Assembly: GCA_022651245.1 (NCBI GenBank)
Contig: JALCQM010000010.1
Coordinates: 1 to 64,000, forward strand
Length of the DNA stretch: 64,000 nucleotides
Origin: Lactobacillus sp.
Lineage (GTDB): Bacteria > Bacillota > Bacilli > Lactobacillales > Lactobacillaceae
Direction of reading: 5' to 3'
In this document: piece after piece, positions 1 through 64,000 of the stretch
Layout of the letters: each line of letters begins with the position of its first letter
How positions within the stretch are numbered: position 1 is the stretch's first letter
Notes under the pieces: generated by a model
The model's input: the letters and a program-made list of their open reading frames with translations, nothing else
Databases searched by the model: none
Told to the model about the DNA's origin: nothing
Program-made: the position numbers and the translations under genes

Positions 1-127
1 GCTGGTTCATCATGTCCACGTCGTCAAGATCACAGGCAAATCATACCGGTTGAAAGGTGTTGGTTGACCGCCCAAAACCTACATTTTTAAACCGCCATAA
101 ACCTGCATTTCAAAACCGCCCTTGACA
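1..127 (+). mobile_element. Right end of an IS21-like insertion sequence
   Basis: The first 67 bases encode the last residues of an IstB-like reading frame. They are followed by two imperfect tandem ~22-bp units, about 76-97 and 101-122, both reading AAACCT-C-ATTT-AAACCGCC, and the segment ends in TTGACA near 127. Multiple terminal repeats just after the helper ATPase gene are characteristic of IS21-family ends (family knowledge). The rest of the element lies left of the window, so the family call rests on the end structure and 21 residues only. Confidence 0.55.
2..67 (+). CDS. C-terminal tail of IstB-like transposition helper ATPase (partial)
   Basis: Only the final 21 codons are inside the window, ending with TGA at 65-67. 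The tail contains HHVHVV and ITGKSYRLKG, which resembles the C-terminus of IS21 helper proteins (G-x-SYRLK). IstB is the AAA+ partner of the IstA transposase. The catalytic parts are outside the window, so intactness cannot be judged. Confidence 0.45.
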   Translation: MVHHVHVVKITGKSYRLKGVG

Positions 128-391
128 AATGGACTATTACCATCTCTAAAAGAGTCGAGACGTAACCTTTTTAGTGAAACCTTGATGGACCTACCAACCT
201 TTGGACACAATTTTATATGTAACCCACCGCGTCAGTGAAAACCTATAGTGATTTTGAAGGTATTGGACGTTTTGAATTCTAAATTGTAGAGGAATTCAAG
301 TAATGGGAAAATGAGCCGATTGTTAGATTTTGAACCGAAAGTGATTTCCTGCGAGACAGCGTCGAACACAAGGTGAAGTTAAAAAATAAAC
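128..391. other. Non-coding spacer between IS end and ROK operon promoter
   Basis: AT-rich stretch with no credible reading frame, no strong hairpin and no recognisable repeat. The promoter of the ROK regulator gene follows directly. Confidence 0.5.
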
Positions 392-420
392 TTGACGAAA
401 CAGGTGAAAGGGATTACATT
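392..420 (+). promoter_or_regulatory. Sigma-A promoter of ROK operon
   Basis: TTGACG (392-397), a 17-bp spacer and TACATT (415-420) lie 28 bp before the regulator's start codon. No clear operator dyad is visible around it. Confidence 0.6.
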
Positions 421-447
421 GTTGTCATAAGATACTTAATTCAATGA

Positions 448-1668
448 ATGAAGTTGGTAAAAATGCAAATTAGAAATGGCAACAAGCAGCTGATGCGCGA
501 CATCAACAAGTCTAAGATTCTGAACCTCGTACGTACAAAAGGCCCTATTAGCCGTGTTGCAATCGCCAAAGAATTGAGCTTAAGTCAAGCAACAGTCACA
601 TATATCACAGAAGAGCTGATCTCAAGTAAGTTCGTGGTGGAGGAAGGTGAGTTAAAGTCGACCGGAGGGAGGAAAGCCAAGCTTTTACGATTGAATGATG
701 AGATTGGTGTAATCGCAAGTGTCGGGATCAGTAAAGACGGTATCGAAATTGTGATGTGTAATTTGCGGAACCAGCCACTTGCCCATGACTTCATCGAAGA
801 AACGATTGAAACTGGAGAACAGACGGCTAAGGACATTGCAAGCGGATTACAAAGCTTGTTGAAAGCTCATAAGGCGCCAACCTTATTGGGAATCTCGGTT
901 ATTTCATCTGGGTTAGTTGATCGCGACACTGGAACAATTGTGAAATCTACGTTGTTAGGATGGCAAAATGTTGCCATTAGGGATTTATTACAAACGTACT
1001 TCCCAAATGCGAGAATTTTGGTAGATAAAGACATCAACGCTGTTGCGATGTACGAGATGAATTTTGGTGAAGCCAAGTCATTAGAAGATTTCTTGGTCGT
1101 TTCTGTCGGAGAAGGTCTTGGCTTATCCGTCGTGATTGGGAATCACATCTATTACGGTGATTATGGTGGTGCCGGTGAGTTTGGCCATACGGTGATTAAT
1201 GTGGGCGGTTATCCTTGCCACTGTGGTCAACGAGGATGTTTGGAACAGTACGCATCTGAGTTCTATCTCAAAAACCAGCTAGAAGCGGCGCATAATAACC
1301 GGTTTGGGCATCATCATCTGCTTAAACATATTGGGCAAGCGGCAATGTCAGGAGATGAAGAAGCTGCTGCTTTGCTGAAACAGATGGGGATCTATTTAGG
1401 ATATGGGGTACGGAATTTAATCAATATTTTCAATCCTAAAGCAATCGTCCTTGTTGGTGCGGCAATTGAATATCGGCACTTCTTTCTTGATGATATGTGG
1501 CAAACAGCAAACAATAACTTTTTCGCCAATGCAGATTTACCGACGAAAGTCTTACCCTCAGCGGTTGATAATGATGCATGGTATCAGGGCGCGTCGATAT
1601 TGATCAGTAATAGCTTGTTTGAAACCCCAATATATCAGGAGGTGGTGGGCCTTGGCGGGCTTGACTAA
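448..1668 (+). CDS. ROK-family transcriptional regulator (XylR/NagC type)
   Basis: A 406-residue DNA-binding sugar-responsive regulator. The N-terminal ~80 residues hold a winged helix-turn-helix (ISRVAIAKELSLSQATVTYI). The rest is a ROK domain with the zinc motif C-x-C-G-x-x-G-C-L-E following the conserved GEFGHT. Family members usually repress neighbouring sugar genes and release on binding a sugar or sugar phosphate. It is the first gene of a sugar operon and overlaps the permease gene by 17 bp, so control of this operon is a reasonable inference. The start at 448 has only a weak ribosome binding site; an in-frame ATG at 463 is an alternative. Confidence 0.88.
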   Translation: MKLVKMQIRNGNKQLMRDINKSKILNLVRTKGPISRVAIAKELSLSQATVTYITEELISSKFVVEEGELKSTGGRKAKLLRLNDEIGVIASVGISKDGIEIVMCNLRNQPLAHDFIEETIETGEQTAKDIASGLQSLLKAHKAPTLLGISVISSGLVDRDTGTIVKSTLLGWQNVAIRDLLQTYFPNARILVDKDINAVAMYEMNFGEAKSLEDFLVVSVGEGLGLSVVIGNHIYYGDYGGAGEFGHTVINVGGYPCHCGQRGCLEQYASEFYLKNQLEAAHNNRFGHHHLLKHIGQAAMSGDEEAAALLKQMGIYLGYGVRNLINIFNPKAIVLVGAAIEYRHFFLDDMWQTANNNFFANADLPTKVLPSAVDNDAWYQGASILISNSLFETPIYQEVVGLGGLD

Positions 1669-2521
1669 GAAACAAACATATAGGTGGCTGCTATTATTTT
1701 TACTTCCCAGCATGCTTGGATTTTTAGTTTTTGTATTAACACCCATTCTAGCGTCCCTCGGGATTAGTTTTACGGACTGGGACTTGCTGAGCAGTATTCA
1801 TTTTATCGGTATTAAGAATTATGCGGAAGTGCTGAAAGACGGTGAGTTTTGGCAGTCGTTCAGAAACACACTTGGTTTTATTCTGGGTTATCTGCCATTA
1901 GTGACAATTTTTGGACTACTGGCTGCGCTACTGGTTAACAGTAAGATTCATTTCAAATCACTTTTTCGAGGGATTTATTTCTTGCCTGTTGTCACCTCTT
2001 GGGTGGCGGTCTCGTTAGTTTGGAAGTGGCTCTTTAACCCTTCATACGGCTTGTTGAACTATTTTTTATCATTAGTTGGAGTTCATGGACCACAATGGTT
2101 GGAAGATCCTAAAACAGCGATGATTGCCATCATTCTAACCAGTGTTTGGAAAGATATCGGTTTTATTATGGTGATTTATCTTGGCGGGTTGCAAAGTATT
2201 GATTTGAGTTTCTACGAAGCCGCTGAAGTCGATGGCGCCTCAACCTGGCAACAGTTCTGGAAGATTACATTGCCGCTGCTGCGTAAAACGACGTTTTTTG
2301 TCTTGACAATCTCGCTAATCAACTCGTTCCAAGTCTTTGACCAGGTCAATATTATGACCGGAGGCGGTCCAGGTAATGCGACTAGTGTTGTTGTCCAAAG
2401 CGTTTATAATCATGCTTTCCGGTACTTCCAGATGGGGTATGCGACAGCAGAATCATGGATCTTATTTATTGTCATTCTTGTGGTGACAATCATTCAGATG
2501 AAAGGACAAAACAGCAAATGA
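1652..2521 (+). CDS. ABC sugar transporter permease (MalF/MsmF-like)
   Basis: Inner-membrane permease of a CUT1 carbohydrate importer, about six transmembrane segments, with the ATPase-coupling loop EAAEVDGASTWQQFWKITLP near residue 200. I chose the TTG at 1652 because AGGAGGT (1638-1644) sits 7 bp upstream; the in-frame TTG at 1619 would place that site inside the gene. It overlaps the ROK gene and is coupled by ATGA to the next permease. Substrate is inferred from neighbours to be an alpha-glucan oligosaccharide. No MsmK-type ATPase is encoded nearby, so a shared ATPase from elsewhere is likely. Confidence 0.9.
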   Translation: MAGLTKKQTYRWLLLFLLPSMLGFLVFVLTPILASLGISFTDWDLLSSIHFIGIKNYAEVLKDGEFWQSFRNTLGFILGYLPLVTIFGLLAALLVNSKIHFKSLFRGIYFLPVVTSWVAVSLVWKWLFNPSYGLLNYFLSLVGVHGPQWLEDPKTAMIAIILTSVWKDIGFIMVIYLGGLQSIDLSFYEAAEVDGASTWQQFWKITLPLLRKTTFFVLTISLINSFQVFDQVNIMTGGGPGNATSVVVQSVYNHAFRYFQMGYATAESWILFIVILVVTIIQMKGQNSK

Positions 2522-3369
2522 CTGAAACAAAAACAGATCATTATCGTGGACTCCTCATTCTGGGGAAAATCATTAAATATGTCATCCTAGTTGTTGGTGC
2601 GATCATCATGCTGTTGCCATTTCTGTGGATGCTTTCGACCTCACTCAAAAATGAAGGCGCAACGATGGTCATGCCGCCGCAGTTCATCGTTAAAAATCCG
2701 ATTATCGACAATTTCAAGGCGGTTATTACGGATTATCCAATGTTAACGTTCTTGAAAAACTCTGTTATTGTCGCGGTTTTTACGACTGTCTTTCAGATCT
2801 TGAACGGTGCCTTGGCCGGATTCGCATTTGGGCGTATGCACTTTAAGGGTAGAAACATTTTGTTCTTGATCGTTTTATCAACAATGATGATTCCAAGCCA
2901 GGTCACGATGATTCCGCAATTTGTTTTGCTTAAATACTTAGGATGGTTGAACTCATATCTTGGCTTAGTTGTCCCTAATGTCTTTGGTGCGTTCAGTATT
3001 TTCTTGATGAAGCAGGCGTTTGAAAACCTTCCAGATGCGTTGGAAGAAGCTGCTGCGATTGATGGCGCTAATCTTTGGACGATTTTTTGGAAGGTAGATT
3101 TGCCACAAACGAAGGCTACGATTGCGACGCTTACCATTTTCAATTTTATGCAGTCATGGAATAACTACCTCTGGCCGTTGATCGTGACGAACTCTGATTC
3201 TAAAGCCACTTTGCCGTTAGGCCTTGCGCTGATGCAAGGGCAATATAGCACCAACTGGAATTTGGTCATGGCAGGCGTGGTGATCAGCGTGGTCCCAATC
3301 CTGATGGTTTATCTGATTGCCCAACGACAGTTTATCCAGGGCATGACGATGAGTAGTGCGGTCAAATAA
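2518..3369 (+). CDS. ABC sugar transporter permease (MalG/MsmG-like)
   Basis: Second permease of the CUT1 importer, 283 residues, six predicted membrane segments and the coupling loop EEAAAIDGANLWTIFWKVDL. The ATG at 2518 overlaps the TGA of the preceding permease; AAAGGA lies 11 bp before it. The protein ends in a short basic/polar tail typical of MalG homologues. It works as a heterodimer with the upstream permease and receives substrate from the lipoprotein encoded next. Confidence 0.9.
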   Translation: MTETKTDHYRGLLILGKIIKYVILVVGAIIMLLPFLWMLSTSLKNEGATMVMPPQFIVKNPIIDNFKAVITDYPMLTFLKNSVIVAVFTTVFQILNGALAGFAFGRMHFKGRNILFLIVLSTMMIPSQVTMIPQFVLLKYLGWLNSYLGLVVPNVFGAFSIFLMKQAFENLPDALEEAAAIDGANLWTIFWKVDLPQTKATIATLTIFNFMQSWNNYLWPLIVTNSDSKATLPLGLALMQGQYSTNWNLVMAGVVISVVPILMVYLIAQRQFIQGMTMSSAVK

Positions 3370-3413
3370 CGATGGGTATAAGTAGGGGTTTATTTTAAAA
3401 AAGGAAGGGAATA

Positions 3414-4691
3414 ATGATGAAAAGACATTCTTGGTTAGCAGTTCTTGGAGGGGTTGCTGTAGCGGCTTTGGTATTAGCCGGTTGTGGTAATAAGAGCGCA
3501 GATAACAAAAATGCGGTAACCACGATTCGATTTACTGATTTTTCGGCATCCCCAGATCATACGAAGGATCTTAAGGCGATGATTGCCGGCTTTGAAAAAG
3601 AAAATCCTAAGATCAAGGTTGACTTGGAGCAATTATCTTACGATGACTACTTTACTAAATTACAAACACAGATGGCTGGGGGCAATGCACCAGATGTCTT
3701 CGAACTTAACTATGAGAACTTTGAGAATTATGCCAAAAAGGGAACATTGGCTGACTTATCTAGCTATGTGAAGAAAGACAAAGACTTTAATAAAAACGAG
3801 ATCAATAAACAGGCTTACGATGCCTTTAGCTATAACGGTAAGCAGTACGGGATGGTCGAAAGTTTCTCTAACGTCGCTTTGTTCTACAATAAGGACCTGT
3901 TTAAAAAATACGGCGTTGAAACACCCAAGGCTGACTGGACTTGGAAAGATGAGCAAGCCGCTGCTAAGAAGTTGACGCGTAAGGTTGATGGTAAACAAAT
4001 TTGGGGTACTTATGCACCAGTTACGATGAATGAGTTTTATAAAGTTGCAGCGCAAAATGGCGGGACGATCTTTAATAAAGACGGTAAGCCGACCATGAAC
4101 TCTTCAGCTAATAAAGAGGCTTTACAGTATATGGTGGACAATGTCCTCAAATATAAGGTGTCGCCAAGTCCAGCAGAAATGTCTGGTCAAAAGTCCGAAG
4201 ATCTCTTCAAAAATGGCCAACTAGCAATGGTACATACCGGAATTTGGGAATTTTCAGATTTTGCCAAAACAAACTTTAAGTGGGACATTCAAGTTGAGCC
4301 AGGAAATACCCAAAAGGCAACACACTTCTTTGCAAATGGTTTTGCAGTGTATAACAAGAGTGACAAGAAAGAAGCTGCGTATAAGTTTGCACGTTATATG
4401 AGCGCTTCTAAGAAGGTTGCCAACATTCGGATCAAGAGCTCTTGGGAACTGCCAGCATTAAGTAGTAAGAGTATCCTCAAACCATACTTAGAGCAGACCC
4501 CACCTGCATCTCGTGACGTTGTCTTCAAGTCGTTAAATTACTTGACCTTACCCCCTGTTGCTAGTGGCTTCAGCAAGATGAGTGATGCGACTGATTCTGA
4601 ATTTGAAAAGGTATTAAACAAATCTGTTTCGCCAACGGCTGCATTGGATAGCTTGCAGACGCAATTCAAGCAGATCCAGTCTAAAGAGTGA
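3414..4691 (+). CDS. ABC sugar transporter substrate-binding lipoprotein
   Basis: Extracytoplasmic solute-binding protein of the CUT1 type, 425 residues. It begins with a basic n-region, a hydrophobic stretch and the lipobox LAGC, so it should be lipid-anchored at Cys24-25. The body has the family-1 solute-binding fold signature (IRFTDFSASPDHTK, NAPDVFELN). Two adjacent ATG codons (3414, 3417) follow AAGGAAGGGAA. A strong hairpin terminator after the gene separates it from the glycosidase genes, a common way to keep binding protein in excess over enzymes. Confidence 0.92.
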   Translation: MMKRHSWLAVLGGVAVAALVLAGCGNKSADNKNAVTTIRFTDFSASPDHTKDLKAMIAGFEKENPKIKVDLEQLSYDDYFTKLQTQMAGGNAPDVFELNYENFENYAKKGTLADLSSYVKKDKDFNKNEINKQAYDAFSYNGKQYGMVESFSNVALFYNKDLFKKYGVETPKADWTWKDEQAAAKKLTRKVDGKQIWGTYAPVTMNEFYKVAAQNGGTIFNKDGKPTMNSSANKEALQYMVDNVLKYKVSPSPAEMSGQKSEDLFKNGQLAMVHTGIWEFSDFAKTNFKWDIQVEPGNTQKATHFFANGFAVYNKSDKKEAAYKFARYMSASKKVANIRIKSSWELPALSSKSILKPYLEQTPPASRDVVFKSLNYLTLPPVASGFSKMSDATDSEFEKVLNKSVSPTAALDSLQTQFKQIQSKE

Positions 4692-4739
4692 TTAATTAAA
4701 TATGGAATTCCTCAAGGGGCCACGCTGATTGGTAATCAG

Positions 4740-4771
4740 GGCCGACGGGTGTTGACTCGTCGGCCTTTTTT
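4740..4771 (+). terminator. Rho-independent terminator or attenuator after binding protein gene
   Basis: An 11-bp stem GGCCGACGGGT / ACTCGTCGGCC (one G-T pair) followed by six T. No new promoter is obvious before the GH31 gene 48 bp downstream, so partial read-through into the enzyme genes is likely. Confidence 0.8.
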
Positions 4772-4818
4772 CAGCTTCAGGTGCCAATAAAGGGGACAAT
4801 AATCAAGGAGGATATGAG

Positions 4819-7800
4819 ATGCAAACAAGCCTGCCAGAATCGTCATCAATTGATCGGGCACTTGATATCGTTTTGCTTGCGCAAAGTAGCCGCGAGCAGG
4901 CGCAACATGCCTTACAAGGATGGCACCATACCAGTAGTGTAGTGAATCGCGCAGTTTTTTTGTGGGCGGCTGAATCCATTGACCTGTCGCTTACAGTAGA
5001 AGAGCGTGATGTCTACGTGAATCAATTGCAACAAACATGGCGTATGCCACAACCAGGGATGTTTGATTCACGTCCGGCAGTTCATACTTCGACGTTAGCC
5101 TTGGTTTATGCTGCACTAGAACTGGTAAAAAATCATCATCATATCCGTCACTTGCAGCAGACGTTAACGGCCATTCGTGATTACGTTTACGCGCATCAGC
5201 TTGAATCCGGCAAGTTAATTAGTGCTGGGGATGATGAACAGGTAACGGCTGATGAGTTGCTGGCAGTATGGCCATTCAACTTATTTTCCGCGGAGGATTT
5301 AGTCCTGGTGCAAGCGGCTGATGAAATTAAATCGCAGTACGCACAATTGTCACCATATTGGCAAACGTTGTATGTTCATTACTTGTGGTCGCGATCTTAC
5401 TTCCAAGAAGCGGAGCACTTGGTTGCCAAATTAGATCTCTCTGGTTCTGGAATGGCGCGATGCTTGGCTCAACGTATCGCGACGCATCATCAAGAGCATG
5501 AGGCCCAGGGCGTTACTTTTGCGCACACAGCAGTCGGTAATGAAAACCGTTATGAACCTTTGGCAACACAACGAATGCCGTTATTACCGCTTGAAAAGCA
5601 GACGATATCATTGCCAGTACGTATTACTGCAGATTCGCAGGTTCTGTCAGTGGATGTTCAGATCGTTAGCGACACGGCAACTTTGAGCGTGCCAATGGTA
5701 CTCACGGATGGCGTGTGGATGGCCCAAATACAGCTAGTGGCGGGTCAATACCATTATTGTTTTGAAGCGAAGACGAGTGAGGCAAAGACAGATTCTGATC
5801 AGTTTGAGTTGAATGTTGCGCGGTCGATCTTGATTACTCGCTTACCTTTGGTAGCCTCGTCGTCGGTGCAGATGAGATTTCGGATGTATGATGCGCATGA
5901 CCAAGTCTGGGGAGACTTGGAATTACAGAGATATCAACAGGGGCTTAGGATGGTGATGTCAGCCACTCAGCAAGATGATGGTTTAAAAGCGAGAAATGTT
6001 GAGTTACATGCGGGTGAATTCGTCGTTAAGGCCGATGATGATGGTGTCCAGGTCAATCGCCGAGACCGGCCAATCTTTAGACATACAAAACAGGTGCCTG
6101 CAGTGAGCCTGATTGTTGCCCCAGATGGTGAAATTCTGCAAGCGCAATTGCAAATGCTCGCGACAAGTACAGAAGCTTTTTGGGGATTTGGTGAACGATA
6201 CAACGCGCTGAATCAAGCTGGTAAGCGGATTGATAATTATGTTTACAATCAATATCGTGATCAGGGGATTCGGACTTATATGCCCATGCCGCTATACTAC
6301 TCTAGCAATGGTTATGCGCTATTGTTAGAAACGACGATGTATAGCGAATTTGATCTGACTAAGACACCGAATGGTGAGCCGTTAACAATATCAGTTGAGA
6401 CTGACGGCACAACTTTACTAGATGCCTACTTCTTTTCGGGAAGTGTGCGTGAGTTGTTGCCTCAAGTGACGCAGGTGAGTGGCAAGCAACAAATGCTCCC
6501 AACGTGGGCATTGGGCTTGTGGATGTCGAGCAACAATTGGGATCGTCAGCAAGTGGTTGATGAACAACTTGCACTAGCTAAGAAAACCGCCATTCCAGCA
6601 ACTGTGTTTGTTTTGGAACAGTGGAGTGATGAAGCGACGTACTATATGTTCAATGACACGGATTATCCCAATTATCAGCCCAACATGGTGATTGAAGAGG
6701 CTAAGATCGATTTTCCAAAGTGGGGGCGTTGGCCTAACCCAAGACAGATGGTTGAGGACGTCCACGCGCAAGGAATGAAATTAATTTTATGGCAAATTCC
6801 AATTCTGAAAGAGTACCCTCAAGACCGTGCACCGATGCTCGATCGGGACAAAGCCTACGCGATTGAACATCGGTATATCGTTGAGCAAGATAATATGCAA
6901 CCATACTATATTCCAGAGGGGTGGTTTACCAATGCCCTCGTTTGGGATCCAACTAATCCTGATGCGGTCAAATGGTGGTTTGATAAGCGACAGTATTTGA
7001 TTGCTATGGGGATTGATGGTTTTAAAACTGATGGTGGTGAATGTATCTTCGGCTCGCAACTGCGGTTTGCTGATGGCCGGACAGGTAAGCAGATGCGAAA
7101 TGCGTATCCCAATGCCTATATTGGCGCCTATCGTCGTTTTGCACAGCAGAACGGGGGGATTACGTTTAGTCGTGCGGGCTACACTGGTGCGCAAACGATG
7201 CCAGCACATTGGGCTGGTGATGAACGATCAACATTCGGTGCGTTTCAGCGCTCACTAAAAGCGGGATTGAATGCTAGCTTGTCGGGAGTCACTTTTTGGG
7301 GATGGGACTTTGCTGGATTCAACGGTGAGATTCCGACTTCAGAGTTGTATTTACGGGCAACAGCGATGGCGGTATTTACACCGATCATGCAATACCACGC
7401 TGAAAGTAAAGCGCAATTCAATCAAGACCGAACCCCTTGGAATATTCAGGAGCGAACTGGTGATGAAAGGGTTATTCCGATATTTAAGCGATTTGCTGAC
7501 TTACGGATGAACCTGCTTCCTTATATTTACGATGAGGCCAACAAAGCGGTTAAGCAAAGTCTGCCGTTGATGCGGGCATTACTATTGGATTACCAAGATG
7601 ATAGCCAGGCCCGAGAATGCTTTGATGAGTATTTATTTGGCTCAGCATTACTAGTTGCACCGGTGATTCAAGAGGGTGCTTCCGGACGGGATGTTTATTT
7701 ACCGAAAGGCCGGTGGTGTAACTTTTGGACGGGTGTACTAATTAGTGGACAGCAGAAGCTAACCGCTGTACCGACTGAACTTGATGAGATTCAGGTGTAC

Positions 7801-8085
7801 ATGCGCCAGGATACGGCAGTATTACTTAACACTGCTGATGGCGAATTGATGTCAGATGTCGGTAATCAACTCGATTCCTATCGCCAGCCAGAGCTGCGGG
7901 TATTTGTGATTGCAGGATTTACGCAGGTAATCCATGACTACCTCGGTAATCGTGTATTGGTTGAAGCAACGATCCAAGCCGATCAGGCGAAAGTGCACGT
8001 TGTATCGACAGTTGTAGGACTAAAGGTCAAGACGTATTGCGCAGAAGGTGTATCATGCACCGCCGTAGTAGATATGGAGGAATAG
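4819..8085 (+). CDS. GH31 family alpha-glucosidase, long form
   Basis: A 1088-residue glycoside hydrolase acting on alpha-linked glucosides. The GH31 barrel lies roughly at residues 500-900: nucleophile Asp738 in GFKTDGGE and acid/base Asp801 in WAGDERSTF. It is preceded by a galactose-mutarotase-like beta domain (~340-500) and an unusual ~270-residue helical N-terminus not seen in standard GH31 enzymes. There is no signal peptide, so it acts on imported sugar. AAGGAGG precedes the start. The importer-GH31-GH65-GH13 order suggests breakdown of a mixed alpha-1,3/1,6 or related oligosaccharide; the long GH31 recalls enzymes from cycloalternan-use clusters of Listeria, but linkage specificity cannot be read from sequence. 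Confidence 0.88.
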   Translation: MQTSLPESSSIDRALDIVLLAQSSREQAQHALQGWHHTSSVVNRAVFLWAAESIDLSLTVEERDVYVNQLQQTWRMPQPGMFDSRPAVHTSTLALVYAALELVKNHHHIRHLQQTLTAIRDYVYAHQLESGKLISAGDDEQVTADELLAVWPFNLFSAEDLVLVQAADEIKSQYAQLSPYWQTLYVHYLWSRSYFQEAEHLVAKLDLSGSGMARCLAQRIATHHQEHEAQGVTFAHTAVGNENRYEPLATQRMPLLPLEKQTISLPVRITADSQVLSVDVQIVSDTATLSVPMVLTDGVWMAQIQLVAGQYHYCFEAKTSEAKTDSDQFELNVARSILITRLPLVASSSVQMRFRMYDAHDQVWGDLELQRYQQGLRMVMSATQQDDGLKARNVELHAGEFVVKADDDGVQVNRRDRPIFRHTKQVPAVSLIVAPDGEILQAQLQMLATSTEAFWGFGERYNALNQAGKRIDNYVYNQYRDQGIRTYMPMPLYYSSNGYALLLETTMYSEFDLTKTPNGEPLTISVETDGTTLLDAYFFSGSVRELLPQVTQVSGKQQMLPTWALGLWMSSNNWDRQQVVDEQLALAKKTAIPATVFVLEQWSDEATYYMFNDTDYPNYQPNMVIEEAKIDFPKWGRWPNPRQMVEDVHAQGMKLILWQIPILKEYPQDRAPMLDRDKAYAIEHRYIVEQDNMQPYYIPEGWFTNALVWDPTNPDAVKWWFDKRQYLIAMGIDGFKTDGGECIFGSQLRFADGRTGKQMRNAYPNAYIGAYRRFAQQNGGITFSRAGYTGAQTMPAHWAGDERSTFGAFQRSLKAGLNASLSGVTFWGWDFAGFNGEIPTSELYLRATAMAVFTPIMQYHAESKAQFNQDRTPWNIQERTGDERVIPIFKRFADLRMNLLPYIYDEANKAVKQSLPLMRALLLDYQDDSQARECFDEYLFGSALLVAPVIQEGASGRDVYLPKGRWCNFWTGVLISGQQKLTAVPTELDEIQVYMRQDTAVLLNTADGELMSDVGNQLDSYRQPELRVFVIAGFTQVIHDYLGNRVLVEATIQADQAKVHVVSTVVGLKVKTYCAEGVSCTAVVDMEE

Positions 8086-8087
8086 TA

Positions 8088-12703
<4,616 letters not shown>

Positions 12704-12723
12704 TTCAGTACAGTGTGAGCAAC

Positions 12724-12810
12724 GCAAGAAGCAATAGTCGCGTTCCGCAAAGTATCGCATTTCGATAAGAATTCTGGCGGTTTAGCGTATGGCCGCGATT
12801 GCCATGCCTT
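12724..12810. repeat. Possible intergenic repeat fragment
   Basis: The stretch has a composition unlike its surroundings. On the minus strand it encodes a peptide containing AKPPEFLSKCDTLRNATIAS in frame with nothing else. From memory, similar short peptides recur among hypothetical proteins of Lacticaseibacillus genomes, which suggests a dispersed intergenic repeat rather than a gene. I cannot test copy number here. Confidence 0.3.
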
Positions 12811-12828
12811 AAAACTGCTCATTGTCAA

Positions 12829-12874
12829 AGCATGCCAAACATCGTGATTCGAACGATGTCTGACGTGCTTTTTT
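12829..12874 (+). terminator. Rho-independent terminator of the ROK operon
   Basis: Two-step stem AGCATG...AACATCGT / ACGATGT...CGTGCT with a short loop, followed by a T-run. It closes the alpha-glucan operon. Confidence 0.75.
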
Positions 12875-12929
12875 GTCTTCCAATATGGGCACTTAATTTT
12901 TTTAGGACTCGAGATTACCGTTAATGCTG

Positions 12930-12942
12930 TTCGCATATACAT
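12930..12942 (+). promoter_or_regulatory. IclR-type operator-like box 1
   Basis: TTCGCATATACAT, upstream of the KDG operon promoter. It closely matches the box at 13037-13049 and the box in front of the IclR gene. Function is inferred from this repetition. Confidence 0.4.
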
Positions 12943-12979
12943 AACATTGATGAATTTGCGAACTTAGAGCTGGAACTTA

Positions 12980-13008
12980 TTGACAGTGTCAAAGCGAGAT
13001 GATATTTT
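12980..13008 (+). promoter_or_regulatory. Sigma-A promoter of sugar-acid operon
   Basis: TTGACA (12980-12985), 17-bp spacer, TATTTT (13003-13008). About 180 bp of leader follow. A cre-like GGAAACGTTTATG occurs at about 13084-13096 and may add carbon catabolite control. Confidence 0.6.
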
Positions 13009-13036
13009 CTACATGTAGCATAGTTCACGAACTTAA

Positions 13037-13049
13037 TTCGTATATACGT
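13037..13049 (+). promoter_or_regulatory. IclR-type operator-like box 2
   Basis: TTCGTATATACGT lies just downstream of the promoter. The shared core TTCG-ATATA recurs at 12930 and 16814, so this is a candidate site for the IclR protein encoded at 16853-17626. Confidence 0.45.
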
Positions 13050-13185
13050 ACAAATCTGATTTAATCCCGGGATAATCATGTACGGAAACGTTTATGCGTA
13101 GTGATATGCTGTAATAAAATGAGCAATCAAGTGTCGCCTTCCCTTTTCTCAGATGCGTTAGGGGATGACGGTTGGGAGGACAGGT

Positions 13186-14112
13186 ATGGCAGAAATTATT
13201 GTACCGGTAATTACCGTGTTTGATCAAAATGAAAAACCAGATTTCGAAGGTAACCAAAAGGTAATCGATTATTTGATTCGAAATGGTGTTGATGGGCTTC
13301 TAGTCCTCGGTTCTGCTGGTGAGTTTACGAACTTGAGTGTCAAAGAAAAAATCGAATTCTTCGATTTCTATGCTGAATATGTAGATGGTCGCGTTAAGTT
13401 GCTTGCGGGTACTGGCTGCGTCAGTTATGGCGAAACCAAGCAACTGACACAAGCGGTTCTAAATAAGGGATATGAAGCCGCAGTGGTGATTGAGCCCTAT
13501 TACTTCGCAATTTCACAATCTGAAGTACGGCGTTTCTATGATCGCTTAGCCACAGAAGTTAAAGGTAAGATCTATCTGTACAATTTTCCCGCACGAAGCG
13601 GAATATCGATTGCGCCGCAAACAGTTTCAGATTTAATGAAAGCGCATCCAAATATTGTCGGCTTAAAGGATTCTGTGACAATGCCAGGGCACACCAATGC
13701 AATTTTGCAGGCGCTCGATACCACTAAGGCCAAAATTTATTCGGGCTTCGATGATCAATTCTTCGCCAATATCGCTAGTGGTGGTCAGGGCTGCATTGGT
13801 GCTTTGGCTAACATTGTGCCAGATATCTGGCACGCCTTGGTGTCTGCCAATAATACTGGTAATTATGCACGCACCGTCTACTTAGCAAGTTTGATCGAAC
13901 GTTTGATGCCGCTTTATGATTTGTGTTCTAACCCAGCCGTATTATTGAAGCGGTTAATGCAACATCGTGGCGTTGCAATTTCGGCGACCGGCCTATTCCC
14001 GTTTGACAATGTGGCTGATTCCGTTTATCGGCAGGCAGAAACGCTTTTAGATACTGTCGTGAATGATTTTCTTGAACCTAGGATCACGGTTTCTCAACGG
14101 CAGATTGGCTAA
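13186..14112 (+). CDS. DHDPS/NAL-family aldolase, probably 2-keto-3-deoxygluconate aldolase
   Basis: A 308-residue class I aldolase of the dihydrodipicolinate synthase/N-acetylneuraminate lyase family. The Schiff-base lysine is Lys161 in VGLKDS, and the YNFP tyrosine motif precedes it. True DapA is unlikely because the neighbours are a KDG permease and an altronate-dehydratase-like enzyme; KDG cleavage to pyruvate and glyceraldehyde fits best (inference). The ATG at 13186 follows GGGAGGA; the ATG at 13165 lies upstream of that site. No KDG kinase is encoded next to it, pointing to cleavage without prior phosphorylation. Confidence 0.8.
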   Translation: MAEIIVPVITVFDQNEKPDFEGNQKVIDYLIRNGVDGLLVLGSAGEFTNLSVKEKIEFFDFYAEYVDGRVKLLAGTGCVSYGETKQLTQAVLNKGYEAAVVIEPYYFAISQSEVRRFYDRLATEVKGKIYLYNFPARSGISIAPQTVSDLMKAHPNIVGLKDSVTMPGHTNAILQALDTTKAKIYSGFDDQFFANIASGGQGCIGALANIVPDIWHALVSANNTGNYARTVYLASLIERLMPLYDLCSNPAVLLKRLMQHRGVAISATGLFPFDNVADSVYRQAETLLDTVVNDFLEPRITVSQRQIG

Positions 14113-14149
14113 CGCAAATAGTTGTTGAAAAAATACAGAAGGTGAAAAA

Positions 14150-15181
14150 ATGAAAATTCTAGCCACAGTCAAAAAAATTCCGGGCGGTACGATGGTCGTG
14201 CCATTATTGCTTGGGGCATTTATGAATACCTTTTTCCCGAACATCTTAAAGCTGGGTGGTTTTACCACAGCGGTATTTTCAAGTGCGGGTGCGAACAGTT
14301 TGGTGGGCATCTCCTTAGTCTTTATCGGTAGTCAATTACGGATTCGTGAAGCACCAGAAGCGTTAAAACGTGGTTCAGTGTTGCTGTTAGCGAAGTTTAT
14401 TGCAGGTGGTGGTTTTGGGTTTCTGGTGGCCAAAATATTTGGTCCGACCGGTTTCTTAGGATTATCCGTCCTAGCGGTGACGAGTTGTATTGCTAGTGGG
14501 AACGGTGGCCTGTACATGGCACTGGTTTCTGATTATGGTGAAGCAACAGATGTCGCAGCTCTAAGTATTTTGAATATCAAAGATGGCCCGTTTTTAACGA
14601 TGCTGGCTTTGGGTGCTACGGGTGTCGCACATATTCCATTTATCTCCTTGATTGCCGCAATCGGTCCCTTATTGGTTGGTATTGTGTTGGGCAATCTTGA
14701 TAAGGATATCAAAGAATTTTTGAAACCTGGGATTGACATCATTATTCCTTGTTTTGCCTTTGCCTTAGGAGCAGGGATCAACTTTAAGAGTATCTTGTCT
14801 GCTGGCATGAGCGGGATTCTTTTGGGCTTCTTATGTGTTTTGATTAGCGGTTTTGTCTGCATTTTGTTTGATCGGTTGATTAATCGTCGCCCAGGATATG
14901 CGGGTGCGGCAACCTCTGCCGCTTCTGGTAACTCGGTGGCGACGCCGGCAGCCGTTGCATTGATCGATAAGTCCTGGCACCCCTTCGTGGCGACAGCCAC
15001 GGCACAACTTGCTGCAGCCGTTGTGGTGACAGCGATTCTTGTTCCGTTTGTGACAGCGTTCGTTGCTAAACGCTTCGGCAGTGAGAAAGATAAAGTGAAG
15101 GTAGTTCCTGAAGCGCCAGCCGTAGGCGCAAAGAAAATGGCAACTGCATCTCAGCCGTCGCTGACCCATAGCAATAATTAG
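14150..15181 (+). CDS. kdgT: 2-keto-3-deoxygluconate permease
   Basis: A 343-residue integral membrane protein of the KdgT family, about ten hydrophobic segments, with the family-like N-terminus (KIPGGTMVVPLLLGAFMNTF) and the conserved stretch AATSAASGNSVATPAAVA near residue 255. It takes up 2-keto-3-deoxygluconate or a related sugar acid by proton symport in characterised relatives. The C-terminal ~30 residues are polar and variable. It sits 37 bp after the aldolase gene, which would consume its substrate. Confidence 0.88.
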   Translation: MKILATVKKIPGGTMVVPLLLGAFMNTFFPNILKLGGFTTAVFSSAGANSLVGISLVFIGSQLRIREAPEALKRGSVLLLAKFIAGGGFGFLVAKIFGPTGFLGLSVLAVTSCIASGNGGLYMALVSDYGEATDVAALSILNIKDGPFLTMLALGATGVAHIPFISLIAAIGPLLVGIVLGNLDKDIKEFLKPGIDIIIPCFAFALGAGINFKSILSAGMSGILLGFLCVLISGFVCILFDRLINRRPGYAGAATSAASGNSVATPAAVALIDKSWHPFVATATAQLAAAVVVTAILVPFVTAFVAKRFGSEKDKVKVVPEAPAVGAKKMATASQPSLTHSNN

Positions 15182-15217
15182 AGCCTATAGACAATATAGA
15201 ATGTGAGGAAATTAGAC

Positions 15218-16726
15218 ATGAGTATGAATATGTATCATATTTTAACCCCTAAAGATTCTGTTGCGGTGGCACTGCGGGACTTGCACCAAGGTGATACCTT
15301 TGATACGCCCAAGGGACAGATTGTCTTGAAGGAAGATATTCAGCGCGGTCACAAGTTTGCGTTACAAGCGATTCCTAATGGCACGGATGTCATTAAATAT
15401 GGGTTCAAGATTGGCCATGCCGTTCAGGATATTGCACCTGGGGAGTGGGTGCACACACATAATACGAAGACCAATCTGTCTGGTACGCTCGAATATAGTT
15501 ATGATCCTGTGCCAGATGGCAATGATGCGCCTAAAGACGATCGGACTTTCATGGGGTATAAGCGGGCCAATGGTAAGGTCGGCATTCGTAATGATTTATA
15601 CTTAATCCCAATGGTGGGTTGTGTGAATGCCTTGTTAGACATTGTGGTACAGCAATTTAAGGCATTGCACCCAGATAATGGCTCTTTTGATAATATTATG
15701 ATCCTCAAGCATCCCTATGGGTGTAATCAACTCGGTGGTGATTTTGAGAATACCCGCAATATGCTGATCGATGCCACACTACATCCAAATGCCGGCGGCG
15801 TCTTACTGTTTGGCTTGGGGTGTGAAACAAACCAGATGGACGAGTATCTAGATGCCTTGGAACAAGCTAACGGCGGGCCAATCGATAACGACCGCATCAA
15901 ACATTTGGTCTCCCAAAAAGTCGATGACGAATATGATACTGCGCTAGGTATGCTGGAAGAACTCAATGCTGCCGCTGCGGATGACGTTCGCACCCCGCAG
16001 CCACTTAGTGAATTACGTATTGGTTTGAAATGTGGCGGTTCTGATGGGTTATCGGGTATCACCGCCAATCCATTGTTGGGCCATGTGACTGATTTTGTGA
16101 CGGCGCAAGGTGGGTCGGCAGTCTTGACCGAAGTTCCCGAAATGTTCGGAGCGGAAACGATTCTGATGTCTCGCGCTAAGGATGAAGCGACCTTTGATGA
16201 AATCGTGAAGTTGATTAATGACTTTAAGGATTACTTTATTGAGAACAACCAGCCTGTTTACGAAAATCCGGCGCCAGGTAACTATCAAGGCGGGATTACC
16301 ACGCTAGAAGATAAGTCGCTAGGCTGCACGCAAAAGGCGGGGCGTTCACAGGTGACAGATGTCTTGCGGTATGCGGAGCGAATTAAGTCGCCAGGGTTGT
16401 CGCTACTGGAAGCTCCGGGCAACGATCCTGTATGTGTCTCCGCCGAAGCAGCTGCAGGGTGCCAGATGATCTTGTTTACGACTGGTCGGGGGAATCCGTT
16501 CTCTTCCTTCGTGCCAACAATCAAGGTTTCCTCTAACTCGCCACTAGCAGACAAAAAGCCACGCTGGATTGATTTTGATGCAGGCCAATTATTAGACAAG
16601 CCGATGGCCGAATTATCTGAGCAGTTTATCCAAAAGGTTCTGGATGTGGCAAGCGGCACTAAGACGAACAACGAGAAATACAATATTCATGGCTTTACGA
16701 TGTTTAAGACTGGTGTGACGGTCTGA
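15218..16726 (+). CDS. UxaA/GarD-family sugar-acid dehydratase (altronate dehydratase-like)
   Basis: A 502-residue full-length member of the altronate/galactarate dehydratase family: N-terminal SAF domain (~residues 5-85) and large C-terminal catalytic domain with LKHPYGCNQLG and GCTQKAGRSQV segments that carry the metal-site cysteines. It would dehydrate a hexonate such as altronate to 2-keto-3-deoxygluconate, feeding the aldolase encoded two genes upstream. The ATG at 15218 is 9 bp after GAGGA; the GTG at 15203 overlaps that site. The precise acid cannot be assigned. Confidence 0.85.
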   Translation: MSMNMYHILTPKDSVAVALRDLHQGDTFDTPKGQIVLKEDIQRGHKFALQAIPNGTDVIKYGFKIGHAVQDIAPGEWVHTHNTKTNLSGTLEYSYDPVPDGNDAPKDDRTFMGYKRANGKVGIRNDLYLIPMVGCVNALLDIVVQQFKALHPDNGSFDNIMILKHPYGCNQLGGDFENTRNMLIDATLHPNAGGVLLFGLGCETNQMDEYLDALEQANGGPIDNDRIKHLVSQKVDDEYDTALGMLEELNAAAADDVRTPQPLSELRIGLKCGGSDGLSGITANPLLGHVTDFVTAQGGSAVLTEVPEMFGAETILMSRAKDEATFDEIVKLINDFKDYFIENNQPVYENPAPGNYQGGITTLEDKSLGCTQKAGRSQVTDVLRYAERIKSPGLSLLEAPGNDPVCVSAEAAAGCQMILFTTGRGNPFSSFVPTIKVSSNSPLADKKPRWIDFDAGQLLDKPMAELSEQFIQKVLDVASGTKTNNEKYNIHGFTMFKTGVTV

Positions 16727-16740
16727 AGCTAAGTCGCTCA

Positions 16741-16775
16741 AAGGGTCGAGATCCCATGCGGATCCGGCCTTTTTG
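16741..16775 (+). terminator. Rho-independent terminator of sugar-acid operon
   Basis: Stem of AAGG-GTCG-GATCC with GGATC-CGGC-CTTT (one bulged A), loop CATGC, then a T-run. Confidence 0.65.
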
Positions 16776-16797
16776 AGTGATTCAAGGCTGGATTGTG

Positions 16798-16826
16798 CTA
16801 TACTCGAATTGTGTTCGTATATCCGG
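16798..16826 (+). promoter_or_regulatory. IclR gene -10 element with operator-like box 3
   Basis: A TATACT at 16798-16803 has no convincing -35 partner. TTCGTATATCCGG (16814-16826) lies where the transcript would start and matches the two boxes before the sugar-acid operon. Autoregulation is a plausible inference. Confidence 0.4.
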
Positions 16827-16852
16827 CACAAGAAAAAGAGGGAGGATGTCAG

Positions 16853-17626
16853 ATGGAATTACATAAACCAACTATGCGTGTCTTGAAAATCTTGGAATTG
16901 GTTGATTCTGGACCGAAAGCAGGCGCCAATCTGACCGATATCTCGACGGCAATTGCGGTGCCTAAAGGGACCCTATCACCGATTTTGCGCACGCTTTCTG
17001 AAGCGCGCTATCTTCAATTTAACGAAGACAATGGTCGCTATACAATCGGTTTCAAGGCTTTCGAATTGGGACTTGCATATGGCAGCAATACGGATCTATT
17101 GGCTATGGTACAGCAACGAATGGTCGCACTCGTCAAATCTGTTGGCGAAATCTGTCAGCTTGGCATTTTATCAGGATTAGACGTGTTCTACTTACTTAAG
17201 GAGAATCCTGACAACGCGATTTCAATTCGTAGTACAGTTGGTGCCCGGATTCCAGCCTATGCGACTGGCCTTGGTAAGGCGTTACTGTCAGGTAAGCAAA
17301 ATGATGAAATTCAAGCTTTGTATAAGGATTACCCGTTCAAAAAATTCACGGACAACACGCTGACGTGTGTCGATGATTTGGTCGCACAGATCGATGGGGT
17401 CAGAAGTTCAGGTGTTGCCTACGAACAAGAGGAATCCAAAGGTGATGTTTGTTGTCAGGCAGTACCGTTGGTGATAGACAATCAAATCAAGGCGGCAATC
17501 AGTGTCACTGTGCCGAAGTTTCGGTATTTACCGGAAAAGCAGGAGCTAATCACACAGCAGCTGAAACGGCAAAAGCAGATTATCGAAGATGTTTGCAAGG
17601 TGCAACATTATCATTTTGAGTACTGA
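16853..17626 (+). CDS. IclR-family transcriptional regulator
   Basis: A 257-residue regulator. The N-terminal winged helix spans about residues 1-70 (NLTDISTAIAVPKGTLSPIL) and the C-terminal IclR effector domain about 85-250 with ATGLGKALLSG. IclR proteins in bacteria often sense sugar-acid intermediates such as KDG. Its place directly after the KDG operon and the shared boxes at 12930, 13037 and 16814 suggest it controls that operon. The ATG at 16853 follows GGGAGGAT; the upstream GTG at 16793 lacks such a site. Confidence 0.9.
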   Translation: MELHKPTMRVLKILELVDSGPKAGANLTDISTAIAVPKGTLSPILRTLSEARYLQFNEDNGRYTIGFKAFELGLAYGSNTDLLAMVQQRMVALVKSVGEICQLGILSGLDVFYLLKENPDNAISIRSTVGARIPAYATGLGKALLSGKQNDEIQALYKDYPFKKFTDNTLTCVDDLVAQIDGVRSSGVAYEQEESKGDVCCQAVPLVIDNQIKAAISVTVPKFRYLPEKQELITQQLKRQKQIIEDVCKVQHYHFEY

Positions 17627-17698
17627 GCGGGAATGAAATTATAATTAATCGTTGCGCTAATCATTTCGTTGTTTAGCATTAATTAATGCGATTCAAAT

Positions 17699-17741
17699 AA
17701 AACCAGTACGGACGTGGAATACACGTTTAGTACTGGTTTTT
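17699..17741. terminator. Bidirectional terminator between convergent genes
   Basis: Stem AAAACCAGTAC / GTACTGGTTTT with an inner ACGTG / CACGT extension; T-runs arise on both strands. It serves the IclR gene and the leftward phosphodiesterase group. Confidence 0.8.
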
Positions 17742-17756
17742 AGGCTCAAATTAATA

Positions 17757-18485
17757 CTAATATTCATAGTGATTATTTAAAGTAACCATCTTATCTGCTA
17801 CATCGGTGATGATGCCAGACACGGCTGGCATATTCAGGAACTCTTCTGCGGTCGCGGTGTCGTTTACTGTCCAAGGTCGAATTTTTTTGGGATAGTGTGC
17901 AAGCGCAGTAGGAGATTGCATCAGCGCCTCTGCTTTGGGATGGATTGCCTGGATGAGATCGAGTTGAGCCGCGATAGTGAAAAGTTCAGAATTACCGCGC
18001 ATTATCCAAGCAAGTTCGGTTTCAGGTTCGTAGTGTGCAATTGTAGTAAGTGAGGAAAGGTTAAAGCTTGAGTATAGGTGATCGAATGGTCGAGGTTTGT
18101 TTTGAATTAGGCTACTGACTGCGGCTTCGATTCCTGAATAACGGTGGCGGTCTGTCTTGAATTCAATATTTAAACAGCCACAAAACTCTTGCCGGGTCAG
18201 TAAGTTTAGAACTGACTGTAAACTAGGAATATTAGCGTCAGAATGCAATCCGAAAAGGGGATTAGACTGGATTTGTTCTAAAGTTAAGTCGCCAACAAAT
18301 TCATGGTGGGTTGTCAGCCTAGTCAACTCGTCGTCGTGGACAACAACCAATTGGTGATCCTTTGTAAATTGAACATCGAGTTCGAGCATGTCGCTCCCAA
18401 CGTCAACTGCGTGTTTAAAGGCTACTAAGGTGTTCTCTGGAAATTGATGATTAAGACCGCGATGCGCGGTAATTGTTTTTTTCAT
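17757..18485 (-). CDS. Glycerophosphodiester phosphodiesterase family protein
   Basis: A 242-residue GDPD-type TIM-barrel enzyme cleaving glycerophosphodiesters to glycerol 3-phosphate and an alcohol. Motifs: AHRGLN with the catalytic His at residue 8, ENTLVAF, ELDVQ-TKD and HDDELTRLT. There is no signal peptide, so it should act in the cytoplasm. It is the last gene of a leftward group (phosphoesterase, MgtC-like, HAD, GDPD), all apparently concerned with phosphate esters or ions. Confidence 0.88.
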   Translation of the reverse strand: MKKTITAHRGLNHQFPENTLVAFKHAVDVGSDMLELDVQFTKDHQLVVVHDDELTRLTTHHEFVGDLTLEQIQSNPLFGLHSDANIPSLQSVLNLLTRQEFCGCLNIEFKTDRHRYSGIEAAVSSLIQNKPRPFDHLYSSFNLSSLTTIAHYEPETELAWIMRGNSELFTIAAQLDLIQAIHPKAEALMQSPTALAHYPKKIRPWTVNDTATAEEFLNMPAVSGIITDVADKMVTLNNHYEY

Positions 18486-18495
18486 TTTTAGCTCC

Positions 18496-19272
18496 CTAAA
18501 TTAGGCCAAAATGTTCCAGGCCTAACCTAATTCCATCATGATCATTATCAGATGTAATGAATTCGGCTGCTTTCTTTGCATCATCGATACCATTAGCCAT
18601 TGCTACTCCATGATCAGCCCCTGTAATCATAGAGACATCGTTAGTTCCGTCACCAAATGCAAAGGTAGGGATGCCTTCAAGATGCAATGATTCTTGTATT
18701 TTAAGCATGCCACTATGTTTAGAATTGCCAATTTGAACGGTATCGATTGAGTAGGGGGTATTACGATACAGCGTCAAATGCGGATATGATCGATGGTAGA
18801 TGAGATCATTAGTAGTTGTAAAAATTAATAACATCAGAATTCTGTGATGATAGTAAAATTGTTTATCTGCTAATGGCACCGGCGTGTTGATGAAGTGATA
18901 TGCGGCGGCCACTTGATGCGTACTTTCTGTTGTTGCAATTTGCTTTGTGGAGTAGAAAGCCAATGCATCCCCTAATTGTGCTGTTTGATTTACCAACGAC
19001 GTGATTGTGGTTGTGGGAATGACGCTTTTATATAGCACCTGCCCGTTGTGCTCAATATAACTCCCATTTAAAGCACAAAAAGTATTTAAATGGGCTTGTT
19101 GACGTATGGCTAATATTTCATTTGGTGCGCGCCCAGTGTTAATGACGGGGAGATAGTGATTTTCCTGAAGTCGTTGAAGCGATAATAGCGTGGAAGGAGA
19201 TAATTGCGAGTTTCGATTTAGTAATGTACTATCAAGGTCAAAAAAGACAATGCCACGATAAGCTTGATGCAT
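18496..19272 (-). CDS. Cof-type HAD-IIB phosphatase
   Basis: A 258-residue HAD-IIB hydrolase with motif I FFDLDSTLL at residues 10-18, a C2 cap, and motif IV GDGTNDVSMI. Such proteins dephosphorylate sugar phosphates or cofactors; the substrate is not predictable. A same-length, highly similar paralogue lies at 57309-58085, but this copy uses far more A/T-ending codons, in line with the AT-rich left part of the window. It is 10 bp upstream of the GDPD gene. Confidence 0.88.
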   Translation of the reverse strand: MHQAYRGIVFFDLDSTLLNRNSQLSPSTLLSLQRLQENHYLPVINTGRAPNEILAIRQQAHLNTFCALNGSYIEHNGQVLYKSVIPTTTITSLVNQTAQLGDALAFYSTKQIATTESTHQVAAAYHFINTPVPLADKQFYYHHRILMLLIFTTTNDLIYHRSYPHLTLYRNTPYSIDTVQIGNSKHSGMLKIQESLHLEGIPTFAFGDGTNDVSMITGADHGVAMANGIDDAKKAAEFITSDNDHDGIRLGLEHFGLI

Positions 19273-19290
19273 ATATCTTTGCCTCCTAAA

Positions 19291-19992
19291 TTAAAGACTG
19301 ATCATCCTGGCCTGAACGACGCTATCCATCAGTGAGAGGTCATTAACGATAGTTCCATAATCTGTACTTTTAGGTAATTCCAGTGTAAAAACGCTGGTAT
19401 AAATACGATCGGCTGACAGATTATCAGTGCGAAATATCTCATTATTAACTTGAATTGACTGCGTTTTAAAATAATCACGAACTAATATCTTTGTGGTGTG
19501 TTTGTGTAAATATTTGATTTCAAGTTTGCGATATTGGTTGACCCGGATAACTTTCTGCAACAAAACAAGTACCGCAAAGACAACAACTGCGCTCGCCAGG
19601 CCGATAGCGTAATAACCCATACCGATTGCGATACCGATACCTGCCACTGCCCAGAGTGAAGCTGCGGTTGTAAGACCTGTTACTGCATGACGGGTAATGA
19701 CAATAGTGCCGGCGCCTAAAAAGCCAATTCCGCTGACGACCTGAGCAATCAATCTTGATTCATCAATTTTAAGTACTGAAGCCAGATGTGGATTGGTTGT
19801 TGTCGCCGCAACGACCTGGCAGATAATTTCTTGTTGCGTCAGTGCAATAATACAGGCGCCAACACAGACTAAGACGTGTGTACGAATACCAGCGGGACGA
19901 TTCTTGTGCTCACGATCATAGCCGATCACACCAGCAATGAAAACTGCGGCAATCAAGCGAAGCATAATCTCAAGTATGGAGAGTTTGAACAT
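19291..19992 (-). CDS. MgtC/SapB family membrane protein
   Basis: A 233-residue protein with five hydrophobic segments in the first ~135 residues, containing GYDREHKNRPAGIRTHVLVC and GIGFLGAGTI, hallmarks of the MgtC/SapB family, then a soluble C-terminal domain of about 90 residues. Relatives modulate membrane energetics and magnesium or acid stress; they are not proven Mg transporters. It lies between the HAD and metallophosphoesterase genes in the same leftward transcript. Confidence 0.88.
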   Translation of the reverse strand: MFKLSILEIMLRLIAAVFIAGVIGYDREHKNRPAGIRTHVLVCVGACIIALTQQEIICQVVAATTTNPHLASVLKIDESRLIAQVVSGIGFLGAGTIVITRHAVTGLTTAASLWAVAGIGIAIGMGYYAIGLASAVVVFAVLVLLQKVIRVNQYRKLEIKYLHKHTTKILVRDYFKTQSIQVNNEIFRTDNLSADRIYTSVFTLELPKSTDYGTIVNDLSLMDSVVQARMISL

Positions 19993-20024
19993 TATGGAAT
20001 CACCCTGCTTTCAAATGATCTTGG

Positions 20025-21038
20025 TCAATAGTTGAAATAACGTATTGTTCGGCCGCGGCCAATAGTGTGGACGGCGAGTTGATGATCAACAGTATCTAAA
20101 TTGATTAAGGCAAATGAATTTTCATCTGCTGTGCCGATTTCCTCAGCGCTTTCGTAAACAGAGTTTCGACAATGAATGACGCGCAGCTTTCCCTGCATCT
20201 GATCGGCGTTTTGATGTGTATGGCCGCAGATCCATCCTGCAACGAAACGCGGACCTTGTTGACGAAAATCCGCGTCAAAGGATACCTGGTAATCAGGGAC
20301 ATTTCCTGAAACGTGACAAAGTTTTCCGTCAATAAAGCTATTAATGATCTGGATCATCAAATCATGATTTGGATGTATTTCGGTATGATCAGGAAAAACA
20401 ACGGGCTGAGGATCAAGCGGAGCGTGGCTGATAAATATAACATGATAATTTTTGGGAACATTTTGTAAAGCAACATTAGCAATCCAGCGGAGCTGTTGCT
20501 GCTGCAGCGCAATTTCCCACTGCCTGTAGTGGAGAAGGTTGCTGTTTGCATCGGTAGCTTCGTTAATGTCCGAAGTATCGACGCCAATTAACCGCACATG
20601 CTTAGTAGGATAATCTTTAAAAAAGTACAATGAGTCGCCGTCACGTTGTTCACCATATGAATAAGTAATCGTATTAAAGAGCTGTTTAAATTCATTTCGT
20701 GTAATAATCTCTTTGAGAGGTAGGTGCCAGTTGTAATCTTTAGTGCGCAGGGAACCATCATCGTGATTACCGTTCAGAAGCCAGCGATCACTGTGTCCAG
20801 GAAATGTGGCTTTGGCGATGAACGTTTTAAGATGTTGAACATTAGTAGCTTTGTTGAGTTGAAATCCGTCAATATTATCGCCTCCAAAAACAATAGCATC
20901 AAGAACAGCATCATAGTGCAGAATATCTTGTATATTGTTTAGCATCTGGGGTGCGAATTTGCGGCCACGTCCTTCGTCGTAATGTATATCTGTAATAAAT
21001 CCAAGGTTAAAAGTGGACCCAGAGGGGATTTCCAACAT
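20025..21038 (-). CDS. Calcineurin-like metallophosphoesterase
   Basis: A 337-residue cytoplasmic phosphoesterase with the metal-binding motifs D-x-H (TDIHYDEG), GGDNIDG, GNHDDGS and GHTHQNAD. Substrate unknown; a phosphodiester or nucleotide is possible. I start it at the ATG at 21038 because AAAGGAGG lies just before it; an earlier in-frame ATG at 21080 is unsupported. Its 5' region contains two AACGTT-core operator-like sites, so it may be co-regulated with the divergent sugar operon. Confidence 0.85.
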   Translation of the reverse strand: MLEIPSGSTFNLGFITDIHYDEGRGRKFAPQMLNNIQDILHYDAVLDAIVFGGDNIDGFQLNKATNVQHLKTFIAKATFPGHSDRWLLNGNHDDGSLRTKDYNWHLPLKEIITRNEFKQLFNTITYSYGEQRDGDSLYFFKDYPTKHVRLIGVDTSDINEATDANSNLLHYRQWEIALQQQQLRWIANVALQNVPKNYHVIFISHAPLDPQPVVFPDHTEIHPNHDLMIQIINSFIDGKLCHVSGNVPDYQVSFDADFRQQGPRFVAGWICGHTHQNADQMQGKLRVIHCRNSVYESAEEIGTADENSFALINLDTVDHQLAVHTIGRGRTIRYFNY

Positions 21039-21058
21039 AATACCTCCTTTGTTATGGT

Positions 21059-21093
21059 AAACGTTTTTATGAGCATACACCGAAACGTTTTGA
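21059..21093 (-). promoter_or_regulatory. Two LacI/cre-type operator-like sites before phosphoesterase gene
   Basis: TAAACGTTTTTA (from about 21058) and CCGAAACGTTTTGA (21080-21093) both have the AACGTT core of LacI-GalR/CcpA operators. They are close to the leftward start codon at 21038. Confidence 0.5.
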
Positions 21094-21197
21094 TTATCAA
21101 CGGTGTAAATCGGACGCTATCGACTAAAGATAGATCAAACTCAAAGCTAATTGGAACATATATACAGAAAATAACCTTTATAAAATTAAAATAATGC

Positions 21198-21227
21198 TTG
21201 TTTTTTCGAAACGTTTCGGTTTATACT
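21198..21227 (+). promoter_or_regulatory. Promoter of second sugar operon with LacI-type operator in the spacer
   Basis: TTGTTT (21198-21203) and TATACT (21222-21227) with an 18-bp spacer that contains the perfect 12-bp palindrome CGAAACGTTTCG (21207-21218). Binding there by the LacI regulator encoded at 26238, or by CcpA, would block RNA polymerase. Confidence 0.65.
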
Positions 21228-21314
21228 TTCCGTAAGCCCTTACATAAAGGACTCGTAATTGTTTTGAACTAAGGTAACGGGTATATCTTTGGGTTGATAA
21301 GGAGGAAAAGCTTT

Positions 21315-22574
21315 ATGAAGAAGAGCAAGTATCTAGGCTATGTTATCGCTGCGCTGCTCTTAGTTTTAGGTGTGAGTGCCTGTGGGAGTAAAAATAGTTC
21401 TCAATCGGGTAAAAAGACTACGATTTCTTATGCCATTTGGAGTAAGAATCAAGAGGCGGGGATGAATGCTATTGCCCGTGCGTTCGAAAAAAAGAATCCT
21501 AATATTAAGGTTAAGGTGGAAGTGACACCATGGGCTCAGTATTGGACGAAATTAGATGCTGCTGCGACAGGGAAAAATCTTCCAGATGTTTTTTGGATGC
21601 ATTCACAAGAAGCGTATCGCTACATGTCAAATGGCATTCTTATGGATCTCTCAAACGTTGTGAACAAGGACTTAGGAAAGAAAAATTATCCGCAGGCGAT
21701 TACGAATCTTTACACATTAAATAATAAAGTGTATGCAGTGCCAAAAGATATAGATACCGTTGCCTTGTGGTATAACAAGACACTGTTCGATCAGGCTGGT
21801 GTTAAATATCCCGATAGTTCTTGGACTTGGGATACGTTGCTAGAAAATGCTAAAAAGTTAACGAATGCGGATAAAGGCATTTATGGGTTGGGGGCCTTTA
21901 ATACCGCACAGAGTGGCTACTATAACTATATTTTCCAGAATAATGGGAAAGTCTTGAATGCTCAAGGAACCAAGTCGGAGTTTAACAATAAGGATACTCA
22001 GGCGGCACTTCAATTCTATACAGACCTAATTTTGAAGGAAAAAGTTTCCCCTAGTGTTCAAGAATTTGCAGAGAATTCCGAAGCCTCTTTCTTTGAGTCT
22101 GGACATCAGGCCATGGGAACCTTTGGCTCGTTTTATATGAATGAATTTATTCAAAATGATTATGTAACTAAAAATTGTGATGTAGCCATTCTTCCAAAAG
22201 GTAAGACGCGAGCAAGTGTTTCTAATGGATTAGGTAACGCGGTTGCAGCTAATACAAAACATAAGGCGGCGGCAATCAAATTTGTTAAATTTTTAGGCTC
22301 TAAACAAGGAAATGTTCTTCAAGCAGAAAAAGCTGGCGTAATTCCTGCGTACACTGCTGTGGCGAATCACTGGGTTAAAGCATTCCCACAATTTCATTCA
22401 CAAGTGTTCGTTGATAGTTTGAAGTATAGTAAAGTCTTACCGCACAGCAAGAATACCGTTAAAGCTTCTACCCTAGAAACAGAAGTATTAACGAAAGTGT
22501 TCTCAGGTAAGGAGTCTGTCGATAAAGGAACTCAGCAAATCTATTCTGGTGTTAACGATATCTTAAAGCAATAG
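21315..22574 (+). CDS. ABC sugar transporter substrate-binding lipoprotein
   Basis: A 419-residue family-1 solute-binding protein with lysine-rich N-terminus, hydrophobic core and lipobox VSAC, so lipid-anchored outside the membrane. Internal segments such as NLPDVFWMHS and DTVALWYNKTLFD are typical of oligosaccharide binders. The ATG at 21315 follows AAGGAGGAAAAG; the earlier in-frame ATG at 21294 overlaps that site. First gene of the LacI-controlled operon; a hairpin after it probably limits read-through to the permeases. Confidence 0.92.
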   Translation: MKKSKYLGYVIAALLLVLGVSACGSKNSSQSGKKTTISYAIWSKNQEAGMNAIARAFEKKNPNIKVKVEVTPWAQYWTKLDAAATGKNLPDVFWMHSQEAYRYMSNGILMDLSNVVNKDLGKKNYPQAITNLYTLNNKVYAVPKDIDTVALWYNKTLFDQAGVKYPDSSWTWDTLLENAKKLTNADKGIYGLGAFNTAQSGYYNYIFQNNGKVLNAQGTKSEFNNKDTQAALQFYTDLILKEKVSPSVQEFAENSEASFFESGHQAMGTFGSFYMNEFIQNDYVTKNCDVAILPKGKTRASVSNGLGNAVAANTKHKAAAIKFVKFLGSKQGNVLQAEKAGVIPAYTAVANHWVKAFPQFHSQVFVDSLKYSKVLPHSKNTVKASTLETEVLTKVFSGKESVDKGTQQIYSGVNDILKQ

Positions 22575-22605
22575 GTTTTGATCGCCATTAGTCGCGATGA
22601 CTTGA

Positions 22606-22649
22606 GTGACCTGTACCAAGTAAATTTTTTAAGGTATGGGTCGCTTTTT
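22606..22649 (+). terminator. Attenuator-like terminator between binding protein and permease genes
   Basis: A 12-bp stem GTGACCTGTACC / GGTATGGGTCGC with G-U pairs, followed by five T. Since no promoter is evident before the permease gene, it likely acts as a partial terminator. Confidence 0.6.
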
Positions 22650-22707
22650 GCGCTTAATTCTGCTCTAAACAGGTGGAATCATCGATATTATTTAGTGAGG
22701 TGTGACC

Positions 22708-23604
22708 ATGATACGGGCATTAAAAGAGAAGTATAAAACTGAGCAGGTTTTCTGGGGCGTGATTTTTATCGCTCCGACGCTCATTGGATTGATTATGTTG
22801 AATTTGAAACCTGCTGTAGATACGATCATCTTAAGTTTTCAAAAATCAACGGGCTTTGGCAATCAGATCTGGACAGGCTTGGATAACTATCGAAGAATGT
22901 TCCATGATGTGGAGGTATGGCAGGCGGTTGGCAATACTTTTATCTATGCCTTGTTAACTGTCCCGGCAATTATCATTCTGTCGTTGCTTGTCGCTGTTTT
23001 ACTCAATCAAAAAATAAAAGGAATTTCAATTTACCGAACAATATATTTCCTTCCTGTTGTTTCAACGCCTGCAGCCGTTGCTATGGTATGGAAGTGGTTG
23101 TATAACTCTGATTATGGATTGATCAATTTCTTGCTCTCAAAACTTGGAATTCAAGGCCCAAATTGGTTAACCAACCCACATACGGCCTTACTGGCAGTCG
23201 CAATTGTCGGAATATGGTCAGCAGTTGGGTATAACATGATTTTATTCTTGGCTGGATTACAGGAAATTCCTAAGGACTTTTATGAATCTGCTCGTATTGA
23301 CGGGGCCAGTCCAGCTAAACAATTTTTTTCGATCACGATACCATTAATTTCCCCGACTTTGTTTTTTGTGACGGTCACGACAATTATTAGTTCAATGCAA
23401 GTGTTTGATTTGATTTTTATGATGATTGACACGACCAATATCGTGATGCCTAAGACGCAGTCGCTAATTTATTTGTTTTATAAGCAGTCTTTCATTTTGA
23501 ATGATAAGGGTTATGGAGCAGCCATCGTTGTTCTGTTGTTAGTCATTATCATGTTCTTTACAGCAATTCAGCTCATTGCACAGAAAAAGTGGGTTCACTA
23601 CTAG
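22708..23604 (+). CDS. ABC sugar transporter permease (MalF-like)
   Basis: A 298-residue CUT1 permease with six membrane segments and the ATPase-contact loop YESARIDGASPAKQFFSITI. The ATG at 22708 is preceded by GTGAGGTGT. It pairs with the permease encoded 16 bp downstream. The importer resembles the one at 1652-4691 in gene make-up but the proteins are clearly different, so a different oligosaccharide is likely. Confidence 0.9.
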   Translation: MIRALKEKYKTEQVFWGVIFIAPTLIGLIMLNLKPAVDTIILSFQKSTGFGNQIWTGLDNYRRMFHDVEVWQAVGNTFIYALLTVPAIIILSLLVAVLLNQKIKGISIYRTIYFLPVVSTPAAVAMVWKWLYNSDYGLINFLLSKLGIQGPNWLTNPHTALLAVAIVGIWSAVGYNMILFLAGLQEIPKDFYESARIDGASPAKQFFSITIPLISPTLFFVTVTTIISSMQVFDLIFMMIDTTNIVMPKTQSLIYLFYKQSFILNDKGYGAAIVVLLLVIIMFFTAIQLIAQKKWVHY

Positions 23605-23620
23605 AAGGGAGGAAACGTTG

Positions 23621-24436
23621 ATGAAGTCTAAAACTGTTGCAATTCATATCGTATTAATCTTAGGTGCGGTCATTATGGTTGTACCGTTCTTGTGGATGAT
23701 TAGCACTGCTGGTAAGACATTTGCCGAGTCAGTGATGGTACCACCCGTCCTGTTCCCGAAGTCGTTTCAGTGGAGTAACTTTTCTAGTGTTATCAATAAA
23801 TTTCCTTTCATCACGTTTTATATCAATACATTTCTAATGTGTATTGGGCGAGTGGTTTGCTCCGTGCTTTTTAGTGCCATGGCCGCATATGCCTGTGCGC
23901 GACTGGAATTTCCTGGCCGAGATCTATTTTTTGGTTTAGTTTTATTACAAATGATGATTCCATCACAAATTTTTATCGTTCCTCAATATTTATTGACACA
24001 AAAGCTCAACTTGTTAGATACCATACCAGCTCTGATGATTCCCGGATTAGTTAGTGCCTTTGGTACCTTCCTCCTACGGCAATTCTTTAAGGGATTACCA
24101 AAGGAATTGGAAGAGGCGGCTAAGCTTGATGGATGCAATATTTGGCAGACATTTGTCAAAATTATGTTACCGCTGGCTAAATCGGGTCTAATTTCATTGG
24201 CCATCTTTACATCGTTATTTGCCTTTAAAGATCTAATGTGGCCGTTAATCGTTAATCGTTCAATTGATAAAATGACGTTATCTTCTGGATTGGCTAGTTT
24301 ACAAGGACAGTATGGGACTAATTATCCCGAGTTGATGGCGGCATCCTTATTGGGAATCTGGCCTATGGTGGTCCTATTCATTCTTTTCCAGAAACGATTC
24401 GTTGAGGGGATCTCATCAACCGGAAGTAAGCTATAA
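23621..24436 (+). CDS. ABC sugar transporter permease (MalG-like)
   Basis: A 271-residue CUT1 permease, six membrane segments, coupling loop LEEAAKLDGCNIWQTFVKIM. The ATG at 23621 follows GGGAGGAAACG; an in-frame TTG directly before it is possible. No cognate ATPase is encoded in this operon. Confidence 0.9.
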   Translation: MKSKTVAIHIVLILGAVIMVVPFLWMISTAGKTFAESVMVPPVLFPKSFQWSNFSSVINKFPFITFYINTFLMCIGRVVCSVLFSAMAAYACARLEFPGRDLFFGLVLLQMMIPSQIFIVPQYLLTQKLNLLDTIPALMIPGLVSAFGTFLLRQFFKGLPKELEEAAKLDGCNIWQTFVKIMLPLAKSGLISLAIFTSLFAFKDLMWPLIVNRSIDKMTLSSGLASLQGQYGTNYPELMAASLLGIWPMVVLFILFQKRFVEGISSTGSKL

Positions 24437-24485
24437 ACACGAGAAATGGGTAATTACTTCTCTGAAGAAGGATGGGTAAGATTAC

Positions 24486-26213
24486 ATGAAAATTATCAAT
24501 CATTCTGCGTATCAAGATCAGTATCAGGTTTTTTCAGAACGTCTGGGGCCGAGTCAAGAAGTATATCGAGTCCATTTAAAGTGCGATGATGGTGGCCCGC
24601 AACCAATTGTTTTAAGCTGGCGAGTACCAATTGTTGGTTTTTCCTATTGTTGGCAACCTACTGCAGAAACAGATTTTGGATTTACGGCCGATTGGGAGCA
24701 GGCTTGGCATATTCGAGCGACACAATCAGTGCCTTTATTTGATTTTTTTGATGAGGATGGGCTTAGTCAGCGGTTAATAGTTTTATCGGATGTGGTGCAC
24801 GATTTGGACCTGGTGATGGGTGTCCATGAGGAAACTGCTGAGATCAGCTTTCAGCTTACGATTCCTAATTTTGGACTTCCTAGTGATTATCGATTAGACA
24901 TATTTGTTTCATCCGAAGTACAGAATTTTTCTGCAGCTATTCGGCAAGGCGTTGACTGGTTAGACGCTGTAAATGGTGAGAAGCGATTGCCCACCCCGGC
25001 AGCTGCGTACGAACCTGTCTACTCGACGTGGTATGCATTTCATCAAAATGTATCAGCTGCGGGAATCGACGCGCAGTTATCGGCTGCAAAGAAATTGGGT
25101 TTGAGTACAATAATTACGGACGATGGGTGGCAGACAAGTGATAATCACCGTAAATATGCGTATACGGGTGATTGGGAACCAAATGCAAGCAAATTTCCTG
25201 ATATTGCGAAGCATGTTAACCAAGTCCACGCTCAGGGGTTCAAATACATGATGTGGTATAGCGTTCCATATATCGGCAAACATTCACACTTATGGGACCG
25301 GTTTAAGGGGCGTCTATTATATTATGATTCTGATCAGGAGGCGGGTGTATTGGATCCGCGTTTTCCTGAAGTTCGGGAGTATTTGTGTGAGACTTTTCTG
25401 AAGGCCTATCATCAGTGGCATTTGGATGGCTTTAAGCTTGACTTCTTGGAAACATTTCGTCAGTTAACACCAGCAGTTTTACCTGGAATGGATATTGCTA
25501 ATGTTCAGGTTGCAGTGGTGGCGTTGTTGGAAAAGCTTTGGGCTGCTTTGAACGAAGGGGATGACACCCCACTTATTGAATTTCGACAAGATTATATTGG
25601 AACTGTGATGCAGCGTTATGCGAATATGTTTCGCGTTAAGGACTGTCCTAATAACGCTTTAAAGAATAGATTAGGGATCTTAACGATGCGTTTATTATGT
25701 CCAGATGCGGCTATTCATTCAGACATGCTTATGTGGCATCAAGAGGAATACCCTGAGCAAGTGGCGTTGCAGTTGATCAATTGTATTTTTGGAGTTCCGC
25801 AGATTTCCGTGGATTTGGCTAAGATATCGAAAAAGCAGCATGACGTTTTACAATTTTGGTTACGCTACATGCGGGAAAATAGAACTTTGCTCATGCATGG
25901 AGAACTAACGCCGTATAGCCCCCAACATTTATATCCGGTAGTCAATTGTTCTTTAGAAAACAGGCAACTTATTGTGCAGTATGCTGACGATCAATTACTC
26001 AAAATTTCGAGAGACCATGATATGATAGATGTTATCAATGGCACCTTGACGAAGGGGGTCGTGCTCGACATACCGCAAGACTATGGCCGTAGTATGATTA
26101 GCATTTATGATTGTAGCGGTATGCTAGTTGAGACTAAACCTTTAGTGACGGTGAATCCAATATCTCGATTGAACGTCCCGCCAGCAGGATTATTACGAAT
26201 ACAGCGAACCTAA
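24486..26213 (+). CDS. GH36-like glycosidase (clan GH-D)
   Basis: A 575-residue cytoplasmic enzyme related to GH36 alpha-galactosidases. The barrel begins near residue 180 (TWYAFHQN, DDGWQTSD); the nucleophile is likely the Asp in GFKLDFLE (~residue 322) and the acid/base Asp may be in FRQDYIG (~residue 378). It is shorter than classical ~720-residue GH36 enzymes and has a reduced N-terminal beta domain. Next to a GH13 oligo-1,6-glucosidase, it could be an alpha-glucoside-active member of the clan rather than an alpha-galactosidase; substrate is open. Confidence 0.75.
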   Translation: MKIINHSAYQDQYQVFSERLGPSQEVYRVHLKCDDGGPQPIVLSWRVPIVGFSYCWQPTAETDFGFTADWEQAWHIRATQSVPLFDFFDEDGLSQRLIVLSDVVHDLDLVMGVHEETAEISFQLTIPNFGLPSDYRLDIFVSSEVQNFSAAIRQGVDWLDAVNGEKRLPTPAAAYEPVYSTWYAFHQNVSAAGIDAQLSAAKKLGLSTIITDDGWQTSDNHRKYAYTGDWEPNASKFPDIAKHVNQVHAQGFKYMMWYSVPYIGKHSHLWDRFKGRLLYYDSDQEAGVLDPRFPEVREYLCETFLKAYHQWHLDGFKLDFLETFRQLTPAVLPGMDIANVQVAVVALLEKLWAALNEGDDTPLIEFRQDYIGTVMQRYANMFRVKDCPNNALKNRLGILTMRLLCPDAAIHSDMLMWHQEEYPEQVALQLINCIFGVPQISVDLAKISKKQHDVLQFWLRYMRENRTLLMHGELTPYSPQHLYPVVNCSLENRQLIVQYADDQLLKISRDHDMIDVINGTLTKGVVLDIPQDYGRSMISIYDCSGMLVETKPLVTVNPISRLNVPPAGLLRIQRT

Positions 26214-26237
26214 CTTGTATACTTCAATAGAAAGAAG

Positions 26238-27245
26238 ATGGGGAAGATCGTAACGATTAAGGATGTAGCAAAAGCAACGGGCTTCTCCGTAACGACAGTG
26301 TCTCGAGCCCTTAATGATTTTGATGATGTTAAAATCGCAACAAAAGAATTAATTAAGCGTACTGCACAGCAAATGGGCTATTCACCTAATATCTTAGCAA
26401 AGGGTTTGGTAGGTCAGGATACCAAAACATTTGGTTTCATCACTGCTAATTTTTCGGCCACAACTTTGATGGATAATTTTTCTTTCAAGCTATATATGGG
26501 CTGTTTACAGGTTGCAAATGAAAGTGGCTATGAAGTCGTCTTGATTCACTACAGTGCTAAGTTGTATCAAGGTAAGACTTTTGCTCAAATTATTAATGAG
26601 CGTAACTTGTCCGGCGCGATAATTCAGGGCTTTGATAGTGACGACCCTTTTTGTAATGCTGCGCTGGAATCAGCAATCCCCACAGTTTTCATCGATATTG
26701 GGCGGCAAAATAAGACCTCCAGCTACGTTATGTCTGATATTGCGCAGGCAGCTAAGACTGGACTTCAATTATTAATAGACAGAAACTATACGCACTGTTG
26801 CTTCATGCGCGGATCCCTGGATGCCTATGTTACTCGGGTGTGGCTAGAAGAAGTCGAAAAGTTTGTGAAGAAGCATCGGTTAGATTTACCAGAGTTTGAA
26901 ATCATTTCTGGAGAGTACAATCAAGAATCTGCGTATTCAAATGCCCTACAGCTAATGCAACAGCAGCCACGAATCAATGCGTTCTTTTGCGCGAGTGACG
27001 TAATGGCAATTGGCGTCATGAAGGCTGCGGATGATCTAGGACGACAAGTTCCTAAAAGTGTTGCAGTGCTCGGGTTTGATAACATTGCGGTAGCTGAATA
27101 CTTGAGCCCGGCCTTATCAACTATCATGCAATATCCGGATAAGATTGGAGGTGGCGCCGTTAGTCAATTGTTAGCATTGCAGCGTGGTGAAACGGTGTTA
27201 CCTTTATTGCTAAATACAGATTTAGTGATGCGAGATTCAGTGTGA
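26238..27245 (+). CDS. LacI-family transcriptional regulator
   Basis: A 335-residue repressor with N-terminal helix-turn-helix TIKDVAKATGFSVTTVSRAL and a periplasmic-binding-protein-like sugar domain. The HTH matches regulators that recognise AACGTT-core palindromes, and such sites occur in the promoter at 21207-21218 and upstream of the divergent phosphoesterase gene. It lies inside the operon it probably controls, 24 bp after the GH36-like gene. Confidence 0.9.
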   Translation: MGKIVTIKDVAKATGFSVTTVSRALNDFDDVKIATKELIKRTAQQMGYSPNILAKGLVGQDTKTFGFITANFSATTLMDNFSFKLYMGCLQVANESGYEVVLIHYSAKLYQGKTFAQIINERNLSGAIIQGFDSDDPFCNAALESAIPTVFIDIGRQNKTSSYVMSDIAQAAKTGLQLLIDRNYTHCCFMRGSLDAYVTRVWLEEVEKFVKKHRLDLPEFEIISGEYNQESAYSNALQLMQQQPRINAFFCASDVMAIGVMKAADDLGRQVPKSVAVLGFDNIAVAEYLSPALSTIMQYPDKIGGGAVSQLLALQRGETVLPLLLNTDLVMRDSV

Positions 27246-27260
27246 TGAAGGGGGCACATT

Positions 27261-28910
27261 ATGGCAGAATCACCTTGGTGGCAAACTGCAGTTATATACC
27301 AGATCTATCCGCGAAGTTTTGCGGATAGTAATGGAGACGGTATTGGTGATATTCAAGGAATCATCGCACATTTAGATTATCTTGTGACCTTAGGAGTCTC
27401 AGCGCTTTGGATTTGTCCAATGTATGCCTCGCCAAATCATGACAATGGCTATGACATAAGCGATTATCAAGCTATTGCGCCCGAATATGGGACGATGGCA
27501 GATTTTGATGAGTTGGTGACTGCTGCTAAGCGGCGAGGTCTTCGAATCATTATGGATCTTGTTTTAAACCATACTTCGGACGAACATCCGTGGTTTGTAG
27601 CAGCTAGAAACAGTATTGATGATCCACATCGTGATTTTTATGTCTGGCGTCGTGGTCACGATAAGCAACCACCGAATGTGCTACAGTCAGTTTTTAGCGA
27701 TTCGGCGTGGCAGTTTGATTCTAAAACATCAGAGTACTATTTGCATTTGTTTACACGCTATCAACCTGACTTGAATTGGCAAGAGCCGCGTCTACGTGCT
27801 GAACTATATAAAATGATGAATTTTTGGGTGGATAAGGGCGTAGGTGGATTTCGCCTCGACGTCATTGATTTGGTGGGGAAGGAACCTGATCAGATGATCA
27901 CAGCTGAGGGGCCTTGCTTGCACTCTTATTTACAGGAGTTGAATTCTGAAGTGTTGGCAACTAATTCTGACTTGGTTACCGTTGGAGAGGCTTGGAGTGC
28001 GACTCCCGAGAGTGGTATAAAGTATAGTGCGCCACAGCGGCATGAGCTGTCGATGGTTTTCCAATTTGAACATATGATGATTGACCAGGAATTGCCTACT
28101 GATAGCTCTGGAAAATGGGAAAGTATTCCATTTTCAGTGCAAAGATTGAAACAAGCCTTATCAAAATGGCAAATCGCATTAGCAGATAAAGGTTGGAATA
28201 GTTTGTTTTGGAATAACCATGATCTTCCTCGAATTGTCTCGCGGTGGGGAGATGATCAACGATACTGGCAAGAGAGTGCAAAAGCTTTTGCTATCCTTCT
28301 ATATTTTATGCAGGGAACGCCGTACCTATATCAAGGTGAAGAAATAGGCATGACCAATAGTCTTGTGTCTAATATTGATCAAGTCGATGATGTGGAAGCA
28401 CGGAACATGTACTTCAGCCGACTAAAAGAGGGGGCATCTCCAGAATCGTTAATTGCGAAAATTAACCGAAAAGGGCGAGACAGTGCCAGAACTCCGATGC
28501 AATGGAATGCTAAAGCCGTTAACGCAGGTTTTAGTTCGGGGAAGCCGTGGCTGCCGGTTAATCAGAATTATCACAAAATTAACGTAGAAGCACAGCTACA
28601 GGATCAAGATTCCATTTTAACGCTATATCGCCAACTAATTACTTTTAGAAAAGAGAGTTTGACGATCTTGCGGGGAAAATATCACTTGATGTCAACCTCA
28701 GATAATATTTTTGCATATACGCGAGAGTATCAACATGAGAAGATCCTAGTGGTTGCAAATTTGAGCGGTATGTTTGTTGAAGAGGCGTTTGAGGGAGTTA
28801 CTTCTGATCGGATCAAAGTGATCGTAAAGAATCAGGCGTTGGTGTGGGCACAATCTGGTACTCTATGTTTAGCGCCGTATACAGCATTTGCTGCGTATGT
28901 AAAAGCGTAA
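27261..28910 (+). CDS. GH13 oligo-1,6-glucosidase-type alpha-glucosidase
   Basis: A 549-residue GH13 enzyme, paralogue of the one at 10381-12033 and alignable over its full length. Catalytic residues are in GFRLDVID (nucleophile), VGEAWS (acid/base) and NNHDLPR. Cytoplasmic, no signal peptide. It should finish hydrolysis of the oligosaccharide brought in by the LacI-controlled importer. Starts with ATG after GAAGGGGG. Confidence 0.9.
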   Translation: MAESPWWQTAVIYQIYPRSFADSNGDGIGDIQGIIAHLDYLVTLGVSALWICPMYASPNHDNGYDISDYQAIAPEYGTMADFDELVTAAKRRGLRIIMDLVLNHTSDEHPWFVAARNSIDDPHRDFYVWRRGHDKQPPNVLQSVFSDSAWQFDSKTSEYYLHLFTRYQPDLNWQEPRLRAELYKMMNFWVDKGVGGFRLDVIDLVGKEPDQMITAEGPCLHSYLQELNSEVLATNSDLVTVGEAWSATPESGIKYSAPQRHELSMVFQFEHMMIDQELPTDSSGKWESIPFSVQRLKQALSKWQIALADKGWNSLFWNNHDLPRIVSRWGDDQRYWQESAKAFAILLYFMQGTPYLYQGEEIGMTNSLVSNIDQVDDVEARNMYFSRLKEGASPESLIAKINRKGRDSARTPMQWNAKAVNAGFSSGKPWLPVNQNYHKINVEAQLQDQDSILTLYRQLITFRKESLTILRGKYHLMSTSDNIFAYTREYQHEKILVVANLSGMFVEEAFEGVTSDRIKVIVKNQALVWAQSGTLCLAPYTAFAAYVKA

Positions 28911-28926
28911 TTATCAGGGAAAACTG

Positions 28927-29029
28927 AAGCATCAATCGGGTTCTATTTTTGATTAATGCTTATACCACCAACAACATAACATGGTGGCAAAATAAGCTTA
29001 GACCAGATTTTTGGACTAGGCTTATTTTG
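28927..29029 (+). terminator. Two hairpins terminating the second sugar operon
   Basis: Hairpin A: AAGCATCAATC / GATTAATGCTT (28927-28961, one mismatch). Hairpin B: CAAAATAAGC...GCTTATTTTG (28988-29029) with inner TTAG/CTAG-like pairing. Hairpin B carries U-rich arms and probably ends transcription. Confidence 0.6.
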
Positions 29030-29039
29030 CTGTTCTTAC

Positions 29040-29330
29040 CTTGCTGCGATCGGCCCCATCTGCACACGATTCGAACCCGTGCCGGTTTACGGGCTGCGCC
29101 AGATGATCTGACCGCGGTCGTAGGTATTGGGTTCAAGATTGACGGTGATGTCGTGGCCGGCGCCTTTGAGCTGGACGGCAGGCTGGTGCTGAACTCTGGC
29201 TCGGAGTCGACAGGCATCACTGCCAGTGCAGGGCGTCGAGGGTGCTGTGGGGGCGACGGCTGGTTAGCCCGTCGCGAAATCTTTAGTGGTAAACTATATC
29301 AAGAACAACCCGTGGTGGGTGTTCTTGAGT
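29040..29330. other. GC-rich segment without a convincing gene, possible gene remnant
   Basis: Composition jumps to GC-rich here. On the minus strand a frame ends in EPNTYDRGQIIWRSP and stop, and just upstream another frame reads LTSRRPHSTLDALHWQ, but neither has a start and they are out of phase, which suggests a decayed gene. At 29057-29105 a CATCTG/CAGATG inverted repeat encloses a tRNA T-arm-like sequence (GGTTCGAATC on the minus strand); no complete tRNA can be folded from it. Confidence 0.3.
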
Positions 29331-29358
29331 AAACAATGAAAGAGTGGACGCAAGATTT

Positions 29359-30612
29359 ATGAAAGAAACCAGTCACAACCATGCGCTGTTTTGCTCGACC
29401 CTGGTGATCGCGGTGTTAGCCGGCGTGGGGGCCGTCATTTTGAGCTTATTATTGACCTTCACGGAACACGTCTTCTTGGCATTTGAAGAAACGGCCGCAC
29501 ACCCGTATGCCGGGCTGATCACAGGCACACACCGGCTCTTATCGTTGACCATCGGTGGCATCATAGCCGCGGTGGTGTGGTGGTGGATGCGGCGGACGCT
29601 CAAGCCGACCGTGGGCTTGGCGACTGCCGTCGATGGCCAACGCATGCCCGTGGTCACCACAATCGTGCACGTGGTGACGCAGATCTTCTACGTCGGGGTC
29701 GGCGGCTCCGTTGGGCGCGAACTGGCGCCGCGGGAATTGGCGGGGATGCTGGCGCAACAGTGGAACGCCTGGCTGACCAAGCACGCCCACTGGCAATTGA
29801 GCGTAGACGACCAGCGCCTGTTGATTGCCGCCGCGGCCGGCGCGGGCTTCGCCGGGGTGTACATCGCGCCATTAACCGGGACGATGTTCGCCGTGGAGGT
29901 CCTGTACAAGCAAGTGTCCAAGCGCAGCGTGATCGTCAGTTTGTCCATGTCGGCGATCGCCACCTTAATCGGTTCGCTGCTAAAAGGCTTCAAGCCCTAT
30001 TACCTGGTTGGACCGCAAAATTTCGGCGTGCGCGCCATACCGCTGGTGATCGTGGTCGGCTTGTTGTGCGGGGCCGCGGGCGCGGGCTTCCGCAAGGCAT
30101 TCAAGTGGGCCAATCAGCACCAGACGCGCGGCAACGGCTTGTTGTGGCAGTTACCACTGGTCGCGTTTGGCACCGGGCTGATTGCGATGACTTATCCGCA
30201 AATCATGGGCAACGGCCGCGCCTTGGCCCAAACCGCGATCGGCGCCAAAACTATTGACCTCTTACCGCTGCTGGTCCTGGTCGCCATTTTCAAAGCGGTG
30301 ATGACCGTCTTAACATTGCGGGCCGGGGCTTCCGGTGGTACGCTGACGCCATCCATTGCCATCGGTGCGTCAATGGGCCTGATGGTCGCGATGCTGGTCA
30401 CCCCGCTATCGGCGGGCGTGCCGTTTTGGCAAGCCGGCGTGATCGGCGCCGGCGCCTTCTTGGCGGTGTCCCAACAAGCCCCGTTCATGGCGATGTTCAT
30501 GCTGTTTGAAGTCAGCCACTTGAATTATTCCGCCTTGTTACCGCTGGGCATCGGGATCTGTTGCGCAATGGTGGTCGGGAATTTGGTGTTAGAGAAGCGT
30601 GCGCTGGGGTAG
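29359..30612 (+). CDS. ClC-family chloride channel/transporter
   Basis: A 417-residue membrane protein with about ten or more hydrophobic segments. ClC hallmarks are present in order: GGSVGRE (equivalent of the GREGP motif with the gating Glu), AGFAGVYIAPLTG and GASGGTLTPS (equivalent of G-x-F-x-P). No C-terminal CBS domains. Relatives exchange chloride or fluoride for protons and support acid resistance; which anion applies is not decided. The ATG at 29359 is preferred over the GTG at 29344. Codon use is GC-rich, unlike the genes to its left. Confidence 0.85.
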   Translation: MKETSHNHALFCSTLVIAVLAGVGAVILSLLLTFTEHVFLAFEETAAHPYAGLITGTHRLLSLTIGGIIAAVVWWWMRRTLKPTVGLATAVDGQRMPVVTTIVHVVTQIFYVGVGGSVGRELAPRELAGMLAQQWNAWLTKHAHWQLSVDDQRLLIAAAAGAGFAGVYIAPLTGTMFAVEVLYKQVSKRSVIVSLSMSAIATLIGSLLKGFKPYYLVGPQNFGVRAIPLVIVVGLLCGAAGAGFRKAFKWANQHQTRGNGLLWQLPLVAFGTGLIAMTYPQIMGNGRALAQTAIGAKTIDLLPLLVLVAIFKAVMTVLTLRAGASGGTLTPSIAIGASMGLMVAMLVTPLSAGVPFWQAGVIGAGAFLAVSQQAPFMAMFMLFEVSHLNYSALLPLGIGICCAMVVGNLVLEKRALG

Positions 30613-30732
30613 GTGGCGTTATGGTTCTCGCCTCAATGTTGAAATTGCAAGCCGTGTTAGTCGGTGGAGAAAAAGTGTATTCACGCGTTTTGGTTCAACA
30701 ATACGATCATGGGTTGTCGACGCCAGCACTGC

Positions 30733-30761
30733 TTGGTCGCAATGCTAAAACGTGATAGACT
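30733..30761 (+). promoter_or_regulatory. Candidate promoter of a small antisense RNA
   Basis: TTGGTC (30733-30738), 17-bp spacer and TAGACT (30756-30761) with an upstream TG-like extension. It drives transcription towards the hairpin-rich stretch that overlaps the 3' end of a leftward small reading frame. Confidence 0.4.
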
Positions 30762-30767
30762 GTGAAC

Positions 30768-30900
30768 ACAAAGAGCGTTGCCTCGACCAAAGACAACGCT
30801 CCGATGCAGAGCCGTTTGAAGAACGGCGGTCACTTACTAGACAAGCAAAAAGCCGCTAGAACTCGCCAAAGTTAGAAGCGGCTTTTTGCTTGCTCATTTT
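30768..30900 (+). ncRNA. Candidate small RNA (type I antitoxin-like)
   Basis: Contains three hairpins: GAGCGTTG / CAACGCTC (30773-30801), GCCGTT / AACGGC (30811-30827) and a perfect 16-bp terminator stem (30842-30857 with 30877-30892) followed by six T. No reading frame. It overlaps the 3' end of the leftward small hydrophobic frame, so the two transcripts would pair through the terminator region, the arrangement seen in Fst/Lpt-type toxin-antitoxin loci. Confidence 0.45.
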
Positions 30901-30903
30901 TTC
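30842..30903 (+). terminator. Strong rho-independent terminator
   Basis: A 16-bp perfect stem CAAGCAAAAAGCCGCT / AGCGGCTTTTTGCTTG with a 19-nt loop and a downstream T-run on the plus strand. Confidence 0.85.
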
Positions 30904-31097
30904 CGGATCGCTCCGAACGCCGTCATCAGTTTGCGCACTGCTTGAAGCAGGCGGGTCAACGCCTTGACCAAACGTGTGGTCACGTTGACCAAGACGATCA
31001 GCACACCGACGACGGCCGTGATCGAAACGATTGTAGCAATCGCAAGCCTTACTGTACGCCTTCCTACCAGATTCTGATGTCAAGGTTTTTACACCAT
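30894..31097 (-). pseudogene. Small hydrophobic-cationic peptide frame, start region interrupted (toxin-like)
   Basis: Reading leftward from an ATG at 31097 (preceded by AGAGGGTGAGG) the frame gives Met-Val-stop-Lys-Pro-stop and then stays open for 61 codons. The open part encodes a membrane-spanning helix (LAIATIVSITAVVGVLIVLV) followed by a basic amphipathic helix rich in Arg/Lys and ending in AIRKK, a layout typical of type I toxins and membrane-active peptides. A Shine-Dalgarno-like TAGGAAGG lies within the open part but is not followed by a normal start. It may be a broken toxin gene or one using an unusual start. Confidence 0.4.
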
Positions 31098-31164
31098 AGG
31101 CCTCACCCTCTTTCGAACTTCGTACCACCGCTCATTAAACTTTTCTGCGAGCTTTATTGTATCA

Positions 31165-31193
31165 AATACAACGTCGAATTCCCACAGTGTCAA
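31165..31193 (-). promoter_or_regulatory. Promoter of leftward small-peptide locus
   Basis: On the minus strand TTGACA (31193-31188), 17-bp spacer, TGTATT (31170-31165). It lies about 70 bp before the ATG at 31097. The remaining sequence between 31200 and 31365 holds no recognisable gene. Confidence 0.5.
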
Positions 31194-31365
31194 GGGATTC
31201 AACGCTTTTTTTCGCATGCCTCTAATGATCGACCAGTTAAAACAGGCCCGCAATTTCATCTTTTGAGGTTGTGGGTCTGCACTGTTTCAAGCAATTATTT
31301 GTTTTGGGAAAAGTGCATGACTCACGACGTAGACGTCTAAAAACAAGTTATTGTCAGCCTTCCGC

Positions 31366-31896
31366 CTACCCCAAAATCTGGCGGCCAAGCGCTTCGGCCT
31401 TGGCCGGCCAGTCACCTAGGGCTTTCGGCAAGAAAACGTTAGGGGCGTACAGAGTCCCTAGGGAGTGCCAGCTAAAGTAGTTAGCGATGCTACGGTACTC
31501 TAATTCCAGGGAATTGAAGACGGTTTGATCGTTATTAGCCGCCGCAATCAGGAGGCATTCTTTGTGATCCAAGCGGTGATTGTCGGCATACAAACGGTCG
31601 ACGATGGTCTTCAGTTGCGCAGTCATCCCAAAAAAGTAGATTGGGGTCACAAAGGTGATGATGTCAGCATCCAGGATCTGGGGTAAGACGACTTTGCTTA
31701 AGAGGTCCTCATCGGGGATAGGCAAGTTCTGGGCGTCCACTTTGAGGTAGTGAATCACATTGGCCGTGGCTGCGCCCGCGTTGAACCGGAAGACTTGGTG
31801 GCCGGCCGCGGTTGCCCCACGCTCGAAGGCGTCAGCGAGCTGGGCGGTGGTGCCGTGGTCGTGCGAACTGCCGGTTAATAAGACGATTTTTTTCAT
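31366..31896 (-). CDS. Flavodoxin-like NAD(P)H-dependent FMN reductase
   Basis: A 176-residue flavoprotein of the flavodoxin-like fold: the phosphate-binding loop LTGSSHDHGTTAQLA opens the protein and TPIYFFGMTAQLKTIVDR marks the FMN/dimer region, as in the NADPH-dependent FMN reductase/iron-sulfur flavoprotein group. No cysteine cluster is present. It is the last gene of the MerR-PFOR-PAS operon, so it could exchange electrons with PFOR (inference). It follows the PAS gene after 4 bp. Confidence 0.8.
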   Translation of the reverse strand: MKKIVLLTGSSHDHGTTAQLADAFERGATAAGHQVFRFNAGAATANVIHYLKVDAQNLPIPDEDLLSKVVLPQILDADIITFVTPIYFFGMTAQLKTIVDRLYADNHRLDHKECLLIAAANNDQTVFNSLELEYRSIANYFSWHSLGTLYAPNVFLPKALGDWPAKAEALGRQILG

Positions 31897-31900
31897 CGCG

Positions 31901-32350
31901 TCACCTCAAGTCCCGGCTGTTCGCCAGGTTCTTCATGCCTTGCAAGGATTGGATATGGTTGACGTCGCCGGTGAATTCAAAGCACCCGAGGTAGTCACCG
32001 TCTTCGTTGCGTAAGGCGAAGTACGAGATGTAGATAAGTTGGTCTTTGATCGGCAACCAGAACTCCACGTGGTCTTTGGTGCCTGCGTGGAAGTCTTCCA
32101 AAATGTGGGCGACTTTATCGCGAGATTTTCCCGGATGGCATTCTAAGACTTTACGCCCGACTTGATCAGGCGTCCGGGCGAAGATCCGCGGGTGGTTTTG
32201 ACTGAACCACTTGAACCGATCGTCGGCATCGACGTAATCGACTTCAAACGGCAGGGTGTTTAACAAGATTCGTAAGGCTTCCAGCGAGATTTCGCCACTA
32301 GGGGTGTGGAGAATCTGCTGGTCATCGAGGGTCATTTTTGGGGTTGTCAT
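31901..32350 (-). CDS. PAS domain protein (DUF438-like sensor domain)
   Basis: A 149-residue cytoplasmic protein consisting of one PAS domain (about residues 25-140; DYVDADDRFKWFSQN, GRKVLECHPGKS, FALRNEDGDYLGCFEFTGDV). The sequence resembles the PAS portion found at the C-terminus of DUF438 proteins, which may bind haem or flavin. No output domain is present. Its ATG overlaps the PFOR stop by ATGA, so translation is coupled; a redox or oxygen-sensing role next to PFOR is inference. Confidence 0.75.
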   Translation of the reverse strand: MTTPKMTLDDQQILHTPSGEISLEALRILLNTLPFEVDYVDADDRFKWFSQNHPRIFARTPDQVGRKVLECHPGKSRDKVAHILEDFHAGTKDHVEFWLPIKDQLIYISYFALRNEDGDYLGCFEFTGDVNHIQSLQGMKNLANSRDLR

Positions 32351-35300
32351 GAATTCATCTCCTGATTGGGGGTCTGCTGCGCCATGAGCATGGCGAGGCG
32401 TTGTTTGGCATCTGCGGTGGTTTTAGCGAACATGGTGTCGACGTCTGCTTCGGACTTGAAGGTGGTGAGGCTGCTGAAGCGGTTTTGCGTCTTCAAAAAG
32501 GCGGGGAGTTGTGAAAAATCTGCCGGGCGACTGTCGATTTGTAACGGCTCTTCGCCGTTGGCAGCGCGTTGCGGGTCGAAGCGGTATAGCGGCCAGTAAC
32601 CTGAGGCGACGGCTTGCTTGGTTTCTTTCAGCGCATTGTGCATACCGCCATGTAAGCCGTGGTTGATGCAGGGGGTATAGCCGATAAGCAACGCGGGGCC
32701 AGGATATTGTTCCGCCTCGCGAATGGCTTTGAGTGCCTGGTTCGGGTCAGCATCCAAGGCGATTTGGGCTACATAGACGTTGCCATAAGTCGTCGCGATC
32801 AACCCGAGGTCTTTTTTGGCGGTGGTTTTTCCACCGGCGGCGAATTTGGCGATGGCCGAAGCAGGGGTCGCTTTAGACATTTGCCCACCTGTGTTGGCGT
32901 AAAGTTCGTTATCAAAGACAAATAAGTTGATATCTTCGCCGCTAGCTAAGACGTGATCGACACCACCAAAGCCAATGTCATAGGCCCAACCATCACCGCC
33001 GATCACCCACTGGCTGACCTTGACGAAAAGGTCTTCGGCTTGCAGCAGCTGTGTTAATTGCGGGTCGCTTTCGGCTTGTAGGCAAGCGCGCAGTGTGTCG
33101 GCGCGTGCCCTGGTGTTGTCGCTATCGTGCAGATGCGTGAGCCAGTCTTGTAAGGCGGCTTGCGTATCTGCAGTGCCTAATTGATGGTCCAGACAGTGCT
33201 GAACGTCTTGGGCGAGAGCTGCGCGCTTTACTTGATTGGCGAGCAACATGCCATAGCCGAATTCGGCATTGTCCTCAAAAAGCGAATTACTCCACGCTGG
33301 GCCTTGGCCCATGGCATTGGTCGTGTACGGCGTTACCGGGGCGGAGGCGCCCCAAATGGAGGAGCAACCGGTGGTGTTGGCGATCGCCATATGGTCGCCG
33401 TATAGTTGCGTTAACAGCTTCACGTAGCCTGTTTCGCCGCAGCCGGCACAGGCCCCAGAGAATTCCATGAGGGGTTGGGCGAACTGAGACCCACGAACGG
33501 AGGTCTTGGGAATCGTGGTGACTTTTTGGCTCAAGGTGTTGGCAAAGCGCCAATTGACGAGCTGATCTTGTTGCTCGGCATACGGTTGCATCACGAGCGC
33601 TTTGTCTTTGGCTGGACAGATCTCGGCACACAGCCCGCAACCGGTACAGTCTGCGATCGAAACCTGGATGCGATACTTGAGGCCATCGGCGCCGCGCATG
33701 TCTTTGACGATGAACCCTTCAGGCGCCGCTGCCAGTTCATCGTCGTCCGCTAAGAACGGCCGGATCGCGGCGTGTGGGCAGATGACCGAACACAGATTAC
33801 ATTCGACGCAATTTTCGGGTCGCCATTGCGGGACAGAAGGCGCGATCGCCCGTTTTTCGAAGGCAGACGAACCAGAAGGTAAGTTGCCGGCGAGCATGTC
33901 GTGCTTGATCAGATCGCCGACAGAAAGCCGGTCACCTTCTTGGCGCAACATCGGTTTAAAGATCTCATTGATGTAATCTGGCGAGATATCAGTCGTCACT
34001 GGTGCGGCGGGCTGGTCTTCCCAATCAGTCGGGATCGTCACTTGCAAAAGGGCGCCACAAGTGGCTGCGATCGCTGCGAAGTTCTCTTCAACGACGACTT
34101 GAGACTTGTGACCGTACGCGCGTTGGGCTTCGGCTTGCAGCAGTGGCACGAATTCGGCTTGCGACAGGTCAGTGGCTAACTCGAAGAAGGCCGTACACAT
34201 CACCGTGTTGATTCGGCGGCCGAGGCCGTGTGCTCTGGCGAGTTTGGCGGCATCGATGATATAAAATCGAATGTGATGCGCCACGATGTATTGCTTCAAT
34301 TTGGCCGGAAGCAAGCGCTGACATTTTGCCACATCCCAAACGGTGTTGAGGAGGAAGATCCCGCCGTCTTGTAGCCCTTCTAGGAGGTCGTAGTGATGCA
34401 GGTAGGCCGCGTTGTGACAACCAACAAAATTAGGGTGAGAAATAGTGTATGTCGATTCGATCGGTTGCTTGCCAAAACGTAAGTAGGAACGGGAAAGGCC
34501 GCTCGACTTTTTGGAGTCGTATTCGGAATAGGCCTGAACGTATTGCCCATTACAGTCCCCTAAGAGTTTGGCGGCTTGTTTGATTGCGCCGACGGTCCCG
34601 TCTGACCCAAAACCCCAAAACTCTGCTTGATAGATGGCTTTAGGCGTGAGATCCAAGGTCGGCTGGGCTGGCAATGACAGGTGCGTGACATCATCGACGA
34701 TCCCGATCGTGAAGCGGGGTTTTAGCTCAGCAGCAGGTTTTTGCAGTTCTGCATAAACCGCCACCAGCTGATCTGGGGTGACATTCTTAGAAGCTAAGCC
34801 GTAGCGCCCGCCAATGATCTGGGGATGCGTTGGGCTCCCGTACAGGGCACTTTGAACATCGAGCAGTAATGGTTCCCCTGTGCTGCCTGGCTCCTTCGTA
34901 CGATCGAGGACGGCGATTTTTTGCACCGTCGCGGGTAAATTCTGCAACAGGTTCGCGGTCGGGAAGGGTCGGTACAGGTGGATGTTTAAAAAACCGACGT
35001 GGCGACCGTGAGCGTTGAGATAAGCGACCGTTTGCTTGGCAGTGGCGGCGACAGAGCCCATCGCGATGATCACCTCGGTGGCCGCGGGGTCGCCATAATA
35101 GTTGGTCAAGTCATAGTCCGTCCCGCGAAGGGCGTTGATCTGGCGCATGTATTTTTGCACGGTGGCAGGGACGCGGTCGTAGAACTGATTCACCGTTTCT
35201 CGCGATTGAAAATAGATATCGGGATTTTGGGCCGCGCCCGAAATATACGGGTGGTTGGGGTTCATCGCCCGAGCCTGGAACTTCGCTAAGGCGTCTTGGT

Positions 35301-35883
35301 TGAGCATCGTCAACAAGTCACTATAGGCAATCGTTTCGACCCGTTGCAATTCATGGCTGGTGCGGAACCCGTCGAAGAAGTTTACAAACGGCAGACTGGC
35401 ATCGATACTGGCCAAATGGGCGACGCCGGAAAGGTCCATGACTTCTTGGACGGTGCTTTCGCATAAGAGGCAAAAGCCACTTTGGCGTACGGCCATGACG
35501 TCGCTGTGGTCGCCGAAAATACTGAGCGCGTTCGTGGCCACCGCCCGTGCGGCGACGTTGAAAACTGTAGGCAACAATTCGCCGGCAATTTTATACATAT
35601 TCGGCAACATCAACAGCAAGCCTTGCGAGGACGTGTAGGTGGACGTTAGGACGCCGGTTTTGAGGCTACCGTGTACGGTACCGGCGGCGCCAGCTTCTGA
35701 CTGCATTTCGACGACCTTCACTGGCGCGCCAAAAAGGTTCGGCCGCCCGTCCGTGGCCCAGGCGTCGATGGCTTCACCCATGGGGGAACTCGGCGTGATC
35801 GGGTATAAGGCGGCTACTTGGGTGAACGCATAAGAGATATAAGCTGCGGCATGGTTGCCGTCCATTGTTTGATAGTGGGACAT
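32347..35883 (-). CDS. nifJ: Pyruvate:ferredoxin (flavodoxin) oxidoreductase
   Basis: A 1178-residue single-chain PFOR converting pyruvate and CoA to acetyl-CoA, CO2 and reduced ferredoxin/flavodoxin. In order: pyruvate-binding domain I with YPITPSSPMGE, domain II, gamma domain, a two-[4Fe-4S] ferredoxin domain (CVECNLCSVICP and CTGCGLCAEICP near residues 690-750) and the thiamine diphosphate domain with GDGWAYDIGFGG. The ATG at 35883 gives the standard N-terminus; longer readings run into the MerR gene. PFOR is oxygen-sensitive and uncommon in lactobacilli. Beside a radical-SAM activase system it could provide low-potential electrons. Confidence 0.95.
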   Translation of the reverse strand: MSHYQTMDGNHAAAYISYAFTQVAALYPITPSSPMGEAIDAWATDGRPNLFGAPVKVVEMQSEAGAAGTVHGSLKTGVLTSTYTSSQGLLLMLPNMYKIAGELLPTVFNVAARAVATNALSIFGDHSDVMAVRQSGFCLLCESTVQEVMDLSGVAHLASIDASLPFVNFFDGFRTSHELQRVETIAYSDLLTMLNQDALAKFQARAMNPNHPYISGAAQNPDIYFQSRETVNQFYDRVPATVQKYMRQINALRGTDYDLTNYYGDPAATEVIIAMGSVAATAKQTVAYLNAHGRHVGFLNIHLYRPFPTANLLQNLPATVQKIAVLDRTKEPGSTGEPLLLDVQSALYGSPTHPQIIGGRYGLASKNVTPDQLVAVYAELQKPAAELKPRFTIGIVDDVTHLSLPAQPTLDLTPKAIYQAEFWGFGSDGTVGAIKQAAKLLGDCNGQYVQAYSEYDSKKSSGLSRSYLRFGKQPIESTYTISHPNFVGCHNAAYLHHYDLLEGLQDGGIFLLNTVWDVAKCQRLLPAKLKQYIVAHHIRFYIIDAAKLARAHGLGRRINTVMCTAFFELATDLSQAEFVPLLQAEAQRAYGHKSQVVVEENFAAIAATCGALLQVTIPTDWEDQPAAPVTTDISPDYINEIFKPMLRQEGDRLSVGDLIKHDMLAGNLPSGSSAFEKRAIAPSVPQWRPENCVECNLCSVICPHAAIRPFLADDDELAAAPEGFIVKDMRGADGLKYRIQVSIADCTGCGLCAEICPAKDKALVMQPYAEQQDQLVNWRFANTLSQKVTTIPKTSVRGSQFAQPLMEFSGACAGCGETGYVKLLTQLYGDHMAIANTTGCSSIWGASAPVTPYTTNAMGQGPAWSNSLFEDNAEFGYGMLLANQVKRAALAQDVQHCLDHQLGTADTQAALQDWLTHLHDSDNTRARADTLRACLQAESDPQLTQLLQAEDLFVKVSQWVIGGDGWAYDIGFGGVDHVLASGEDINLFVFDNELYANTGGQMSKATPASAIAKFAAGGKTTAKKDLGLIATTYGNVYVAQIALDADPNQALKAIREAEQYPGPALLIGYTPCINHGLHGGMHNALKETKQAVASGYWPLYRFDPQRAANGEEPLQIDSRPADFSQLPAFLKTQNRFSSLTTFKSEADVDTMFAKTTADAKQRLAMLMAQQTPNQEMNS

Positions 35884-35893
35884 CGTGATCACC

Positions 35894-36751
35894 TTACTTT
35901 GCTGTGCATTTTTGTTTGGAAATGGGGATGAGGATCTCGGTGACAAACTCTTCTGGATTGGTCGTCGTCCAGTAATCGACCACATAGCGCTCGTAGCATT
36001 CAGGGCCGCAAGTGTAGCCATTGTCCGTCGCCCATTGTTGCACCTTGGGGTACTCGGCATTAATGGTGCCTAAGTCGCCGAGATGATACGTGCTAACGAA
36101 AAAGCCGCCTAAAGTGGTGAGGTTAGGCACCGGTTGATCAGATAACACGGGTTTTTGCATGATCGTGGCCTGATTGCTGGTGCCATTATATTTATCTGCA
36201 TAGGAATCATATTTGAGCACCACTGGTCCAGTGATTTCTTGTTGTTGGCTTTGTAAGTAGTTCGTCCAAGGAATGTTGAGGATCGATTCGCGGTAGTCGT
36301 AGCTAAAGGCTTGTTCTAAGGAACAATAGGATTGGACTTCCAGACATTTGACGCTGATCGTGTTGGTGTATTCAGCACTGACCATGCGGGCTTCTTGAAG
36401 CAAGCGGTGCCAGTCATGGAGTTGAATCAGCTCATCGTGGATCTTTTGGGCCTCTTCTTGCAGTTCGTTGATCTTGGCCACGAAGTTGTTCTCATGGTAA
36501 AAATACGAGGGTTTACCGATCAAACCTTGCATTTCTGATAGCTTGAACCCCATTTGCTTGTAGTACTTGACGATTGAGATAGATGACAAGGTTTGTTGAC
36601 TGTAGTAGCGATAGTTGTTGTCCGGACAGACATAGTCAGGGGAGATAATACCGAGTTGATCGTAGAAGCGTAAGGTTTTTTTCGAGACGTTACAGAGTTT
36701 TGCGACCTCGCCAACAGTGTATAAGTTTGTATTCTCTTTAGATGTACGCAT
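35894..36751 (-). CDS. MerR-family regulator with BmrR/GyrI-like effector domain
   Basis: A 285-residue transcription activator: MerR winged helix at residues ~11-80 (YTVGEVAKLCNVSKKTLRFYDQ is its HTH region), a long coiled coil (~85-125) and a C-terminal GyrI-like ligand domain (~150-280). BmrR-type domains bind lipophilic cations; choline or a pathway product would be a fitting ligand (inference). It lies 10 bp before the PFOR gene and diverges from the microcompartment operon. Both flanking promoters carry 19-bp spacers with dyads, as MerR activators require. Confidence 0.88.
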   Translation of the reverse strand: MRTSKENTNLYTVGEVAKLCNVSKKTLRFYDQLGIISPDYVCPDNNYRYYSQQTLSSISIVKYYKQMGFKLSEMQGLIGKPSYFYHENNFVAKINELQEEAQKIHDELIQLHDWHRLLQEARMVSAEYTNTISVKCLEVQSYCSLEQAFSYDYRESILNIPWTNYLQSQQQEITGPVVLKYDSYADKYNGTSNQATIMQKPVLSDQPVPNLTTLGGFFVSTYHLGDLGTINAEYPKVQQWATDNGYTCGPECYERYVVDYWTTTNPEEFVTEILIPISKQKCTAK

Positions 36752-36790
36752 AATCTAACCCCTATTTTTAATAAGATAACGTCAGTTCGA

Positions 36791-36819
36791 ACTGTAATGT
36801 GAACTTGTGAATTTGTCAA
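36791..36819 (-). promoter_or_regulatory. Sigma-A promoter of MerR-PFOR operon
   Basis: On the minus strand TTGACA (36819-36814), 17-bp spacer, TACAGT (36796-36791), about 40 bp before the MerR start. It would give basal regulator expression. Confidence 0.6.
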
Positions 36820-36839
36820 TACTATCCTGACTTGTGAAT

Positions 36840-36870
36840 ATCTAACCTTCCCGTATGGGGGAACCCTTGA
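36840..36870 (-). promoter_or_regulatory. MerR-type activated promoter facing the PFOR operon
   Basis: On the minus strand TCAAGG, a 19-bp spacer carrying the dyad GTTCCCCCATACGGGAAGG, then TTAGAT. The -35 is poor and the spacer long, as expected for a MerR-dependent promoter. The dyad resembles the one in front of the microcompartment operon. Confidence 0.45.
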
Positions 36871-37042
36871 TTCGAACAGCCTTTTGTTCATACTAGGCTG
36901 GTTTATAGGCGATTTCTTACATGCTTGTGATGGCGTCATGGTGCACAAACTTTCCAAAAAATTTTTTCGTGATAACAATTCTAAAGTGTCTTTACAGATA
37001 AACCTTGATAGACCGGGATTTGTGACTTTTTTACGAAATTAT

Positions 37043-37073
37043 TTGACCTTACCCTAAGGGAAGCGCTTACACT
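37043..37073 (+). promoter_or_regulatory. MerR-type promoter of the choline microcompartment operon, with overlapping cre
   Basis: TTGACC (37043-37048), exactly 19 bp, TACACT (37068-37073). The spacer holds the dyad CTTACCCTAAGGGAAG centred between the two elements. A 19-bp spacer with central dyad is the hallmark of MerR-activated promoters. GGGAAGCGCTTACA (37059-37072) also matches the cre consensus at 12 of 14 positions and overlaps the -10, so catabolite repression is likely. Confidence 0.7.
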
Positions 37074-37117
37074 TTGCTTGTTAAATCATGAACAGGTTTA
37101 GAAAGGAGCAATGTAGC

Positions 37118-37396
37118 ATGCAGTACGATGCGTTAGGAATGATCGAAACGAAAGGCCTCGTTGGTTCTATCGAAGCAGCGGATGCAATGGTCAAGGCCGC
37201 CAACGTCACTTTAATCGGTAAAGAACATGTTGGTGGCGGGTTGGTCACCGTGCTGGTCCGCGGTGATGTCGGAGCAGTCAAGGCCGCGACGGATGCCGGT
37301 GCGGCTGCGGCGCAACGAATCGGAGAATTGCTCTCTGTGCACGTGATTCCGCGGCCACACGCTGAGGTCGAAACGATTTTACCTCATCGAAACTAG
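37118..37396 (+). CDS. BMC-H shell protein (hexamer), copy 1
   Basis: A 92-residue single BMC-domain protein ([10 protein letters not shown] start, PRP near the end) that forms hexameric tiles of the microcompartment shell. The pore-loop region reads KEHVGGGLV. The ATG at 37118 follows GAAAGGAG; the ATG at 37088 lies before that site. It is nearly identical in protein sequence to copies at 37427, 37740 and 52447, while the DNA differs at many third positions. First gene of the operon. Confidence 0.95.
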
Positions 37397-37426
37397 GCGC
37401 TAACAAGCGCGAGAGGAGCGTTCAAA

Positions 37427-37705
37427 ATGAACTCTGAAGCATTAGGCATGATTGAAACAAAAGGCTTGGTTCCCTCAATTGAAGCGGCCGATGCGATGGT
37501 CAAGGCGGCTAACGTCACCTTGATCGGCAAGGAACATGTTGGTGGCGGATTGGTCACCGTGTTAGTCCGTGGGGATGTCGGTGCGGTCAAGGCGGCAACA
37601 GATGCCGGTGCGGCAGCGGCACAACGGATTGGTGAATTGCTTTCTGTCCATGTGATTCCGCGCCCACATAGTGAAGTCGAAACGATCTTGCCCCACAAGC
37701 AATAA
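37427..37705 (+). CDS. BMC-H shell protein (hexamer), copy 2
   Basis: A 92-residue BMC-H protein, differing from copy 1 by a handful of residues (for example LVPSIEAAD instead of LVGSIEAAD, and the last few residues). Preceded by GAGAGGAG. Shell tile; the Pro substitution near residue 16 lies in the first helix start and is the main distinguishing feature. Confidence 0.95.
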
Positions 37706-37739
37706 TTCTAACAACTCAAAATGAAAAAGAGGTGGCATT

Positions 37740-38021
37740 ATGAATTCTGAAGCATTAGGAATGATCGAAACCAAAGGCTTGGTTGGTTCCATCGAAGCAG
37801 CCGATGCGATGGTCAAAGCGGCAAACGTGACCCTGATCGGTAAGGAGTTAGTTGGTGGTGGGTTAGTCACCGTGCTGGTCCGCGGTGATGTCGGTGCCGT
37901 TAAGGCAGCAACCGATGCCGGTGCGGCAGCGGCGCAACGAATTGGCGAGTTACTTTCCGTACACGTCATCCCCCGGCCACATACAGAAGTGGAAAACATT
38001 TTGCCAAAGAAGACTAATTAG
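37740..38021 (+). CDS. BMC-H shell protein (hexamer), copy 3
   Basis: A 93-residue BMC-H protein. It differs from copies 1, 2 and 7 in the pore-side segment, KELVGGGLV instead of KEHVGGGLV, replacing a His by a Leu near the pore loop, which could change pore selectivity. RBS AAAGAGG precedes it. The gene is followed 14 bp later by the transporter gene. Confidence 0.95.
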
Positions 38022-38035
38022 AAGAGAGGCGCAAA

Positions 38036-39043
38036 ATGAACTCGAGTAAGTTATTAGATACACAGGCATTAGCTGAAACGAAGATGCAGAGCCTGAACAA
38101 GAGTTTTCATATTTCCGGGATCGGTAACGGGCTAGTGTCAGGTTTGACCTACGGCATTTATTCCACATTAGTGGTGGTGGCCAGTGGCTTCAATCCATTA
38201 GCGAGTGCCGCCGGGATCTTGGCTGCCCCATTCGTCTGCTCTGGCTTGAATGACCTTTTTGCCGGCATCTGGTTACTCTTCTACAATGCTAAGCAAGGCC
38301 GGTTGAAAGAGTTATGGCGGACGCTTCGGACGACACCAGGGAAGATGCTAGTGATCGGTTTCTTATTAGGTGGGCCGATCGCCAACGGGGCGTACCTCGT
38401 CGGCTTGGCACTAGCGGGGGCTTATGCGATTCCGATTTCTGCCACCTGTAGTCTTTTTGGGGCATTATTCTCTTGGATATTCTTGAAACAGCGACCAACG
38501 AAGCGCGTCGTGGCAGGCATGTTACTGTGTGTCGCAGGGGCGATCGTGATCAATTTGGTCAAGCCAGAAGGCGCACCGAACTTCACTTTAGGCGTGATTT
38601 GTGCTTTGTTAGCCGCGATCTTCTGGGGCGCTGAAGGGGTCTTCTCCAGCTTCGGCGGTGCGATGATCGACACAGACGTAGCGGTTAACCTGCGCGAATT
38701 GATCTCTGGGTTAGTTAGCTTGTTTATCGTTTTGCCGTTCATCGGCGGGGGCATGCACCTCTTAGCCGGGACTTTTGCAGCGATGACACCAGTGTATTGG
38801 TTGATCGCTTCTGGCTTAAGCGCAGGGATCTCCTTTGTTTGCTGGTACAAGGCCAATGCCACTGTCGGCACGGCGATTGGGATGTCATTGAACGTCACGT
38901 ACGCCTTTTGGGGCGTGTTGTTCAGCGTCATGTTCTTGGGCCAAGCATTGACGGCAACGATCGTCATCGGCTCCATTGTGATCGTTGCCGGGGCGATTTT
39001 GGTCACCATGAACCCATTGGATCTATTCAGGAAGGGTGAGTAG
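38036..39043 (+). CDS. DMT-superfamily (EamA-type) transporter
   Basis: A 335-residue integral membrane protein with about ten transmembrane segments in two EamA-like halves and an N-terminal cytoplasmic stretch of ~25 residues. Conserved pieces include SATCSLFGALFSWIFL and LNVTYAFWGVLFSVMFLGQ. Choline-lyase loci in other bacteria often carry small multidrug-resistance-type transporters; by position this protein may import choline or export trimethylamine (inference). It is embedded between shell genes, so it is part of the same transcript. Confidence 0.8.
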   Translation: MNSSKLLDTQALAETKMQSLNKSFHISGIGNGLVSGLTYGIYSTLVVVASGFNPLASAAGILAAPFVCSGLNDLFAGIWLLFYNAKQGRLKELWRTLRTTPGKMLVIGFLLGGPIANGAYLVGLALAGAYAIPISATCSLFGALFSWIFLKQRPTKRVVAGMLLCVAGAIVINLVKPEGAPNFTLGVICALLAAIFWGAEGVFSSFGGAMIDTDVAVNLRELISGLVSLFIVLPFIGGGMHLLAGTFAAMTPVYWLIASGLSAGISFVCWYKANATVGTAIGMSLNVTYAFWGVLFSVMFLGQALTATIVIGSIVIVAGAILVTMNPLDLFRKGE

Positions 39044-39044
39044 C

Positions 39045-39329
39045 GTGTTATTACCTGCAAGAACTGCGGTACTGAATGAGTTGTATAAAAAAGGCAACGC
39101 GACCGTCGAAGAAATCATGGCCGATTTGAAGTGCAAGTACGGGACCGAGCGACAATTTACCAAGAAACTCTACTCCGATCACTGTATGGCGCTAGAAGCC
39201 AACGGGATGGTCGAGTTGTCCGGGTATGAGCTGGATGATGCTGGTGAACTCCAAATGGAATACCGGATCACCGATGACGGTCGCAGCACGGTCCACAAAT
39301 ATGTTGCTAAAAAATACCAAGACGAATAA
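39045..39329 (+). CDS. Small winged-helix-like protein of unknown function
   Basis: A 94-residue soluble protein I do not recognise as a named family. Predicted helices in the first 60 residues (LNELYKKGNATVEEIMADL, QFTKKLYSDHCMALEANGMV) followed by a beta-hairpin (LQMEYRITDDG) look like a winged helix-turn-helix. The GTG at 39045 has AGGAAGGG 8 bp upstream; the GTG at 39036 overlaps that site. It may be a local regulator or a structural accessory. Confidence 0.6.
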   Translation: MLLPARTAVLNELYKKGNATVEEIMADLKCKYGTERQFTKKLYSDHCMALEANGMVELSGYELDDAGELQMEYRITDDGRSTVHKYVAKKYQDE

Positions 39330-39343
39330 CTGAGGTGATCAGC

Positions 39344-39643
39344 GTGAAATATTACGGCGAAGAAGCGCTTGGACTAGTGGAAACCGTCGGCTTAGTTCCG
39401 GCATTAGACGCAGCGGACAAGATGTTGAAAGCGGCCAATGTGGAACTGATCTCGTATGAAAACATCGGCTCAACTTTGGTCACCATCATGATCAAAGGGG
39501 ATGTGGCCGCGGTCAAGTCAGCTGTGGAAGCGGGGGCGAAAGCGGCCGATGCGATCGGCAAATTGACGGCACATAACGTCATGCCGCGGCCATTACCGGC
39601 AGTTGGGGCCATTGTTTCCGTCCATGACATCGATTCAGAATAG
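39344..39643 (+). CDS. BMC-H shell protein, divergent type
   Basis: A 99-residue BMC-H protein, clearly diverged from the four near-identical copies (GLVETVGLVPALDAADKML; pore region YENIGSTLV). A 10-residue acidic tail (VHDIDSE) follows the domain. The GTG at 39344 follows GAGGTG by 6 bp. A distinct pore suggests a different solute or a special position in the shell. Confidence 0.93.
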   Translation: MKYYGEEALGLVETVGLVPALDAADKMLKAANVELISYENIGSTLVTIMIKGDVAAVKSAVEAGAKAADAIGKLTAHNVMPRPLPAVGAIVSVHDIDSE

Positions 39644-39655
39644 GAGAAAAAGCCA

Positions 39656-39964
39656 ATGGCAGGACATGAAGCGATCGGTTCGATCGAAACCTTTGGATTA
39701 GTGTTTGTATTAGAAGCCGCCGATGCGATGGGCAAGGCTGCCGATGTTGACGTTGTCGGGTACGAAAACGTCGCCTCGGGGTACATTTCCGTGATCGTTC
39801 GTGGCGATGTGGCCGCGTGCCAAGCGGCGGTGGATGCCGGTGTCAAAGCGGTAGAGGCAATGGGTGCGGAGGTCTACAGTTCCGTTGTGATCGCCAGCCC
39901 GCATAAAGATCTCGACAAGATCATTCACCGTTACGCCTTGAGCCCGCTGACGCCAGAAGAGTAG
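39656..39964 (+). CDS. BMC-H shell protein, divergent type
   Basis: A 102-residue BMC-H protein (IGSIETFGLVFVLEAADAM; pore region YENVASGYISV) with a longer C-terminal tail (HRYALSPLTPEE). It resembles the PduJ/PduA-like class less than the other copies. Preceded by AGGAGAAAAAG. Ends right before the catalytically altered aldehyde dehydrogenase gene. Confidence 0.93.
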   Translation: MAGHEAIGSIETFGLVFVLEAADAMGKAADVDVVGYENVASGYISVIVRGDVAACQAAVDAGVKAVEAMGAEVYSSVVIASPHKDLDKIIHRYALSPLTPEE

Positions 39965-39978
39965 TGGGAGATGATGAC

Positions 39979-41436
39979 GTGCCATTCATTGATAAAGATC
40001 TGTTATCCATCTCTGAAGCACGGATATTAAGCGAGACGGCCAAGAATCATCAAGTTAATTTACTGAGTTATACCCAAGTCGAACTTGATAAGGCTGTTGC
40101 AGCAATTTTTCAAATGATTGAAAACGATGGCCCAACGCTGATCGAACAAAGTGTGCTCGATTCAGGCGTGGGGGACAAGCAAGATGAAGTGACCTTATTA
40201 AAAGAATTTCTGCCCACTTGGAAGGCTTCGGTCACCGGCAAGCGGTTGGTGGGGGGCCTCGAAAGTGACGGACCGATACATACCGTCGGGGTACCTTTAG
40301 GGACTGTCGCTGTGATCATGGGCCAGGCGCAACCAATCATGAATGTGTTTTTCGCCGCGATCAGTGCGATCAAAACCGGCAATGCCTTAGTGATCGTCCC
40401 GCAACCGAAGCTGGCTAAGACGGTCGCCAATGTGGTGACGCTGCTAGATAACTTGATCCAGCAAGCCGGCTTACCGAGTGCGACGATCACTTGCATGACC
40501 GAGATCACCGATGAAGGCATCACTGAGCTGATCCAAAGCCCCAATATTGCGCTGGTCATCAATCTCGGCAATGCCCGCTTCATGACTGGGACACTGCCTC
40601 AAGCCAAACCGATCTATTACTGCGGGACGGGGTCGACGCCGGTGTTTATCGAACGCACGGCGGATATTGCGCAAGCCGTTCAGCAGATCATCAAGAGTCG
40701 CAGCTTTGACAACGGGTTGTTGCCGGCGGCCGAGCAATTCGTCATTACAGAGTCGGTCATTGCCAATCAGGTGCGGCATGAGCTGGCGGCCCAAGGGGCT
40801 TACTTCCTGACCGAAGCTGACGAAAAGCAGCTGGTCCACTTGTTGCAATCACTGGATGGGGACTCGCAAGTCTTGACTGGACAATCTGTCCAAGCCGTCG
40901 CGAAGCGAGCAGGCTTCACGGTGCCGGCAGACGCCAAACTACTGGTGACATCACAAGACTATATCTACGCCGAATCACCCTATACCGAGTCGCTGGACTT
41001 TCCGATCATCGTCTTTTACCTCGAGCCCGACTGGTTACGCGCGTGTGAGAAGTGCATGGCCTTGTTGAAGAATCAGCAGCACGGTCATACCCTCGCGATC
41101 CATTCTAACAATGCCGATGTGATCCGGGAATTCGCCTTAAAGAAGCCGGTGGCCCGGGTGATCGTGAACAACGCGGCGAGTTTAGCGGCGCTTGGCATTG
41201 GCTCCGACCTTGACCCGAGCTTGTGGCTAGGCGGCATGACGTCTGGCGGCGGCAGCATTGCCAAAGGTATCACGCCAGCAGATTTGACTTACGTGCGGCA
41301 GGTTGGTTATCCGCAGGTGCCGACGCATGAAGCGCAAGCGCCGACGAAGCCGGCCGCGGCAAAATCCGAGCGGCAACAAGAGATCCAAGACGATTTCTTG
41401 AAGCTCTTAAGCAAACTTGTAAATGAAAGCGATTAA
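39979..41436 (+). CDS. EutE-like aldehyde dehydrogenase homologue lacking the catalytic Cys
   Basis: A 485-residue CoA-acylating aldehyde dehydrogenase homologue, alignable along its length to the active enzyme at 50124-51716. At the active site SFDNGTICASEQ of that enzyme, this protein reads SFDNGLLPAAEQ: the catalytic Cys is Pro249 and no nearby Cys replaces it. The reading frame is intact and well conserved otherwise. The C-terminus has an Ala/Pro linker and an amphipathic helix (IQDDFLKLLSKLVNES), the usual form of an encapsulation peptide. It may be a structural or regulatory partner. Start GTG at 39979 follows GGGAG by 8 bp. Confidence 0.85.
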   Translation: MPFIDKDLLSISEARILSETAKNHQVNLLSYTQVELDKAVAAIFQMIENDGPTLIEQSVLDSGVGDKQDEVTLLKEFLPTWKASVTGKRLVGGLESDGPIHTVGVPLGTVAVIMGQAQPIMNVFFAAISAIKTGNALVIVPQPKLAKTVANVVTLLDNLIQQAGLPSATITCMTEITDEGITELIQSPNIALVINLGNARFMTGTLPQAKPIYYCGTGSTPVFIERTADIAQAVQQIIKSRSFDNGLLPAAEQFVITESVIANQVRHELAAQGAYFLTEADEKQLVHLLQSLDGDSQVLTGQSVQAVAKRAGFTVPADAKLLVTSQDYIYAESPYTESLDFPIIVFYLEPDWLRACEKCMALLKNQQHGHTLAIHSNNADVIREFALKKPVARVIVNNAASLAALGIGSDLDPSLWLGGMTSGGGSIAKGITPADLTYVRQVGYPQVPTHEAQAPTKPAAAKSERQQEIQDDFLKLLSKLVNESD

Positions 41437-41454
41437 AAAGGAGCGTTTAAGCAT

Positions 41455-44001
41455 ATGAACATGCAAGATTTTTCGGCTAAATTAGCCGAAGCAACCCAAG
41501 ATTTGTCTGATGAAGAACGCGCATCCCTGCAAAAAATGTTCGCTTCGATTTCAGATGATATTCAAGGTGGCGCTGCGAAATCCGGCGTTAAAGTCGCCTT
41601 TGCTTCAGACGGGGAAGACGTGCCAGAAGGCATCACCCCGCGTCTGAAGGCCTTGAAGGAAAACTACTTAGACCAAGTGCCATCGATCACGACGTACCGG
41701 GCACGGGCGATCACCAAGATCGCCAAAGAAAACCCGGGGATGCCTAAGATCGAATTACGGGCCAAATGCTTCAAGTATTGCTGCGAAACCGCACCGTTGG
41801 TGATCCAAGATCACGAATTGATCGTCGGTGCGCCAAACGGTGCGCCGCGTGCCGGCGCCTTTTCTCCTGATATCGCTTGGCGGTGGATGGAAGACGAAAT
41901 CGATACGATCGGCAAGCGGCCGCAGGACCCATTTTATATTTCGGATGAAGATAAAAAGGTTATGCGTGACGAACTCTTCCCATTTTGGAAAGGCAAGTCC
42001 GTCGATGAACACTGTGAAGACCAATACCGTGAAGCCGGGGTCTGGGAATTGTCTGGGGAATCTTTTGTTTCCGATTGTTCTTACCACGCCTTGAACGGTG
42101 GCGGGGATTCCAACCCTGGTTACGATGTCATCACGATGAAAAAAGGCATGCTCGACATCCAAAACGAAGCCAAGGCCCACTTGGAAGACTTGGATTACGA
42201 AAACCCTGACGACATCGAAAAGATCTACTTCTACAAGTCCGTGATCGACACCACAGAAGGGGTCATGATCTACGCCAAGCGCATGTCCGAATATGCGCAA
42301 AGCTTAGCAGACAAAGAAGCGGACCCCAAGCGGAAAAAAGAACTTGAACAGATTGCTTACGTCAACAGCCGGGTGCCAGCCCACAAACCAGAAACCTTCT
42401 GGGAAGCGATTCAAGCCGTCTGGACCATCGAATCGTTGCTGGTGGTTGAAGAAAACCAAACTGGGATGTCGATTGGCCGTGTCGATCAATATATGTACCC
42501 AATGTTCAAAGCCGACCTGGAAGCAGGGCGCATGAACAACTTCCAGGCCTTCGAACTGGCCGGATGCATGTTGATCAAGATGTCTGAAATGATGTGGATC
42601 ACCTCTGAAGGCGGCTCTAAGTTCTTCGCCGGTTATCAACCATTCGTCAACATGTGTGTCGGCGGGGTGACCCGCGAAGGCCGCGATGCGACCAACGATC
42701 TGACTTACTTGTTGATGGACGCGGTGCGTCACGTGAAGGTCTACCAACCATCGCTGGCTTGCCGGATTCACAACAAGTCGCCACGGGCATACTTGAAGAA
42801 GATCGTCGATGTTGTGCGCGCCGGGATGGGCTTCCCAGCTTGTCACTTCGATGATACTCACATCAAGATCATGTTGGCCAAAGGCGTATCGATCGAAGAC
42901 GCGCGCGACTATTGCTTGATGGGCTGCGTGGAACCGCAAAAGGCCGGCCGCTTGTATCAATGGACGTCGACCGCCTACACCCAATGGCCGATCTGTATCG
43001 AATTGGTCCTCAATCACGGGGTGCCATTATGGTACGGCAAGAAGGTTTGCCCGGATATGGGCGACCTCACCCAGTTTGATACCTTCGAGAAGTTCGATAA
43101 CGCGGTCAAACAAGAAATCAACTACATCACCAAGTGGACGGATGTGGCCACGGTGATCTCTCAGCGGGTCCATCGGGATCTGGCACCAAAGCCGCTCATG
43201 TCCATTATGTACGAAGGGTGCATGGAACATGGGAAAGATGTTTCTGCCGGCGGTGCCATGTACAACTACGGCCCTGGTGTTGTTTGGTCTGGTTTGGCGA
43301 CTTACACCGACGCGATGGCAGCGATCAAGAAGCTGGTCTTTGACGACAAGAAGTACACCTTGGAACAACTTAACAAGGCCTTGGTCGACGACTTCCAAAG
43401 CGAACCGCAAGTACGCACCGACTGCTTGAACGCCCCGAAGTATGGCAATGATGATGATTATGCCGATCTGATCGCGGCTGACTTGATCGAATACACCGAA
43501 AAAGAACACCGCAAGTATAAGACCTTGTATTCCAACTTGAGCCACGGGACGTTATCGATTTCCAACAACACGCCATTTGGCCAAATGACCGGCGCTTCCG
43601 CCGGTGGTCGCCGCGCATGGCAGCCATTATCTGATGGGATCAGCCCGTCTCAAGGCGCCGATTTCAAAGGCCCGACGGCGACGATCAAGTCCGTTTCTAA
43701 GATGTCCAACGATAACATGAACATCGGCATGGTGCATAACTTCAAGATCATGTCCGGGCTTTTGGACACGCGCGAAGGCGAAGAAAGCCTGATCACCTTA
43801 TTGCGGACCGCCAGCACGTTAGGGAACGGCGAAATGCAATTTAACTATTTGGATAACCAGACCTTGATCGAAGCGCAGAAACACCCAGAACAATACCGTG
43901 ATTTGATCGTCCGGGTGGCGGGCTACAGTGCCTTCTTCGTTGAACTCTGTAAGGATGTTCAAGATGAAATTATCAGCCGGACGATGCTGACACACTTTTA
44001 A
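41455..44001 (+). CDS. cutC: Choline trimethylamine-lyase (glycyl radical enzyme)
   Basis: Cleaves choline to trimethylamine and acetaldehyde inside the microcompartment. 848 residues, the short form without a long N-terminal extension. Residues diagnostic of CutC are all present: Tyr210 and Asp218 (YHALNGGGD), thiyl Cys491 and Glu493 (GCVEPQ), Thr504 and Tyr508 (YQWTSTAY), and glycyl radical Gly823 in RVAGYS; spacing equals that of the characterised Desulfovibrio enzyme (offset +2). Propanediol or glycerol dehydratases of the same superfamily lack this set. The N-terminal ~50 residues may serve encapsulation. Spacing to AAAAAGGAG is 11 bp. Confidence 0.96.
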
Positions 44002-44029
44002 TTAACGTTTGTATGGAGATGATTGCTCG

Positions 44030-44980
44030 ATGAGTACTCAGACAAAACTAGATGTTGAACGCCAAGTCATGGTCTTCAACGTACAAAAATACAATGTCTA
44101 TGATGGACCAGGGATCCGGACGATCGTTTTCCTCAAGGGCTGTCCGCTACGGTGCCAGTGGTGCTCTAACCCAGAAGGGCTAGAACAAAAATACCAGGTG
44201 ATGTACAAGCGTGATGTTTGCAGCAACTGTATGGCCTGTGTCGATGTTTGCCCGATGGGGATCCACTACATCGATGAAAATGGTCACCACCAGGTCCGGC
44301 GTGATCGCTCTTGTAACGGGTGCCGTAAATGCGTCGCCGTTTGCCCGATGGCCGCGCTGAATATCAGCGGTGAAGTCAAGACCATTTCCGAATTGCTAAA
44401 GCTTGTGCATGAAGATGATGCGTTTTACGAAACCTCTGGTGGCGGGATCACGTTAAGTGGTGGCGAATGCACGGCCCAGCCGGAAGGGGCAATCACCCTC
44501 TTACAAGCATGCAAGGACGATGGCATCAATACGGCGATCGAAACTTGTGGGTACGCCCCAACGGAGAACCTGATGAAGATCGCGGAACACGTGGATCTGT
44601 TCCTCTATGATCTGAAGCACATGGATCCGGTGAAGCACAACGAATTGACCGGCATGAGCAACGAAAAGATCTTGGCCAACCTGACCAAGTTGTTGCAAGA
44701 AGGCTATAACGTCAAGATCCGCATGCCGATGCTCAAAGGGATCAATGATAGCGAAGAAGAAATCGACGCGGTCATTGACTTCTTGAAGCCGTATAAGGAC
44801 CTCCCGAATTTTAAAGGGATCAACTTGTTGCCTTACCACAAGCTAGGCGTGAATAAGTACAGCCAGCTGGGGATGAAATACCCGGTCGATGGCGATCCTA
44901 GCTTGAGCGATGCCGATTTGGACCGTATTGAAGGGATGATCAAGAAGTATGATTTCCCAGTTGCCGTGATCCGGCACTAA
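44030..44980 (+). CDS. cutD: Choline TMA-lyase activating enzyme (radical SAM)
   Basis: Installs the glycyl radical on CutC. 316 residues: radical SAM motif C-x3-C-x2-C in KGCPLRCQWCSNPE near residue 35-45, then an inserted ferredoxin domain with two clusters (CSNCMACVDVCP, CNGCRKCVAVCP), then the SAM-binding part (SGGGITLSGGEC). It needs reduced flavodoxin or ferredoxin. The ATG at 44030 follows TGGAGA; an in-frame TTG at 44009 is less likely. 28 bp after cutC. Confidence 0.95.
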   Translation: MSTQTKLDVERQVMVFNVQKYNVYDGPGIRTIVFLKGCPLRCQWCSNPEGLEQKYQVMYKRDVCSNCMACVDVCPMGIHYIDENGHHQVRRDRSCNGCRKCVAVCPMAALNISGEVKTISELLKLVHEDDAFYETSGGGITLSGGECTAQPEGAITLLQACKDDGINTAIETCGYAPTENLMKIAEHVDLFLYDLKHMDPVKHNELTGMSNEKILANLTKLLQEGYNVKIRMPMLKGINDSEEEIDAVIDFLKPYKDLPNFKGINLLPYHKLGVNKYSQLGMKYPVDGDPSLSDADLDRIEGMIKKYDFPVAVIRH

Positions 44981-44996
44981 AAAGGCGAGGTGCACG

Positions 44997-45344
44997 ATGG
45001 CAGAGATAACTGAAACCCAACGCTTAATCGAAGAATCCGTACCAGGCAAGCAAGTGACGCTGGCACATGTGATCGCTTCACCAATCCAGGCCGTCTATGA
45101 CAGTTTAGGAATCGGTAATGAAGGGGCGATCGGGATCTTGACCTTATCACCGTATGAAACGGCGATGATCGCCGCAGACCTCGCGGCTAAGGCCGCAGAC
45201 GTCAAGGTCGGCTTCTTAGACCGGTTCACTGGTTCTGTCGTGGTGTTAGGGGATGTTCAAAGTGTGACGGAAGCTTTGACCACCGTGTGCCAAGTTTTGC
45301 AGGATAATCTGGGGTTCACGGTTTGTGCCATCACGCGAACATGA
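44997..45344 (+). CDS. eutS: EutS-like shell protein (circularly permuted BMC-H)
   Basis: A 115-residue shell protein of the EutS/PduU type. The N-terminal part RLIEESVPGKQVTLAHVIAS and the later GFLDRFTGSVVVLGDV are family hallmarks. EutS hexamers are bent or have a beta-barrel plug on one face. It is the only permuted hexamer gene in the operon. Confidence 0.93.
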   Translation: MAEITETQRLIEESVPGKQVTLAHVIASPIQAVYDSLGIGNEGAIGILTLSPYETAMIAADLAAKAADVKVGFLDRFTGSVVVLGDVQSVTEALTTVCQVLQDNLGFTVCAITRT

Positions 45345-45382
45345 GTCGCGGCCATTAATTGGCGCATCGCTTCGGACGCCGT

Positions 45383-45408
45383 GGACATGACCCCACTAGG
45401 TCATGTCC
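45383..45408 (+). repeat. Perfect 10-bp inverted repeat inside the operon
   Basis: GGACATGACC, loop CCACTA, GGTCATGTCC, in the largest intercistronic gap of the operon (45345-45495). There is no T-run, so it is not a standard terminator. It could stabilise or process the transcript. Confidence 0.55.
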
Positions 45409-45495
45409 ATCCCGTTCGACACGATGTCCATATCGCCAGCGACAAGGCGTGATCCGCGACGGTGAGGACAGCCCCGGTTGAAAATGGTGATAAGG

Positions 45496-45939
45496 ATGAA
45501 ACGACGGACCATGATCATCGGACCCAACCATAGTGGCAAGGTCCAGCTGGCGCAGTACCTTGATCAGCAAGACAAACAGCGGATGCAAGCCTGCTTGTTT
45601 TACGGCGAGCAGACGCTGACGGTGCCAGGGGCGTATCTTGAATGTCCTTGGATGCATCAACACATTATCGCCGCGCAACAAGATGCTGACTGTATCTTGA
45701 TGCTATCCGCCATCGACCGGACGCGACGCAACTACCCACCGAATTTTGCCAAGGTGTTCCGCCTGCCGATCATCGGCGTCGTGACCATGACGACACAGAC
45801 GCCGCCGACGACAGCGGATGTCTATCGGGAATTCAAGGCGACCGGGATCCCAGAACCGTTTTTCACATTAAATTTACAGCGGCAAGCCGATTTTGCCGCA
45901 TTAACCGCAATGATCAATACGAAGAAAGGAGGGCTTTAA
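45496..45939 (+). CDS. EutP/PduV-like small GTPase-fold protein with altered P-loop
   Basis: A 147-residue protein of the EutP/PduV family. The Walker A motif reads GPNHSGKV instead of G-x4-GK-S/T, so the Mg-coordinating Ser/Thr is missing; the DxxG and NKxD motifs are also unclear. In relatives, this family may act as acetate kinase-like or in organelle positioning; function here is uncertain. Start is ambiguous: the ATG at 45496 fits the family N-terminus (MKRRTMIIGP), but its ribosome site is poor; TTG 45478 or ATG 45484 follow GGTGAGG. Confidence 0.75.
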   Translation: MKRRTMIIGPNHSGKVQLAQYLDQQDKQRMQACLFYGEQTLTVPGAYLECPWMHQHIIAAQQDADCILMLSAIDRTRRNYPPNFAKVFRLPIIGVVTMTTQTPPTTADVYREFKATGIPEPFFTLNLQRQADFAALTAMINTKKGGL

Positions 45940-47079
45940 GTGGCCCAGTATATGATGCCGACCAAGATTTTCTTTGGCAACGAAGCGGTTGACGAAATTG
46001 CCAACCTCAGTTTCAACCGATACTTCATTATCTGTGATCCCTTTATGCAAAAGAGTCATAAAGTCGATCTGATCACCAAAAGCCTAGATGCAAAAAAAAC
46101 CCCGTATGCCGTGTTTGCCGATGTTGTCCCCGATCCGACCATCGACGTGGTGACGCAAGGACTGGCACAAGCCCTTGCCTGTCAACCAGAGGCGATCATC
46201 GCCTTAGGTGGGGGATCTGCCATCGATACCGCCAAGGCGATCAATAGCTTGTACGCCCAATCCACCGGGGCGGCGGCACCGGCCTTGATTGCGGTGCCGA
46301 CCACCAGTGGCACCGGGAGTGAAGTGACGTCATTCGCCGTGATTTCCGATCCGGCGACCAAGTCCAAGTACCCGATCATCGATGCGCAGTTGATTCCCAA
46401 TTACGCCATCTTAGATCCGCAGTTCACCTTGAGTGTTCCCGCCAGTGTGACCGCGGATACCGGCATGGATGTTTTGACCCATACGCTAGAAGCCTATGTG
46501 TCTACCGGGGCGACGGATTTCACCGACGCGTTCGCCGAAAAAGCGATGCGGATCGTCTGGCAAGAGTTGGCGACCACAGTGAAGCATGGCGATGACCTCG
46601 CCGCGCGCACTAAGATGCACAACGCCTCTTGCCTCGCCGGGTTGGCCTTTAGTAGTGCCGGGTTAGGGATCAGCCATAGCTTAGCCCATGCTTTCGGGGG
46701 GATGTTCCACATTCCCCACGGCCGGGCGAACGCGATGATTTTACCGCACATTATCTCTTACAATGCCGGCTTAGAGTTGGCAGGGGAAAGCACCGCCTTG
46801 CACCGTTATGAGGCGGCGGCCAACCTATTAGGCATCCAAGCTGGCACGCCCAAAGCCACCGTTCATGGCCTGATCACCGGGATCAAACGGTTGAGTCAAT
46901 CATTCAACATCCCGCAAACGATCAATGACTACGGCATCGATCCCGAGGAATTCTTAGAAGCGGTGCCGGCTATGGCGCAAAAGGCCTTGGATGATAATTG
47001 TACGGGGACGAACCCGCGGAAGCCGAGTCTCGCTGACTTGGAAGGGTTATATAAGGAGCTGGTTAAAGGAGGGTACTGA
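45940..47079 (+). CDS. eutG: Iron-containing alcohol dehydrogenase (EutG-like)
   Basis: Reduces acetaldehyde to ethanol with NADH, recycling NAD inside the organelle. 379 residues of the Fe-dependent ADH family: nucleotide-binding ALGGGSAIDTAKAI near residue 90 and metal ligands in GMDVLTHTLEAY, HSLAHAFGG and HIPHGRANA. The GTG start directly follows the stop of the EutP-like gene and has AAAGGAGGG upstream. With EutE it allows redox-balanced disproportionation of acetaldehyde. Confidence 0.93.
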   Translation: MAQYMMPTKIFFGNEAVDEIANLSFNRYFIICDPFMQKSHKVDLITKSLDAKKTPYAVFADVVPDPTIDVVTQGLAQALACQPEAIIALGGGSAIDTAKAINSLYAQSTGAAAPALIAVPTTSGTGSEVTSFAVISDPATKSKYPIIDAQLIPNYAILDPQFTLSVPASVTADTGMDVLTHTLEAYVSTGATDFTDAFAEKAMRIVWQELATTVKHGDDLAARTKMHNASCLAGLAFSSAGLGISHSLAHAFGGMFHIPHGRANAMILPHIISYNAGLELAGESTALHRYEAAANLLGIQAGTPKATVHGLITGIKRLSQSFNIPQTINDYGIDPEEFLEAVPAMAQKALDDNCTGTNPRKPSLADLEGLYKELVKGGY

Positions 47080-47080
47080 G

Positions 47081-47653
47081 ATGAAATTCATCACCGAGTA
47101 TGACCTCAAGTACCAGTATCAACAGCAACCTTTCGACACATTTCAAGTGACAGCAACGCAGCGCTTGACGCCAGAGGCGAGGCAATTTTTAGCCGACCGG
47201 CGCGTGACGATCACCACTGCGCAACCGCCGGTGACGACAGCCACACCAAAACAACCGGCAACCGCCAAGTCAGTCCCGGTGCCAGACCACAAGTTAGCCA
47301 TTTTGGTCAACTACGTGCAACTGGATCTCTACGAGACGGCGCTGGCTTGTAAGCCGCTGGATATGGCGTTGAGCCAGCAACTCTTGGATCTCGCCGAAAG
47401 TTTAGAAGCACAAGCGCAAAAAGTGGCCGCACACCAAGTGCCACCTGCTAACCTAGTCGCCCCTAACACGTTCAAGCTCACGTATCTATATGCCTTGAGC
47501 GAATACGGGCCGATCATGATCAAGCTGGCGCACTTAGGCAACGCACTGTTACTACTAGGCGACCGCCTAGCCCCTGAGCCCAACGAGCTGATCCAAGTGA
47601 TCTTACAACAGCTCGCTCAACTCATTACGGAACTGAAACACAAGGAGGAATGA
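47081..47653 (+). CDS. EutT/cobalamin adenosyltransferase-like protein
   Basis: A 190-residue protein: short N-terminal domain (FITEYDLKYQYQ...RLTPEARQFLADRRVTITT), Ala/Pro/Thr linker (residues ~48-70), then a four-helix-bundle-like domain with KLAILVNYVQLDLYETAL and LIMIKLAHLGNALL-type helices (positions ~75-185). This layout recalls EutT. The cysteine/histidine metal cluster of classical EutT is not visible. CutC needs no cobalamin, so a role other than B12 adenosylation is likely. The N-terminal domain shares its TPxA pattern with the EutQ protein of this operon. Confidence 0.65.
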   Translation: MKFITEYDLKYQYQQQPFDTFQVTATQRLTPEARQFLADRRVTITTAQPPVTTATPKQPATAKSVPVPDHKLAILVNYVQLDLYETALACKPLDMALSQQLLDLAESLEAQAQKVAAHQVPPANLVAPNTFKLTYLYALSEYGPIMIKLAHLGNALLLLGDRLAPEPNELIQVILQQLAQLITELKHKEE

Positions 47654-47655
47654 CC

Positions 47656-48501
47656 ATGTCTGCGGAACAAGAATTCGCGTATTGCAACCGCATCATTTCG
47701 CAATTTGAAGCTGTCATCGACCACCCAATCACGACGGCAGATGGCGATTACTATACTGGGGTCGATCTGGGCACCGCCTGTATCGTGCTGGCCGTTTTGG
47801 ATCGCACTGGTCGCCCTGTCGCTGGGGCCTATCAATATGCGAATGTTGTCCGCGATGGCATGGTGGTTGATTACATTGGCGCGATCGATATTGTACGGCA
47901 ACTGAAAGAAAAGCTTGAAGCCCAATTACACACAGAACTCGTGCATGCCGCAGCAGCCTTACCACCTGGTACGGATGAACTGGATTCGGGTGCGATCAAA
48001 AACGTGGTGCAAGCCGCAGGTTTCGAGCTGGACAACTTGTTAGACGAACCATCGGCTGCCAATCAGATCTTGCGGATCAAAGATGGCGCGATCGTCGATA
48101 TCGGCGGTGGCACCACCGGCATCGCTGTGTTGAAAGAGGGGGTCGTGACCAAGGTGGCCGATGAGCCGACCGGCGGCACGCACTTATCCTTAGTGATCGC
48201 CGGCGCCTATCAAAAAACTTTCGACGAAGCCGAATTATTTAAGCGGGATGAGGCGAACCATCAAGCTCTGTTACCCGTCGTCAAGCCAGTGATCGAAAAA
48301 GTCGCGTCGATCATCACGCAACATATCGCTGGCGAGAAGGTCGATGAGATCTATTTGGTCGGTGGTACCTGTTGCTTGACCGGCCTTGAAGGGATTATTG
48401 AACAAAAGTTACACATTAAAACAGTCAAACCTCAAAATCCGATGTTTGCCACCCCATTAGGTATTGCAACCAGTATTGTGCCAGAACTTGAACTCGCGTA
48501 A
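47656..48501 (+). CDS. eutJ: EutJ-like actin/Hsp70-fold chaperone
   Basis: A 281-residue protein of the EutJ family with an ASKHA-type nucleotide fold: phosphate loops GVDLGTACIVLAV (residues ~33-45) and VDIGGGTTGIAVL (~150) plus YLVGGTCCLTG. Thought to help assembly or reactivation of encapsulated enzymes. The ATG at 47656 has AAGGAGG 7 bp upstream; the ATG at 47650 overlaps it. Confidence 0.9.
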   Translation: MSAEQEFAYCNRIISQFEAVIDHPITTADGDYYTGVDLGTACIVLAVLDRTGRPVAGAYQYANVVRDGMVVDYIGAIDIVRQLKEKLEAQLHTELVHAAAALPPGTDELDSGAIKNVVQAAGFELDNLLDEPSAANQILRIKDGAIVDIGGGTTGIAVLKEGVVTKVADEPTGGTHLSLVIAGAYQKTFDEAELFKRDEANHQALLPVVKPVIEKVASIITQHIAGEKVDEIYLVGGTCCLTGLEGIIEQKLHIKTVKPQNPMFATPLGIATSIVPELELA

Positions 48502-48549
48502 AAGTAGGCATACTGGCAACCACGGATTGTGAGAAAGGAAGTGGCGATC

Positions 48550-48819
48550 ATGTTAACGGCAGAATTAGTGGGTAATATCTGGGCGACCAGAAAATCTGAA
48601 GCGTTGAACGGGTTCAAGCTGATGCTCGCTCGCGTCATCGGCGGCACCCGTGCAGGCGAGCAGATCGTGGTCATCGATACGGTTGGCGGCGGTGTGGGTG
48701 ACCGGGTGATCGTGGTCACCGGCAGCTCTGCGCGGCGGATGCTCAACGACGATAATATCCCAACTGATGCCTCGGTCGTTGGCATCATCGATACGGACTG
48801 TCCGTTACTCTTAGAATGA
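48550..48819 (+). CDS. eutN: EutN/CcmL-type pentameric vertex protein (BMC-P)
   Basis: An 89-residue BMC-P protein capping shell vertices: GNIWATRKSEALNGFKLML start and VIDTVGGGVGDRVIVVTGSSAR pore/vertex region. The ATG at 48550 follows AAAGGAAG by 9 bp; the GTG at 48529 lies upstream of that site. Only one BMC-P gene is present. Confidence 0.94.
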   Translation: MLTAELVGNIWATRKSEALNGFKLMLARVIGGTRAGEQIVVIDTVGGGVGDRVIVVTGSSARRMLNDDNIPTDASVVGIIDTDCPLLLE

Positions 48820-48847
48820 AGAATGTGATGAAAGAAGGGGCGGTGTT

Positions 48848-49465
48848 ATGAAGCAACTGATCAGTATCAAGACCATAGAAGAAGCACACGCCAACGGTGA
48901 CACCGAGTGCGTGCTGAAAACCGATGCGTTAGTCACCCCAGCAGCCAAAGATCTGGCGGTGGAATACGGGATGACGTTGGTCCCACAAAAGGAGGCGTCC
49001 AAGCCGATGAGTGCCGATGAAATCACCAAAGAAGATTTATTCGCCATGTTGAAGGAATTGATCGCCAATGGCGGCGTTGAAGCGCCAGCCCAACCGTTCA
49101 AAGCTTGCGTTCACCCCAATGGGCTCAAGTTGGTCCATGGCGACACGGTCAAGATGGATGTCTTTGACACTGGCGATCCTAAGGTCAACGCGCATTTTCA
49201 AGAGCTCGTCAGCAAGGATGAATCCCATATGAGTGCGGGGTTCTTAGAAATTGAAAATTCTGCATTCGATTGGCATTTGACGTACGAGGAAATCGATTAT
49301 GTGATCTCCGGGACGCTTGAAGTGACGATTGATGGCAAGAAGTATTCTGGCAAGGCCGGGGACGTCTTGTTCGTTCCGAAGGATTCGCACGTTGTCTGGA
49401 GCTCTCCGGATCACGCGCACATTTTCTACACGACCTATCCTTCCAACTGGGCTGATGCTGAGTAA
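48848..49465 (+). CDS. eutQ: EutQ-like cupin protein
   Basis: A 205-residue protein with an N-terminal ~45-residue segment (VTPAAKDLAVEYGMTLVP), a linker and a C-terminal cupin domain (EIDYVISGTLEVTIDGKK, GDVLFVPKDSHVVWSS). EutQ relatives have acetate kinase activity in Salmonella or structural roles. Acetyl phosphate from PduL would be its substrate in the first case. The N-terminal segment resembles that of the EutT-like protein, hinting at a common docking module. Confidence 0.9.
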   Translation: MKQLISIKTIEEAHANGDTECVLKTDALVTPAAKDLAVEYGMTLVPQKEASKPMSADEITKEDLFAMLKELIANGGVEAPAQPFKACVHPNGLKLVHGDTVKMDVFDTGDPKVNAHFQELVSKDESHMSAGFLEIENSAFDWHLTYEEIDYVISGTLEVTIDGKKYSGKAGDVLFVPKDSHVVWSSPDHAHIFYTTYPSNWADAE

Positions 49466-49476
49466 GGGGTGAGTAG

Positions 49477-50100
49477 ATGGAAGCACTGGGAATGGTCGAG
49501 ACGCGGGGGTTGATCGCCGCGATCGAAGCAAGTGACGTGATGCTGAAAACGGCCGATGTCCATCTGGTGAACCAGGAATACGTCGGCGGCGGCTTGGTCG
49601 CCACCTTGATGACTGGCGATGTCGCGGCGATCAAAACCGCGGTGGACGCGGCGGCAACTGCGGTGCGGCGCTTGTCTGAAGAAGGCCTGTTGACCACAGA
49701 CGTGATCCCGCGGCCAGATGGCATGTTACACACGATCGTTGAGCGGCCGACACCACCACGGCCAAAAATGACAGCGGTTGCGCCAGAGCAGGCGACGCCA
49801 GAACCAGAATCTGAAGCCGCGCAAAGCGTGCTACCGGAGGTCCCAAAGGCCGCAGACAGCACGCCGGAAGCCCCAGCAACACCGGCTGAAAAGGCCACTA
49901 AGCTGGATGCGGCGCAACTGCGCGCGCTCGTAGCCGATAAAGCCAAGGCGGCCGCTTACTTAGGACAGTTCAAGATCAACGAGCTGCGCAACTTTGCCAA
50001 GCGGCAACCCGCGTTCGTCAAGCAACACAAGAACGTCTATCAGTTGAGCAAGAACAATCTCGTCAACACACTGATCGACTTCTACCAACACGAAGCATAA
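49477..50100 (+). CDS. BMC-H shell protein with C-terminal SAP/Rho-N-like extension
   Basis: A 207-residue fusion. Residues 1-90 form a BMC domain (ALGMVETRGLIAAIEASDVM; pore region NQEYVGGGLV). Residues ~95-145 are an acidic Pro/Ala/Glu linker. Residues ~146-207 are helical, with FKINELRNFAKRQP...YQLSKNNLVNTLIDFY, resembling a SAP/Rho-N-type or similar small helical module. PduK-like proteins also carry C-terminal extensions, but usually with an iron-sulfur motif; no Cys is present here. The extension may bind nucleic acid, cargo or the cell interior. Confidence 0.8.
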   Translation: MEALGMVETRGLIAAIEASDVMLKTADVHLVNQEYVGGGLVATLMTGDVAAIKTAVDAAATAVRRLSEEGLLTTDVIPRPDGMLHTIVERPTPPRPKMTAVAPEQATPEPESEAAQSVLPEVPKAADSTPEAPATPAEKATKLDAAQLRALVADKAKAAAYLGQFKINELRNFAKRQPAFVKQHKNVYQLSKNNLVNTLIDFYQHEA

Positions 50101-50123
50101 AGAATGAAAAGGGGATCTGACAA

Positions 50124-51716
50124 TTGGAACAATTCGATAAAGATCTGTGCTCGATCCAAGAAGCAAGAGATCTCGTCAAAGCCGGGAAAGCCGCAACGGA
50201 TCAGCTGGCGACCTTCACTGGCGAGCAAATCGACCACATTTTACAATATATGGTTGAATCTGCAGAGGAACATGCAGCAGAGCTAGCCGAAATGGCAGTT
50301 GTCGAGACTGGTTTTGGGAAGGTCAGGGACAAGGCGTATAAGAACCACGCTGCGGCCACATTACTCTATAACCAGATCAAGGACCAAAAGACGATCGGCG
50401 TGATCGCTGAAGACCAAGCCAACAAAACCTTCGAAGTGGCCGATCCGGTCGGCTTAGTGATGGGGATCGTACCGTCGACCAACCCGACATCGACCGTCAT
50501 TTTCAAGGCGATGATCGCCATCAAGTCCCGCAATGCGATCGTCTTTGCACCGCATCCGGCCGCTGCCAAATGCACGTATAAGGCCGCTGAGATCTTGGCC
50601 GACGCAGCAGAAGCTGCCGGCGCGCCGAAAGGCACCATCGGTTGCGTGTCGACACCGACGATGGCCTCGACGAACGAATTGATGCACGCCAAAGACGTCA
50701 GCTTGATCATTGCGACTGGCGGCCCAGGCATGGTCAAAGCCGCTTACAGCGCAGGCAAGCCGGCGATCGGTGTCGGCGCCGGGAACTCCCCCGCCTACAT
50801 TGAAAAAACGGCGAACGTACACGACGCCGTGGCCCGCATTATCGCCAGCAAGTCTTTTGACAACGGGACGATCTGCGCCTCTGAGCAATCGATCATTGCC
50901 GAAGAATGCAATCAAGACCAAGTGATCGCGGAACTGAAAGCCCAAGGCGGCTACTTCATGAGTGAAGAAGAAACCGCTAAAGTCTGCAAGTTGCTGTTTC
51001 GGCCGGGGACCCACGCGATGAGTGCCAAGTTTGTCGGGCGCTCGCCACAAGTGATCGCAAAAGGCGCTGGGATCACGATCCCAGAAGGCACGAAGGTATT
51101 GGTCGGCCCTCAAGGCGGCGTGGGCGATGGCTACCCGCTGTCTTATGAAAAGTTGACCAGCGTCTTAGCCTTTTATGCGGTCAAAGATTGGCACGAGGCG
51201 TGCGACTTGAGCATCCGCCTCTTGCAAAACGGCATTGGGCACACGATGAGTCTACATACCAACGACCCAGAGATGATCTTGAAGTTTGCGGCCAAGCCAG
51301 CTTCGCGGATCTTGGTCAACACAGGTGGTAGCCAAGGGGGGACCGGGTTGAGTACCGGCTTACCGATCGCCTTCACCTTAGGCTGTGGGACGATGGGCGG
51401 CTCTTCCGTTTCTGAAAACGTCAGCCCTAAGCACCTGCTCAATATCAAGACGGTCGCTTGTGGGATCAAGGACGTGACGACTTTGGCCGATGACGACCCG
51501 ACGTTCCACTTCGAAGAACACGGCGCAAAAGCCGCGGCTCCGGCCTATTCTTCCGATCATGACGCCCCCGCCTGCCAGACGGTCACCACGCCTGCGCCAC
51601 TGAAGCAAAGCCCGGCAGCGATTCAAGAAGCCTTTGACAAGACTTCTGGAGCGGTCGACAAAGACAAGCTTGCAGACGTCGTGAAGAAACTGTTGCTGGC
51701 GATGAACAATCAATAA
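50124..51716 (+). CDS. eutE: CoA-acylating acetaldehyde dehydrogenase (EutE-like)
   Basis: Oxidises acetaldehyde to acetyl-CoA with NAD. 530 residues: NAD/CoA-binding PSTNPTSTVIFKAMIAIKSRN, catalytic Cys251 in SFDNGTICASEQ, GGSQGGTGLSTGLP and GCGTMGGSS. The C-terminal ~70 residues form a Pro/Ala linker and an amphipathic helix (DKDKLADVVKKLLLAMNNQ), a likely encapsulation peptide. Translation starts at TTG 50124, 8 bp after AAAAGGGGA. It pairs with PduL and EutG; a Cys-less homologue is encoded at 39979. Confidence 0.94.
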   Translation: MEQFDKDLCSIQEARDLVKAGKAATDQLATFTGEQIDHILQYMVESAEEHAAELAEMAVVETGFGKVRDKAYKNHAAATLLYNQIKDQKTIGVIAEDQANKTFEVADPVGLVMGIVPSTNPTSTVIFKAMIAIKSRNAIVFAPHPAAAKCTYKAAEILADAAEAAGAPKGTIGCVSTPTMASTNELMHAKDVSLIIATGGPGMVKAAYSAGKPAIGVGAGNSPAYIEKTANVHDAVARIIASKSFDNGTICASEQSIIAEECNQDQVIAELKAQGGYFMSEEETAKVCKLLFRPGTHAMSAKFVGRSPQVIAKGAGITIPEGTKVLVGPQGGVGDGYPLSYEKLTSVLAFYAVKDWHEACDLSIRLLQNGIGHTMSLHTNDPEMILKFAAKPASRILVNTGGSQGGTGLSTGLPIAFTLGCGTMGGSSVSENVSPKHLLNIKTVACGIKDVTTLADDDPTFHFEEHGAKAAAPAYSSDHDAPACQTVTTPAPLKQSPAAIQEAFDKTSGAVDKDKLADVVKKLLLAMNNQ

Positions 51717-51736
51717 CTTTTAAAGGAGGTGAGAAC

Positions 51737-52447
51737 ATGGATGAAGAATACGAAAAAGCCATCAATATTTTAACCGGCGCCTTGAAAGTCGAAGCCGCGC
51801 CGAAGACGTGTCGTAATAGCGTCGATGCGACTTCCGGGGCGACCAGTCAGGCACCAGAGCGCAAAGACACCGTGCCAGTGGGGATCTCCAATCGCCACAT
51901 CCACTTGTCCCAAGCAGATCTGGAAGCGTTATTTGGGCCTGGCTATCAACTGACCAAGCTGAAGGATTTGTCTCAGCCAGGCCAGTTTGCCAGCAAAGAA
52001 ACGGTGATGCTGGCAGGGCCTAAAGGGGCAATCACGAAGGTCCGCATCTTGGGTCCGGTGCGCGAACATACGCAAATCGAGATCCTCGCCTCCGATCAAT
52101 TCAAGTTGGGGACAAAAGCCCCTGTGCGCTTGTCCGGCCATCTTGATGGCACCCCAGGCGTGACCGTGGTGGGGCCGAAGACGTCGATCAAGACGCCAGA
52201 TGGCCTGATCATTGCCCAACGCCACATCCATATGCTACCGCAACAAGCCATCGAATATGGGGTGCATGACGGCGAAACCGTGGCGCTTGAAATTGAAGGG
52301 TTACGCGGGGGCGTTTTGAATAACGTCATCATCAGAGCCAAAGCCAACTCTGGCTTAGAATGCCATATTGATACAGAAGAAGCTAACGCACTCGGGGTCA
52401 CCTCCGGGATGCCAGTGAAGATCAAAAAAATTGGAGGTAATGAATAA
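51737..52447 (+). CDS. pduL: PduL-type phosphate acyltransferase
   Basis: Converts acetyl-CoA to acetyl phosphate, regenerating CoA inside the shell. 236 residues: an N-terminal amphipathic helix ([14 protein letters not shown]), a likely encapsulation peptide, a linker, then two beta-barrel domains with the zinc-binding NRHIHLS and QRHIHM motifs. It overlaps the start of the last shell gene by one base. Acetyl phosphate can then yield ATP by acetate kinase. Confidence 0.95.
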
Positions 52448-52728
52448 TGCAAGACGCTTTAGGTATGATCGAAACGAAAGGTTTAGTCGCATCCATCGAG
52501 GCCGCTGATGCCATGGTCAAGGCAGCCAATGTCACCTTGATCGGGAAGGAACACGTCGGCGGTGGCTTGGTGACCGTCTTGGTCCGTGGGGATGTTGGGG
52601 CGGTCAAGGCCGCCACTGATGCTGGGGCCGCAGCTGCTCAACGTATCGGGGAACTCCTCTCTGTTCACGTGATCCCACGTCCGCATGCAGAAGTGGAAGG
52701 CATCTTGCCACATCCAGAAGCCAAGTAG
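52447..52728 (+). CDS. BMC-H shell protein (hexamer), copy 7 at operon end
   Basis: A 93-residue BMC-H protein, nearly identical to copies at 37118, 37427 and 37740 (KEHVGGGLV pore region) but ending in HPEAK. The DNA differs from those copies mainly at silent sites. Start overlaps pduL; last gene before the terminator. The ATG at 52447 follows TTGGAGGTAATGA. Confidence 0.95.
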
Positions 52729-52807
52729 CCAACCAGCTGGTCTAGCGCCTGATCTGACGTGTCTCGTGTGCCAAGATTTTACAACAGGTGCTTGATCAGT
52801 GGCTTGG

Positions 52808-52844
52808 GGGAGCCGATAGACCGTCGTCTATCGGCTCCCTTTTT
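52808..52844 (+). terminator. Terminator of the microcompartment operon
   Basis: A perfect 14-bp stem GGGAGCCGATAGAC / GTCTATCGGCTCCC with loop CGTC, followed by five T. Confidence 0.93.
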
Positions 52845-52873
52845 GGTCATAACGCAAACAAAGGAGTTTAGCT

Positions 52874-54202
52874 ATGAAAATTATCGTTGTCGGCGCGACC
52901 CACGCCGGGACTTTTGCGACACAACAGATCCTGACGGAACACCCTGATTATGACGTGGTGGTTTATGAGCGCAATGATACCTTGTCTTTCCTATCGTGTG
53001 GGATCGCGTTGTGGGTCGGCGACCACGTTTCTGACCCGAATAAAATGTTCTATTCGTCACCTGACGCATTGCGGCAGTTAGGGGCGACGATGTGCATGCA
53101 ACATGACGTCTCAGCAATCGACGTTTACGGTCAAAAGCTGACCGTCAAGAACCTGGTGACCGGCGCGGTCCGGATTGAGTCGTATGATAAACTCGTTTTC
53201 ACCCCAGGGTCGGCGCCGGTCGTTCCGCCGATTCCCGGCGTCGACGCTGAGCACGTCTTCTATTGTAAGAACTGGCAAGATGCCAACCGCCTGCGGGCAA
53301 ACGTTGACAAGATCCGCTCCGTGATTGTGATTGGGGCGGGCTATATCGGTGCCGAACTGGCCGAGCAATACGCTTTGGCAGGTAAGCAAGTGACCTTGAT
53401 CGATGCTTTTGACCGTGTGTTGGCGAAAAACTTCGACGCCGAGATCACCGCTAAAGTCGCGGCAGACTATCGCGCCCATGGGGTCACCTTGGCTTTGGGG
53501 CAAAAAGTGACGCGGTTTGAAGATGGTCAGCAATTAACGGTCACCACGGACAAAGGGACGTACAAAGCAGACATTGCGATCTTGGCCGTGGGCTTCCGGC
53601 CCAATACCGAACTATTGCGTGGCAAGGTCGGCATGCTCCCTAACGGTGCGGTCATCACCGATCAGTACATGCGGAGTTCGCGGCCGGAGATCTTTGCCGC
53701 AGGGGACTCGGCGGCCGTCCACTATAATCCCACCGGGAAGCCAGATTATATCCCGCTAGCTACGAATGCGGTGCGCCAAGGGATTTTGGTCGGGGCCAAC
53801 ATCGCTGGGCCCAAGCAAGCCTACATCGGGACGCAATCCACCAGTGCGGTCGAATTATTCGGTAAGGCGATCGCCGCTAGTGGTTTAACGGTTGCGGGTG
53901 GCGCCGCGCGGGGTCTGAAACTGGCTACGGTGACCATAGAAGAAAACTACCGGCCCGAGTTCATGCTCTCGACAACGCCGGTGCTGGCGACGTTAACCTG
54001 GGACCCAGCGACGCGGCAGGTCAAAGGCGGGGCCTTTTATTCCGAACATGATGTCTCGATGTCGGCGAATATGATCTCTATGGCGATTCAGACGCATATG
54101 ACGATCGATACCTTAGCCATGCTCGACACGTTCTTCCAACCTAATTTTGATCAGCCAGTCAACTGGGTCAACAAAGTGGCGATGGCGGCGGTCGCCAAAT
54201 AA
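52874..54202 (+). CDS. NADH oxidase / CoA-disulfide reductase family flavoprotein
   Basis: A 442-residue FAD/NAD-dependent enzyme: FAD motif VVGATHAGTFA at the N-terminus, redox-active Cys42 in LSFLSCGIALW, NAD motif VIGAGYIGAELAEQ near residue 152, FAD motif EIFAAGDSAAV near residue 275 and a C-terminal dimerisation domain. The single Cys42 layout is that of water-forming NADH oxidase (NoxE/Nox2) in lactic acid bacteria. It would regenerate NAD when oxygen is present. It follows the BMC terminator, so it is a separate unit. Confidence 0.9.
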   Translation: MKIIVVGATHAGTFATQQILTEHPDYDVVVYERNDTLSFLSCGIALWVGDHVSDPNKMFYSSPDALRQLGATMCMQHDVSAIDVYGQKLTVKNLVTGAVRIESYDKLVFTPGSAPVVPPIPGVDAEHVFYCKNWQDANRLRANVDKIRSVIVIGAGYIGAELAEQYALAGKQVTLIDAFDRVLAKNFDAEITAKVAADYRAHGVTLALGQKVTRFEDGQQLTVTTDKGTYKADIAILAVGFRPNTELLRGKVGMLPNGAVITDQYMRSSRPEIFAAGDSAAVHYNPTGKPDYIPLATNAVRQGILVGANIAGPKQAYIGTQSTSAVELFGKAIAASGLTVAGGAARGLKLATVTIEENYRPEFMLSTTPVLATLTWDPATRQVKGGAFYSEHDVSMSANMISMAIQTHMTIDTLAMLDTFFQPNFDQPVNWVNKVAMAAVAK

Positions 54203-54215
54203 TCGTGCCGTCAGC

Positions 54216-54252
54216 AAAGCGCTTGTCTAGGTTATTCTAGGCAGGCGCTTTG
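54216..54252 (+). terminator. Hairpin after the NADH oxidase gene
   Basis: CAAAGCGC-TTG-TCTAG with CTAGG-CAG-GCGCTTTG. The stem is strong but the T-run is missing, so termination is uncertain. Confidence 0.5.
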
Positions 54253-54303
54253 GTGTCTGTGGGTGTAAGGTGCGTGGCAAACAGCAAACGCCGCCCCACC
54301 TTT

Positions 54304-54313
54304 CTGCTATAAT
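54304..54313 (+). promoter_or_regulatory. Extended -10 promoter of lipoprotein gene
   Basis: CTGCTATAAT has the TG-N-TATAAT extended -10 form; the -35 is not recognisable. 33 bp before the start codon. Confidence 0.5.
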
Positions 54314-54345
54314 GACAATGATCAAAACATATTGGGGGATTTATT

Positions 54346-54966
54346 ATGCAAAAGTGGGTAACCGTGACGCTGACCGCGACCATGCTGATGGCACTGGCTG
54401 GATGTGGCAAGGCGGGGAGTCAGTCAGCGTCCAGCTCAAGCACGAAGCAATCAGCGAGTGTCAAGAAAAAGGTCGTACATAAAAAGACAAAGGCCGCCAA
54501 GAAATCTTCATCTTCCTCGGCGACCAGCAGCCAAAGTAGCCAGGCCAGCCAAAGCAGTGCCAGCACAGTAACCAGCAGCAGCGCGAGCCAGGCGAGCCAG
54601 GCCACGGCTAGCAGTCAAGCCGCTGCCAGTTCCGCGAGTGCCGCCCCGGCAGCTAACGATACGGCGACCCATACTGGGGTACCGGCGGCGTTACTCGGGA
54701 AGTATCAAGAAACTGAGAAGTCTGAGGCGGCCGGGTTCGCGTCATTTTATGAGTTCACGCCCACAAACGTCACTTACGGGGCGTCGGGCATGCCTGCGGT
54801 TGTCCTAGACAATGTGTCATATCAAATCGTCAACGGCAACTATGTGATCTCAGGGACCGGGGAACCGGCGGGGATTTACAAAGGTGGTCCCGAAAAGTGG
54901 ACGATCATCCAACAAGGCAACCAAATCAGACGCGCCGATAGCAGTGTGTGGGCCGTGAAGCAATAA
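54346..54966 (+). CDS. Ser/Ala-rich lipoprotein of unknown function
   Basis: A 206-residue secreted lipoprotein: signal peptide with lipobox LAGC (Cys20), a basic stretch (VKKKVVHKKTKAAKK), then ~60 residues of Ser/Ala/Gln low-complexity linker that would span the wall, and a C-terminal ~90-residue domain (KYQETEKSEAAGFASFYEF..., PEKWTIIQQGNQIRRAD). I do not recognise the domain. It has its own promoter and terminator. Confidence 0.75.
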   Translation: MQKWVTVTLTATMLMALAGCGKAGSQSASSSSTKQSASVKKKVVHKKTKAAKKSSSSSATSSQSSQASQSSASTVTSSSASQASQATASSQAAASSASAAPAANDTATHTGVPAALLGKYQETEKSEAAGFASFYEFTPTNVTYGASGMPAVVLDNVSYQIVNGNYVISGTGEPAGIYKGGPEKWTIIQQGNQIRRADSSVWAVKQ

Positions 54967-54988
54967 CTTCGCGCCGCCACCACACCGT

Positions 54989-55033
54989 AAAACAGCCACC
55001 CCAGACGTGTTGTCTGCAGTGGCTGTTTTTTTT
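54989..55033. terminator. Terminator between lipoprotein and tcyP genes
   Basis: AAAACAGCCAC / GTGGCTGTTTT with inner GAC/GTC pairing and a long T-run on the plus strand; the opposite strand has a shorter T-run and could also end the tcyP transcript. Confidence 0.8.
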
Positions 55034-55096
55034 GGCCTAAATATCCGGTGGGCGCATGTGTGAGTGCTGGGAACACCAGGTAGGCCGTAGAACGGG

Positions 55097-56494
55097 TTAC
55101 AGCGTGTTGGCGATCACGTTCCCGTCGTCGTTGAGCACGTCATCATCCAGCGACTTGGTGGCTTTGGCGGCGATCAAGCCGGCCAGGATCGAGTCGTTGA
55201 CGTTGACGGCGGTGCGGGCCATGTCGACGATCGGGTCGATGGCGATGATCACGGCCATGATCGCGACTGGCAGGTTCAAGGTACCCAGCACCATCAAGGT
55301 GGAGAAGGTCGCCCCGCCACCGACGCCAGCGGAACCAAAGGACGCGAGGGTGACCACGGCAATCAAACTTAAGATGTATTGTGGCGTGAAGACGTTGATG
55401 CCAACGGTCGGCGCGATGATCGTTGCGATCATGGCCGGGTAGACGCCTGCGCAGCCATTTTGGCCGATGGTCAAGCCGAAGCTGCCGGCGAAATTTGCGA
55501 TGGCAGTGTTGATGCCTAGCGATTCGGTTTGGATCTTGAGGTTCAGCGGCAAGGTCCCGGCGCTAGTCCGCGAGGTGAAGGCGAAGATCAAGGCTGGCCA
55601 GACCTTTTTGTAGTAGCGGATGGGGTTGATGTGATTGGCGATCAAGATCAGCGTGTGCACCAGCAAGACGGCGATCAAGGCGACATACGCGGCAACGATG
55701 AAGACGCCGAGCTGGGCGATCGACTTGAGGCTGTCAGTGGCCGCGGCCTTGGTGATCAAAGCGAAAATGCCGTAAGGGGTCAAGGCCAAGATCAGCTTGA
55801 TGATCCCGTGCACCAGGCGGTCCAAGACGTTGATGCCTTTGGCCACTTGTGCGGCGATGGTGGGCTCGGTTTTACGCAGGCCCAGGTAGGCGATGCCGGT
55901 GATTGCAGAGAAGATCACCACGGCGATCGTCGACGTTGCGCGGGTGCCGGCGAGGTCGGCGAAAATGTTCGTCGGGAAGAAGTTGATGATCTGTTGCTGG
56001 AAGGTGACGCCTTTCAGCGCGGTTTGGTGTTCCTTGATCGCGGTCAGGTTGGCGGCGTCGGCGGAGGTGCCGTTGACAAAATGCGCGCCTTGCAAGTGGA
56101 AGACGAAGACGGCTAACACGCCAAGCAAGGCGGCGACTGCGGTGGTCAACAGCAAGGTCGCCAACACGGTGACCCCGATTTTACGCAAATTGGCGACGTC
56201 GCTGAGCTTGGTGAAGGCGCCGATCAAGGACACGGCGATCAGCGGCGTGATCAAAGTCTGCAACAGCGCCACGTAGCCAGAGCCGACGATGCTCAGCCAG
56301 TTGATGGTTTCGGTGGTGATCGTGGAATCGTTGCCGTAAAGCAGCTGGATGACTAGGCCGAAGCCGATGCCGACCACTAAGGCGCCGAAAACCAGCTTGG
56401 TGAAGCCGACGCCTTTGCGGTGTAAGTACGCGATAATGCCTAAGATAATGATTGCGATGGCGATTAAAATAATGATCGTGAGGTTAGTTGTCAT
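55097..56494 (-). CDS. tcyP: L-cystine/dicarboxylate-type symporter (TcyP-like)
   Basis: A 465-residue sodium/proton symporter of the DAACS family; the N-terminal half resembles TcyP of Bacillus (HRKGVGFTKLVFGALVVGIG; GSGYVALLQTLITPLIAVSL). About eight membrane segments plus the re-entrant loop FTSRTSAGTLPLN typical of the family. It imports cystine in characterised homologues. Upstream lie three palindromic repeats and a T-box leader whose probable specifier is a Met codon, so sulfur amino acid control is likely. Confidence 0.88.
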   Translation of the reverse strand: MTTNLTIIILIAIAIIILGIIAYLHRKGVGFTKLVFGALVVGIGFGLVIQLLYGNDSTITTETINWLSIVGSGYVALLQTLITPLIAVSLIGAFTKLSDVANLRKIGVTVLATLLLTTAVAALLGVLAVFVFHLQGAHFVNGTSADAANLTAIKEHQTALKGVTFQQQIINFFPTNIFADLAGTRATSTIAVVIFSAITGIAYLGLRKTEPTIAAQVAKGINVLDRLVHGIIKLILALTPYGIFALITKAAATDSLKSIAQLGVFIVAAYVALIAVLLVHTLILIANHINPIRYYKKVWPALIFAFTSRTSAGTLPLNLKIQTESLGINTAIANFAGSFGLTIGQNGCAGVYPAMIATIIAPTVGINVFTPQYILSLIAVVTLASFGSAGVGGGATFSTLMVLGTLNLPVAIMAVIIAIDPIVDMARTAVNVNDSILAGLIAAKATKSLDDDVLNDDGNVIANTL

Positions 56495-56580
56495 AGGTTA
56501 ATCCTTTCGTGTGTGCGTCTCGATTACAAGCGACTCACACCGCCACATTCGTTTTGTCAACATACGCTGGACTCCTTTCT

Positions 56581-56948
56581 ACAGAGCGAAACCAGGACGG
56601 GTTTAGGAGAGTGTATAAGGCGGCGTGACGCGGTGCGGCACAGCCGGACCGTGGCGCGATGACTTATACGTCTCTCCGTTGTCCTGGAGTAGCTCGACTA
56701 AAATCACAGAGCGAAGCCAGGACGGGCTTAGGCATGTGGCTAAGGCAGCCTGGGTGCGTCGCGGTACGCGACGTGACCGGGCAGACTTAGACGCGATGCC
56801 GTTGTCCTGGCATAGCTCGACTAAAATCACAGAGCGAAGCCAGGACGGGCTTAGGCATGTGGCTAAGGCAGCCTGGGTGCGTCGCGGCAGGCGACGTGAC
56901 CGGGCAGACTTAGACGCGATGCCGTTGTCCAGGCGAAGCTCGACTAAA
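56581..56948. repeat. Three tandem ~124-bp palindromic repeats
   Basis: Units begin at 56581, 56706 and 56829 (ACAGAGCGAA-CCAGGAC) and end with AGCTCGACTAAA. Units 2 and 3 are almost identical; unit 1 is diverged in the middle. In each unit the ends are inverted: GAGCnnnnCCAGGAC at one side, GTCCTGGnnnnGCTC at the other, with a further GTCGC/GCGAC hairpin inside. They lie between the T-box terminator and the tcyP ribosome binding site. Open frames on both strands here are by-products of the repeat. Confidence 0.85.
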
Positions 56949-56959
56949 TCGGTGACGAC

Positions 56960-57236
56960 AAAAAACGCCCCTTGATCCAATTACGGACCAAGGGACGCTA
57001 AAAAGCGTGATACCACCCTGTATTCGCGTCCTAAGACGCCTCAACGGTACCCCGAAAATGTTCGGGAGACCCGGCAATATAACGCTTGCCCACGGCACAT
57101 CAGCGTGAACTGATGCGCGGCTCAGAGCTCATCTTCACGCGTTTGTCTGCCAGGCCTCTCATCACAATGGCCTTTTTCTTTAGACAGTCGCTTGCGCTAC
57201 TCTTCTCGTCAGCACCGATTTTAGTTATTGGTGGCT
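56960..57236 (-). promoter_or_regulatory. T-box riboswitch (leader of tcyP), probable Met specifier
   Basis: On the minus strand the leader begins with a GAGAAGAGTAG-type stem I base and carries the T-box AGGGTGGTATCACGC (57019-57005), followed by a 15-bp terminator stem with G-U pairs and a T-run (to 56960). The specifier loop reads GTGAAGATGAG, where ATG followed by A is the best-placed codon, suggesting tRNA-Met; Asp (GAT) is a weaker alternative. Uncharged tRNA would prevent termination and raise tcyP expression. Confidence 0.85.
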
Positions 57237-57265
57237 ATTATGTGGAATCGCTGAATAAAAGTCAA
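57237..57265 (-). promoter_or_regulatory. Sigma-A promoter of T-box/tcyP transcript
   Basis: On the minus strand TTGACT (57265-57260), 17-bp spacer, CATAAT (57242-57237), placed right before the T-box leader. Confidence 0.75.
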
Positions 57266-57308
57266 GAATAAAATGAAATTAATTTAATCGTACTGTCATT
57301 TTGAGCGG

Positions 57309-58085
57309 CTAGATCAGCCCCAAATGCTGGAGCCCGCGGGCGATGCCGTCGTGGTCGTTGTCGCTGGTGACGAATTCGGCGACGGCTTTGGCGGCGGGGA
57401 TGCCGTTGGCCATGGCGACCCCGTGATCGGCGGCTTGCAGCATCGGGACATCGTTCGTCCCATCACCGAAGGCATACGTCGGCACGCTGGTCAGCCCTAG
57501 CGCCGCCTGGAGTTTGGCCATCCCCGTTTGCTTCGAGTTGCCGCGGCGCACCGTGTCGATCGAGTACGGCGTGTTGCGGTACAGCGTCAGGTCCGGGTTG
57601 GCGAGGCGATACGCCTCGTCGTTGGTGGTAGTGAACAGCAGCAACATCAAGACGGCATGCTCGCGGTAGTAGTCCGGTATGGCTGGAGGCACCGGGGTGT
57701 GGATGAAGTGGTACGCCGCCGCCACTTGCGCGGACGCTTCGGTGGCCGCGATTGCATCTGCGGTATAAAAGGCGACCGCATCCCCGAGGGCTTGCGCCTG
57801 GGCGACTAGCGGCGTGATGGTACTGGTGGGGATCGTCGCTTGGTACACCGGCTGGCCGGCATGGGCGATGTAGCTGCCGTTCAAGGCGCAAAAGGTGTCG
57901 ATGTGCGCCTGCTGGCGGATCGCGGTGATCTCCTTGGGTGAGCGCCCGGTGTTGATCACCGGCAAGTAACCGTTGGCTTGCAGCTGGGCCAGCGCCGTGA
58001 CCGTGGTCGGCGCGAGTTGGGATTCATGGTTCAAAAGCGTGCTATCGAGATCGAAGAAAACGATCCCCCGTGGCTGAGTGGACAT
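57309..58085 (-). CDS. Cof-type HAD-IIB phosphatase (paralogue)
   Basis: A 258-residue HAD-IIB phosphatase: FFDLDSTLLN motif I, NTGRSPKEI, and GDGTNDVPML motif IV. It is strikingly similar along its whole length to the protein encoded at 18496-19272, but with GC-rich codons. The ATG at 58085 follows TGGAGG; the longer frame to 58139 has no site. Substrate unknown. Confidence 0.88.
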   Translation of the reverse strand: MSTQPRGIVFFDLDSTLLNHESQLAPTTVTALAQLQANGYLPVINTGRSPKEITAIRQQAHIDTFCALNGSYIAHAGQPVYQATIPTSTITPLVAQAQALGDAVAFYTADAIAATEASAQVAAAYHFIHTPVPPAIPDYYREHAVLMLLLFTTTNDEAYRLANPDLTLYRNTPYSIDTVRRGNSKQTGMAKLQAALGLTSVPTYAFGDGTNDVPMLQAADHGVAMANGIPAAKAVAEFVTSDNDHDGIARGLQHLGLI

Positions 58086-58148
58086 AAACAAACCTCCATT
58101 TCGGGTATCAGTATACCGCATCCCGGCCGCCAATGGCATGAATCTAAT

Positions 58149-58177
58149 TTGAATATTATTGCAGAATGCTGTATTGT
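58149..58177 (+). promoter_or_regulatory. Promoter of fused amino-acid transporter gene
   Basis: TTGAAT (58149-58154), 17-bp spacer, TATTGT (58172-58177), about 30 bp before the start codon. Confidence 0.5.
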
Positions 58178-58209
58178 GAGTCTATTATTTATTTTATAAG
58201 GAGAAACTC

Positions 58210-59667
58210 ATGAAACTGAAATGGCAATTATTCGCGCTGCTGGCTTTTATCCTGTGCCTCGGGACGCTCACCGTCCAACCGGTGCATGCGGCAGACGACT
58301 CGCTGCAACGCGTCAAGGACAAAGGCACGCTGGTGATGGGCAACTCGCCGAACTACCCGCCGTACGAATTTACGGTGAATGAAAACGGTAAAGAGCACAT
58401 CGTGGGGATGGATATCGACTTAGGCAAGCAGATCGCCAAGGACCTGGGTGTGAAGCTGGTGATCAAGAAGATGTCGTTTGACTCCTTGCTAGTCGCCTTG
58501 GAAACCGGCAAGGTCGACATGATCTTGTCCGGCTTTTCGCCGACTGCCGAGCGTAAGCAACACGTCGACTTCTCCAACAACTACTATGTCTCCAAGCAGT
58601 ACCTCATTTTGAATAAGGCGGAGCGCGGCTACTACAAGAATCGCCAGTCTTTTTCGGGTAAAAAAGTCGGGGCGGTCCTCGGCAGCACTGCGGCGAACCT
58701 GGTCAAGCAGCAGATGCCTGGCGCCAAGCTGGTGACGATGGAAAACGCCGCGGACTTGGTCTTGGCCCTCAAGGCGCACAAGATCGACGGCATCGTGAAG
58801 GACTCGGCTTCAGCGATCGCCTATGCCCAAAGCGACGCGACCTTGGCGGCGATGGACGGGAAGTTTTCCGTGTCGTCTGCTGAAGTCGGCAACGCGATTG
58901 CCTTGCCTAAAGGCGCCGACAGCCTGCGCTTGGCAGTGAACCAATCCATCGCCGGCGTGCAAAAGCGCGATTTGTTCAACAAAGTCTACTTGAAAAATGC
59001 GGGTAAAGAAATCGCCAAAACCAACGCCACCAAGTCGATGTGGCACTACTGGCCGTATTTTGCCAAAGGGGTCTTGTACACCGTCGGCATCTCGCTGGTC
59101 GCCGTGGTGATCGGGATGTTGCTGGGGGCGTTGATCGCCTTGATCCGCCTCAGCCACGTCAAGGTGTTGAAGGCCATCTTCACCGCCTATGTCGAGTTCG
59201 TCCGCGGCACGCCGCTGATGGTGCAGGTGATGTTCATTTACTTTGGCATCGGCATGTTCTACAACATCTCGGCGGTGGTCGCCGGGACCTTAGCCGTCGG
59301 TTTGAACTCGGCGGCTTACGTCAGTGAAGTCTTCCGTGGCGGGATCGAATCCATCGCCAAAGGCCAAACCGAAGCGGCGCGGTCGCTGGGGTTGAGCCAG
59401 CACGACACCATGCGCTACGTGGTCTTGCCCCAGGCGATCACCGCAATCTGGCCGGCGTTAGGCAACGAGTTCATCTCGCTGATCAAGGAAACTTCAATCG
59501 TCTCGATTATCGGCGTCGCGGACCTGATCTACCAGCTGCGTGTCGTGCAAGCCGACACCTATTCTGGCGTGTTGCCAATCGCGATCGCCATGTGTTTGTA
59601 TTTCATCCTGACGTTCAGCTTGTCGCGGCTGTTGCATCATTTTGAAACGAAAATGAAGCATGCTTAA
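58210..59667 (+). CDS. Amino-acid ABC transporter, fused binding protein and permease (GlnP-type)
   Basis: A 485-residue fusion: signal peptide (cleavage near VHA-AD, residue ~27), a solute-binding domain of the family-3 type (residues ~35-265; NSPNYPPYEF, GMDIDLGKQIAKDLGV) and a HisM-type permease domain (~275-480; FVRGTPLMVQVMF, GGIESIAKGQTEAARSLGLS). Polar amino acids such as glutamine are likely cargo. The partner ATPase is not in the window and must be encoded elsewhere. RBS TAAGGAG. Confidence 0.92.
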   Translation: MKLKWQLFALLAFILCLGTLTVQPVHAADDSLQRVKDKGTLVMGNSPNYPPYEFTVNENGKEHIVGMDIDLGKQIAKDLGVKLVIKKMSFDSLLVALETGKVDMILSGFSPTAERKQHVDFSNNYYVSKQYLILNKAERGYYKNRQSFSGKKVGAVLGSTAANLVKQQMPGAKLVTMENAADLVLALKAHKIDGIVKDSASAIAYAQSDATLAAMDGKFSVSSAEVGNAIALPKGADSLRLAVNQSIAGVQKRDLFNKVYLKNAGKEIAKTNATKSMWHYWPYFAKGVLYTVGISLVAVVIGMLLGALIALIRLSHVKVLKAIFTAYVEFVRGTPLMVQVMFIYFGIGMFYNISAVVAGTLAVGLNSAAYVSEVFRGGIESIAKGQTEAARSLGLSQHDTMRYVVLPQAITAIWPALGNEFISLIKETSIVSIIGVADLIYQLRVVQADTYSGVLPIAIAMCLYFILTFSLSRLLHHFETKMKHA

Positions 59668-59681
59668 CCATTAGTGTAGGA

Positions 59682-59716
59682 CCCCTGCCGAGCAAATATT
59701 GAGGCAGGGGCCTTTT
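59682..59716 (+). terminator. Terminator of fused transporter gene
   Basis: CCCCTGCC / GGCAGGGG stem with a 13-nt loop, followed by CCTTTT. Confidence 0.8.
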
Positions 59717-59783
59717 GCGCGTTGCTTGGCTATGGTAACGGAGAATTGATGCCGCTTTGTCTGGACAGGAGATGAATTTCTCC

Positions 59784-59812
59784 TTGACAGGTCAGGTAAT
59801 GAAAAATATAAT
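59784..59812 (+). promoter_or_regulatory. Consensus sigma-A promoter of T-box operon
   Basis: TTGACA (59784-59789), 17-bp spacer, TATAAT (59807-59812): a perfect consensus, implying strong transcription controlled downstream by the T-box. Confidence 0.9.
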
Positions 59813-59817
59813 AATCA

Positions 59818-60090
59818 CATTAAATTAATGGCATTTGGATGAGTAATTTACGATAACTTTCCAAGAGAGGCTAGACTTGGTGTGACTGGCTATTGTTGCG
59901 TGAATGAAGATGGTCCAATGAAATGCCTGATATCACGAGGGTCACTAAGTGGTATCCGGTTGCGCCCGATACCGCGCTAGAGGTTACTGAATGCGTTCAA
60001 AGACCTTGAGGATGATTTTTTTGATCATCGAAGACGAGTGGTACCGCGCAAAAGCGCCTCGTAGTGTAAAAGCTATGAGGCGCTTTTTTT
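59818..60090 (+). promoter_or_regulatory. T-box riboswitch (leader of M14-opp operon)
   Basis: Stem I base pairs GGCATTT-GGAT with GTCC-AATG-AAATGCC; the 5' loop has GAGTAATTT, and the tip loop contains CCAAGAGAGG. The T-box is GAGTGGTACCGCG (60036-60048), followed by the terminator AAAGCGCCTCGTAG / CTATGAGGCGCTTT and seven T (60051-60090). The specifier loop segment GTGAATGAAGATG contains two ATG candidates, so tRNA-Met is the leading guess, with low certainty. It regulates peptide uptake by amino acid supply. Confidence 0.88.
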
Positions 60091-60107
60091 GATGGAAGGA
60101 GAACATG

Positions 60108-61055
60108 ATGAAGTCGGCACTAGAAGAATTGATCTCAGCAGTCCCACTTGGACAGAGGCAACAGCGTTCCTTTGAGACGCCTTTTGGGCAATTAGTCTTT
60201 ACCATCATTCGAGGGGCCGAACCAGGGCCGACCGTGTGGCTGCAGGCAGCTGAACATGGTGATGAACTCGATGGGATTTATGCCCTTCACCAACTTGTTG
60301 CCACCCTTTCACCAGCCAAGGTTCACGGCACGATTGTGGCGCTACCGATCGCAAATCCATCGGCCTTTGCCGTCGGGCACAACCGTAGCCCGCGGGATAA
60401 CGTTAATCTTAATCGCGTCTTTACGAAAGCGGCGCATCCCGATAGCTATTCTTATCGTTATGGCCGTTATTTGGCAGAGCTGATTGCTAGGGTCGCGTCG
60501 TGCTTTATTGATCTGCATGGCGGCGGGGAGTATTTGGATGTGGCCAGTTTCGTCACGATCCCTGAAACTGCGACGCCTGCCACACAGCAGTTAGTCACTG
60601 AGTTTTTGGATGTTGAGGCGGTTTTGACAGGCAACAAACAAAGTAGCGCAATGCTGATTGATGAGCTGACCGCAAGCGGTGTGGCAGCAATTTTACTTGA
60701 ATCTGGCGGTGCCAGCCAGGTCACTGATCGAGCGATTCAGATACATATTGATAATGTGTTACAAAGCTTGCGGTACTGGGGTGTGTTGGCGACAGCCTTA
60801 ACGCAGCAGCAGACGCATCCCCGGATCATTCATCGTATTCAAGAAGGGACCTTCGCAACTTTGGGATTGTTGCAAGAATGCCGACAACCTGGTGATGTTG
60901 TTGTGCGCGGGGAGCCAGTCGTGACGTACAGCAACATTGCGCAACAGTCTTATCAGCTCGTGGTGAGTTTAAAGCGAGCAATCGTGTTGTCGGTACATAC
61001 ACAGTCTCTGGTGCGGCCGGGACAGTACGCGTTCTTATTAGGGCAGATTGATTGA
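60108..61055 (+). CDS. AstE/AspA-like M14 family zinc hydrolase
   Basis: A 315-residue protein of the succinylglutamate desuccinylase/aspartoacylase group of M14 metallopeptidases: zinc motif AAEHGDELDG (H-x-x-E) near residue 47, conserved NPSAF and HNRSPRDNVNLNRVF, and DLHGGGEY with the third ligand. It probably removes an acyl or amino acid group from a small imported peptide or N-acyl amino acid. It is the first gene after the T-box and 8 bp upstream of the binding-protein gene, so its substrate probably enters by that transporter. The second of two adjacent ATGs (60108) has the better spacing. Confidence 0.82.
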   Translation: MKSALEELISAVPLGQRQQRSFETPFGQLVFTIIRGAEPGPTVWLQAAEHGDELDGIYALHQLVATLSPAKVHGTIVALPIANPSAFAVGHNRSPRDNVNLNRVFTKAAHPDSYSYRYGRYLAELIARVASCFIDLHGGGEYLDVASFVTIPETATPATQQLVTEFLDVEAVLTGNKQSSAMLIDELTASGVAAILLESGGASQVTDRAIQIHIDNVLQSLRYWGVLATALTQQQTHPRIIHRIQEGTFATLGLLQECRQPGDVVVRGEPVVTYSNIAQQSYQLVVSLKRAIVLSVHTQSLVRPGQYAFLLGQID

Positions 61056-61063
61056 GGAGCTAG

Positions 61064-62593
61064 ATGAAAAAATTAATTGGATTTGCAATTGCAGTTGTCG
61101 TGATTGTTTTGGCAGTTTTTGGTTATGTGAAGCATCAAGAGGCGTCGAGTACGAAAGTGGCCAATAAGCCATTAGTGATCGCCCGTGCAAATGATGTCGT
61201 GGGGCTAGACCCAGGCTTTTTGACGGAAAATGCGCAAGTGGTGGACAATATTTTCGACACGTTGGTGACACGAGATAAAAACGAAAAGTTACAACCGGGA
61301 TTAGCCACGAGTTGGAAGCAAATCAAGCCGACGGTTTGGCGGTTCAAGCTTCGTAAAGGCGTTAAGTTTACTAACGGTGAAAAATTTACAGCGGCTTCCG
61401 TTAAGTTTTCGCTTGGCCGGGTATTAAACCCCAAGAACAACGCACCAACTGCTAGTTATGTTTCAACGATTAGCAAAGTCAATGTGGTGAATAGCCACAC
61501 GGTGGATGTGGTGACCAAACAACCAGATCCGTTGATTCCAACTCGCTTTAACCGCTACCCAACCGAGATTGTCCCTGAAAAGTACGTCAAAAAAGTTGGT
61601 GAAAAGCAGTTTGCCAAGCACCCAATCGGAACGGGGGCGTATGAGTTTGTCAGTTGGAAGAAAGGCGATTCCGTCACATTAAAGGCAAATGCACACTATT
61701 GGGATGGCACCCCAGCCGTTAAACGTGTCGTTTTTAAAGCGATTCCGCAAACTTCTACGCGCATTGATGCGCTGAACAACGGTGAAGCAGATATCGTGAC
61801 AGGCGTGTCCCCTGAAGAGCGTAAGAGTGTCAAGCAATCGACAACCGCACGCCTATCAACGGTGAAGCGTGGCGGCAATATTGTTTATGTGGGGCTCAAA
61901 ACGAATGTTAAGCCATTCGATAATGTTAAGGTCCGTCAGGCGTTAAATTATGCGATCAATAAGCAGCAAATTGTTAAGTACGTGCTTAAAGATTCAGCCG
62001 TCGCAACGAACAGCTTGAGTGGGCCGAAAGATGCGGGTTACACAGGTGAATTAAGTGGCTATGCCTACGATCCAGCTAAGGCAAAGGCGCTACTTAAAGA
62101 AGCGGGCTATCCAAATGGCTTTACTGCCACACTGGATACTGTTAACTGGTATGCCGATAACACGGCCGTAGCCCAGGCAATTGCCGCCCAACTTAAGAAA
62201 ATTGGGGTGAACCTTAAGGTTAAGAATATTGAAAGTTCCGTTTATCGGGCGTCGGTCCCTGCAGGCAAGCAATCAGCCATGTACGTCTTGGGTTGGAGCT
62301 CGACGAATACGCTAGATGCGGATGCTGCGATGTACGCTGTCTTGCATTCTGGGGAGTCATATTCCACCTACTCAAACACAACCGTCGATCAGCAATTAGA
62401 TGAAGCGCGGACCACTTCTGACTTGGCTAAGCGTAAGCAATTATACGCTAGTGTTGAAAAGACAGTCATTCAAGACGCACCGCGAATCTTCTTATACCAA
62501 GAGAATACCTACTATGGTGTTTCAAAGAAGATTCAGTGGCGTGGTAAGATCGATGCTTCGATCAATGTGAAGGATATCTCGTATACGAAGTGA
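61064..62593 (+). CDS. Oligopeptide ABC transporter substrate-binding protein (family 5), membrane-anchored
   Basis: A 509-residue DppA/OppA-like binding protein (ARANDVVGLDPGFLTENAQV; KLRKGVKFTNGEKFTAASV). It begins with a hydrophobic helix (IGFAIAVVVIVLAVFGYV) but has no lipobox Cys, unlike most Gram-positive binding proteins; it is probably held by an uncleaved signal anchor or released. It feeds the OppB/OppC permease encoded downstream. Cargo is a peptide or modified amino acid; the M14 neighbour suggests an N-acylated or peptide ligand. Confidence 0.88.
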   Translation: MKKLIGFAIAVVVIVLAVFGYVKHQEASSTKVANKPLVIARANDVVGLDPGFLTENAQVVDNIFDTLVTRDKNEKLQPGLATSWKQIKPTVWRFKLRKGVKFTNGEKFTAASVKFSLGRVLNPKNNAPTASYVSTISKVNVVNSHTVDVVTKQPDPLIPTRFNRYPTEIVPEKYVKKVGEKQFAKHPIGTGAYEFVSWKKGDSVTLKANAHYWDGTPAVKRVVFKAIPQTSTRIDALNNGEADIVTGVSPEERKSVKQSTTARLSTVKRGGNIVYVGLKTNVKPFDNVKVRQALNYAINKQQIVKYVLKDSAVATNSLSGPKDAGYTGELSGYAYDPAKAKALLKEAGYPNGFTATLDTVNWYADNTAVAQAIAAQLKKIGVNLKVKNIESSVYRASVPAGKQSAMYVLGWSSTNTLDADAAMYAVLHSGESYSTYSNTTVDQQLDEARTTSDLAKRKQLYASVEKTVIQDAPRIFLYQENTYYGVSKKIQWRGKIDASINVKDISYTK

Positions 62594-62600
62594 TGGTGAA

Positions 62601-63533
62601 ATGATGGCGCGTTATCTGTTTAAACGGTTACTACAGTCAATTGTTACCTTATGGTGCGTACTGACCGTGATTTTTCTGCTCGTCCGACTCGCCGGCGATC
62701 CGGCTCAGCTGATGTTGCCAGTCGATGCCACGCGTCATGATGTGGTGGCTTTGAATGCTAGTCTTGGCTTGAATCATTCTTTAGGCGTTCAGTATTGGGA
62801 TTATCTCCAGTCAGTTGTCCAGGGCAACTTTGGCGAATCGTTGTATTATAAGCAGTCTGTTCTGTCATTGATTGCGGAGCGCTTGCCCGCGACGCTTACC
62901 TTAGCCGTTGTTGCGATCGTGATCGCAATTATTGTCGGTAGCCTGATGGGCATTGTGTCTGCAATCAAAAAGGATACTTGGATCGACCGCCTAAGTACGA
63001 GCCTCGTCTTTTTGTTACAGTCGTTTCCCGCATTTTTTATTGGGATCCTATTGATCCTCATCTTTGCGGTCAAATTGCATCTGGTGCCAACTTCAGGTAA
63101 CGCAACGCCAGTAGCAATTTTACTCCCCGCATTCACATTGGCAGCTTATCCGATCGCACCAATCGCGCGGACCATGCGCACCTCTTTGATCGAGAATATG
63201 GGCGAAAAGTTTGTCTTGGCTAATCAAGCTATGGGCTTTAATGATGTCGATATCGTTTTTAACCGCGTCCTTAAAAATGCGATGTTACCGGTGGTGACTG
63301 TGATTGGTCTGGAACTCGGTACGATGATCGGCGGCGCAGTTGTAACCGAGACCGTTTTCTCATGGCCTGGTTTGGGGCAACTCATCATTCAAGCTGTTCA
63401 AAAGCGGGATTTTCCCCTGATACAGGCGGGTGTAATCATCATCAGTGCGTTTTATATCATCATCAATTTTGGGGTCGATGTGCTGTATTTGTACCTTGAT
63501 CCACGAGTCAAGAAAGGGGGCGCGTCACGATGA
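62601..63533 (+). CDS. Peptide ABC transporter permease (DppB/OppB-like)
   Basis: A 310-residue permease with six membrane segments, N-terminal signature MARYLFKRLLQSIVTLWCVL, the NFGESLYYKQSV loop and the coupling segment near residue 205 (LANQAMGFNDVDIVFNRVLK). It overlaps the OppC start by ATGA. Two adjacent ATGs (62601, 62604) are possible starts. Confidence 0.92.
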   Translation: MMARYLFKRLLQSIVTLWCVLTVIFLLVRLAGDPAQLMLPVDATRHDVVALNASLGLNHSLGVQYWDYLQSVVQGNFGESLYYKQSVLSLIAERLPATLTLAVVAIVIAIIVGSLMGIVSAIKKDTWIDRLSTSLVFLLQSFPAFFIGILLILIFAVKLHLVPTSGNATPVAILLPAFTLAAYPIAPIARTMRTSLIENMGEKFVLANQAMGFNDVDIVFNRVLKNAMLPVVTVIGLELGTMIGGAVVTETVFSWPGLGQLIIQAVQKRDFPLIQAGVIIISAFYIIINFGVDVLYLYLDPRVKKGGASR

Positions 63534-64000
63534 AACATTTTGCTTGGCGTGATGGTGTGCGGCTGTTGCCCTTCATTGTGGTCTTAGCAATCGTTGTGAT
63601 CGGACCTTTGATTGCGCCTTTTGACCCGAATAATCAACAAATCAAAAGTACATTGCTCGCCCCGTTCGCCCATTACGCGGGTAGTGGGCGGGTCGCATTA
63701 CTAGGAACCGACGAGTTAGGCCGTGATATTTTCAGCCGGATTCTCTACGGTGGTCAAATCTCATTGTTGATCAGTGTGGCTGCGGTGGTCGTGTCAGGTT
63801 GTATCGGCTTAGTGATCGGCTTGATATCCGGCTATTTGCAAAAGTGGCCAGATGCCTTCTTCATGCGGTTGGGGGATGTGCAGCTGTCGATACCCAGCAT
63901 CTTGTTGGCAATCGTGATCATTGCGGTCTTCGGGTCAGGTATTGTTAATGTGATTGCTGTCTTGGCAGTTACCGGATGGGTATCAACAGCGCGGGTCGTC
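63530..64000 (+). CDS. Peptide ABC transporter permease (DppC/OppC-like), partial
   Basis: The first 157 residues are in the window: N-terminal membrane helix (LLPFIVVLAIVVIGPLIAPF), the family motif LGTDELGRDIFSRILYGG and the start of the permease core. The ATG overlaps the stop of the OppB gene. The gene, and presumably the OppD/OppF ATPase genes, continue beyond the right edge. Confidence 0.92.
   Translation, partial: MKHFAWRDGVRLLPFIVVLAIVVIGPLIAPFDPNNQQIKSTLLAPFAHYAGSGRVALLGTDELGRDIFSRILYGGQISLLISVAAVVVSGCIGLVIGLISGYLQKWPDAFFMRLGDVQLSIPSILLAIVIIAVFGSGIVNVIAVLAVTGWVSTARVV

Follow-up and report, generated by a model that had tools for sequence, protein, structure and literature searches.

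Gene content of the choline locus

The window analysed here, a stretch of DNA of 64,000 nucleotides, carries at positions 37118-52728 a complete GRM1 (type I cut) choline trimethylamine-lyase microcompartment operon from a Lacticaseibacillus, whose closest relative among the compared genomes is L. baoqingensis. The operon comprises 21 genes, spaced -8 to 34 bp apart throughout except before eutP, where 133 bp intervene. A first-pass annotation had proposed a complete operon in a lactobacillus; every gene that it named was recovered in place, with an open frame and a family match, and the host is a lactobacillus as proposed. The features of the operon and its downstream neighbour are given below.

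37118..37396, + strand: BMC-H 1
37427..37705, + strand: BMC-H 2
37740..38021, + strand: BMC-H 3, third of three tandem near-identical copies
38036..39043, + strand: LicB-like choline transporter (DMT/EamA; PDB 7b0k LicB, E 9.5e-24; PF00892)
39036..39329, + strand: 97-aa winged-helix protein of PadR-like fold (AlphaFold mean pLDDT 88.5; Foldseek best match PadR 9qbd, E 7.8e-05)
39335..39643, + strand: BMC-H 4
39656..39964, + strand: BMC-H 5
39964..41436, + strand: CutB, aldehyde dehydrogenase paralogue with Pro replacing the catalytic Cys (TIGR02518, 335.7 bits, cut-off 620.1)
41455..44001, + strand: CutC, choline trimethylamine-lyase (TIGR04394, 1648.8 bits, cut-off 1050; residues; tree)
44027..44980, + strand: CutD, radical SAM activase (TIGR04395, 522.4 bits, cut-off 360)
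44997..45344, + strand: EutS-type permuted BMC-H (121.7 bits, slightly under the cut-off of 123)
45478..45939, + strand: EutP/PduV-like protein (TIGR02528, 54.7 bits, under the cut-off of 138)
45940..47079, + strand: iron alcohol dehydrogenase in the CutO/EutG role (below all equivalog cut-offs shown)
47078..47653, + strand: 191-aa conserved protein (no family match; relatives in many of the best 80 of 239 cut loci)
47650..48501, + strand: EutJ (NF011660, 391.9 bits)
48502..48528, + strand: eutJ-eutN junction of 27 bp, the grpU site in 27 grpU-bearing Lactobacillales stretches; grpU absent here
48529..48819, + strand: BMC-P (EutN/CcmL type)
48848..49465, + strand: EutQ-like cupin (PF06249)
49477..50100, + strand: BMC-H 6, with a C-terminal extension
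50124..51716, + strand: EutE/CutF acylating acetaldehyde dehydrogenase, catalytic Cys present (TIGR02518, 726.3 bits, cut-off 620.1)
51737..52447, + strand: PduL phosphate acyltransferase (NF011652, 264.9 bits, cut-off 209)
52447..52728, + strand: BMC-H 7
52874..54202, + strand: NADH oxidase-like / CoA-disulfide reductase-like protein (below the cut-offs shown)

The gene order is common to many of the best 80 of the 239 loci of confirmed CutC relatives, and the 97-aa winged-helix protein is matched in most of these 80. The NADH oxidase-like gene also adjoins the cut locus in L. baoqingensis, and its membership in the choline system is uncertain.

The seven residues regarded as diagnostic in CutC (Y210, D218, C491, E493, T504, Y508 and G823) are all exactly in place, and align to the best-matching solved choline lyase, PDB 5fau, which we take to be the Desulfovibrio alaskensis enzyme; by role they are presumably the active-site Tyr, Asp, Cys, Glu, Thr, Tyr and Gly, respectively. 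In a tree that took in the rows other than L019, which was left out, this CutC falls within the choline clade, in a 46-row Lactobacillales group of choline-lyase loci (support 98). Assignment to another glycyl radical enzyme (GRE), whether a diol, hydroxyproline or sulfopropanediol dehydratase, was rejected, the next best family scoring only 640 bits. The names CutD, EutE and PduL are likewise borne out by scores above their family cut-offs. The proposed EutG is indeed an iron alcohol dehydrogenase, but not by the EutG equivalog (217.4 bits, cut-off 556), so that the name rests on role and position. The first-pass annotation is silent on the MerR regulator and the pyruvate:ferredoxin oxidoreductase upstream, the LicB-like transporter, the Cys-less state of CutB, EutJ, EutP and EutQ, and the lack of grpU.

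The upstream aldehyde dehydrogenase is probably a dead paralogue with a non-enzymatic role. Among 81 loci, three of which have no upstream aldehyde dehydrogenase of 200 aa, the catalytic cysteine was found in none of the 78 CutB copies as against all 70 EutE copies. CutB was already termed putatively inactive by Sutter (2021), and PMC8217296 describes the second aldehyde dehydrogenase of GRM1 as putatively inactive.

The shell set is present as first described, with seven BMC-H genes, one EutS-type gene and one BMC-P gene. At the position of the tandem BMC-H 1-3, two copies occur in L. zhaoyuanensis and mostly one in other loci among the best 80 of 239. A BMC-T gene was not found; the weak full-length matches to PduT run over the tandem BMC-H genes and were rejected as a PduT gene. 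The absence of BMC-T noted in the first-pass annotation therefore stands for this operon, but its extension to known choline loci in general was too broad, since the BMC-T protein PduT is encoded in about 25% of GRM1 loci (PMC6325248).

Classification and occurrence

The locus has the short CutC with an N-terminal extension, CutD, aldehyde and alcohol dehydrogenases, PduL and BMC shell genes that define GRM1, together with the second, putatively inactive aldehyde dehydrogenase (CutB, with Pro at the Cys position). Like other type I cut clusters of the Firmicutes and the Desulfovibrio cut cluster, it combines a CutC of about 848 aa and its CutD with two aldehyde dehydrogenases, of which the upstream copy is without the Cys, an alcohol dehydrogenase, PduL, EutJ/P/Q, a BMC-H/BMC-P/EutS shell set, a LicB-like transporter and a MerR regulator. 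It differs from them in being without grpU and PduS/PduT, in having a pyruvate:ferredoxin (flavodoxin) oxidoreductase (PFOR) gene and merR in a divergent unit, and in its three tandem near-identical BMC-H genes. GrpU, a usual but non-obligatory GRM1 feature, is absent from both the window and the whole genome; of the PduS and PduT that mark GRM1b, there is no PduS match and no single PduT gene. With GRM2 (type II cut; Klebsiella, E. coli 536) the locus shares a choline trimethylamine-lyase microcompartment without accessory Fe-S proteins, but its CutC, at 848 aa, is the short form. The CutC of GRM2 carries an N-terminal extension of about 350 aa, and GRM2 is without any accessory Fe-S protein (PMC6325248).

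The choline microcompartment is rare in Lactobacillaceae, yet a known kind of system. The first-pass view that this is an unusual lactobacillus trait agrees with our survey, in which a CutC above the TIGR04394 cut-off occurred in 7 of 397 Lactobacillaceae genomes and, within the host genus, in 2 of 30. Searches of genome contigs also found loci in Companilactobacillus and Loigolactobacillus, so this operon type already occurs in other lactobacilli.

A plasmid location found no support in a search of 72,556 plasmids, none of which came close to matching the 22-kb region; the contig itself is 68,683 bases long. Enterococcus raffinosus does, however, have a CutC of 86% identity on replicons of roughly 1 Mb. 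A recent foreign island, as judged by GC content, was rejected, 31366-54202 having 53.3%, inside the 45-56% range of eight other sampled contigs. Positions 1-28000 have a GC content of 43.5%, below that range.

A divergent MerR-PFOR unit beside the operon

The new element lies just outside 37118-52728 and consists of the linkage of PFOR to cut and its exchange with grpU. The genes concerned, together with a candidate cut promoter, are the following.

31366..31896, - strand: FMN-reductase / flavodoxin-like-fold protein, final gene of the PFOR unit (PF03358, 1.5e-14)
31901..32350, - strand: PAS-domain protein, overlapping the PFOR stop (PF13596, 7.2e-24)
32347..35883, - strand: PFOR (NifJ; TIGR02176, 1699 bits, cut-off 911)
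35894..36751, - strand: MerR-type choline regulator (NF053782, 275 bits, below the cut-off of 450)
37043..37073, + strand: candidate MerR-type cut promoter, TTGACC-19-TACACT

The merR gene, matched by the choline utilization transcriptional activator family NF053782, heads this unit divergently from the cut operon, and PFOR, which has two CxxCxxCxxxC ferredoxin motifs, starts 10 bp past its stop. The FMN-reductase-like protein has a 90% counterpart in L. baoqingensis and no match in L. zhaoyuanensis. A candidate site of the form TTGAC-N19/20-TA...T lies at most 420 bp upstream of the first matched BMC-H in 39 of 54 loci; 15 of the 54 are without the TTGAC form.

Cut-linked PFOR was found in three genera: Lacticaseibacillus, Loigolactobacillus and a third genus (g43, probably Streptococcus) of the family f4. 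It adjoins cut in the host, L. baoqingensis and L. zhaoyuanensis. In three g43 genomes it lies directly past the final BMC-H genes, in their orientation, and has a C-terminal tail resembling an encapsulation peptide; two of the three have a MerR gene behind PFOR. PFOR exceeded the cut-off in 11 of 397 Lactobacillaceae genomes; no PFOR at all was found in four Companilactobacillus genomes and one other cut-positive genome. Flavodoxin is encoded in all seven cut-positive Lactobacillaceae, and a Fer4_13 ferredoxin in three of the seven, namely those bearing PFOR.

Mutual exclusion of grpU and cut-linked PFOR

GrpU is found in about 85% of GRM1 (PMC6325248). Of the CutC in the 36 stretches retrieved for comparison, six that belong to other clades (L203, L205-L209) were set aside. 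Among 33 Lactobacillales GRM1-like loci, grpU was present in none of the six with an adjoining PFOR and in all 27 of the others (Fisher 9e-7, uncorrected for kinship; allowing for kinship leaves two or three events). GrpU was called by HMM rather than by the GxCPQ[NH] motif, which matched a CutD-like sequence in L010 and missed the GrpU of L080. No grpU was detected in the whole genomes of the six PFOR-linked hosts, while all six control genomes were positive, and one PduS query gave no match in the PFOR-linked loci. None of grpU, PduS and PFOR was found in four of the best 80 of 239 loci, which were set aside: L063, L072 and L076, all three cut off by a contig edge, and L077, with no matched eutN or eutE. 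For non-Lactobacillales loci the PFOR scan covered about 10 kb from cutC. L205 (G635), whose CutC belongs to another clade, lies near a PduL, a partial match to PduT and some shell genes, without grpU or cut-linked PFOR; it would be an exception to the pattern if counted as a cut microcompartment.

In a PFOR tree that omitted L136 and L227, the six cut-linked PFORs do not form one clade, and recruitment to cut loci was therefore probably repeated. A single origin of all six was rejected (AU p 0.0007) and one of the three Lactobacillaceae PFORs weakly so (p 0.021), both tests having been run after the tree was seen. The two PFOR groups lie apart in a tree of CutC+CutD+EutE, yet a single clade was not rejected (p 0.07, AU test likewise run after the tree was seen), so that grpU loss could be one event.

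Proposed function

Judged from gene content, choline would be taken up by the LicB-like transporter and cleaved within the shell by CutC, once activated by CutD, to trimethylamine and acetaldehyde. The latter would be dismutated by EutE (CutF) and the iron alcohol dehydrogenase to acetyl-CoA and ethanol, with acetyl phosphate formed by PduL; these fluxes would follow from the known pathway. An intact locus that is nonetheless silent, or non-functional for trimethylamine formation, seems very improbable, all frames being open, the active-site residues intact and the proteins 68-99% identical to those of L. baoqingensis, even if no lactobacillus expression or product data were found in the literature searched, as far as its accessible text goes.

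The explanation we consider best, with a somewhat better than even chance of being right, is a GRM1 operon with the divergent MerR-PFOR unit as a functional part, PFOR supplying electrons to CutD. Choline may induce PFOR, which would oxidise pyruvate and reduce flavodoxin or ferredoxin; the reduced carrier would then pass low-potential electrons to the [4Fe-4S] cluster of CutD, allowing CutC activation. PFOR may thus stand in for the putative electron route of the Fe-S pore shell protein GrpU, or of PduS/PduT, in other GRM1 loci. No encapsulation peptide is visible in the sequence of the host's PFOR, and activation therefore probably takes place in the cytosol, either ahead of assembly or while it proceeds; in g43 the C-terminal peptide may bring PFOR into the shell. 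More tentatively, and with rather less confidence, PFOR may represent a third, repeatedly recruited redox module replacing GrpU (or PduS/PduT), shell-borne via its C-terminal peptide in one lineage.

Blaschkowski is said to have described, in 1982, a pyruvate:flavodoxin oxidoreductase route for reduction of the pyruvate formate-lyase (PFL) activase in E. coli. There, as proposed here, a PFOR-family enzyme would reduce a GRE activase through flavodoxin; the E. coli gene is presumably a housekeeping one, whereas PFOR here is linked to one GRE operon and mutually exclusive with grpU in the examined loci.

The locus may instead be an ordinary GRM1 operon with PFOR as a passenger, grpU having been lost where cytosolic flavodoxin suffices for GRE activation. 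Another GRE frame, of 757 aa and probably PFL, is present in the host genome, and a like frame occurs in most genus mates, which have no PFOR; an activase is thus probably reducible without PFOR in the host genus. The small number of independent events also favours a passenger, as does the existence of grpU-less GRM such as GRM2, devoid of all accessory Fe-S proteins (PMC6325248). We nevertheless regard it as unlikely: PFOR adjoins cut in two families, at differing positions and from differing PFOR clades, each time without grpU, and in f4 it is reported only in the three cutC genomes among more than 60 genomes listed.

Slightly less likely again is a PFOR that belongs to the choline programme for carbon or redox balance (pyruvate to or from acetyl-CoA) rather than CutD activation. 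PFOR makes or consumes acetyl-CoA, the product of EutE, and the g43 tail hints that PFOR may share the shell interior with EutE and PduL. Such a role leaves the exchange with grpU, PduS and PduT unexplained, and the genome probably has PFL already for acetyl-CoA.

A 2019 review (PMC6325248) treats the role of accessory Fe-S proteins and the electron supply to encapsulated activases as an open question. In our search of the open-licence PMC literature, made partly by title, no report of PFOR with cut or GRM was found. The natural replacement of grpU by an electron-producing enzyme that is well understood opens the activation hypothesis to direct testing, both genetic and biochemical, in lactobacilli. 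Some lactobacilli are also possible trimethylamine producers, which would bear on the choice of food strains. A PFOR also lies divergently beside a different GRE microcompartment locus in G241, which is likewise without grpU.

Exchange of grpU and PFOR

The choline operon itself is of an already known type; what is new is a pyruvate:ferredoxin oxidoreductase (PFOR) in place of grpU, the Fe-S pore shell gene. The divergent unit beside the operon encodes a choline-family MerR regulator (275 bits, below the family cut-off of 450), PFOR (1699 bits against a cut-off of 911), a protein with a PAS domain and a reductase of flavodoxin fold, with 10 bp from the merR stop to the PFOR start. Of 397 Lactobacillaceae genomes, 11 have a PFOR over cut-off; three of these carry cutC, and in all three the two adjoin.

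GrpU HMM matches were found in 69 of the best 80 of 239 confirmed cutC loci, with none in the loci of the window, Lacticaseibacillus baoqingensis or Loigolactobacillus zhaoyuanensis. The remaining grpU-less loci comprise five from Bacillaceae with PduS, three at a contig edge and one without eutN and eutE. Among 36 further stretches from Lactobacillales genomes, many of the same species as the 80, grpU was present in 27, always between eutJ and eutN. Six of the nine exceptions are CutC clades outside the cut operon type, and the other three belong to one genus-level group (f4/g43), probably Streptococcus to judge by its size; Rath 2017 (PMC5433236) mentions cutC in Streptococcus. In these three genomes PFOR lies on the same strand, ~100 to 950 bp after the last BMC-H genes, with a choline-type MerR gene downstream of it in two.

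Across 33 Lactobacillales loci of GRM1-like type, five of them with more distant CutC (67-70%), grpU is absent from 6/6 with PFOR beside the locus and present in 27/27 without (Fisher p 9e-7, the loci not being independent). Twenty-two of the 27 grpU-bearing genomes have PFOR elsewhere, the nearest on the same contig ~63 kb from cutC, and five lack it. Searched genome-wide, the six PFOR-type genomes and G241, from another Lactobacillaceae genus, gave no GrpU match; all six controls were positive. G241 carries a second microcompartment type with PduB, an unspecified GRE and activase, divergent PFOR and no grpU; its locus (L136:9703-18404) has further BMC genes besides PduB.

INDEPENDENCE

A single clade of all six cut-linked PFORs is rejected (AU p 0.0007). 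The three from Lactobacillaceae are probably not a clade either (AU p 0.021); both tests were run after the tree was seen. The PFOR of L. zhaoyuanensis falls within its own genus (99/96), those of Lacticaseibacillus join a different Lactobacillaceae genus (99/100), and those of f4 lie beside an Enterococcus-type clade with weaker support (85/77). The CutC+CutD+EutE tree keeps the two PFOR groups apart, with f4 beside Granulicatella (97/95); one clade of PFOR-type loci is not rejected there (p 0.07). Our reading is that PFOR was recruited at least twice and grpU lost at least once.

At their C-termini the f4 PFORs carry a short, amphipathic-looking helix behind a variable linker, e.g. EDGLQAILKELEF, closely resembling encapsulation peptides of enzymes from the same loci. 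No such tail was found on the PFORs of the window, L. baoqingensis, L. zhaoyuanensis or the remaining aligned PFORs, some of which have different, charged tails. Encapsulation of PFOR is thus plausible in f4 only.

Proposed electron supply to CutD

It is well established that PFOR and pyruvate together yield reduced flavodoxin or ferredoxin. Radical SAM activases require a low-potential electron, e.g. from flavodoxin, and PduS/PduT and GrpU have been proposed as possible routes, their function being called an open question; the available text of that source (PMC6325248) contains neither 'PFOR' nor 'ferredoxin oxidoreductase'. The simplest reading is that PFOR, placed beside a choline regulator, would supply CutD. 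Flavodoxin occurs in 7/7 cut-positive Lactobacillaceae genomes and a Fer4_13 ferredoxin in 3/7, only those with PFOR. Counting against supply of CutD by PFOR, most other members of the genus carry a probable PFL and no PFOR, and in Companilactobacillus a locus of the grpU type likewise occurs with no PFOR. The replacement of grpU by PFOR makes the open question testable.

Choline operon and its occurrence

The first-pass annotation had described a choline lyase operon, unusual for lactobacilli, and both observation and reading stand. CutC has all of the choline residues named for it, scores 1648.8 bits against the choline lyase equivalog (cut-off 1050) and has the choline lyase 5fau as its best solved relative; CutD scores 522.4 bits (cut-off 360). 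The CutC tree that had been called for (116 rows) groups the window's CutC with that of L. baoqingensis (100), then L. zhaoyuanensis (99), inside a Lactobacillales clade (98). The closest named locus among the matches listed is that of L. baoqingensis 47-3 (CutC 92%). The PFOR match in that genome is identical in score and contig coordinates to the one in G363, a genome assigned to the window's genus. CutC over cut-off was found in 7/397 Lactobacillaceae genomes, 2/30 of the window's genus, 1/8 of the L. zhaoyuanensis genus and 34/395 across the order, and the trait is therefore rare in lactobacilli, not unique.

The 21 genes (37118-52728, + strand) are separated by -8 to 34 bp, with a single exception of 133 bp, and include the reported shell set of seven BMC-H, one EutS-type and one BMC-P.

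Genes of the cut operon, all on the + strand
1-3 (37118-38021, +): three BMC-H
4 (+): LicB-like transporter
5 (39036-39329, +): 97-aa winged-helix protein
6-7 (+): two BMC-H
8 (+): CutB, aldehyde dehydrogenase paralogue
9 (+): CutC
10 (+): CutD
11 (+): EutS-type shell protein
12 (+): EutP
13 (+): iron alcohol dehydrogenase
14 (+): 191-aa conserved protein
15 (+): EutJ
16 (+): BMC-P
17 (+): EutQ
18 (+): extended BMC-H
19 (+): EutE
20 (+): PduL
21 (+): BMC-H

A sigma70-like site (TTGACA-17-TACAGT) lies upstream of merR, and one like it in form is present in L. baoqingensis and L. zhaoyuanensis. Ahead of the first shell gene is a candidate MerR-type promoter whose spacer measures 19 bp. TTGAC sites spaced by 19-20 bp were counted, without a shuffled control, in 39/54 loci. 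The 97-aa protein has no family in NCBIfam or Pfam; a counterpart follows the LicB-like transporter in most of the best 80 of 239 loci, and its AlphaFold model is a PadR-like winged helix. Cut loci may thus have a second regulator in this protein.

In the window CutB has Pro at the position of the EutE catalytic Cys. Across the window and the best 80 of 239 loci, this Cys is found in 0/78 upstream copies (Ser 39, Pro 30, Ala 6, Val 2, Thr 1) and in 70/70 downstream aldehyde dehydrogenase copies. The Cys-less CutB confirms and extends a known point, since Sutter et al. 2021 (PMC8217296) already term the second GRM1 copy putatively inactive. CutB retains an encapsulation-peptide-like C-terminus and diverges faster than its neighbours (in loci beyond those of the two nearest species, ~36-46% against 80-88% for CutC).

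It was also noted that the near-identical tandem BMC-H genes at 37118-38021 number three in the window and L. baoqingensis and two in L. zhaoyuanensis, with usually a single gene there in the other cut loci. Enterococcus raffinosus records (e.g. NZ_CP081847.1) place cutC (86% identity) on ~1 Mb replicons recorded as plasmids, by which the gene may have spread. Four loci from another family group (L203, L206-L208) have CutC proteins (62-63% identity) that form a clade of their own; cutD, a transporter of the EamA type and a winged-helix relative lie nearby, and no shell genes matched within the fetched stretch. Overlapping ORFs on both strands at 56603-56980 read as internal repeats. Positions 1-28000 form a low-GC (43.5%) carbohydrate region with GH31, GH65, alpha-amylase, sugar-binding protein and altronate/galactarate dehydratase-like genes.
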